From: a virus | IMG/VR virus record: IMGVR_UViG_3300046804_002329 | Span: 1-22,624 of that record | Direction: 5' to 3' (one strand) | DNA: 22,624 nucleotides | Shown here: piece after piece, positions 1 through 22,624 of the stretch | Layout: every line of letters begins with the position of its first letter | How positions within the stretch are numbered: the stretch's first letter is position 1 | Program-made: the position numbers and the translations under genes | The notes under the pieces: generated by a model | The model's database searches: none | What the model was told of the DNA's origin: nothing | What the model saw: the letters and a program-made list of their open reading frames with translations, nothing else

Positions 1-174
1 AATATAGGGTTTAAAAAATTTTTATTAAATTATAAAATTAATTTAGATAACTTTAAGTATTTGGTTAATCAGGTTGATGATGTTTTATATAAAAATTTAA
101 CATATAACATAGATGTTTTAAGTACAGATAGATATTCTGCTCCAACAAATATTTTAAAAAGTGTTAAATCTTAA
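1..174 (+). CDS. Hypothetical protein, C-terminal fragment
   Basis: An open frame runs from the first base of the window to a TAA at 172-174 and gives the last 57 residues of a protein whose start lies outside. The fragment is rich in Asn, Lys, Leu and Tyr and ends in LKSVKS. I recognise no domain. The extreme AT content and the C-terminal KS-stop resemble the oxygenase gene ending at 3246, and the stop codon sits inside a 23-bp element (166-188) that is repeated at 3238-3260. It could be the tail of another accessory enzyme, but there is not enough sequence to say. Confidence 0.6.
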   Translation, partial: NIGFKKFLLNYKINLDNFKYLVNQVDDVLYKNLTYNIDVLSTDRYSAPTNILKSVKS

Positions 175-188
175 TATGGTATAATTAA
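166..188 (+). repeat. Direct repeat copy 1 (stop codon plus extended -10)
   Basis: The 23 bases from AAATCTTAATATG to TATAATTAA match 3238-3260 at 22 of 23 positions; only the base at 179 differs (G here, C there). The repeat carries the TAA stop of the upstream gene and the extended -10 of the next gene. The two copies bracket the AT-rich oxygenase/SGNH block. Confidence 0.7.
177..185 (+). promoter_or_regulatory. Extended -10 promoter upstream of the 201 gene
   Basis: TG-G-TATAAT, an extended -10 box, lies 15 nt before the ATG at 201. No -35 hexamer is recognisable at 17 nt, as expected for extended -10 promoters. A ribosome binding site (GGAGG, 192-196) lies between box and start, so the 5' leader would be only about 9-10 nt if transcription starts 6-7 nt after the box. 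Confidence 0.55.
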
Positions 189-200
189 ATTGGAGGAAAT

Positions 201-740
201 ATGTTACCAGTTATAATCCAAGATTTTATTGATAAAGAAGATGCTTTAATATTAATGCAAGAAATGGATAATCCATCTGAAATAAACCCATATCCAGAGT
301 ATTATAAAAAAAGATTTGGCGGAACTGGATTTCCATATAACAAAAAAACTTTAGATATTCAAAAAAAATATGCTTTAAAATCTAATAAAATACATCAATC
401 TTTATTTAAAAATCAAGAAAAAGAAATAAAAACGTTTAAATGTTTTGGAAGTGTTTGGCATCTTGGTGGTTATGGACTTCCACATATGGATGATCAAGAT
501 CCAGAACCATTTATTGAATACAGTACAGTTATTTATCTTAATGAAGATTTTACTGGTGGTAAAATATTTTTTCCTAAAAAACAATTTGAATATCAGCCAA
601 AAAAATATTCAGCATTATTTTTTCCAAGCGAAAAAGAAGAATGGATACATGGAATTACTCCAGTAGAATCTGGTAGTAGATATGTTTTATTATATATGCA
701 TACTACAAACATTAATGAGGTGGATCCAGATCTTGACTAA
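201..740 (+). CDS. 2OG-Fe(II) oxygenase, prolyl 4-hydroxylase-like
   Basis: A 179-residue protein with the P4H-type double-stranded beta-helix signature. The iron-binding HxD is H95-M-D97, the distal His is H150 (WIHG), and the 2-oxoglutarate-binding Arg is R160 (SGSRYVLL). Between them is the strand region YSTVIYLNEDFTGG. Enzymes of this family hydroxylate prolyl, lysyl or other side chains using Fe(II), O2 and 2-oxoglutarate; the substrate here cannot be read from sequence. The ATG follows GGAGG at a good distance. It starts a plus-strand run and overlaps the next gene by a few bases at its end. Closest relative within the window is the gene at 15790, which shares the IEYSxVIYLN and KPKKYSA-type strands. 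Catalytic residues look complete, so an active enzyme is likely. Confidence 0.88.
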   Translation: MLPVIIQDFIDKEDALILMQEMDNPSEINPYPEYYKKRFGGTGFPYNKKTLDIQKKYALKSNKIHQSLFKNQEKEIKTFKCFGSVWHLGGYGLPHMDDQDPEPFIEYSTVIYLNEDFTGGKIFFPKKQFEYQPKKYSALFFPSEKEEWIHGITPVESGSRYVLLYMHTTNINEVDPDLD

Positions 741-1551
741 TAAACTTGTTAACTTTGTAAATACAAAATTTGCTTTGTATGAAAATCATCCAGATCCAAA
801 AAATATAGTGTGGAAATTTTGTACTAAGGATCATTATTTAAAAATGGAAGAAATATTTACAAAAAATGCTATATTTTTTGAGCCATTTATAATAGAAAAT
901 TTTTATGATAAAGAAGATTTTGAAGAATTAAAATCAATAGTTTATTCTAAAAGTTTAAAAGAAATTGCCTATACAAAACAAATGAATAAATGGGAAGACA
1001 CAATAGTTATTCCAGATTATTTAATAAATAAAGCAATACAAAAAACTAAAGAGTTTTTACAAACAGATGATATTGAGTTAGGATATTATTTATATGCACA
1101 TCATCAAATTTCAAAATCTGGAAAACCATTTTTACAGGTACATTTAGACTGGTCTCCAGGAACATATATGATTGATTTACACATCGGCGGAAATAGAGAT
1201 TGGTCTTTTATTGCACATGATAAAGAATTTATTACAAAACCAAATGATGCAATAATTGTGCAGCCAGAATTGGACTTTCATTATCGACAGCCTTGGAACT
1301 CAGATGATCCAAACGAATATTATCAAGTTTTCTTTTTTCATCTTGCAAGAAAAGACCATTGGTTAAAAAAATTTGGAACAGAATATATGAATTCTGAAGA
1401 GTTTTTATCATTTCAAAATCAAAGATTGTTTATATGGGAAGACTTATATAAACAACATATAAACAATACACCAGGACTGTCTAAAATGGTATTTGGAAAT
1501 GATAGTAATATAACAGAAAATGATAAAAGAATATTTGGATTGGATGTATAA
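733..1551 (+). CDS. Putative 2OG-Fe(II) oxygenase, HxD/H[YW]RxP type
   Basis: A 272-residue protein if started at the TTG at 733, which is preceded by GAGGTGG (717-723) at 9 nt and overlaps the upstream stop codon. An in-frame ATG at 715 lacks a ribosome binding site. The C-terminal half carries H137-L-D139 (VHLDW), a strand with NDAIIV, then H183-Y-R185 followed by QPW, and an FFFHLAR strand. This order fits a jelly-roll Fe(II)/2-oxoglutarate oxygenase, and the gene at 13488 on the minus strand has the same signature (HxD, NDALIF, HWRTP, FFH). It lacks the GGE strand of the P4H-like paralogues, so it belongs to a different branch. Residues 1-110 show no recognisable domain. The oxygenase call rests on motif order only. 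Confidence 0.6.
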   Translation: MTNKLVNFVNTKFALYENHPDPKNIVWKFCTKDHYLKMEEIFTKNAIFFEPFIIENFYDKEDFEELKSIVYSKSLKEIAYTKQMNKWEDTIVIPDYLINKAIQKTKEFLQTDDIELGYYLYAHHQISKSGKPFLQVHLDWSPGTYMIDLHIGGNRDWSFIAHDKEFITKPNDAIIVQPELDFHYRQPWNSDDPNEYYQVFFFHLARKDHWLKKFGTEYMNSEEFLSFQNQRLFIWEDLYKQHINNTPGLSKMVFGNDSNITENDKRIFGLDV

Positions 1552-1552
1552 C

Positions 1553-1717
1553 ATGATAAAAGATAGCAAAGAATATAAAGATTTAGAACGTGAATTAATT
1601 TTTATGTATAATAAATATTCTGAGGTATGTCTTGCATATAAAAAACTTGCTGCTAAAATAGATAAAGCAACAGAATTATCGTCTCATGATCAATCGAATA
1701 TGTTATATGATAGATAA
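1553..1717 (+). CDS. Small coiled hypothetical protein
   Basis: The 54-residue product is highly charged and helical (KEYKDLERELIFMYNKY), with a heptad-like pattern that suggests a short coiled coil. The ATG at 1553 comes two bases after the upstream stop; a longer frame from 1520 would run back into the oxygenase gene and is less likely. It overlaps the start of the SGNH gene by about 11 nt, so it is probably translated in the same transcript. No family is recognised. It may be a small adaptor of the neighbouring enzymes, but that is a guess from position only. Confidence 0.5.
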   Translation: MIKDSKEYKDLERELIFMYNKYSEVCLAYKKLAAKIDKATELSSHDQSNMLYDR

Positions 1718-2558
1718 TACACAAAATATAAATTTAGACGATATTGTTACTTTTTTAAATGGTAATGAGTCTATAAATTTAATTAATAATAATATTGAGG
1801 GTGCGATTGCACCAAATGCACAATTTTTTATTCATCCTAAAGAATTTCCAATGTTTGAAATGAATAAAATTAATTTTGACATTAATGATAAAAGTGTTTA
1901 TTATAAATATAATGATAAAGGATTTAGATGTGATAATTTTGATTCTTATGAAAGTAAAAATAAAATTATTTTTGCTGGATGCTCTGAAGGAGAAGGAATA
2001 GGATCAAATATAGAAGAGTCATGGCCATATATTATTTTTAATTATTTAAAAAATAAAAATATAGTTGATAATTTTTATAATTTATCAGTAGATAATTTTG
2101 GTTTTCAAAAAATAATATCAAACTGTTTGGCATATATAGATAATTTTGACTCACCAGATTATATTATTATTTTGTTTCCAGAAATAACTAGACAAATTTC
2201 TTGGAATAAAGATACAAATAGTTTTTATGTTGAATGGAATGATGTTAATCAAATACATATTGAAAAAAATTTAATATCGTTTTTAAATTCTTTTATTAAT
2301 TTTATTACAACTATGCATATTTTTGAAAAATATTGTATTGAAAAAAATATTAAATTGTATTGGAGCATTTGGAGTGAAAAAGAAAATTACATTTTTAAAA
2401 AGTTAGAATGTTTTAAAAATTTTGTTCCATTTGATTATTCTATTTTAAATAACAGCAACTTGTCTAAAAATAAAAGAGATGGTCATCATGGTGCATATTA
2501 TCATAATCTTTGGGCTAATAATATTATTCAACATATAGTTAAAAATCTTGGTGTATAA
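1707..2558 (+). CDS. SGNH/GDSL-like hydrolase family protein
   Basis: A 283-residue protein. G91-C92-S93 follows a hydrophobic strand (KIIFAGCSEG) and matches SGNH block I (GDS, here GCS) with S93 as candidate nucleophile. N126-L-S begins the block II region (YNLSVDNFG), and DYIIILFPEI is a central strand. Near the C-terminus is D258-G-H-H-G followed by YHxxWAN, which provides the candidate catalytic Asp/His. SGNH enzymes remove or transfer acyl groups on glycans, lipids or peptides. A paralogue at 20697-21608 has GCS at the same residue numbers, which supports the start at 1707; an upstream ATG at 1686 is possible. It sits directly before a 2OG oxygenase, a pairing repeated at the other locus. 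No signal peptide is seen. Confidence 0.65.
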   Translation: MIDNTQNINLDDIVTFLNGNESINLINNNIEGAIAPNAQFFIHPKEFPMFEMNKINFDINDKSVYYKYNDKGFRCDNFDSYESKNKIIFAGCSEGEGIGSNIEESWPYIIFNYLKNKNIVDNFYNLSVDNFGFQKIISNCLAYIDNFDSPDYIIILFPEITRQISWNKDTNSFYVEWNDVNQIHIEKNLISFLNSFINFITTMHIFEKYCIEKNIKLYWSIWSEKENYIFKKLECFKNFVPFDYSILNNSNLSKNKRDGHHGAYYHNLWANNIIQHIVKNLGV

Positions 2559-2559
2559 T
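2552..2559 (+). promoter_or_regulatory. -10 box for a leaderless oxygenase transcript
   Basis: TG-TATAAT overlaps the TAA stop of the SGNH gene and ends 6 nt before the ATG at 2566. No Shine-Dalgarno lies between. With initiation 6-7 nt after the box the mRNA would begin at or beside the A of the ATG. The surrounding AAATCTTGGTGTATAATT resembles the 23-bp repeat at 166 and 3238 in degenerate form. Confidence 0.45.
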
Positions 2560-2565
2560 TTAAAT

Positions 2566-3246
2566 ATGAGTGATTTTAATTGGGATGAAAATAAAATAGT
2601 TGTTGTTGAAAATTTTATAGATCAACAAAATGCAGAAAAAATTATTAATTATTGTGAAAACATAATTAATAATATTGATGAGGATAAATCAAATATATGT
2701 CGCTTTACTTTTCCATTTGCTGGAATACAGGATACAAATATTCAAGACATTATTTGTGAATTAGAAAAAAAAGTTTATATTTTTATCATATCAGAATATT
2801 TTTTAGATAATAATATAAAAATTCTTGAAAGAGGATGGCAAAGAGACCTAGAAATAGTAAGGTGGAATTGTTCTTATTTAAATGACCATAGGGATGGATG
2901 GACTGAAAAAAAGGTTGGTCATCCATCTTTGCATAATATAGAATATGATATAAGTGCATTAATATATTTAACAGATGAATATGAAGGTGGAGAATTATTT
3001 TTTGGAGATTTTGATATTACTGTTAAGCCTAAAAAGTTTAGTTTTGTGTTATTTCCATCACACTATTTGCATAGAGTTGAAGAGGTATTTGTAAAAAATA
3101 GTATAGCAAGATATACACTGCCATTTTTTTATACTTTTCGTGTATCAGAATATTCAAAAAACTTTATGTTAAAAGATGATCCAATGTTATATGAATATAA
3201 AGAACAAAGTCTAAACAAATTTTTAATATCGATGTTAAAATCTTAA
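2566..3246 (+). CDS. 2OG-Fe(II) oxygenase, prolyl 4-hydroxylase-like
   Basis: A 226-residue protein with a complete P4H-like signature: H108-R-D110 (NDHRDGW), the strand YDISALIYLTDEYEGGELFF, a distal H169 (YLHRVEE) and the 2-oxoglutarate Arg R182 (IARYTLPFF). It begins with the FxWxENKIVVVENFID opening common to this group. The ATG at 2566 lies 6 nt after a -10 box and has no ribosome binding site, so I prefer it to the ATG at 2548, which lies inside the upstream gene. A C-terminal extension of about 40 residues (MLKDDPMLYEYKEQ) has no recognised role. It follows the SGNH gene. Substrate unknown; residues needed for catalysis are present. Confidence 0.85.
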   Translation: MSDFNWDENKIVVVENFIDQQNAEKIINYCENIINNIDEDKSNICRFTFPFAGIQDTNIQDIICELEKKVYIFIISEYFLDNNIKILERGWQRDLEIVRWNCSYLNDHRDGWTEKKVGHPSLHNIEYDISALIYLTDEYEGGELFFGDFDITVKPKKFSFVLFPSHYLHRVEEVFVKNSIARYTLPFFYTFRVSEYSKNFMLKDDPMLYEYKEQSLNKFLISMLKS

Positions 3247-3260
3247 TATGCTATAATTAA
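3238..3260 (+). repeat. Direct repeat copy 2 (stop codon plus extended -10)
   Basis: Matches 166-188 at 22 of 23 positions. It contains the stop codon of the oxygenase gene and the TATAAT used by the endolysin gene. The two copies flank a block of about 3 kb. Confidence 0.7.
3249..3257 (+). promoter_or_regulatory. Extended -10 promoter of the endolysin gene
   Basis: TG-C-TATAAT lies 39 nt upstream of the endolysin ATG, with AAGGAG just before the start. No -35 hexamer is evident. This gives the endolysin an ordinary leader, unlike the leaderless genes in this window. Confidence 0.55.
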
Positions 3261-3296
3261 TATTGATAAACTATATGTTTATAAAAAAGGAGAAAC

Positions 3297-3878
3297 ATGG
3301 CAGAAAAAGGTACAGTAGAGGCTCTTATTGAAGTTGCCAAAAAAGAAGTTGGCACAATTGAGGGTCCTAAAGATAATGAAACAAAGTATGGTAAATTTAC
3401 AAAGGCAAACTTCCAACCTTGGTGTGGATCGTTTGTTATGTGGTGTGCTAATCAGGCTGGTGTAAAGGTTCCTAATACCGTTTATACGCCTGCTGGAGAG
3501 GCTGCATTCAAAAAGATGAACCGTTGGGCAGATGCTCGCAACGATGATCCAACTCCTGGAGATATTATTTATTTTGATTTTCCAGAAGATGGCGTAAACA
3601 GAACGTCACATGTTGGTATTTGTATTAAGAACAATGGTGATGGAACAATTCAGTGCATTGAGGGTAATACTGCAGGATCATCTAAGGGTGATCAACGTAA
3701 TGGTGGTATGGTTTGTGAAAAGACTCGTGCATATGTTAAGGATAATAAAAAGAAACTAATCAACGGTATTGTTGGTTGGGGTCGTCCTAATTATAAGGGA
3801 GAAGAAGGTCAGGCTCTTGCTGTTAAGATTACAAAGCCAGCACCAGCAAAGAAGTCTGCAAAGAAGGCTGCAAAGTAG
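3297..3878 (+). CDS. CHAP-domain endolysin (cell-wall amidase/endopeptidase)
   Basis: A 193-residue lysis enzyme. The CHAP papain-like fold is marked by the catalytic Cys in PWC43GSFVMWC, the catalytic His in SH105VGI and the acidic/Asn partner around E122-G-N124. The stretch PTPGDIIYF before the His is typical. These enzymes cut peptidoglycan amide bonds late in infection. The last 18 residues are Lys/Ala/Pro-rich (PAPAKKSAKKAAK), resembling histone H1 tails; a similar tail ends the holin-like protein at 8147. The ATG follows AAGGAG. Codon use is visibly richer in G and C than in the flanking oxygenase genes. No signal peptide, so export would need the holin. Confidence 0.85.
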   Translation: MAEKGTVEALIEVAKKEVGTIEGPKDNETKYGKFTKANFQPWCGSFVMWCANQAGVKVPNTVYTPAGEAAFKKMNRWADARNDDPTPGDIIYFDFPEDGVNRTSHVGICIKNNGDGTIQCIEGNTAGSSKGDQRNGGMVCEKTRAYVKDNKKKLINGIVGWGRPNYKGEEGQALAVKITKPAPAKKSAKKAAK

Positions 3879-3879
3879 T

Positions 3880-4077
3880 ATGGAATCAAATAAAAGAAGT
3901 GTACAAAAAACTATTAGTTGGCAGTTCGTTCATATAGGTTTTGTATATGGAATCATTTATTTGTTCACTCGTGAATGGGAATATGCTGGTTTGGGTGCCC
4001 TTGCTTACATAGCATGGGAATCAACAGCATATTATATTCATGAAAGAGTCTGGGCAAGGTTTAGTAAGAAAAAATAA
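3880..4077 (+). CDS. DUF2061-like small membrane protein
   Basis: A 65-residue protein starting at the ATG one base after the endolysin stop. It opens with ESNKRSVQKTISWQF, continues through two hydrophobic stretches (VHIGFVYGIIYLF and AGLGALAYIAW), and ends with YYIHERVWARF. This matches the pattern of the DUF2061 family (RSxxKtitWR, then YYxHErvW) found in bacterial small membrane proteins. The function of the family is unknown. Placement right after the endolysin raises the possibility of a role in lysis, for example as a second membrane factor, but this is inference only. Confidence 0.7.
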   Translation: MESNKRSVQKTISWQFVHIGFVYGIIYLFTREWEYAGLGALAYIAWESTAYYIHERVWARFSKKK

Positions 4078-4079
4078 TA

Positions 4080-4265
4080 ATGCCAGATTATGTTTATAAA
4101 TGTCTAGATTGTGCTAATTTAGTAACAAAAACTAGATCTATTTTAGAATCTGAGCCACAGTATAATTGTGAAAAATGTGGCTCAGTTCTAACTAGACAAT
4201 ACACTCCTTTTGGTGTACAATTTAATGGTAAGGGATTTTATTCAACCGACAATAAAAGGATGTAA
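4080..4265 (+). CDS. FmdB-type zinc ribbon protein
   Basis: A 61-residue protein beginning MPDYVYKCLDC and carrying two CxxC knuckles (CLDC and CEKC), then GVQFNGKGFYSTD. The opening and the GFYSTD end are characteristic of the FmdB/CxxC_CXXC_SSSS family, whose members are small zinc ribbons annotated as putative regulators of amidase or acetamidase genes. The exact role in phages is unknown. It starts three bases after the preceding stop and is followed at 4269 by a second zinc-binding protein, so the two are probably co-translated. Confidence 0.75.
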   Translation: MPDYVYKCLDCANLVTKTRSILESEPQYNCEKCGSVLTRQYTPFGVQFNGKGFYSTDNKRM

Positions 4266-4268
4266 AAT

Positions 4269-4529
4269 ATGTTTAGTATGTTAAAAACACAAAATCCAGA
4301 AGAAAGAGTTTGGCTTTTAACTGCAAATGATCGTTGTGACAGTTGTGGTGCACAAGCCTATGTTTCTGTAACTGGAGTTAATGGTGAACTAATGTTTTGT
4401 GGACATCACTATAGCAAGATTATGAATGATCCAGTTGGATATGAAAAAATGATGGCATATGCCTATTCTTTTGTTGATGAAAGAGAAAAACTAATCGAAA
4501 CTAGAAATAAAGGAGAGTCATATTCATGA
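4269..4529 (+). CDS. DUF7455-like zinc-binding protein
   Basis: An 86-residue protein with LLTANDRCDSCGAQAYV followed by GELMFCGHH. This CxxC...CxHH arrangement is the signature of the short zinc-binding DUF7455 proteins common in Actinobacteria. Its presence supports an actinobacterial host. The C-terminal half is helical and charged. AGGATG just upstream can serve as ribosome binding site. The stop overlaps the next start in an ATGA arrangement. The function of the family is not known. Confidence 0.7.
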   Translation: MFSMLKTQNPEERVWLLTANDRCDSCGAQAYVSVTGVNGELMFCGHHYSKIMNDPVGYEKMMAYAYSFVDEREKLIETRNKGESYS

Positions 4530-4855
4530 ATCTTGGACCAGAAGAGCAACTATTGTTAACATTAATAGATCAGGGTGCTGTAGAATTTAAAGGCTTTGAT
4601 GAAGAAGGAGAAGCGCTTTATAGTTTTACTAGTAAGTTAAAAGATGTACATCCAGAACTTTATGAACTTCATAATAATATGTTAAATAAAGAAATGATGT
4701 ATCTATGGGAAAATGGTTTTGTTGAAATGGATTTATTTAATGAAAATCCAGTTGTAACATTATCTCCAGAAGCATTTAATCCAGCCAAAGTAGATCAGTT
4801 GGATGAAGATATGAAAAAGTTTCTACTAGAAATCAAACGCATAATACTTTCGTAG
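4526..4855 (+). CDS. Hypothetical acidic protein
   Basis: A 109-residue acidic protein, overlapping the previous gene by 4 nt (ATGA) and preceded by AAGGAGAG. It looks mostly helical, with a short region (EEGEALYSFT) that could be a beta hairpin; the order helix, hairpin, helices would be compatible with a winged-helix fold, but no family is recognised. It ends shortly before the -10 box of the 4876 gene and so closes this co-directional group. Confidence 0.65.
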   Translation: MNLGPEEQLLLTLIDQGAVEFKGFDEEGEALYSFTSKLKDVHPELYELHNNMLNKEMMYLWENGFVEMDLFNENPVVTLSPEAFNPAKVDQLDEDMKKFLLEIKRIILS

Positions 4856-4860
4856 AAAGA

Positions 4861-4869
4861 TGATACAAT
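4861..4869 (+). promoter_or_regulatory. Extended -10 box, leaderless start of the 4876 gene
   Basis: TG-A-TACAAT ends 6 nt before the ATG at 4876, and there is no Shine-Dalgarno between. This is the same geometry as at 2566, 14156, 18828 and 22260/22293. Confidence 0.5.
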
Positions 4870-4875
4870 TAATTT

Positions 4876-5286
4876 ATGAATGATTTACTTGTATCGTTCT
4901 TGACAACGCTGCTTGTTTTTGCTATAATTAAACTAAGCGGTAAAAAAGAAAGTAAAAAAATTAAATATAGACAAAGCCATATTAATAGTATTATTGGTCC
5001 ATTTATACCTTCGTATATTGCCAATACCGTTATTAAAAAAACTCAGTCATTAAAACACTATAACTCAAACATTATAGATGTTTTAGTTACTGAAGACTAT
5101 GCTTATTGGGTACATGAAAATGTATTTTATAGAGCAATTGTTGAAGATGGCAGAGTAGATAGAAGCACAACATCTCCAATCGATATACAAAACATGTCAA
5201 ATGAAGATGTAAGTAAGATGATGATTATATTGGACAAACTAAAGAATAGGGCAAAAAATGAAAATCGTGGTACAGGGAACAAATGA
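4876..5286 (+). CDS. Membrane-anchored hypothetical protein
   Basis: A 136-residue protein. Residues 4-20 (LLVSFLTTLLVFAIIKL) form one N-terminal membrane segment, followed by a basic stretch (GKKESKKIKYR) that predicts a cytoplasmic C-terminal domain. The rest contains IIDVLVTEDYAYWVHENVFYRAIVEDG, probably a beta-rich core. No family recognised. The ATG lies 6 nt after an extended -10 box and has no ribosome binding site. A consensus promoter is buried in the membrane-segment codons (4900-4928). The 3' end overlaps the next gene by 29 nt. Confidence 0.65.
   Translation: MNDLLVSFLTTLLVFAIIKLSGKKESKKIKYRQSHINSIIGPFIPSYIANTVIKKTQSLKHYNSNIIDVLVTEDYAYWVHENVFYRAIVEDGRVDRSTTSPIDIQNMSNEDVSKMMIILDKLKNRAKNENRGTGNK
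4900..4928 (+). promoter_or_regulatory. Consensus sigma70-type promoter inside a coding region
   Basis: TTGACA (4900-4905), a 17-nt spacer and TATAAT (4923-4928), with TG at the extended -10 position (4920-4921). Both hexamers are perfect consensus. It lies within the N-terminal membrane-segment codons of the 4876 gene and would start transcription at about 4935, downstream of that gene's start. It would drive 5258 and the genes beyond. Confidence 0.6.
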
Positions 5287-5608
5287 GTTTAATGACTACA
5301 ATGTATTCCTTCGCGCTATGGGTATCGGCTTGTCATCAATGCAACAAAACGATGATGAGTACATAGTTTATTCTTTAGGTCCATCAAATATTAATTCTTT
5401 TGTTTCAGAGTTTTGCAATATTTCTGAAAAAGGATTAAAGGCAAGAGGCAAAAGGGTAAAGTTCTACAAAGTAACCCCAGAGTGGGTAGTAGAAAATATA
5501 TATGACATTAACTATTATGCGTATCTTAGTAAACCAAAAGAGCGTGTCTCAAAACTGGTTTCATTTGCACAAGATAGTGATGTTGAAGTCGGCATATTCT
5601 CACACTAG
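5258..5608 (+). CDS. Hypothetical protein with Rossmann-like N-terminus
   Basis: A 116-residue protein overlapping the upstream gene by 29 nt. It opens with a strand (MKIVVQGT), then alternates helices and strands (EYIVYSLGPSNINSFV, KRVKFYKVTPEWV). This could be a small alpha/beta nucleotide-binding-type fold, for instance SLOG-like, but no diagnostic motif is seen. No nearby ribosome binding site is strong; coupling to the upstream gene is likely. Function unknown. Confidence 0.6.
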   Translation: MKIVVQGTNEFNDYNVFLRAMGIGLSSMQQNDDEYIVYSLGPSNINSFVSEFCNISEKGLKARGKRVKFYKVTPEWVVENIYDINYYAYLSKPKERVSKLVSFAQDSDVEVGIFSH

Positions 5609-5618
5609 GAAAACTAAA

Positions 5619-5828
5619 ATGATTATTTCTGATCTAAATAAAATGGAAGAAATTGTTAATAAAAACTCCAACCTTTCTTGGGATGGATGGAATGTTATTC
5701 ATTTGTCAAAATCAAATAGCGCAATGTATAAACAAAGCGGTGCATTTGTAAACAATACCTGGAATATTAAAACAGTGTATGAGCCAGGTAAAAATGGATG
5801 GAATATTAAAAGCAGCCACCTGGAATAA
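5619..5828 (+). CDS. Small Trp-rich hypothetical protein
   Basis: A 69-residue protein starting at the ATG at 5619, with AGGAAAAC just upstream; a longer frame from 5502 lies inside the previous gene and is rejected. It carries a WDGWNVIHLSKS segment and a related GWNIKSSHLE end, with TWNIKTVYEPG between, suggesting a small beta sheet made of repeated WN-x-[IV] strands. No family is recognised. It is followed two bases later by the WhiB gene. Confidence 0.55.
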   Translation: MIISDLNKMEEIVNKNSNLSWDGWNVIHLSKSNSAMYKQSGAFVNNTWNIKTVYEPGKNGWNIKSSHLE

Positions 5829-5830
5829 TC

Positions 5831-6115
5831 ATGAATAAACATTTATGGAAAGAAGATGCTGCTTGTCTTGATTATGACACTAATTTATTTTTTGACAAGT
5901 ATGAAGAAACTCCAAACATTAGGCATGGAATAGACAATGTTTGTCTTGCATGCCCAGTTGCCAGACAGTGCTTTGCTGTTGGAATCTCTGATAAAGAGTA
6001 TGGCGTTTGGGGCGGAGTATATTTAGATAAAGGAAACATATCTAGAGAGTTTAACAACCATAAAACTAAATCTCGTTGGGCAGAGATTTGGGAAAACTTA
6101 ACATTGGAAATGTGA
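5831..6115 (+). CDS. WhiB-like Fe-S transcriptional regulator
   Basis: A 94-residue protein with the four cysteines of WhiB proteins, C12, C38, C41 and C47 (CLACPVARQC), and the G58-V-W-G-G turn. WhiB proteins bind a [4Fe-4S] cluster, contact region 4 of the principal sigma factor and tune transcription; they are essentially confined to Actinobacteria and their phages. Residues after the turn include a modest basic stretch (NNHKTKSR) that could contact DNA. The start is two bases after the upstream stop, and the stop overlaps the next start by one base. It may redirect host transcription or support superinfection control, as inferred for actinophage WhiB proteins. Confidence 0.88.
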   Translation: MNKHLWKEDAACLDYDTNLFFDKYEETPNIRHGIDNVCLACPVARQCFAVGISDKEYGVWGGVYLDKGNISREFNNHKTKSRWAEIWENLTLEM

Positions 6116-6345
6116 TGTACACAGATAATATGCAACGTGCTTTTAGATCGATTACACCACCAAGAGGTTTTGCGGTTGATATTATAGATAACGAACATTT
6201 CTTAACTGTTAGAGCAAATGAAAAACAGTTTATGAGGCTGGATGAATTTGAAAAAAGAAGAGCATTTGAATATATGATGAAAGTAAAAAAGGCATTAGAA
6301 GATAATGGTGCTGTGGTAATGTTAGTTAGAGATGCAGTAAAATGA
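6115..6345 (+). CDS. Small hypothetical protein
   Basis: A 76-residue protein starting at the ATG that overlaps the WhiB stop (TGATG). A longer frame from 6076 lies within the WhiB gene. The product is basic and alpha/beta (GFAVDIIDNEHFLTVRANEKQF, then a charged helix FEKRRAFEYMMKVKKALED and a final strand AVVMLVRD). No family recognised. Its stop overlaps the next gene by 4 nt (ATGA), so translation of the run is probably coupled. Confidence 0.6.
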   Translation: MYTDNMQRAFRSITPPRGFAVDIIDNEHFLTVRANEKQFMRLDEFEKRRAFEYMMKVKKALEDNGAVVMLVRDAVK

Positions 6346-6479
6346 TTAAAAGAATAATTTGTAAGATTACAGGACATGACTTCTCTATTGATGCAGGATC
6401 TTGTCCTTTTACTGGTAATAGTTATGTTATTTGCAAAAAATGTCTTGGAATGAGGATGAAAAATGAAAAAATGGATTAG
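6342..6479 (+). CDS. Tiny zinc-finger-like protein
   Basis: A 45-residue product in an ATGA overlap with the previous gene. It has C7, H11, C20 and a C-terminal CKKC, an arrangement resembling the small zinc-ribbon proteins of phages that open with MKR-x-C-x-x-x-GH. It shares its last bases with the next gene, whose start at 6463 lies inside it in another frame. The function is unknown; a small nucleic-acid or protein-binding role would be typical. Confidence 0.55.
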   Translation: MIKRIICKITGHDFSIDAGSCPFTGNSYVICKKCLGMRMKNEKMD

Positions 6480-6603
6480 TTTGTCTGTTTTGGGTGTATT
6501 TGTTTCATTTATTGGATTAATTGTTGTTGCCTTTGCACAGTTGACACAAGCCTTACAATCTGATATATTTAATATAGAAACAGATGATGAGGAGTTGTTC
6601 TAG
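6463..6603 (+). CDS. Tiny single-pass membrane protein
   Basis: A 46-residue product preceded by GAGGATG. After MKKWIS comes a hydrophobic segment of about 18-20 residues (VLGVFVSFIGLIVVAF), then a short polar acidic tail ending DDEELF. It is a plausible type III or signal-anchor membrane peptide. Its 3' half contains a TTGACA-N17-TATATT promoter, and its TAG stop overlaps the GTG start of the repair glycosylase. No family recognised. Confidence 0.5.
   Translation: MKKWISLSVLGVFVSFIGLIVVAFAQLTQALQSDIFNIETDDEELF
6541..6569 (+). promoter_or_regulatory. Sigma70-type promoter upstream of the glycosylase gene
   Basis: TTGACA (6541-6546), a 17-nt spacer and TATATT (6564-6569), with TG at the extended -10 position (6561-6562). 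It lies within the small membrane-protein gene, 33 nt before the GTG of the repair glycosylase. Confidence 0.6.
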
Positions 6604-7106
6604 TGCAAACATTTTTGCCATATACAAGTACCATTGCTTGTGCACAAGGTTTAGATAACAAAAGACTCAACAAGCAAATTTTAGAAGGATATCAGATACT
6701 TAATATTCTTTCTGGCAAGTCTAAAGGTGGCGCATGGAGAAACCATCCTGCTGTTCTTATGTGGAAAGGCTTTGAGCGTGGTCTTTGGGTCTATATTGAG
6801 GCTATGGTGCAGATTGCTAATCTTCGTGGTATCAAAACAGAAAACAATGTAAAAAACCTTAGAGCACTACACGATCAGTGTTGGGAAACTTGGGGAGATA
6901 AACGACCAGAATTTTGGAATGATGAGATTAAAGTTATGAGACTAGTAACTACTCATCGTGCTAACCTATTTAATAAAGATCCAATGTATTATGCTAAGTA
7001 TCAATCTGCGGTAACTAGTCCATACAATAGCCCATGTTGCCCAGATAAGAAAGAGCCATGCAAGTATTATTGGCCAACACATGAGGAGAAAAATGCAGTG
7101 GTATAG
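6603..7106 (+). CDS. Pyrimidine-dimer DNA glycosylase (MSMEG_6728-like)
   Basis: A 167-residue protein beginning MQTFLPY, then LDNKRLNKQ (18-25), NHP (48-50) and THRANLFNKDPMYY (117-130). These are the landmarks of the pyrimidine-dimer DNA glycosylase family (Pyr_excise), particularly the MSMEG_6728-type proteins of Actinobacteria. Such enzymes cleave the glycosidic bond at UV dimers and often nick the abasic site, starting base-excision repair. The extra Cys-rich end (SPCCPDKKEPCKYYW) may bind a metal. The GTG start is chosen because the frame begins with the family's N-terminus; it overlaps the upstream TAG. A consensus-like promoter lies 33 nt upstream. UV repair would suit a phage of sunlit surface water. 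Confidence 0.8.
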   Translation: MQTFLPYTSTIACAQGLDNKRLNKQILEGYQILNILSGKSKGGAWRNHPAVLMWKGFERGLWVYIEAMVQIANLRGIKTENNVKNLRALHDQCWETWGDKRPEFWNDEIKVMRLVTTHRANLFNKDPMYYAKYQSAVTSPYNSPCCPDKKEPCKYYWPTHEEKNAVV

Positions 7107-7482
7107 TTGGGTAATAGGAGTTTTAGTTATATTTAATATTTTTATATTATATAGGGCTGTTAAAATTCAAATGGCACTTAATCAAAGTTTATTAGACAAT
7201 CAAATTGCAATCTCTATGATGAAGGTAATGAAAGAAGAATTAGAAAACTCGGATAAATTTAAAGATGATTCAAATAAAGATTTTATAAAGTTTTTGTCTG
7301 ATTCAAGAGATTGGGCATTTGAGTATATTGAAAATACAATGGCAAAAATAAATGAGGTTATTGAGTATTGTAGAAAAGAAACAAATCGTGGCGACCTTGG
7401 AGATTATCGAACTGGTCCAATTTTGATGAGTATTGTTAAAGAACTATTACCATTAGTAGAAAATAATAAGGATAAAATATAA
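7093..7482 (+). CDS. N-terminally anchored coiled hypothetical protein
   Basis: A 129-residue protein starting at the ATG at 7093, which follows AGGAGAAAA; the ATG at 7081 would place this ribosome binding site inside the gene. Residues 4-20 (YSWVIGVLVIFNIFILY) form one membrane segment, and the rest is helical and charged, with a weak coiled-coil pattern. No catalytic motif or family recognised. It overlaps the end of the glycosylase gene by 14 nt. Confidence 0.6.
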   Translation: MQWYSWVIGVLVIFNIFILYRAVKIQMALNQSLLDNQIAISMMKVMKEELENSDKFKDDSNKDFIKFLSDSRDWAFEYIENTMAKINEVIEYCRKETNRGDLGDYRTGPILMSIVKELLPLVENNKDKI

Positions 7483-7492
7483 TATGAGTTTG

Positions 7493-7500
7493 CTGTATAA
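7493..7500 (+). promoter_or_regulatory. -10-like box upstream of the 7517 oxygenase
   Basis: GCTG-TATAAT lies 16-17 nt before the ATG at 7517, with AGGAGG between them. The TG directly abuts the hexamer rather than being one base away. No -35 is evident. Confidence 0.4.
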
Positions 7501-7516
7501 TGATATAGGAGGAAAA

Positions 7517-8101
7517 ATGATAAAAGATTTATTTATTATTGATGATAATTTTTTAACGCAACAAGAAATAAAAGATATAGAGTTCAACTTATTTAATAAT
7601 ACAACATATTCTTTTTTAGAAGTTGGAGGAGCAAAAACTGATGGAATTCATGGAATTAGTGGTGAAAGTTTTTGTGATGCACCACTTTTTATGAATTTTT
7701 CGATGTCTGAAAATGATAATAATAGTTCTTTTGCTATAGCAAATTTTATATTAAATAAGTTTGTAGAAAAACATAACATAAAAATTAAAGAAATAACTAG
7801 ATCTAGAGCAAATATTAGTTTTACATCAAATGACAGAAGACACACTCCGCCACATATCGATGATAGACAAGATCATTATGTTTTTTTATATTATGTTAAT
7901 GACAGTGATGGAAATACAAACATATATAATGAAAAGTTTGATGGAGTTACAAAAAGAACTGAAAAAGACTTAACTCTTTTTAAATCTATTGAACCAGTTG
8001 CTGGAAGAGGAATGTTGTTTAGTGGACACGTTTTCCATACATGGCAACCACCAGTAAATAATAAAATTAGATGTATTGTCAACATGAATGTTATCCTATA
8101 A
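7517..8101 (+). CDS. 2OG-Fe(II) oxygenase, prolyl 4-hydroxylase-like
   Basis: A 194-residue protein starting at 7517 behind AGGAGG; an ATG at 7484 would put the promoter-like box and the ribosome binding site inside the gene. H113-I-D115 (PPHIDDR) is the iron-binding HxD, H174 (GHVFHTWQPP) the distal His and R185 (NKIRCIVNM) the 2-oxoglutarate Arg. RGMLFSGHVFH is the typical strand before the distal His. It lacks the DGGE strand of the closest paralogues. It stands alone between the small-gene run and the holin. Substrate unknown. Confidence 0.82.
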   Translation: MIKDLFIIDDNFLTQQEIKDIEFNLFNNTTYSFLEVGGAKTDGIHGISGESFCDAPLFMNFSMSENDNNSSFAIANFILNKFVEKHNIKIKEITRSRANISFTSNDRRHTPPHIDDRQDHYVFLYYVNDSDGNTNIYNEKFDGVTKRTEKDLTLFKSIEPVAGRGMLFSGHVFHTWQPPVNNKIRCIVNMNVIL

Positions 8102-8119
8102 TTTGTATTATTTTATGTG

Positions 8120-8125
8120 TATAAT
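8120..8125 (+). promoter_or_regulatory. -10 box upstream of the holin gene
   Basis: TATAAT preceded by TGTG, 21 nt before the ATG at 8147, with GAGGTGGTG as ribosome binding site. No -35 hexamer is recognisable. Confidence 0.4.
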
Positions 8126-8146
8126 AACTGTAGAGGTGGTGATTAA

Positions 8147-8425
8147 ATGAATAACGCACAACTAAAGGCTATGGCTGCCTCTTATGGGCGCTCAGTTCTT
8201 GCTGGTATCGTTGCACTATATACTGCAGGAATTACAGATCCTAAAGACATGTGGGCTGCTCTAGTGGCTGCTCTCGTACCAGTTGTTCTTCGTGCAGCAA
8301 ATCCAAAGGATCCAGCATTTGGTAAGTTTGATGCAATTGCAAAGGATGTAGATGATGCTATGAAGAATATCAAGCCAGCAAAGAAGAAGGCATCAAAGAA
8401 ACCTGCAAAGAAAGTAGTAAAGTAA
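8147..8425 (+). CDS. Holin-like membrane protein with Lys-rich tail
   Basis: A 92-residue protein with two short hydrophobic segments (about 15-28, GRSVLAGIVALYTAG, and 36-50, WAALVAALVPVVLRA) separated by TDPKD, then a charged region and a Lys/Ala tail (PAKKKASKKPAKK). Size, two-segment topology and basic C-terminus fit small actinophage holins, which form the membrane lesion that releases the endolysin. The endolysin at 3297 ends in a similar tail, although the two genes are almost 4.3 kb apart. Base composition is richer in G and C than in the flanking oxygenase and Stealth-like genes. A strong terminator follows. Confidence 0.65.
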   Translation: MNNAQLKAMAASYGRSVLAGIVALYTAGITDPKDMWAALVAALVPVVLRAANPKDPAFGKFDAIAKDVDDAMKNIKPAKKKASKKPAKKVVK

Positions 8426-8437
8426 AAAAAATAATAG

Positions 8438-8470
8438 CAGGGCAGATAGTCGTTCTGCCCTGTTGTTTTT
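8438..8470 (+). terminator. Rho-independent terminator after the holin gene
   Basis: A perfect 9-bp stem, CAGGGCAGA (8438-8446) with TCTGCCCTG (8454-8462), a 7-nt loop and the T-rich run TTGTTTTT. An A-run precedes it, so some bidirectional activity is possible. It is the only GC-rich terminator I can see in the window. Confidence 0.9.
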
Positions 8471-8482
8471 ATTTGGAGTGTT

Positions 8483-9178
8483 ATGAATTTTGTTTATGTT
8501 TGTAAAGATGGAGACAATGAAGAATTAAGATATTCTATTAGATCAATAGTTGCAAATTGTAATGTAGAAAATATTTTTGTAGTTGGTAGCAAACCTTCTT
8601 GGTATGCTGGAGAATATATAGAAGTAAAACAAAATTTATCTAAATATAAGAATGTTCATAATAATTTTAAAACAATTTCTAATAGTTATGAAATACCAGA
8701 AAATTTTATATTAATGAATGATGATTTTTTTGTTATGAAACAAACTGAAAATATAACAACTTATTTTGATAGAACATTATTAAACAAAATAGAAAGATAT
8801 GAAAGTATTCTTGGAAGAAATTCTTACATAAATAAAATGAAAACAACACATCAAAAACTTTTATCTATGCAAATTGAATCACCATTAAACTATGAAATAC
8901 ATGTTCCAATGTTAATCAATAAAAATAATTTTAAAAAGATTGTGGGTATGAATCATAATCTTTTATACAGATCTATGTATGGCAATGTGTACAATGTTTT
9001 AGGAAACGAAATGGAAGATGTCAAAGTTTATGATTCAGTAAATATGCAGTCTTTGTCATATCAGTATACATCAAACAAGTACAATTTTCTATCAACTGAG
9101 CCTGGATCATTTATAAAATTAAAAAATGATGGTGTTTTTGATACGCTAAATTTAAAAACTAAATACGAGAAGAATTAA
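8483..9178 (+). CDS. Stealth-like sugar-phosphate transferase
   Basis: A 231-residue protein. The N-terminus (FVYVCKDGDN, NEELRYSIRSI at 12-22, VVGSKPSW) and FILMNDDFFVM (75-85) match the conserved regions of Stealth-family proteins, which are hexose-1-phosphate transferases of capsular polysaccharide synthesis. The NDD pair is the likely metal/donor-binding acidic cluster. It is shorter than bacterial Stealth proteins, so it is a minimal version. GGAGTG precedes the ATG. It ends tail-to-tail with the GT4 gene of the minus strand, sharing 20 bp, and belongs functionally with that glycan operon. Confidence 0.65.
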   Translation: MNFVYVCKDGDNEELRYSIRSIVANCNVENIFVVGSKPSWYAGEYIEVKQNLSKYKNVHNNFKTISNSYEIPENFILMNDDFFVMKQTENITTYFDRTLLNKIERYESILGRNSYINKMKTTHQKLLSMQIESPLNYEIHVPMLINKNNFKKIVGMNHNLLYRSMYGNVYNVLGNEMEDVKVYDSVNMQSLSYQYTSNKYNFLSTEPGSFIKLKNDGVFDTLNLKTKYEKN

Positions 9179-10205
9179 ATAGTTCGTAATATTTATTCTT
9201 TAACTTTTCTGGAGCAAAATTATTTATTCCAACTTCTAACGCTGTTCTTTTTTGTTCTGATTTATCTTTTAACATAACATATTCATCTATCATTTCAGCC
9301 AATTGTCTTGGGTTAGCACCATATACGTCTATCAAAGTTTTTGCTTTAAATTGATCAACGACAGAAGCATCCACTAACCAATCAAATGGTAAGACCTTAT
9401 TGTTTGGAGATATGTTTGTCATAAAAACTGGCAAACCACTTAGCAAAGCCTCATTCATTGGTAAACAAAGACCTGCATATCTTCTTGGAAGTACCATAAG
9501 GTCAAATCCAGAGTACATGTCTTCTCTATTTTTTTGATCATTATAATCTATAGTTAGTCTACTATCATTACTACTTATTTCTAATCTAGTCTGTGTTCTT
9601 ACAACAAGTTCATAGTTTGCTTTTGAATACCTCAGCATTTCTACTACTGTATCTGTTCCATTACGATCCATAGCAGCACGTTTACCACCAATGTGAAGAA
9701 TTCTATTGTGTGTCTTAGATGTATTTTCTTTTAATGCATTGCTAAATATACCTGGAGTAGTTGGTGGCGGTATATGAACAACCTTTGCCTTTCTACCAAA
9801 TTTATCTATAATAGTCTGTAGTTCCCAAGCACTTGGAGATATAAGAACATCTGGCAAAGGCATTTTCTTTTTTGAAAGATTTCCAAACAATTCGTAGTTA
9901 TACTGTAAAAAAGTTTTTACATTTTTTACTTTGGCTATTCCAATAAATTCTTCATTGTTATAAAATGTTTCACAACTTAAAACAACGTCAATATTGTCTA
10001 AAAATTTATCTATATCTCTAGCAGTTGGGTACCCAGATATGTTTGTTACATTATAGTGAGCATACCATTCTGGATGTTGTATGTTATTGTTGTGAGCAGA
10101 AAAATCAATAAGCATAACCTTGTCTGGTTTAAGCATATCGGTCAACTCTTTAGTTTGATAGCCTAGTCCAGTGTTGTCAGATCGTGCTATTATTCCTATT
10201 CTCAC
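9159..10205 (-). CDS. Glycosyltransferase, GT4-like (group 1)
   Basis: A 348-residue protein. I place the start at a GTG whose GTGA overlaps the upstream stop; the longer frame from 10220 lies in the previous gene. It has an N-terminal Rossmann domain (IGIIARSDNTGLGYQT), a hinge region with LISPS and VVHIPPP, and a C-terminal domain opening at ILHIGGK, with the acceptor/donor motif ending in NEALLSGLPV (about 251-260). The Glu of this motif is the usual nucleotide-sugar-binding residue of GT-B enzymes. It is the last gene of the glycan operon. The donor and acceptor sugars cannot be told from sequence. Confidence 0.82.
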   Translation of the reverse strand: MRIGIIARSDNTGLGYQTKELTDMLKPDKVMLIDFSAHNNNIQHPEWYAHYNVTNISGYPTARDIDKFLDNIDVVLSCETFYNNEEFIGIAKVKNVKTFLQYNYELFGNLSKKKMPLPDVLISPSAWELQTIIDKFGRKAKVVHIPPPTTPGIFSNALKENTSKTHNRILHIGGKRAAMDRNGTDTVVEMLRYSKANYELVVRTQTRLEISSNDSRLTIDYNDQKNREDMYSGFDLMVLPRRYAGLCLPMNEALLSGLPVFMTNISPNNKVLPFDWLVDASVVDQFKAKTLIDVYGANPRQLAEMIDEYVMLKDKSEQKRTALEVGINNFAPEKLKNKYYELFNSSRI

Positions 10206-10963
10206 TCTGTATATCCCCAAACTCTATCATCATTAGTAAATTTTCTTGTTCCTTTTCTTCCATCTAAATGAAGAGATCTTTTAATACTTCCTTCTGGATG
10301 ATATATCCATAGTTTATGTTTGTTCCAACCCTCTTCATTGAATGCATTATATGGAGTAATATCATCTTGTATTTTTCCATGTAATGTATCTTCAATAAAA
10401 ACATTGTTTGACAAAAATGGCAAGACTTCTTCTCTGTAATATTTAACCAAAGACAAATGTGGTCTTTGACTCCATTGACTGGTTTTCATAAAACCATTTT
10501 CAAGACCAAACATTAAATGTCTATGTGGGGTTGGTATTTGTGCTTCAAAATGAAATCTAATTGTTTTTGCTTTTTCATACTCTATCATATCAAGACATTT
10601 TTGCCAATCAATATCGGAGTCTATACAAAGAGGCGCATCTCCTTCAACATAAAGAAGTAATGTCGTATTTATAAGATCAATTGTTTTTTTCATCATTGTG
10701 CTTTGATGGCTGTGTTTATCAAAAACTATTGGTAATACATTTTCCCATTCATGTAAACACTTCCAAAGAACTCTATTTTTAAATTCATCATAATCATTTT
10801 TTCTATTTAATCTTTCTTCTCTTAAACCATCTATTTGTAAAATTATTTCATTATCTTTAAAATGGTGCCTGACAGATTTTATTGTTTCATCAAGAATGCT
10901 TGTATCTGGGTGGTCTGGTAAAACTGAAGTAACAACTACAATAGTAACATCTCTGCTATGCAT
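10202..10963 (-). CDS. Putative GT-A type glycosyltransferase
   Basis: A 253-residue protein with the opening of a GT2-like domain: IVVVTSVLPDHPDTSILDETIKSV is followed by IILQIDG (40-46), and YVEGDAPL (105-112) sits where the DxD-type donor-binding motif is expected, here as EGD. The region after it (RHLMFGLENGFM, ending in DRVWGYTE) does not match a family I know. It overlaps the upstream gene by 8 nt and the downstream one by 4 nt, so it is translationally coupled. It most likely adds a sugar in the same glycan pathway. Confidence 0.65.
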   Translation of the reverse strand: MHSRDVTIVVVTSVLPDHPDTSILDETIKSVRHHFKDNEIILQIDGLREERLNRKNDYDEFKNRVLWKCLHEWENVLPIVFDKHSHQSTMMKKTIDLINTTLLLYVEGDAPLCIDSDIDWQKCLDMIEYEKAKTIRFHFEAQIPTPHRHLMFGLENGFMKTSQWSQRPHLSLVKYYREEVLPFLSNNVFIEDTLHGKIQDDITPYNAFNEEGWNKHKLWIYHPEGSIKRSLHLDGRKGTRKFTNDDRVWGYTE

Positions 10964-11810
10964 AAATATCTCTCATTATCTTAATTGCAAAATCTCTTTT
11001 AAACTTAATCCACCAACAAACTATTTGATGCATATTGTTTGGATAGTTATCTTTTATTTCGTCAACAATATCTTGTAACTTTTTCCAATTGTCTGTTTTT
11101 GGTATTGGGAAGTCATTGCCAAATACAATATTATAAAATTTATCTTTGTCACCCTTAGAATTAACTGTATCAGCAATTGGAACACACATCATTTCTATTG
11201 CCTCAAAAAATCTAAAAGAATCTATGCTAACAACTCCAGCAGGGGCTGGAGCAATCTTTGCACTAAATAGATCATTGTAGTATTCAGATGGGCTAGAACC
11301 TTTTGCAAAACCATCTGTTGGTTTGTATATAGAATTTTGTATAGTTGGCATTACAGAAGCAAGTTGCTGTCTTCTTTGATGAGTTACTTGTCCAGCAAAG
11401 CAAACATCTTTAGTTTTTTGTGCATACTTTGGTAGATTATCTTTAAGATGTTGTGGCACACCTATTGGAAGTTTGTTATATCTTTCATGTTTTAGTGTAG
11501 GATATTGAATCCAAATAGAAATATTATCATGTTTTATTTTGTTAACATCAAATAAATTTTCTTCATCACCAGTAATAAAAAGAACAACTCTGCCTATTTT
11601 ATTTAATTCTTCACTAATTTCTTTTTCTTTTCCCGCATTTCCTTTTCCAGGTATAACAACAAAAGCCCTTTCACATTCTGGAATAACATCTACCACTATT
11701 TCTTCAGTATTGTTTCTATCAAAAGTTTCTTTTAATAAACCGTAATCCCATTTATCTTTAGCACAGTCTTTGGGATCAACTGAAAATATGTATGCTTTAG
11801 GCTGGCTCAT
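10956..11810 (-). CDS. Exostosin-like (GT47-type) glycosyltransferase
   Basis: A 284-residue protein starting at the ATG at 11810 (MSQPKAYIFS), with GAGG 12 nt upstream; an ATG at 11828 lies further inside the FkbM gene. KDVCFAGQVTHQRR (about 134-147) and SIDSFRFFEAIEMMCVPIAD (195-214) match the exostosin-type C-terminal domain, where a Ser/Arg/Glu-rich helix followed by G/C-VP binds the nucleotide sugar. The N-terminal half shows IGRVVLFITGDEEN. It sits between the FkbM and GT-A genes with overlaps on both sides. The call is based on this one motif region, so family assignment is moderate. Confidence 0.6.
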   Translation of the reverse strand: MSQPKAYIFSVDPKDCAKDKWDYGLLKETFDRNNTEEIVVDVIPECERAFVVIPGKGNAGKEKEISEELNKIGRVVLFITGDEENLFDVNKIKHDNISIWIQYPTLKHERYNKLPIGVPQHLKDNLPKYAQKTKDVCFAGQVTHQRRQQLASVMPTIQNSIYKPTDGFAKGSSPSEYYNDLFSAKIAPAPAGVVSIDSFRFFEAIEMMCVPIADTVNSKGDKDKFYNIVFGNDFPIPKTDNWKKLQDIVDEIKDNYPNNMHQIVCWWIKFKRDFAIKIMRDIYA

Positions 11811-12510
11811 AATATAAATGAACCTCATGTTGATAGTCTAGTAATGTTTCTTTATATCCTATTCCTTTTATAAATTGTCTTAAATCATAAAGATATTCTT
11901 TCCAATACATCATCATAAATTCAGGATGGCCAGACAACCAAATCTTTGGTCTAAACTCTCTCATTGTTTGTTCTGCTCCACCAAGAACACGCCATTCGCT
12001 TCCCTCTACATCAAGAGATATTGCTGTTGGCGGTTTAAGTTTATGTTCATAAACTAATGTATCAATCTTTGTTTGTCCATACTTATCGGCCTCATATTGC
12101 AATTCTTTAAATCCATGTGCAGCATCTATTGGAGAGTTTGCTTCTGGAGGAAATTCATTATAATAAATCCTTGCAAGTTTATTATCCTTATCTGATGCGA
12201 ATCCAGGTATTGATGCTAGTGGCATTGAAAGATTATTTGCACTCCACAACAAAGGAAAATGAGACCACACTTTTGGATTAGGTTCAAATAAAACTACTTC
12301 AGCACCCCAAATTTGGCATAATGCTGGCATTTCTCCTTCTTCAGCACCAACGTAGTAAACAACATCACCATCTTTAATGTTCTCATGCATTGATTTTAAT
12401 CTTGGCTTTTCCCATCCATGAGGCTGATACCAATCTGGTCTATCAGCACGATGTTTTGGCAAGGTAATTTCAAACTCACCGTTAATAATTGCCTTTACCA
12501 TCTCTGTCAT
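11797..12510 (-). CDS. FkbM-family SAM-dependent methyltransferase
   Basis: A 237-residue protein from the ATG at 12510, preceded by AAAGGAG and overlapping the upstream stop (ATGA). YVGAEEG (53-59) is the SAM-binding loop, FEPNP (75-79) the acidic motif after strand 2, and DVEGSEWRVLGGAE (167-180) the strand 4-helix motif diagnostic for FkbM enzymes. They O-methylate sugars and related hydroxyls. Here a sugar in a surface or virion glycan is the likely substrate, given the four flanking glycosyltransferase-like genes. Confidence 0.85.
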   Translation of the reverse strand: MTEMVKAIINGEFEITLPKHRADRPDWYQPHGWEKPRLKSMHENIKDGDVVYYVGAEEGEMPALCQIWGAEVVLFEPNPKVWSHFPLLWSANNLSMPLASIPGFASDKDNKLARIYYNEFPPEANSPIDAAHGFKELQYEADKYGQTKIDTLVYEHKLKPPTAISLDVEGSEWRVLGGAEQTMREFRPKIWLSGHPEFMMMYWKEYLYDLRQFIKGIGYKETLLDYQHEVHLYYEPA

Positions 12511-13463
12511 ATGCTTAACTCCTTTAATATAGTAGCCCATCTGTGAACATATGTGTGTTCTTTTTTAGTTCTATTATGTCCAAACATTCTGATTGCTTCT
12601 CTTTCTTCAGGATGTTCTAAATAATAATCTATTTTATTTGTTAGGTCTCTAAGATCTCCATGTTTGTAGAACACAATTTCTTTTTTATCATAAAAATATA
12701 CATCAAGTCCTTTGATATCTGGGTAGATTGTAAATCCACCACGACCAGTACTTTCAAAAAGTCTATCGCTAGTATAGTATGGATAACTAAAATTAATATT
12801 TAGACTATCTCCAACTGCTATCTTACTTTTTGCGTATATACGATTAAGATCATCTCCACGAACAGTTCCAGTATCGCCATCTCCACCAACATGTAAAAAT
12901 CTTTTACCATATTTTGATCTTAAATAATCTATTAATTCTGATCGGTATGGATATTCTGGATGATACCTTTTACTGCCAACAAAAATTACATCATAGTCAA
13001 AATTGTTATAATCATAATCTGGGTGAACATAACACTCTTTGTCATAAACTCCAGCAGGCAAGAAGTGTCCTTTTACATTTGTATTTTCATTGAACCAGTC
13101 TGCCATAAGTTTATCTGTAGCAAAGAAGTGTCCAATGGTTTGATAAAAATTGTCTTCTCTAAGATCTTTTTCTCTTTCTAGTCCTAGCCATAGGTCTAGA
13201 TGGTATGTCATAGTTGGAATCTTAGAAATTCTTAGTTGTTCCAGTACCATGCCCATACCAATTCTTCCAGGAGTTTTCCATCCATGAGTATGTACCCAAA
13301 CAAACAAATCAGCATTCAAAGCATTTTCTAAAATAACGGAGTCTTTAATAAATCTTTCTTGCAATCTACAAACGGTATGTCCAAGAGATTCTAGTGAATT
13401 AGCATGATGATTTTCACTGCTATAAGGAACTTCAAAGTTACCAAGAAAAACTATGTGTGCCAT
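12507..13463 (-). CDS. CgeB-like glycosyltransferase (Glyco_trans_1_2)
   Basis: A 318-residue protein and first gene of the minus-strand operon. It begins with a short Rossmann strand (HIVFLGNFEVPYSS), carries VIFVGSKRYHPEYP (159-172) at the start of its second domain, and has YYTSDRLFESTGRGGF (229-244) and EHPEEREAI, typical of the C-terminal domain of CgeB/spore-maturation-like GT-B enzymes. AAAGGTAA precedes the ATG, and a -10 box lies at 13487-13492. The 3' end overlaps the FkbM start by 4 nt. Confidence 0.78.
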   Translation of the reverse strand: MAHIVFLGNFEVPYSSENHHANSLESLGHTVCRLQERFIKDSVILENALNADLFVWVHTHGWKTPGRIGMGMVLEQLRISKIPTMTYHLDLWLGLEREKDLREDNFYQTIGHFFATDKLMADWFNENTNVKGHFLPAGVYDKECYVHPDYDYNNFDYDVIFVGSKRYHPEYPYRSELIDYLRSKYGKRFLHVGGDGDTGTVRGDDLNRIYAKSKIAVGDSLNINFSYPYYTSDRLFESTGRGGFTIYPDIKGLDVYFYDKKEIVFYKHGDLRDLTNKIDYYLEHPEEREAIRMFGHNRTKKEHTYVHRWATILKELSI

Positions 13464-13486
13464 TATTACCTTTCGAATGTTTAATA

Positions 13487-13494
13487 ATTATACA
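13487..13494 (-). promoter_or_regulatory. -10 box of the glycan operon
   Basis: On the minus strand TG-TATAAT, with the hexamer at 13492-13487, lies 23 nt before the ATG at 13463. It contains the TAA stop codon of the upstream oxygenase gene. No -35 hexamer is evident. Confidence 0.45.
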
Positions 13495-14111
13495 TCATTT
13501 TGATACAGTTCGCTTGTTTTTTTATAATAATCAAATATATAATCACCCTTTACCGATGCTGGTGTTTTTGCGTTGTTTTTTCTTTCATAATCTACAAAAT
13601 GAAAAAATACCATATCTACAAAATCATTCTCTTTAAATATTATTGGAGTTCTCCAATGAGAATAATCAGAAGATTTGAATATTAATGCATCATTGTTTGA
13701 TAAAACATATTCTTTATTTTCAACAATAATTGGCCATTTTATATTTGAATTTAATTGATAATCTATTGTAAAGTCTGTGTTTGAATTATCTTTATGCGGT
13801 ATTAATTTTGGCATTCCGTATTCTAATGAATATCTACAAAACATAAAAGTATTCGGTACTGTAAAACGATTTATTGTTTTTGCGTATAAAAAAACTTTAT
13901 TATATATGTCTTCTGGCATTTTATGTATATTAAAATGCATAACAATTCTTCCAATATTTTTTTGTAATATTATTATTTCTGTATTTACTACAGTATTTTG
14001 ATCTAAAGTTATAATTTTCCTGTTAGATAGTTCTTCATCTATATATTTTGATAACATTTTTATTTCATTATTATTTAAAAAATTAATCTTTATTTTGGTA
14101 TCTATATCCAT
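13488..14111 (-). CDS. Putative 2OG-Fe(II) oxygenase, HxD/H[YW]RxP type
   Basis: A 207-residue protein from the ATG at 14111, 5 nt after AGGTG; a GTG at 14117 is the alternative. H106-K-D108 (IPHKDNSN), NDALIF (140-145), H152-W-R154 followed by TP, and VFFHFVDY give the same motif order as the gene at 733, suggesting a shared jelly-roll oxygenase subfamily that hydroxylates an unknown target. The GGE strand of P4H-like enzymes is absent. It lies directly upstream of the glycan operon on the same strand, and its stop is embedded in that operon's -10 box. N-terminal about 80 residues are unassigned. Confidence 0.6.
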   Translation of the reverse strand: MDIDTKIKINFLNNNEIKMLSKYIDEELSNRKIITLDQNTVVNTEIIILQKNIGRIVMHFNIHKMPEDIYNKVFLYAKTINRFTVPNTFMFCRYSLEYGMPKLIPHKDNSNTDFTIDYQLNSNIKWPIIVENKEYVLSNNDALIFKSSDYSHWRTPIIFKENDFVDMVFFHFVDYERKNNAKTPASVKGDYIFDYYKKTSELYQNDV

Positions 14112-14123
14112 GTTCACCTAAAA

Positions 14124-14132
14124 AGTATATCA
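14124..14132 (-). promoter_or_regulatory. Extended -10 of the 13488-14111 oxygenase gene
   Basis: On the minus strand TG-A-TATACT, with the hexamer at 14129-14124, lies 12 nt before the ATG at 14111 and just upstream of AGGTG. It shares the short intergenic region with the divergent box at 14140-14148. Confidence 0.5.
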
Positions 14133-14139
14133 GAAAACC

Positions 14140-14148
14140 TGGTATAAT
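14140..14148 (+). promoter_or_regulatory. Extended -10, leaderless start of the 14156 gene
   Basis: TG-G-TATAAT (hexamer 14143-14148) ends 7 nt before the ATG at 14156. The intervening ATAAGGT has only a weak AAGG, too close for use as a ribosome binding site if transcription starts at about 14155. Confidence 0.5.
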
Positions 14149-14155
14149 ATAAGGT

Positions 14156-14968
14156 ATGCCAAAAGGATCAAAGAAACCAGCAGGTGGATATAGGGCTGGT
14201 AAAAAGGGAAGTTATGGGTGCAATGGATACCCAACAGTAAGCGCAGACGGAACCGTACATGGTTGTCACCCAACAAAGGCTAGGGCTGCTGCCCAGGCTA
14301 GAGCAATATGGGCAAGTACAGCGTCTAAAAAGTTTGAATCATTAGTTAGTAAAGCAATGCCAACAACTGGTGACTTTGTAATGTTTATGGAAGATGATGA
14401 AATTAAAGTTGGTCGTATTGAATATATTATGACTAATCCTGGAACTCTTGGTTTAGCAGACTCAGAATATGCTATTGAATATGATCCTCAAGATCCTCCA
14501 GCAATTGTAAGATGTTATGAAGAAGAAGATGGAGTTTGGGAAGAAGAGCCATACGTATATTATTATAAATTGTCTGAACTTATTAAAATAGAATCACTAA
14601 CTGTATCTATGGATATCATTGTTGAAACAACTGGTGGAATGCCAATGGCTGATATGCCAAAAATGATTAATCCTTTTGATGCATTAGGAAATACAGAAAA
14701 AAGAGATTACTCTTCTAGTGCTAGAGAAAGAATGGCAGAATCTGGAAACGCAATGCCAGATGGTTCATTTCCAATAGCAAACGCAACAGATCTTCGCAAT
14801 GCTATTCAATCTGTTGGTCGTGCAAAAGATTATGCAAAAGCAAAGGCACACATAACAAGAAGAGCAAAGGAACTTGGTTTAACAAACATGCTTCCTAGTG
14901 AATGGGGTGCTGGAGTTCAAAAGTCAATTCTTGCAGATGCTTTTGACCCAACATTTTTTCTAAAATGA
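14156..14968 (+). CDS. Phage protein with DUF6582-like C-terminal domain
   Basis: A 270-residue protein in three parts. Residues 1-55 hold a basic Gly-rich start and a Cys/His segment (GCNGYP, then VHGCHPT). Residues 67-145 form an acidic beta-rich domain (GDFVMFMEDDEIKVGRIEYI) resembling a small SH3-like or KOW-like barrel. Residues 185-250 (SSSARERMAESG, MPDGSFPI, DLRNAIQSVGRAKDYAKAKAHI, RRAKELG) match the DUF6582 helical domain, which occurs in actinophage proteins near capsid maturation proteases. Its biochemical role is not established. The start is leaderless-type. The gene overlaps the small gene at 14965 by 4 nt. Confidence 0.65.
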   Translation: MPKGSKKPAGGYRAGKKGSYGCNGYPTVSADGTVHGCHPTKARAAAQARAIWASTASKKFESLVSKAMPTTGDFVMFMEDDEIKVGRIEYIMTNPGTLGLADSEYAIEYDPQDPPAIVRCYEEEDGVWEEEPYVYYYKLSELIKIESLTVSMDIIVETTGGMPMADMPKMINPFDALGNTEKRDYSSSARERMAESGNAMPDGSFPIANATDLRNAIQSVGRAKDYAKAKAHITRRAKELGLTNMLPSEWGAGVQKSILADAFDPTFFLK

Positions 14969-15108
14969 AAACATCAAAATATTCTTTTAACGATATGCAA
15001 ATAAAAGATGGATGGATTGTTCGCATGACAAAAGATGGTAGAGTTAAGTCTAAAATAGAGCCATACACTGTTAAGCATAAAAAACAATTGGAGAAGAAAA
15101 ATGGCTGA
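14965..15108 (+). CDS. Tiny basic hypothetical protein
   Basis: A 47-residue, strongly basic product starting in an ATGA overlap with the previous gene and ending 8 nt inside the next. It reads as two short strands (DGWIVRMTKDGRV) and a Lys-rich tail (VKHKKQLEKK). Two-sided overlap argues that it is real. A GAGAAGAAAA ribosome binding site for the following gene lies in its 3' end. No family recognised. Confidence 0.5.
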   Translation: MKTSKYSFNDMQIKDGWIVRMTKDGRVKSKIEPYTVKHKKQLEKKNG

Positions 15109-15625
15109 CACATATTCACCTCCAGCAGGCGCTAGGGCTGCTGCAAGACGGGCTATTAAGTTTAAGGAAGATGGCAAGGCTAAAGGCGCTGGAACGTCTG
15201 TAGGGTGGACCAGGGCAGGACAATTGGCTCGTGGTGAAGCACTTAGTCTTGATACAGTTAAAAGAATGTATTCTTATTTTTCACGACATGAAGTAGATAA
15301 AAAGGGTAAAGACTGGGCTAATCAAGCAAATCCATCAAATGGTTACATTATGTGGCTTGCTTGGGGTGGAGATGCAGGATTTTCTTGGTCTAGAAGAATT
15401 GTAGAGAGAGAAAGAAATAAGGCCTTGTTTGCTGATGTTTTTGGATCTATTGAAAAACAAGCACCATGTTGGGAAGGGTATGTGCAACGTGGCATGAAGC
15501 CAGGTAAAGATGGAAAACCAGTTCCTAACTGTGTTCCAGCAAGTAAATCAGCAAATCTTTCTTTTGGCAAAGATTATACAACTGCAGTACAACTAGATAG
15601 TTTTAATTGTTGTCCAGAGGAATAA
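15101..15625 (+). CDS. Conserved phage protein, unknown function
   Basis: A 174-residue protein. The N-terminal 100 residues (SPPAGARAAARRAI, GTSVGWTRAGQLARGE, LSLDTVKRMYSYFSRHEVDK, YIMWLAWGGDAGFSWSRRI) match a small helical domain that I know from phage and mobile-element proteins, where it often accompanies DUF6582 or capsid-protease genes. A second segment, PCWEGYVQRG then MKPGKDGKPVPNCVP (132-146), is another short conserved phage motif with paired Cys. The role is unknown; association with virion assembly is inferred from context elsewhere. The ATG follows GGAGAAG and overlaps the upstream gene. Confidence 0.6.
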   Translation: MADTYSPPAGARAAARRAIKFKEDGKAKGAGTSVGWTRAGQLARGEALSLDTVKRMYSYFSRHEVDKKGKDWANQANPSNGYIMWLAWGGDAGFSWSRRIVERERNKALFADVFGSIEKQAPCWEGYVQRGMKPGKDGKPVPNCVPASKSANLSFGKDYTTAVQLDSFNCCPEE

Positions 15626-15626
15626 T

Positions 15627-15800
15627 TTGAAAAAAGATTATAAAAACAAAGAATGGCTTTACCAAAGATATGTTGTTGATGAAGTTGAACCAGTAGATAT
15701 TGCAAAAGAATTTCAGGTAGATCGTAAAGTAATAATTGCTTGGTTAGACGAATTTAGGATTTATCGTGACTATAAAAGATTTAAAAAACATGGAAAATAA
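15627..15800 (+). CDS. Small helix-turn-helix protein (TTG start)
   Basis: A 57-residue product. No ATG exists at the right place, but a TTG at 15627, two bases after the previous stop and 4-5 nt after AGAGGAA, opens the frame. WLYQRYVVDEVEPVDIAKEFQVDRKVI then WLDEFRI is a standard helix-turn-helix (DIAKEFQVDRKVIIAWL), similar to those found in phage HNH or recombinase partners. It probably binds DNA and may act as a small regulator. It overlaps the oxygenase gene at 15790 by 11 nt. Confidence 0.6.
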   Translation: MKKDYKNKEWLYQRYVVDEVEPVDIAKEFQVDRKVIIAWLDEFRIYRDYKRFKKHGK

Positions 15801-16323
15801 TAAAATTTTTGTTATAGATAATTATATATCTGAAGAAGATACTAAAACATTTGTTAATTTTTTTGATAATAACAATTCATATTCTGAATATAGCACTAAT
15901 TATGGAGCACAAGACTTTATTAATGATAAAAAATTATTTTTACTTTTAAAACAATATGCCAATAAAATAAGTTTTTCTCATAAATCATTAAATGATATAG
16001 ATAAAAATTTATATATTTATGCAGCATTAGGATTTAAATGGAAAGATGGTTGGTCGCAACATCCACATATAGATGCAATTGGTCCAGGAGAATCTATTGA
16101 ATATAGTGCAGTAATTTATTTAAATGATGAATATGATGGTGGAGAAATTGAATTTCCAAATAAAAATTTTATATATAAACCTAAAAAATATTCTGCAATA
16201 TTATTTCCAGGCAAAGGTGATGAATATACACATCAAGTAAACAAAATAATTGGAAGCGATAGATATACTTTATTATTTTTATATACATATGATATAAATA
16301 AAGCAAGTAAAAAATTTTTATAA
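15790..16323 (+). CDS. 2OG-Fe(II) oxygenase, prolyl 4-hydroxylase-like
   Basis: A 177-residue protein with H93-I-D95 (HPHIDAIG), the strand YSAVIYLNDEYDGGEIEF, KPKKYSAILFPG, distal H148 (YTHQVNK) and the 2-oxoglutarate Arg R158 (GSDRYTLLF). It is the closest match to the gene at 201 in length and in the order of strands, so the two look like duplicates. The ATG at 15790 gives the family's short MENNKIFVIDN start; an upstream GTG at 15766 lies inside the HTH gene. The gene ends just before the tRNA cluster, which lies on the opposite strand, with no recognisable terminator between. Confidence 0.87.
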   Translation: MENNKIFVIDNYISEEDTKTFVNFFDNNNSYSEYSTNYGAQDFINDKKLFLLLKQYANKISFSHKSLNDIDKNLYIYAALGFKWKDGWSQHPHIDAIGPGESIEYSAVIYLNDEYDGGEIEFPNKNFIYKPKKYSAILFPGKGDEYTHQVNKIIGSDRYTLLFLYTYDINKASKKFL

Positions 16324-16325
16324 AG

Positions 16326-16397
16326 TAGCACTAACGGGAATCGAACCCGTCTTTCCGCCGTGAAAGGGCGATGTCCTAACCGATAGACGATAGTGCC
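16326..16397 (-). tRNA. tRNA-Glu (TTC)
   Basis: A 72-nt cloverleaf on the minus strand. The acceptor GGCACTA pairs with TAGTGCT, with a G-T pair at the end. The anticodon loop TTTCACG has anticodon TTC, and the T arm contains GGTTCGATTCC. The CCA is not encoded. It would read GAA and GAG, and GAA is very common in this window. Confidence 0.93.
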
Positions 16398-16401
16398 TTG
16401 G

Positions 16402-16472
16402 AGCGGATAACGAGAATCGAACTCGTATTACTACCTTGGCAAGGTAGAGTTTTACCATTAAACTATATCCAC
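16402..16472 (-). tRNA. tRNA-Gly (GCC)
   Basis: A 71-nt cloverleaf on the minus strand, four bases from tRNA-Glu. The acceptor GTGGATA pairs with TATCCGC, with one T-G pair. The anticodon stem TACC-loop carries GCC, and the T arm is ACGAGTTCGATTCTCGT. No encoded CCA. Confidence 0.93.
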
Positions 16473-16476
16473 ATCG

Positions 16477-16550
16477 CTGGTCTGGTAGGACTCGAACCTA
16501 CAACATCTCGGTTAACAGCCGAGTGCAACTGCCAATTGTGCTACAGACCA
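16477..16550 (-). tRNA. tRNA-Asn (GTT)
   Basis: A 74-nt cloverleaf on the minus strand. The acceptor TGGTCTG pairs fully with CAGACCA, the discriminator is G as usual for tRNA-Asn, and the loop CTGTTAA carries GTT. The T arm is GTAGGTTCGAGTCCTAC. No encoded CCA. It follows the 16556-16849 gene by five bases and is probably on the same transcript. Confidence 0.93.
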
Positions 16551-16555
16551 ATATT

Positions 16556-16849
16556 TTAAACATCTATTGTTTTATTTGTAGTTATAATAAATGCCTTTGC
16601 GCCATGCCATCTAACTCTTCCATGACATCCAATATTAAATTTTATAACATCATTTTCATTTGATATTTGATCATATACATATCCTTCTATTTCAAAACCA
16701 CTTGCTAGGTGCTCAACACCGTTTATAAATACTCTCCAAATAAGTTTATCGCCTTGCTCAGCCTTAGTATTAAATCTTATCATTATTTCATCATACGGAC
16801 TTGACCATCTATCTTTTAGTATTTTCCATATATACTTTGTTTTATTCAT
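16556..16849 (-). CDS. Conserved phage hypothetical protein
   Basis: A 97-residue protein from the ATG at 16849, preceded by AAGGA. It is beta-rich with KLIWRVFINGVEHLASGFEI (about 36-55), YVYDQISNENDVIKFNIGCHG and RVRWHGAKAFI. I recall proteins of this kind in other AT-rich aquatic phages but know of no function. It has a Cys-His pair (GCHGR) and no membrane segment. It overlaps the upstream DUF6356-like gene by 8 nt. A longer frame from 16870 lies further inside that gene. Confidence 0.6.
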   Translation of the reverse strand: MNKTKYIWKILKDRWSSPYDEIMIRFNTKAEQGDKLIWRVFINGVEHLASGFEIEGYVYDQISNENDVIKFNIGCHGRVRWHGAKAFIITTNKTIDV

Positions 16850-17036
16850 TATTATTCCTTGCCTCCACACTTTTTAAAATATTCTTAATATTATTTGAGG
16901 CGGTAGACTTAAATAAAAATGGAAATAGTGAGTGAATAAAGCATGCAATGCAAGAGATTAATAAAATGACTGAAATAGAAATAGCCTCACGCATATGTTT
17001 AAAGTATGTTTCGTTTACATCTTTTAAATGACTCAT
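16842..17036 (-). CDS. DUF6356-like small membrane protein
   Basis: A 64-residue protein. NETYFKHMREAI is followed by a hydrophobic stretch (SISVILLISCIACFIHSLFPFLF) and a STASNNI segment. The pattern ETYxxHxxxA...AClxHxLxPFLFxxTAS is that of DUF6356, a small membrane family of unknown function. It starts in an ATGA overlap with the upstream kinase fusion and overlaps the next gene by 8 nt, so the three form one minus-strand unit. Confidence 0.68.
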   Translation of the reverse strand: MSHLKDVNETYFKHMREAISISVILLISCIACFIHSLFPFLFKSTASNNIKNILKSVEARNNNE

Positions 17037-17791
17037 ATGCCCATCTCTTTTCTTTTTTGTGTTGCAGAAATAGCCTGAATTTCTGGAGGTAGTTCCACCT
17101 GTTCAATTTTATATCCAACATCTCTTCCATAAACTATATTAGTAATATTAGGCAACTTAATTACCATAGCATCTACCATATATGGATCTTGTTCTATATA
17201 ATGCTTAACCTCATTAAATCGTAATGGATCTTTAGGGCTTGTTGCATATGTATTCCTAATTCCAAGCATTACCTGTTTTGTTCTTTTTTCTGCTTCAGAA
17301 TAAAGTGCATGATGTCCTTCATGCCAAGGTTGATACCTCCCAAGCATTAAAGTTGTTGGCTCAGACCAATCATGTATATTAAATAATTTACAAAATTCTT
17401 TAACTCTTAAATTAATGTCATCTGAAAAATATACATATTCAATATCAACATTTATAGGATCTTCCCATAACTTATTTGTATCTTCAAAACGACCTTCTTT
17501 AATTGTGTTCATCCAAACTAAAATATTAGACTTTCCAAATGCATCTCTTGTTTGCTTTGTAGGACATATAAAATCAACAACAACAGTATAACCTTGTCCA
17601 GAAAGCATCCTAGCCATTTCTCCAAGCCTTCTGGCATGCTCAATTCTATCTTCTATTGTAAATCCTAGGTCCGAATTTATAGTTGATCTAACATAATCTG
17701 CATTTAAATGTACTGCATTAATCTTATCTTTTAATTCTGAAGCAAATGTTGTTTTACCTGAGCCTGGCAATCCAATAACTTGAATAATCAT
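17033..17791 (-). CDS. APS kinase-like / nucleotidylyltransferase fusion
   Basis: A 252-residue two-domain protein. Residues 1-140 resemble adenylylsulfate kinase (CysC): Walker A GLPGSGKTT (7-15), LNADYVR (29-35), NSDLGFTIEDR (39-49) and VVVDFICPTKQTRD (70-83). Residues 147-252 form an HIGH-superfamily nucleotidylyltransferase: GRYQPWHEGHH (151-161), YGRDVGY (221-227) and ISATQKR (241-247), closest to NadM/NMNAT-type but also reminiscent of ATP sulfurylase, which shares GRD and ISxT motifs. Together they could phosphorylate and nucleotidylate a small metabolite, or make PAPS for the sulfotransferase at 22293. NAD salvage is another option. SD AGAAAGGA precedes the ATG. Confidence 0.75.
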   Translation of the reverse strand: MIIQVIGLPGSGKTTFASELKDKINAVHLNADYVRSTINSDLGFTIEDRIEHARRLGEMARMLSGQGYTVVVDFICPTKQTRDAFGKSNILVWMNTIKEGRFEDTNKLWEDPINVDIEYVYFSDDINLRVKEFCKLFNIHDWSEPTTLMLGRYQPWHEGHHALYSEAEKRTKQVMLGIRNTYATSPKDPLRFNEVKHYIEQDPYMVDAMVIKLPNITNIVYGRDVGYKIEQVELPPEIQAISATQKRKEMGI

Positions 17792-17809
17792 ATATATCCT
17801 TTCTTATTA

Positions 17810-17818
17810 ATTATAGCA
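17810..17818 (-). promoter_or_regulatory. Extended -10 between tRNA-Arg and the kinase fusion
   Basis: On the minus strand TG-C-TATAAT, with the hexamer at 17815-17810, lies 18 nt before the ATG at 17791 and overlaps the 3' end of tRNA-Arg by its TG dinucleotide. It allows the kinase fusion to be made independently of the upstream tRNAs. Confidence 0.5.
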
Positions 17819-17889
17819 CCCCTGATTGGATTCGAACCAACGACAAACAGATTAGAAGTCTGCTACTCTATCCACTGAGTTACAGGGGT
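17817..17889 (-). tRNA. tRNA-Arg (TCT)
   Basis: A 73-nt cloverleaf on the minus strand. The acceptor ACCCCTG pairs with CAGGGGT, the anticodon arm CAGAC-TTCTAAT-TCTG region carries TCT, and the T arm is TTGGTTCGAATCCAA. No encoded CCA. It reads AGA, which is by far the most common Arg codon in this window but would be rare in most actinobacterial hosts. Confidence 0.93.
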
Positions 17890-17894
17890 ATTAG

Positions 17895-17968
17895 TACACC
17901 AGGTAGGACTTGAACCTACGATAACCGAATTATGAGTTCGGGGCCTTAACCAACTTGGCTACTGGTGC
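17895..17968 (-). tRNA. tRNA with CAT anticodon (Ile2 or elongator Met)
   Basis: A 74-nt cloverleaf on the minus strand. The acceptor GCACCAG pairs with CTGGTGT, with a G-T closing pair. D arm GCC...GGC, anticodon arm CCGAA-CTCATAA-TTCGG, T arm GTAGGTTCAAGTCCTAC, discriminator A, no encoded CCA. It is not an initiator, since position 1-72 and the anticodon stem lack the initiator features. C4-G69 and C5-G68 are pairs favoured by TilS, so it may be tRNA-Ile2 reading AUA after lysidine modification. Confidence 0.85.
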
Positions 17969-17975
17969 TTAACTA

Positions 17976-18227
17976 TTATCCAAATAGTGATTCTAGTTGG
18001 AACAAAGTAGACTTTCCAGATCGCCTTTCATAGTTTAATCCATCAATTTGTGATATAAAAGTTGGAACTCCAAGAACCCCAAAAAACTTTGCAGCATCTG
18101 GATTTTGATCAACATCTATTCTTGTATAAACAACATCAGGATGTTTTTCTGTAAACTGATAAATTACTGGTGACATTGCTTTACATGGTTGGCACCACTC
18201 AGCAGTAAAATGAATTAATTCTTTCAT
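17976..18227 (-). CDS. Thioredoxin
   Basis: A compact 83-residue thioredoxin. The active site is W11-C12-Q-P-C15, where most bacterial thioredoxins have WCGPC, and the cis-proline loop is GVPT (53-56). The fold is complete except for shortened ends (typical thioredoxins are about 105 residues). It reduces disulfides in the cytoplasm; phages use such proteins as electron donor for ribonucleotide reductase or as a polymerase factor, and neither gene is in this window. It begins two bases after the speD-like gene ends, and the CAT tRNA follows 7 nt after its own stop. Confidence 0.85.
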   Translation of the reverse strand: MKELIHFTAEWCQPCKAMSPVIYQFTEKHPDVVYTRIDVDQNPDAAKFFGVLGVPTFISQIDGLNYERRSGKSTLFQLESLFG

Positions 18228-18229
18228 TA

Positions 18230-18604
18230 TTAACGTACCTCTAAAATATTAAAGCCTGTTTCTCTTTCAATAACCATATGTTTATAATCTTTTATGCCAA
18301 GGTTATCTTCTAGGCTTTTTATTACTAAGTCTACTGGCAAAGTAGAGCAGGTATAAAGATCAAACTGAATCATTCCAGGATTAGTCTCATCCCAAACATG
18401 CAGTGCAATATGAGATGTTTCAATCATGACAATAGCAGTTAGACCACGATTGCCTTCTTTGGTTACATAAGCAGTAAATGGACCTTTAATTATTTTCATT
18501 CCAATTTCTTCAACTAAGTTTTCCATCCATTTTGATATGAATGCTTCATCTACTGGTGGATTATCTGAATAACCATTAACCAAGAGTTGATTATGTAGTG
18601 CCAT
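18230..18604 (-). CDS. speD: S-adenosylmethionine decarboxylase proenzyme
   Basis: A 124-residue SpeD-type protein. S64-H65 in IETSHIALHVW provides the Ser that becomes the pyruvoyl group after self-cleavage, H69 the processing His, and C86 in DLYTCS the catalytic Cys; these match the bacterial class 1B enzyme. It decarboxylates SAM, giving the aminopropyl donor for spermidine. No spermidine synthase gene is in the window, so the host's enzyme would have to use the product. AAAGGA precedes the ATG, which lies 14 nt inside the upstream gene. Polyamines might help condense phage DNA. Confidence 0.85.
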   Translation of the reverse strand: MALHNQLLVNGYSDNPPVDEAFISKWMENLVEEIGMKIIKGPFTAYVTKEGNRGLTAIVMIETSHIALHVWDETNPGMIQFDLYTCSTLPVDLVIKSLEDNLGIKDYKHMVIERETGFNILEVR

Positions 18605-18791
18605 TGTTTTCCTTTCCCGATTCCCTTTCGAACATATTTTTTGGATTATCGTCTAAAAATTTTTCTACAATCTTATATCCATTATCGTCTAATTCTTCAA
18701 ATATTTTAGTTGTTAAATATGAAGGGTCATCTGGCAGGGTATATCCATAGGAGTCCCATAGCATATTTTTTATAACTGAGTATGCTGTCAT
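18591..18791 (-). CDS. Hypothetical protein, first gene of the speD unit
   Basis: A 66-residue acidic protein, overlapping speD by 14 nt and preceded by a strong divergent promoter. It reads as two or three helices (SVIKNMLWDSYGY, KIFEELDDNGYKIVEKFLDD) and a polar tail. No family recognised. The predicted -10 ends 7 nt before the ATG, so the transcript would be leaderless or have a leader of only 1-2 nt. Confidence 0.6.
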   Translation of the reverse strand: MTAYSVIKNMLWDSYGYTLPDDPSYLTTKIFEELDDNGYKIVEKFLDDNPKNMFERESGKENNGTT

Positions 18792-18797
18792 ACAACT

Positions 18798-18826
18798 ATT
18801 GTATCAAATGCTGTTATAATTGTCAA
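18798..18826 (-). promoter_or_regulatory. Sigma70-type promoter of the speD unit
   Basis: On the minus strand TTGACA (18826-18821), a 17-nt spacer and TACAAT (18803-18798), with TG at the extended -10 position. The -10 ends 6 nt before the ATG at 18791, the leaderless geometry. It overlaps the divergent extended -10 of the nuclease gene. Confidence 0.65.
18812..18820 (+). promoter_or_regulatory. Extended -10, leaderless start of the nuclease gene
   Basis: TG-T-TATAAT (hexamer 18815-18820) ends 7 nt before the ATG at 18828, with no ribosome binding site. It lies within the spacer of the divergent speD promoter, so the two promoters would compete for RNA polymerase. Confidence 0.55.
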
Positions 18827-18827
18827 C

Positions 18828-19214
18828 ATGGCTATGTACACATATTATACTAAAATAGATAAGGTCATTGACGGAGATACTTGTGATGTTTTTATAGACC
18901 TTGGATTCAGCGTGTGGCATAAAGAAAGAATTCGTCTTGCTGGTATTGATACAGCAGAAAAAAATACACCACTTGGAAAGGCTCTCAAAGAATTTTTAAT
19001 TAAAAATTTAGAAGGTAAATTAGTAAAACTTGAAGTAAGCAAACCAGATAAGTATGGAAGGTATCTTGGTAAAATTTATTTAAACTCAGAAGAAAGTGTA
19101 AATGATCAACTTATAAGGAACGGTCTGGCCAAGCCGTATGGGGGAGACTCAAAAGTTGGCCTTTGGACTGAGCAAGAACTATCTAAAACTTCAGTAGATA
19201 TTGTTTTAAAATAG
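18828..19214 (+). CDS. Thermonuclease-like (SNase) endonuclease
   Basis: A 128-residue protein with the SNase OB fold: VIDGDTCDVFIDLG (14-27), R36-L-A-G-I-D-T-A-E44 and KYGRYLGKIYL (75-85). By alignment with staphylococcal nuclease, R36, E44 and R78 occupy the catalytic Arg/Glu/Arg places, and D17 with D41 could bind calcium. Such enzymes cut DNA and RNA; there is no signal peptide, so it would act inside the cell. The ATG at 18828 fits the leaderless promoter. It is convergent with the carbamoyltransferase gene. Confidence 0.85.
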   Translation: MAMYTYYTKIDKVIDGDTCDVFIDLGFSVWHKERIRLAGIDTAEKNTPLGKALKEFLIKNLEGKLVKLEVSKPDKYGRYLGKIYLNSEESVNDQLIRNGLAKPYGGDSKVGLWTEQELSKTSVDIVLK

Positions 19215-19294
19215 TTAATATATAAAATATTTTCTTTTTTTTATTTTATTTTTTTTTCTATATACTTTAATAATAAAATTTTTTATTTTTTTAA
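19215..19294. other. AT-only intergenic region between convergent genes
   Basis: These 80 bases are almost entirely A and T with long T runs on the plus strand. AAAATATTTT near 19225, followed by T runs, could form a weak A-T hairpin terminator for the nuclease gene. I see no GC-paired stem and no other feature. Confidence 0.3.
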
Positions 19295-20716
19295 TCATTT
19301 TATTATTATATCATTATATTCTTTTTCCCATTTAATAATATCATTATTATCATTTAATAGTGGTTGTCCTTTAATATTTAAACTTGTATTTAATAAAACT
19401 GGCACACCAGTCTCTAAATAAAATTTATTTAACACTCTCCATAATCCAGGATGTTGATCTCTATTTACTGTTTGAACCCTAGATGTTCCATCAACATGAA
19501 CTACTGCAGGTATTGATTTTGGTTTTAAACATTTTACTGTGTATTGCATATATGGACTTGTAAAAGATATATCAAACCATTTACTAGCATGTTCTTCCAT
19601 TACTACTGGAGCAAAAGGTCTAAACAATTCTCTTTTTTTAATTTGATTTACTTTATCTTTTATAGATTCTTCTCTTGGATCTGCTAAAATACTTCTATTG
19701 CCAAGCGCTCTTGGTCCATATTCTGCTCTTCCTGTTGCTACTGCAACAATTTTATTTTTCTTTAATTTATCTATAATTTCTATTACTGGATATTTAGATC
19801 CAAGATCATGTCCAAGATATGGACTATTCCAATTTAAATGTTTTCCATATAACGCTGCTGCTGCGCCTAAAGAACTTCCAGCATCTCCAGGGTTTGGCAT
19901 GATCCAAATATTATTAAACAACTCCCACAATTTTGTATTAGCAGAACAATTTAAAGCACAACCACCCATAAAAACTAAATTTTTTTTATTAGTTATTTTT
20001 TTAGCATAAATCATAAATTCAAATAATCTATTTTGATAAACTTTTTGAACTGCTGCTGCAATATCAAATCTGTCCTGTTGCAAAATAATAGGTTGCCAAT
20101 CATCTATACCTTTATGAAAATTATATTTTTGTCTATCAAATACTGGAAAATATTCATTTACTTCTTTAAAATATTTATTATGATCTCCATATGCAGCCAT
20201 ACCCATTAAAATATATTCTTCTTCATTTGGTTTTAATCCAACAAGTTTTGTAAATGCTGAATAAAATAATCCAAAACTTAATGGATAATTTAATGAATAA
20301 ACTTGATTTATTTTATTGCCTTCTGCAGTCCAAATTGTAGAAGTATTCCATTCGCCAATAGCGTCTAATACTACCACTACTGCATCATCAAAACTGCTTG
20401 TAAAATATCCTGCTGCTGCATGAGAATAATGATGTTTAAACGTATATCTAGGTATGTTATGAATATCAAATTTTGGCTTCCAATCAGACAAACCACCAAA
20501 TAATAATCTAGATTTTTTTAATAGTGGCTTTTCATAGTATGCAATCGCATCTGGCTTTCCATATTGTAATGCATCATCAATAAGATCTTGATTTACATAC
20601 CAATCATTTTTAATTTTGCTATATCTTTCTGCATGTCCAGCAAAAAGAATTTGATCATTTTCAATTAAAGAAACAGATGCGTCATGAGATGTTTCGTTAA
20701 TACCAAGAATTATCAT
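19295..20716 (-). CDS. NodU/CmcH-family carbamoyltransferase
   Basis: A 473-residue protein from the ATG at 20716 (MIILGINETSHDAS); the longer frame from 20731 lies inside the SGNH gene. The N-terminal Kae1/YrdC-like domain has HHYSHAAAGY (95-104) for metal binding, D118 in VVLDAIGEW, and GGCALNCSAN (251-260). The C-terminal domain has GRAEYGPRALGNRS (329-342), RPFAPVV (366-372) and NTSLNIKG (443-450). These are the signatures of O-carbamoyltransferases that make carbamoyl-AMP from carbamoyl phosphate and ATP and transfer it to a hydroxyl, usually of a sugar. It is slightly shorter than most family members. It is the last gene of the oxygenase-SGNH operon and overlaps the SGNH gene by 20 nt. 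Confidence 0.88.
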   Translation of the reverse strand: MIILGINETSHDASVSLIENDQILFAGHAERYSKIKNDWYVNQDLIDDALQYGKPDAIAYYEKPLLKKSRLLFGGLSDWKPKFDIHNIPRYTFKHHYSHAAAGYFTSSFDDAVVVVLDAIGEWNTSTIWTAEGNKINQVYSLNYPLSFGLFYSAFTKLVGLKPNEEEYILMGMAAYGDHNKYFKEVNEYFPVFDRQKYNFHKGIDDWQPIILQQDRFDIAAAVQKVYQNRLFEFMIYAKKITNKKNLVFMGGCALNCSANTKLWELFNNIWIMPNPGDAGSSLGAAAALYGKHLNWNSPYLGHDLGSKYPVIEIIDKLKKNKIVAVATGRAEYGPRALGNRSILADPREESIKDKVNQIKKRELFRPFAPVVMEEHASKWFDISFTSPYMQYTVKCLKPKSIPAVVHVDGTSRVQTVNRDQHPGLWRVLNKFYLETGVPVLLNTSLNIKGQPLLNDNNDIIKWEKEYNDIIIK

Positions 20717-21608
20717 TATTATTAAATCCAATCATTTTGTCATAAAATACATTAGCCCATGTTAGATGATATTTATAGCCATGATGATCATTGTCCTCTG
20801 CAAAATCCCAAAACTCTTCGTTTGTTTTGCTTAATTCAATATTATTTTTTATTTCATTAATATAATTATTATCAATAACTGATTTAATTTTTAAAAAATT
20901 ATAAAATTCATTTGAAGAATTAGACCAAGATAGAACAAAAAGTTTTATATTGTTAACATTACAAAATTTTTGAAAATTAACCAAACTTAGCAAATTATAA
21001 ATTACTACACTTTCAAAATTTTTGTTTTTATAAAAAGTTTTTAATAAAGTATTTATGTTATCAATATATAATGGTTCATGTATTGTTCTAATATGTTTTT
21101 CTCGTTCAAGAGTAAAAAATCTTTCAATTGGTGGAAGCACTAAAAATACATAATCTGGAGTTTTATATTTTTCAATAAACGTATAGCAAGTTGTAATGAT
21201 TCTTTCTGTATCAAGACTAGGTCTTCCCAAATTATATAGTTTTATATTTTTTTTATTTGTTTTTGCAATTTTATCTTTTAAAATATTAGGCCAAATTTTA
21301 TTTTCAGGTAAGGCATATCCAAATGTATTTGAACATCCAGAAGTTAAAATATTAATATTTTCATCATTAAAAACTTCAAAACTTTCTGACCTAAATCCAA
21401 AATTATTTAAACAATAAGAAATGTTGCTTTCATTACTAGTAAAAATTTTTAAGTTATTGAGTAAAACTTCTGTTGGAATAAAATTAATTTTCTTTTTATC
21501 TTTATTAATCATAGTAAAACTTTGTTGGTCTGTTAATAAAAATTCATTCCAATTTGAAACTTGGTTAAAAAATTCAGTAAATGATTCTTTTTGCTTATTC
21601 AGATCCAT
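20697..21608 (-). CDS. SGNH/GDSL-like hydrolase family protein
   Basis: A 303-residue paralogue of the gene at 1707. G91-C92-S93 in ILTSGCSNTFGYA is block I with S93 as candidate nucleophile, N126-L-G in YNLGRPS is block II, and PDYVFLVLPPIERFF the central strand. The C-terminal motif is NDHHG (273-277) followed by YHxxWAN. Here an Asn replaces the Asp found at 258 in the other copy, though D272 and D274 are close by. It starts 14 nt inside the upstream oxygenase gene and leads into the carbamoyltransferase, so the three are coupled. Likely role: removal or transfer of an acyl group on the same glycan or protein target. Confidence 0.65.
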   Translation of the reverse strand: MDLNKQKESFTEFFNQVSNWNEFLLTDQQSFTMINKDKKKINFIPTEVLLNNLKIFTSNESNISYCLNNFGFRSESFEVFNDENINILTSGCSNTFGYALPENKIWPNILKDKIAKTNKKNIKLYNLGRPSLDTERIITTCYTFIEKYKTPDYVFLVLPPIERFFTLEREKHIRTIHEPLYIDNINTLLKTFYKNKNFESVVIYNLLSLVNFQKFCNVNNIKLFVLSWSNSSNEFYNFLKIKSVIDNNYINEIKNNIELSKTNEEFWDFAEDNDHHGYKYHLTWANVFYDKMIGFNNNDNSWY

Positions 21609-22260
21609 CAGAATGAATCTTTTCTACCATATTATGGTACCAATTTGGCAGAGCATATCGTACTCCGCTTTTCATTTCTGCAATTTCATGTGTAAATATA
21701 AAATTAGATGGGAAAAAAATAATGCTACCAGCATCAGGTTTTAAAGTAACGCCAACAGTTTTAAATGATATTTCTCCACCTTCATAATTATCGTTTAAGT
21801 ATAAAATAACTGAAAGTGTTCTACTACTTATTCCGTGATCAGAATGTTCTGGAAGATATCCAGATTTTTCATACTTTAAAATATTCATTTGGTCTTCTTT
21901 TCCTTTGATGCTTCTTCCAGCAAAAGGATATAATGTTTTTGAGTAGTGTTCAAATGCTATGTCTAATGCTTTAAACAACGGGTCGGACATTTTTGCATAC
22001 TCTTCATAGTAATAATCATTTTCTTTTAAATCTGAAGTTCTTACTATTGATTTAATTTTACAAAAATGTTTATCCTCTCCGTGATTCCACTCCCCCCAAG
22101 GATTTAATCTTGTTTGAAAAGATTTTGGTATTTTATTTTTTCTATCTTCTACTACTTTTTTATCTAAAAATTCTATTTGATTAATTATTTCTTGTGGATT
22201 TTCTATTATATTTTTATAATAAATAAGTCCATCTGCAAGTTTTTCATATTCAATATTCAT
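21595..22260 (-). CDS. 2OG-Fe(II) oxygenase, prolyl 4-hydroxylase-like
   Basis: A 221-residue protein from the ATG at 22260 (MNIEYEKL), which lies 6 nt after an extended -10; a longer frame to 22341 would overlap the divergent sulfotransferase gene. H139-S-D141 (PEHSDHG), TLSVILYLNDNYEGGEISF, GSIIFFPSNF, distal H191 (FTHEIAEM) and R201 (SGVRYALPNWY) complete the catalytic set. It is first in the operon with the SGNH and carbamoyltransferase genes. Hydroxyls that it creates could be acceptors for the carbamoyl group, but this is only inferred from operon order. Confidence 0.87.
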   Translation of the reverse strand: MNIEYEKLADGLIYYKNIIENPQEIINQIEFLDKKVVEDRKNKIPKSFQTRLNPWGEWNHGEDKHFCKIKSIVRTSDLKENDYYYEEYAKMSDPLFKALDIAFEHYSKTLYPFAGRSIKGKEDQMNILKYEKSGYLPEHSDHGISSRTLSVILYLNDNYEGGEISFKTVGVTLKPDAGSIIFFPSNFIFTHEIAEMKSGVRYALPNWYHNMVEKIHSDGSE

Positions 22261-22266
22261 ATTTTT

Positions 22267-22286
22267 ATTATACCATATGGTAGTAT
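22267..22286. promoter_or_regulatory. Divergent overlapping leaderless promoters
   Basis: The palindrome ATACCATATGGTAT (22270-22283) joins two extended -10 boxes. On the minus strand TG-G-TATAAT has its hexamer at 22272-22267, 6 nt before the ATG at 22260. On the plus strand TG-G-TAGTAT has its hexamer at 22281-22286, 6 nt before the ATG at 22293. The palindrome may also be a binding site for a dimeric regulator. Confidence 0.55.
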
Positions 22287-22292
22287 ATGTAT

Positions 22293-22624
22293 ATGAAAAC
22301 ATTTTTATTATGTCCTGGAACCCAAAGATCTGGCACAACATGGTTATATAAAAATTTATTATTAAATAAAAATGTAAATTTTGGAGATGTAAAAGAATAT
22401 CATTATTTTGATTCTTTAAATATAGATTGTTTTTTTAAATATAAAAAAATAAATCAAAAACATGATACATTGTCTACTTTTTATAATGATAAAAATATGT
22501 ATTTTGAATATTTTATTAACATTTTAAATAAATATGATTTAACTGGAGACATATCTCCAGGTTATTCTTCATTAAATGATGATATTTTTATAAATATAAA
22601 AAATATGTTTAACTCATTTAATAT
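22293..22624 (+). CDS. Sulfotransferase, N-terminal part
   Basis: The first 110 residues of a gene that runs off the window. CPGTQRSGTTWLYKNL (7-22) is the 5'-phosphosulfate-binding loop of PAPS-dependent sulfotransferases, KEYHYFD (34-40) matches the segment after strand 2, and DISPGYS (86-92) the strand near the 3'-phosphate site. The enzyme would transfer sulfate from PAPS to a hydroxyl or amine of a glycan or protein. The ATG lies 6 nt after an extended -10 box with no ribosome binding site. The APS-kinase-like protein at 17033 could supply the donor. Confidence 0.85.
   Translation, partial: MKTFLLCPGTQRSGTTWLYKNLLLNKNVNFGDVKEYHYFDSLNIDCFFKYKKINQKHDTLSTFYNDKNMYFEYFINILNKYDLTGDISPGYSSLNDDIFINIKNMFNSFN

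Follow-up and report, generated by a model that had tools for sequence, protein, structure and literature searches.

The window analysed here, a linear stretch of 22,624 nucleotides that makes up the entire IMG/VR record IMGVR_UViG_3300046804_002329, encodes seven proteins (designated A to G), all of which are genuine relatives of the 2-oxoglutarate- and Fe(II)-dependent (2OG-Fe(II)) oxygenases. Two of the seven, B and E, represent a separate type, and three, A, B and G, belong to a gene block that is conserved among related phages. The initial annotation had placed seven oxygenase-like genes at these positions and had read them as a dedicated hydroxylation programme; the observation is confirmed and its interpretation is partly supported. 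Specifically, the existence of a dedicated gene set is well supported by the conserved A-B-G neighbourhood, by a content of five to eight versus zero oxygenase-like genes in long relatives with and without this neighbourhood, and by purifying selection. Taken together, these data suggest that this uncultured bacterial virus attaches chemical decorations to proteins of its own.

The virus and its probable host

Records of this type are often fragmentary, and as the window covers a linear fragment of 22.6 kb, seven oxygenases is a count per fragment and not per genome. The window is probably part of a large phage whose host is an actinobacterium. It encodes WhiB, SpeD, thioredoxin and five tRNAs, together with a kinase/nucleotidyltransferase-like protein (labelled NadR by eye) and a protein that matches head-maturation-protease-like proteins, including those of Gordonia and Microbacterium phages. 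Carriage of whiB, a marker of actinobacterial phages (PMC6802176), makes such a host likely. A genome scan for the host found no close WhiB relative, and no DNA nearly identical to the window was found in phage records.

Identity of the seven oxygenases

All seven open reading frames exist, and profile searches support their assignment. A (positions 201 to 740), C (2566 to 3246) and F (15790 to 16323), on the forward strand, and G (21595 to 22266), on the reverse strand, are P4H-like proteins that pass the 27-bit gathering cutoff of PF13640 (2OG-FeII_Oxy_3) with 33.9 to 54.4 bits and E-values of 1e-08, 5.1e-08, 6.2e-08 and 2.6e-14, respectively; G also matches the Bacillus anthracis P4H in a phmmer search of the PDB (0.00017). 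D (7517 to 8101, forward strand) is of the phrog_274 type (3.7e-27) and misses the PF13640 cutoff with 20.6 bits, and neither B (733 to 1551, forward strand) nor E (13488 to 14117, reverse strand) has a PF13640 match; B, D and E are therefore filed under the 2OG-Fe(II) oxygenase superfamily and not under the PF13640 family. The name DNA endonuclease V, attached to phrog_274, was considered for D and rejected, its sequence being oxygenase-like.

The HxD, distal His and Arg residues occur in the appropriate order in A (H95/D97/H150/R160), C (H108/D110/H169/R182), D (H113/D115/H174/R185), F (H93/D95/H148/R158) and G (H141/D143/H193/R203), with the Arg located 10 to 13 residues beyond the distal His. 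The HxD...H metal residues of these five proteins are 100% conserved in relatives, the comparison covering two sequences for F, five for C and eight for D. Residue shuffles of A to G fit a strict form of the motif in 0.5-8% of trials and a loose form in 2-22%, and a glycosyltransferase of the window, GT1b (12507 to 13463), fits it as well; the motif is thus weak by itself, and the identification is founded upon the profiles and the structure model of E. Activity as Fe(II)/2OG-dependent oxidation is predicted for all seven proteins. A P4H-like sequence is, however, not proof of prolyl specificity.

Pairwise identities among the seven range from 12 to 36%, the highest value being that of the closest paralogues A and F, in agreement with the earlier view that the genes are not the product of one recent tandem duplication. 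The same annotation described the genes as scattered and divergent, which holds for the set as a whole but overlooks the membership of A and B in a conserved block from which G is displaced in the window.

B and E, a separate type

The motifs of B (H137/D139/H183/R185) and E (H108/D110/H154/R156) place the Arg two residues beyond the distal His rather than at +10 to +13, which sets these proteins apart as a separate type and bears out the proposal that two of the seven genes are more divergent. When aligned, B and E share the HxD, the distal His, the Arg two residues on and further invariant residues; one decayed relative of E, in contig L009, carries PxD instead of HxD. Homology between the two is indicated by phmmer (1.5e-10 in a seven-sequence search), and the only PHROG matched by either is phrog_2954 (4.5e-07 for B and 3.8e-13 for E). 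B retains the HxD...HxR motif and is 58-66% identical to the copies found in relatives, and its start most likely lies at position 733, giving an 8-bp overlap with A.

Structure prediction had been put forward as a check on the jelly-roll fold, and its outcome differs between the two proteins. The model of E (pLDDT 76.5) adopts a prolyl-hydroxylase-like double-stranded beta-helix (jelly roll): Foldseek gives 8.5e-07, and a VIA comparison yields a Z of 16.2 (rmsd 2.8, 159 residues aligned), with matches to prolyl hydroxylases and AlkB-type enzymes. The refuting outcome named in the annotation, a lack of the jelly roll, thus did not arise for E. The model of B is poor (pLDDT 61.6), and its best matches (Foldseek E 0.015; VIA Z 7.8) are non-significant, nearly all of them being 2OG enzymes. 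Membership of B among the oxygenases is thus suggested mainly through its homology to E, and comparison of a B/E profile with the P4H set gives a weak match (E 0.021) in which the metal motifs are in register. The name ferrochelatase, carried by phrog_2954, was rejected in light of the oxygenase-like sequences and the jelly-roll model of E.

No tblastn match to B or E was obtained in 50,697 phage records, and short-pattern searches of 84,980 genomes yielded no relative of B. Within the phage records, IMG/VR and the genomes searched, B is confined to this phage group.

A conserved gene block in related phages

Querying IMG/VR with B identified 29 contigs, and an alignment-based search returned the identical 29. 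In most of these, A, B and G adjoin on one strand, usually in the order A-B-G, with G-A-B in L045 and B-A-G in L040 as variants; in the clade to which the window belongs (L047, L053 and L054), A and B are adjacent and G lies ahead of X1. Four further genes, X1-X2-X3-X4, directly precede the A/B/G block in those contigs detailed that reach far enough, and the genes of this cassette overlap or almost touch. X1 has no family match. X2 corresponds to phrog_7084, which tailed viruses of haloarchaea share. In X3 there is an HDH...H...R pattern; the candidacy of X3 as an oxygenase consists of this motif and is unsupported by Pfam, the PDB or profile comparison. Simple pairwise counts give median dN/dS values of 0.07 for G, 0.08 for X3, 0.09 for B, 0.22 for A and 0.36 for X4, indicating strong purifying selection on B, G and X3.

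One flank of the cassette is formed by an Ntn-hydrolase-like gene, often accompanied by genes for an SGNH-hydrolase-like protein and for CarbT, a NodU/CmcH-type carbamoyltransferase that lies near the cassette in many relatives; a CHAP gene forms the other. The window begins within X4, the 3' end of which (1 to 174, forward strand; C-terminus ...LTYNIDVLSTDRYSAPTNILKSVKS) was called from its position ahead of A, as in relatives, and from comparison by eye with the X4 alignment. A and B follow, and B is succeeded by an SGNH-hydrolase-like protein (1686 to 2558, forward strand), classed by eye only from its GCS...DGHH residues, with no Pfam match and with relatives encoded near CarbT. Beyond C lies the gene that follows the cassette, a CHAP endolysin (3297 to 3878, forward strand) identified by PF05257 (1.7e-11) and synteny. 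At the opposite end, G sits beside a second SGNH-like protein, SGNH2 (20697 to 21608, reverse strand; recognised by eye and by synteny with CarbT), and CarbT itself (19295 to 20731, reverse strand; PF16861 7.1e-56, PF02543 1.1e-37), an arrangement shared with L034. In the long relative G001, the cassette is located in the endolysin region and not amid tail genes.

By profile counts, which include one X3 per record, the cassette-positive long records G001, G002, G009, G010 and G012 contain 7, 8, 6, 8 and 5 oxygenase-like genes, respectively, versus zero in each of six cassette-negative records (G003 to G008; 46-98 kb each); the contigs are partial, the records are not independent, and in some the sequence pieces behind the counts overlap slightly. 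In a rough marker tree, contigs with the cassette and contigs without it fall on more than one branch, so the all-or-none pattern is not simply that of one clade. An exception is contig L014, in which F-like genes are present and A-B is absent beside CHAP.

X4 and the candidate substrates

X4, most of which lies beyond the left end of the window, is the sole glycosyltransferase-like gene to accompany the cassette. Six X4 relatives were scanned, and in four of them the top Pfam match is PF11397 (GlcNAc, GT60), at E-values of 0.00064-0.029. The best protein score, 19.7 bits, falls below the cutoff of 21 bits, which the same gene passes in a six-frame search (21.1 bits); other scores are mostly below the cutoff, and several X4 relatives have no PF11397 match. 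At the candidate metal position most relatives have DG and others N or S, and as the Asp motif of GT-A enzymes is not conserved, X4 is called GT60-like only. Family GT60 includes Gnt1, a hydroxyproline GlcNAc transferase that in Toxoplasma requires the prolyl hydroxylase PhyA for its activity (PMC6939170).

A glycosyltransferase/FkbM operon downstream of E (9159 to 13463, reverse strand), recognised by Pfam matches and synteny, was considered as a partner of the oxygenases and rejected, being present also in oxygenase-free sister phages. As to possible substrates, four of the five long records with the cassette encode a Pro-rich protein of the PTPEP type or similar to it, and two of the six without the cassette encode a Pro-rich protein of different composition; neither Pro-rich (PTPEP)n nor collagen-like proteins co-occur cleanly with the cassette among the long records.

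Possible functions of the oxygenase set

Enzymes of this superfamily hold Fe(II) through the HxD...H residues and bind 2-oxoglutarate through a basic residue, and O2-dependent hydroxylation follows. The explanation that we favour, tentatively and at somewhat short of an even chance when taken as a whole, is that a multi-enzyme set hydroxylates phage-made late proteins and that X4 then adds a sugar. The enzymes would use Fe(II), 2-oxoglutarate and O2 to hydroxylate the side chains of amino acids, some of them at least being prolyl. Those encoded by the cassette would share a common protein target, C, D, E and F would act upon other sites or other targets, and E, whose gene directly precedes the glycosyltransferase operon, may serve glycan assembly. 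Tail or fibre proteins would be the most likely targets, and are favoured because cyanophage oxygenases flank tail-fibre or tail genes. In a second step, the GT60-like X4 would place a sugar on the new hydroxyl; the pairing of X4 with A fits such a sequence of hydroxylation and glycosylation because Gnt1 of GT60 acts after a prolyl hydroxylase. The metal motif and scores of X4, the unclean tracking of Pro-rich proteins and the endolysin-region site in G001 were counted against this explanation. The original proposal that virion proteins are hydroxylated and then glycosylated is not demonstrated, the glycosyltransferase operon being found in oxygenase-free sisters also and the evidence for X4 being weak. 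A more specific version, which we consider unlikely, is that the cassette constitutes a phage pathway of hydroxyproline (or other hydroxy-amino-acid) glycosylation, in which A, G and B hydroxylate a fibre or Pro-rich surface protein and X4 glycosylates it. If true, this would be a bacterial-virus counterpart of the Skp1 pathway of protists, and B would found a new oxygenase subfamily.

It is possible, if somewhat unlikely, that the oxygenases belong to a pathway decorating glycans or the cell surface, in which they would act alongside enzymes for O-carbamoyl, FkbM-type methyl, sulfo and SGNH acyl groups; their substrates would then be sugars, including lipid-linked ones, on the host surface or in a phage glycan, and not amino-acid side chains. 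The CarbT, SGNH, FkbM and glycosyltransferase genes share the window with the oxygenases, CarbT and SGNH genes recur near the cassette in many relatives, and the window, L012, L033 and L034 all have E immediately ahead of the glycosyltransferase operon. Relatives that have no oxygenase nevertheless retain that operon, and among known structures those closest to G and E come mainly from hydroxylases of peptides or proteins, although a fold does not reveal what an enzyme acts on. Elongation factor Tu or ribosomal proteins are targets of prolyl hydroxylases in bacteria and eukaryotes, and host proteins of this kind might be modified during takeover. The model of E does resemble Pseudomonas putida P4H in a structure that also contains EF-Tu (4iw3; Z 15.4), as well as OGFOD1, which hydroxylates ribosomal uS12 (Z 14.8), but fold similarity does not give the substrate and several divergent enzymes per phage exceed the need of one or two host targets, leaving this a distinctly improbable account.

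Two further alternatives fare worse against the data. That the enzymes serve mainly to deplete 2-oxoglutarate or to readjust the metabolism of the host, a role proposed for cyanophage oxygenases by way of NtcA and nitrogen stress (PMC3037559), appears very unlikely, since it would not account for several divergent families of active site, each conserved in its own right, within a fixed block that includes other genes, and since NtcA is cyanobacterial and this phage is apparently one of an actinobacterium. Least probable of all, and only barely credible, is DNA hypermodification, in which a TET-like oxygenase would produce a hydroxymethyl base to be capped by a carbamoyltransferase. A 5hmC carbamoyltransferase is known from a phage contig (PMC8670742), and G scores weakly against Tet_JBP (22.2 bits; cutoff 34.9), yet G matches PF13640 far better (54.4 bits). 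Moreover, neither PF00303 (thymidylate synthase/dCMP hydroxymethylase) nor PF00145 (C5-cytosine methylase) was found in 13 records, most of them fragments and two longer than 100 kb, and the carbamoyltransferases found beside group-1 glycosyltransferases were on unmodified contigs (PMC8670742).

Comparison with known systems

The density of oxygenase genes in the window is not new, as cyanophage sets are already dense. Earlier work annotated up to five oxygenases per cyanophage genome (PMC3037559), the six cyanophages examined here have 7-13 PF13640 matches per 173-252 kb, and S-SCSM1 (MK867354.2; PMC9602691) carries 24 2OG-Fe(II) oxygenase genes, seven of them within 9.1 kb (210680-219702) around tail-fibre genes. 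S-SCSM1 resembles the present phage in possessing many mutually divergent 2OG oxygenases, with the PF13640 family represented in both. Unlike the source of the window, it is a marine cyanophage of the T4-like kind whose cluster encloses tail-fibre genes, and it lacks a PF11397 gene, any B relative that could be found and the X1-X4-A-B-G block; PF11397 was likewise absent from the six cyanophages. B and E fall in phrog_2954, which, judging from name and size, would correspond to T4-GC615, a cyanophage "hypothetical with ferrochelatase domain", and the model of E matches a "Ferrochelatase" of cyanophage S-SM1 in BFVD (1.2e-09); B is longer than the T4-GC615/phrog_2954 proteins.

With viral and bacterial prolyl 4-hydroxylases, the metal triad and, for the model of E, the jelly-roll fold are held in common: that model aligns with PBCV-1 vCPH (5c5t; Z 14.5) and P. 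putida PPHD (4j25/4iw3; Z 15.4-15.5), and G resembles the B. anthracis P4H (3itq) by sequence. In contrast to those enzymes, the sole conserved Arg shared by B and E stands at +2 from the distal His, and neither protein matches a Pfam 2OG family. In the literature searched, which left most subscription journals outside, no report was found of phage oxygenases with hydroxyproline in virion proteins, nor of a conserved block that combines B with a travelling GT60-like gene, the latter being no proof of priority. The nearest parallel to the pairing of X4 with A is the protist Skp1 pathway (PhyA and Gnt1 of GT60; PMC6939170), in that a prolyl-hydroxylase-like gene stands beside a GT60-like gene; the differences are that X4 is weakly GT60-like with a metal motif that is not conserved, that several oxygenases are present rather than one, and that no Skp1-like substrate is known. 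The fixed oxygenase block and its glycosyltransferase-like gene form a testable grouping of a few enzymes that probably share a pathway or substrate, and the occurrence of several oxygenases together in one phage extends beyond the cyanophages.

Genes surrounding the oxygenases

Upstream of the oxygenase-containing cassette in a related virus sequence (L037:599-2662, each relative being cited in its own numbering) lies a gene encoding a 687-residue protein, hydrophobic at both ends, in which a PA14-like stretch is combined with an extended (PTPEP)n region; this protein is a candidate surface protein and substrate. In a relative lacking the cassette, the corresponding position beside the endolysin gene is occupied by another gene (L016:4438-5427), whose product has an N-terminus (CNAKCWFCP) that appears radical-SAM-like by eye; because a different gene resides there, the endolysin-adjacent spot may be an exchange site. 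Elsewhere, at L067:3123-5015, a 113-kb relative carries a gene for an oxygenase resembling C (window 2566-3246, plus strand) close to a SHPPY-motif gene that is DNA-methyltransferase-like by eye. The gene cut by the right edge of the window (22287-22622) has a start (CPGTQRSGTTWLYKNL) that is sulfotransferase-like by eye; a Pfam search with this fragment returned no match.

Family names and distant relatives

The families matched by D (window 7517-8101, plus strand; phrog_274) and E (window 13488-14117, minus strand; phrog_2954) carry the PHROG names 'DNA endonuclease V' and 'ferrochelatase', respectively; both families are 2OG-oxygenase-like. These names, which recur in RefSeq cyanophage records, look like propagated misannotation. 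One relative of E (L009:4378-4740), seemingly a truncated, decayed copy, has PxD in place of HxD, the first metal His thus being substituted.

Finally, relatives of the cassette protein X2 (phrog_7084) sharing 31-33% identity are encoded by haloarchaeal tailed viruses (49 records), approximately 2 kb from putative adhesin and tail-fibre genes; the loci concerned are L060:7136-7882 and L115.

Follow-up and report, generated by a model that had tools for sequence, protein, structure and literature searches.

A phage-encoded fusion of an APS-kinase-like domain and a minimal HIGH-type nucleotidylyltransferase as a probable compact PAPS synthase, with bacterial relatives in sulfur operons

Why would a phage carry, in a single short protein, a domain resembling APS kinase and a second domain with the HIGH motif of nucleotidylyltransferases? 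The gene in question lies in the window, i.e., the whole stretch of viral DNA analysed here (22,624 nucleotides). A first-pass annotation had proposed such a fusion at 17033..17791. It is real and encodes 252 amino acids, but it is read from the minus strand, as are all its parts described below; the plus strand of the same interval is full of stops and contains no ORF. The ORF is flanked by tRNA-Arg and tRNA-Met on one side and by tRNA-Glu, tRNA-Gly, and tRNA-Asn on the other. Comparison with Pfam, PHROG, and NCBIfam together with AlphaFold2 modelling divided it into an APS-kinase-like domain (residues 1-139, 17375..17791) and a minimal HIGH nucleotidylyltransferase (NT) domain (residues 140-252, 17036..17374), the latter also recognizable from stand-alone homologues. 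The best PHROG match was phrog_10255 ("kinase"), covering the whole length (3.7e-66). The fusion goes beyond chance, as the active-site motifs of both domains are kept in 52 representatives sharing <80% identity and the model is confident (pLDDT 92.6, pTM 0.84). We propose, with a probability of about 0.83, that the product of the gene is a compact PAPS synthase of roughly 28 kDa that combines two activities. The C-terminal NT, a NadM-derived HIGH-type adenylyltransferase, would act as the ATP sulfurylase (sulfate + ATP = APS + PPi, reversible), and the N-terminal lid-less APS-kinase domain would then phosphorylate the 3'-OH of APS to yield PAPS. These functions were assigned to the NT and the kinase because of the context of their bacterial relatives.

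The kinase half was well placed by sequence and structure. Pfam APS_kinase matched residues 2-84 with 61.4 bits, above its gathering cut-off of 21.1, and was preferred over AAA_28, the ribosylnicotinamide kinase domain of NadR (16.7 vs 27). The NCBIfam apsK equivalog cut-off was missed widely (61.5 vs 138.7 bits). Across all 52 representatives, G7, G12, and K13 of the P-loop GLPGSGKT (residues 7-14, 17750..17773) are invariant, as are F74, P77, T105, and P112. The same holds for D32, R35, F44, and R49, which align with CysC; from the Penicillium enzyme, we take D32 to be the catalytic Asp and the other three to be APS-binding. In alignment with canonical CysC, FEDTNK sits on FTGIDS, so the second aromatic is retained, and the DPKGLYKKARKG lid is deleted in all four kinase sequences aligned with two canonical CysC domains. 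Structure prediction bore out the kinase assignment: the 46 best Foldseek matches in the PDB were all APS kinases or bifunctional forms, many of them APS complexes, and VIA-align gave Z 17.8 and 2.0 A over 138 residues against the A. fulgidus APS kinase, compared with Z 15.1 for the best gluconate kinase. A grouping with NadR and a loss of APS-binding residues had been named at first pass as signs against an APS-linked role. Neither was seen, as the kinase can be aligned to APS kinases and the residues taken to bind APS are retained; the grouping of both kinase and NT rests on profile scores and folds. Two aprA-linked kinases (L334:3611-4105 and L341:5614-6105) carry approximately 27 extra residues before the FENTN-type motif, which are absent elsewhere in the alignment.

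In the NT domain, the two motifs singled out initially, GRYQPWHEGH and ISATQ, are both present. The former is the HIGH motif (residues 151-160, 17312..17341), while the latter is part of ISATQKR (residues 241-247, 17051..17071), corresponding to the nucleotidylyltransferase (S)xTxxR motif, given for Sat as SGTxxR in the available text of PMC3779200. Invariant in this half across the 52 representatives are G151, R152, Q154, P155, H157, G159, H160, R179, G222, R223, V225, G226, Y227, A243, T244, and R247, all of which, together with S242, also recur in 59/59 NT sequences, so that HxGH and SATxxR are universal in the set. R179 (17255..17257) follows the second strand of the domain and is specific to the NT family, being replaced by Gly in the aligned NMN adenylyltransferases. 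YGRDVGY (residues 221-227, 17111..17131) is similar to the ATP sulfurylase GRD loop, which according to the same available text reads GRD followed by His-Ala and binds ribose and sulfate; residue 224 is D in 40 and G in 17 of the 59 NT sequences. Given the invariant residues in both halves of the protein, the kinase and NT sites both look catalytically alive as judged from their sequences.

Family tests placed the NT close to, and outside of, known enzymes. In its first half, the sequence is close to NadM (E 3e-9 against a Francisella NadM), and its second half is shorter than that of NadM and bears the GR(D/G)VGY motif. NMN adenylyltransferases are its closest sequence relatives. The earlier description of the second domain as NadM-like thus holds for its derivation by sequence and fails for membership, as the domain stays far under every NadM and NadR cut-off (TIGR01527, 16.1 vs 181.2; PRK01153, 21.9 vs 127 bits; NadM-Nudix of NCBIfam likewise missed widely). 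CTP_transf_like was matched from residue 149 onwards slightly short of its cut-off (19.4 vs 21), and it was matched by 59/59 family members scanned. The sulfate-binding RNP motif of Sat, QxRN(P) in the available text of PMC3779200, is absent from 59/59 NT sequences, which have GR(Y/W/F)QP instead. PF01747 did not match the window NT at E<=0.1; it matched 6/59 NT sequences weakly (best E 0.01), and for the NT of the SAR11 locus L339 it gave E 0.0052, below the cut-off (16.7 vs 24.3 bits). The NT was not classed as Sat, NadM, or NadR because the defining features of these enzymes were tested for and not found. As the PDB fold search with the whole model was filled with kinase matches, the NT domain was predicted alone (pLDDT 92.9). 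Its fold is that of NMN and phosphopantetheine adenylyltransferases (NMNAT/PPAT, Z about 9-10), with glycerol-3-phosphate cytidylyltransferase also matched (Z 9.1); Sat was not among the matches listed, and those listed name no substrate. The proximity to NMN adenylyltransferases, the absence of the Sat RNP motif, and the kinase score far under the apsK cut-off all count against a PAPS synthase.

These similarities bear most directly on a NadR-like NAD salvage enzyme, in which the kinase would phosphorylate nicotinamide riboside and the NT would turn NMN into NAD, perhaps against NAD-depleting defences. The nearness of the NT to NadM and its GRFQP-type motifs agree with this explanation. A survey of NAD genes in phages (PMC9503650) describes NadV, NadM, and NadR, and the fusion does not figure in its available text. 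A NADAR-annotated gene directly before the kinase-NT gene in the Casjensviridae phage Bhz60 (L083:7553-7996) would suit NAD or ADP-ribose metabolism. However, the NadM and NadR cut-offs are widely missed, the kinase is APS-kinase-like rather than like the NadR kinase, and the domain order is the reverse of that in NadR. Moreover, from the PNI to the GRD motif the NT has approximately 25 residues fewer than MJ0541, a stretch in which we take the NMN-stacking Trp of MJ0541 to lie, and the bacterial contexts concern sulfur, not NAD. For these reasons of score, domain order, and context, NAD salvage was not taken as the main explanation, and we regard it as very improbable.

For the proposed PAPS synthase, the bacterial relatives were the most informative. 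One scan of bacterial genome contigs yielded 226 relatives, and 80 of them were analysed: 64 loci have split ORFs, 8 are fused, 4 have the kinase only, and 4 were not classed. In SAR11 and SAR86 bacteria, the two halves are usually separate adjacent genes, the NT occurring as stand-alone homologues of 118-135 amino acids. Most of the bacterial loci are from SAR11, where the pair lies beside genes for an aminomethyltransferase (GCV_T, which we take to be DmdA-like), an enoyl-CoA hydratase-like protein, and SBP56 (13 loci); names in this region other than GCV_T and SBP56 are our reading of the sequence. The majority of SAR11 pairs are found in a glycine-betaine/DMSP region, not beside Apr, which counts against the PAPS synthase. 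At four SAR11 loci (L264, L281, L301, and L306), one or two ORFs of ~600-780 amino acids, cell-surface proteins by their look, stand between the kinase and NT genes. One SAR11-order genome has kinase and NT in one 289-aa frame (G191:C2:161401-162153), a chromosomal fusion like that of the phage.

A different arrangement was found at locus L258, with genes in the order CbiX family, tetrapyrrole methylase, nitrite/sulfite reductase, PAPS_reduct (CysH), DUF2061, kinase, and NT. With its sulfite reductase and siroheme genes, this is a sulfate-reduction operon. Within the order to which L258 belongs, the NT is present in 5/6 genomes, and all five have the succession CysH-DUF2061-kinase-NT. A single strong PAPS_reduct match, that of CysH, was obtained in each, and hence no CysD was seen in them; canonical Sat was found in 1/5 (G103), on another contig. 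The kinase-NT pair stands in the cysH operon where an ATP sulfurylase and an APS kinase are needed, and there it would supply APS/PAPS to CysH. In a search covering 49 of the 50 cellular loci (all but L274), canonical Sat was found in 1/49 genomes of loci with the pair or part of it, the SAR11 genome G071. The presence of Sat in G103 and G071 counts against the PAPS synthase.

SAR11 provided a second, independent context. According to the available text of PMC5069961, these bacteria possess aprBA and lack cysDNCHIJ and sat, AprBA being proposed to detoxify sulfite and the fate of APS being left unexplained; aprAB are described as core genes under strong purifying selection in the available text of PMC12636525. 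In the table of PMC5069961, as far as it is readable, the five strains with aprA are also those with a cysC orthologue. This fits the kinase-NT pair found here, and the cysC listed there may or may not be this kinase. Among 117 SAR11-order genomes, the NT was detected in 84 and AprA in 86, with 79 having both, 26 neither, 5 only the NT, and 7 only AprA (12 discordant); Fisher p was 6.7e-15, a value that, like the other Fisher p value for SAR11 below, overstates independence, since the genomes are related to one another and not all complete. In 36/84 NT-positive genomes, AprA and the NT are no more than 1.5 kb apart, in two arrangements: convergent in 32 genomes (~375 bp apart in nearly all) and on the same strand in 4 (~1.4 kb apart). 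In three of the latter (L337, L338, and L339), a 126-aa NT without the kinase precedes genes for a QmoC-like membrane protein (aprM-like), AprB, AprA, a 116-aa ORF, and TauE; the family names were tested on L339 only, and the fourth genome has the same geometry. A search of all four genomes for a kinase of this family gave none. In Allochromatium vinosum, sat is co-transcribed with aprMBA and holds the same place as the SAR11 NT (PMC3779200, available text). The kinase can thus be spared at just those loci that require no reaction other than APS + PPi = ATP + sulfate, and the SAR11 NT without kinase would run backwards behind AprBA, converting APS and PPi into ATP and sulfate during sulfite oxidation. 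The 116-aa ORF is conserved beside aprA and the NT in SAR11 (L339:9200-9550, L334:4498-4848, and L341:6493-6843). As the L339 copy matched no Pfam or NCBIfam family, it may be a new partner of sulfite oxidation.

The linkage to AprBA would suit equally well an ADP sulfurylase-like or other transferase acting on APS (APS + Pi = ADP + sulfate) or one that adenylylates another small oxyanion, with the kinase still being an APS kinase. A tight pocket, suggested by the shortness of the loop and by the invariance of R179 and R223, is also in line with such an enzyme. Nevertheless, the CysH-DUF2061-kinase-NT operon requires APS to be made from sulfate, which ADP sulfurylase does poorly, and enzymes of the HIGH type use ATP/PPi chemistry; we therefore consider this alternative very unlikely. 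An ATP sulfurylase paired with an APS kinase was further supported by the genomes in which the pair is replaced. A strong kinase match was present in 75/117 SAR11 genomes, all NT-positive, and in 69/75 the kinase and NT genes are adjacent (<300 bp, same strand). Eight SAR11 genomes have only weak kinase matches, inside ORFs of 590-639 amino acids (CysNC length). CysNC was identified in two of the eight, beside a 490-aa ORF carrying CysD, and L343, L344, and L345 show the same two-ORF CysNC/CysD layout by inspection. CysNC-length ORFs were found in 0/84 NT-positive vs 8/33 NT-negative SAR11 genomes (p 2e-5). The initial suggestion that activated sulfate is made by a compact enzyme resembling PAPS synthetase is thus largely supported: bacterial versions occur with cysH and with aprBA and were not found in the genomes with a CysNC-like ORF. 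That the NT is tied to APS metabolism is well supported by these independent contexts. SAR11 also has other, more CysC-like kinases below the apsK equivalog cut-off, located beside surface-polysaccharide-type genes (L346:284-778 and L347:1918-2418).

Relatives are numerous in phages. A protein search returned nine phage records, five of them with near-full coverage at 37-41% identity (Stenotrophomonas phages DLP_6, Suzuki, and Bhz60, Clavibacter phage 33, and Xanthomonas phage AhaSv). In IMG/VR, three queries found at least 596, at least 139, and at least 598 relatives, of which 80 per query were kept. Neighbouring genes were counted in 96 loci, comprising the window and 95 representatives with <92% identity, out of 246 loci including that of the window. 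Kinase-only phage genes were also observed (L162-L167), and two relatives have unnamed genes of the same length at the position of the NADAR gene of phage Bhz60. Upstream of one intact gene lies a second, degenerate relative (L033:3-686), in which GKFQPWTKEDF replaces the HIGH motif and the start of the kinase is lost; its sequence suggests an inactive paralogue. A DUF2061 gene lies downstream on the same strand within 300 bp in 37/96 phage loci, and this neighbour is shared with the bacterial cysH operon, where it is located between cysH and the kinase. In the window, a DUF2061 membrane protein is encoded at 3880..4077 on the plus strand (PF09834, 2.8e-11 on 3886-4074; start codon read from the ORF), ~13 kb from the kinase-NT gene, and we infer that it is tied to the kinase-NT system.

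A profile built from five bacterial CysH sequences had no match in viral ORFs within 6.5 kb of the phage gene. The PAPS made by the phage enzyme would most likely be consumed by sulfotransferases or by other PAPS-dependent enzymes with glycans or host molecules as targets. The window had been said to hold a sulfotransferase, which was contradicted by Pfam scans of 26 ORFs with E limits of 1, 0.001, 0.01, and 0.01, where 0/26 matched a sulfotransferase family. On the side of the phage relatives, 50 viral records were searched out of longer lists (88, then 80), and repeated rows for one place were dropped before counting. A sulfotransferase match (three families, E<=0.01) was present in 27/50 records. 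In 11 records it lay within 2.5 kb of the phage gene, vs 3.7 expected by random placement (p 5e-4); at the stricter E<=1e-5, there were 5 vs 2.2 expected (p 0.05). As the enrichment was seen at the lenient threshold only, it is suggestive, not decisive.

A third explanation follows the activation of a sugar or polyol phosphate raised at first pass: kinase and nucleotidylyltransferase would together yield an NDP-sugar or NDP-alditol, to be used in glycans of the phage or of a surface. Glycosyltransferases and sugar enzymes are abundant in the window and at several other loci, and glycerol-3-phosphate cytidylyltransferase is among the folds matched by the NT. We retained sugar activation only as a rival, and an extremely unlikely one, since it leaves unexplained the cysH and aprBA linkage, the invariant APS-kinase residues, and the NT without kinase before aprMBA. 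Besides its glycosyltransferases, the window encodes an FkbM methyltransferase, a carbamoyltransferase, and a Stealth_CR2-like protein (8483-9178, below cut-off) that belongs to phrog_7999, where no function is assigned. At least five 2OG-Fe(II) oxygenase-like genes are found within its 22.6 kb (201-740, 2548-3246, 7484-8101, 15766-16323, and 21595-22341), one of them below the family cut-off. A WhiB-family gene was detected with Pfam; WhiB is actinobacterial in distribution, which suggests an actinobacterial host for the window phage.

Returning to the PAPS synthase, we consider it likely that the NT adds to Sat and CysDN a third class of ATP sulfurylase, non-orthologous to both and built on an NMN-adenylyltransferase scaffold of approximately 115-130 residues, that it is the missing sulfurylase completing AprBA-dependent sulfite oxidation in SAR11 with a gain of ATP, and that when fused to the lid-less APS kinase it forms the smallest PAPS synthase, widespread in phages; we know of no smaller one. 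If true, sulfate activation evolved once more from another enzyme scaffold, sulfite oxidation in SAR11 may yield ATP, and phages carry a one-gene route to PAPS. The NT, found in 84/117 SAR11-order genomes, is a direct candidate for the missing APS step of these bacteria. In the available text of open-licence PMC literature, this enzyme was nowhere seen to be described as an ATP sulfurylase. In the same kind of sources, again as far as their text was available, many virome studies report cysC among the auxiliary genes of viruses. As the phage protein scores above the Pfam APS_kinase cut-off, such calls may need rereading, and some virome cysC genes may encode the fusion enzyme and not belong to sulfate assimilation.

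The candidate enzyme can finally be compared with known systems. With APS kinase (CysC, PF01583), the phage kinase has in common the fold, the P-loop, the D/R/F/R positions, and the aromatic at the FTGID position; it differs in having no lid, in the change from FISP to F(I/V)CP in most members, and in scoring far below the apsK equivalog cut-off. PHROG 10255 covers the whole length of the protein, but its name refers to the kinase only and gives no substrate. NadM, NadM-Nudix, and NadR have the N-terminal half of the NT in common (GRFQPxHxGH and NPF), whereas the C-terminal half of the NT is rewritten, its scores fall far below their cut-offs, and its partners are others. In NadR, the NMN adenylyltransferase comes first and is followed by the kinase, the reverse of the phage fusion. 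CysDN and CysDNC catalyse the reaction that is proposed for the NT, with a fold and mechanism unrelated to it (PP-loop plus GTPase), and a CysNC-length ORF and the NT were not found together in any of the 117 SAR11 genomes. Sat/MET3 (PF01747) belongs with the NT to the HIGH superfamily and is similar to it in HxxH, a GRD-like loop, and (S)xTxxR, as well as in the operon place before aprMBA. However, Sat/MET3 has roughly 400 amino acids and the NT ~115-130, without QxRNP and with a PF01747 match that is weak at best. A parallel in architecture is the animal PAPS synthase (PAPSS1/2), with an N-terminal APS kinase and a C-terminal ATP sulfurylase, i.e., the same domain order and the same proposed reactions. 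VIA-align with human PAPS synthase 1 (1x6v) covers model residues 1-252, but a different domain arrangement raises the deviation to 17 A. PAPSS1/2 exceed 600 amino acids, whereas the phage protein has 252, its kinase lacks the lid, and its NT lies outside the ATP-sulfurylase family by the Pfam cut-off and carries no RNP motif.
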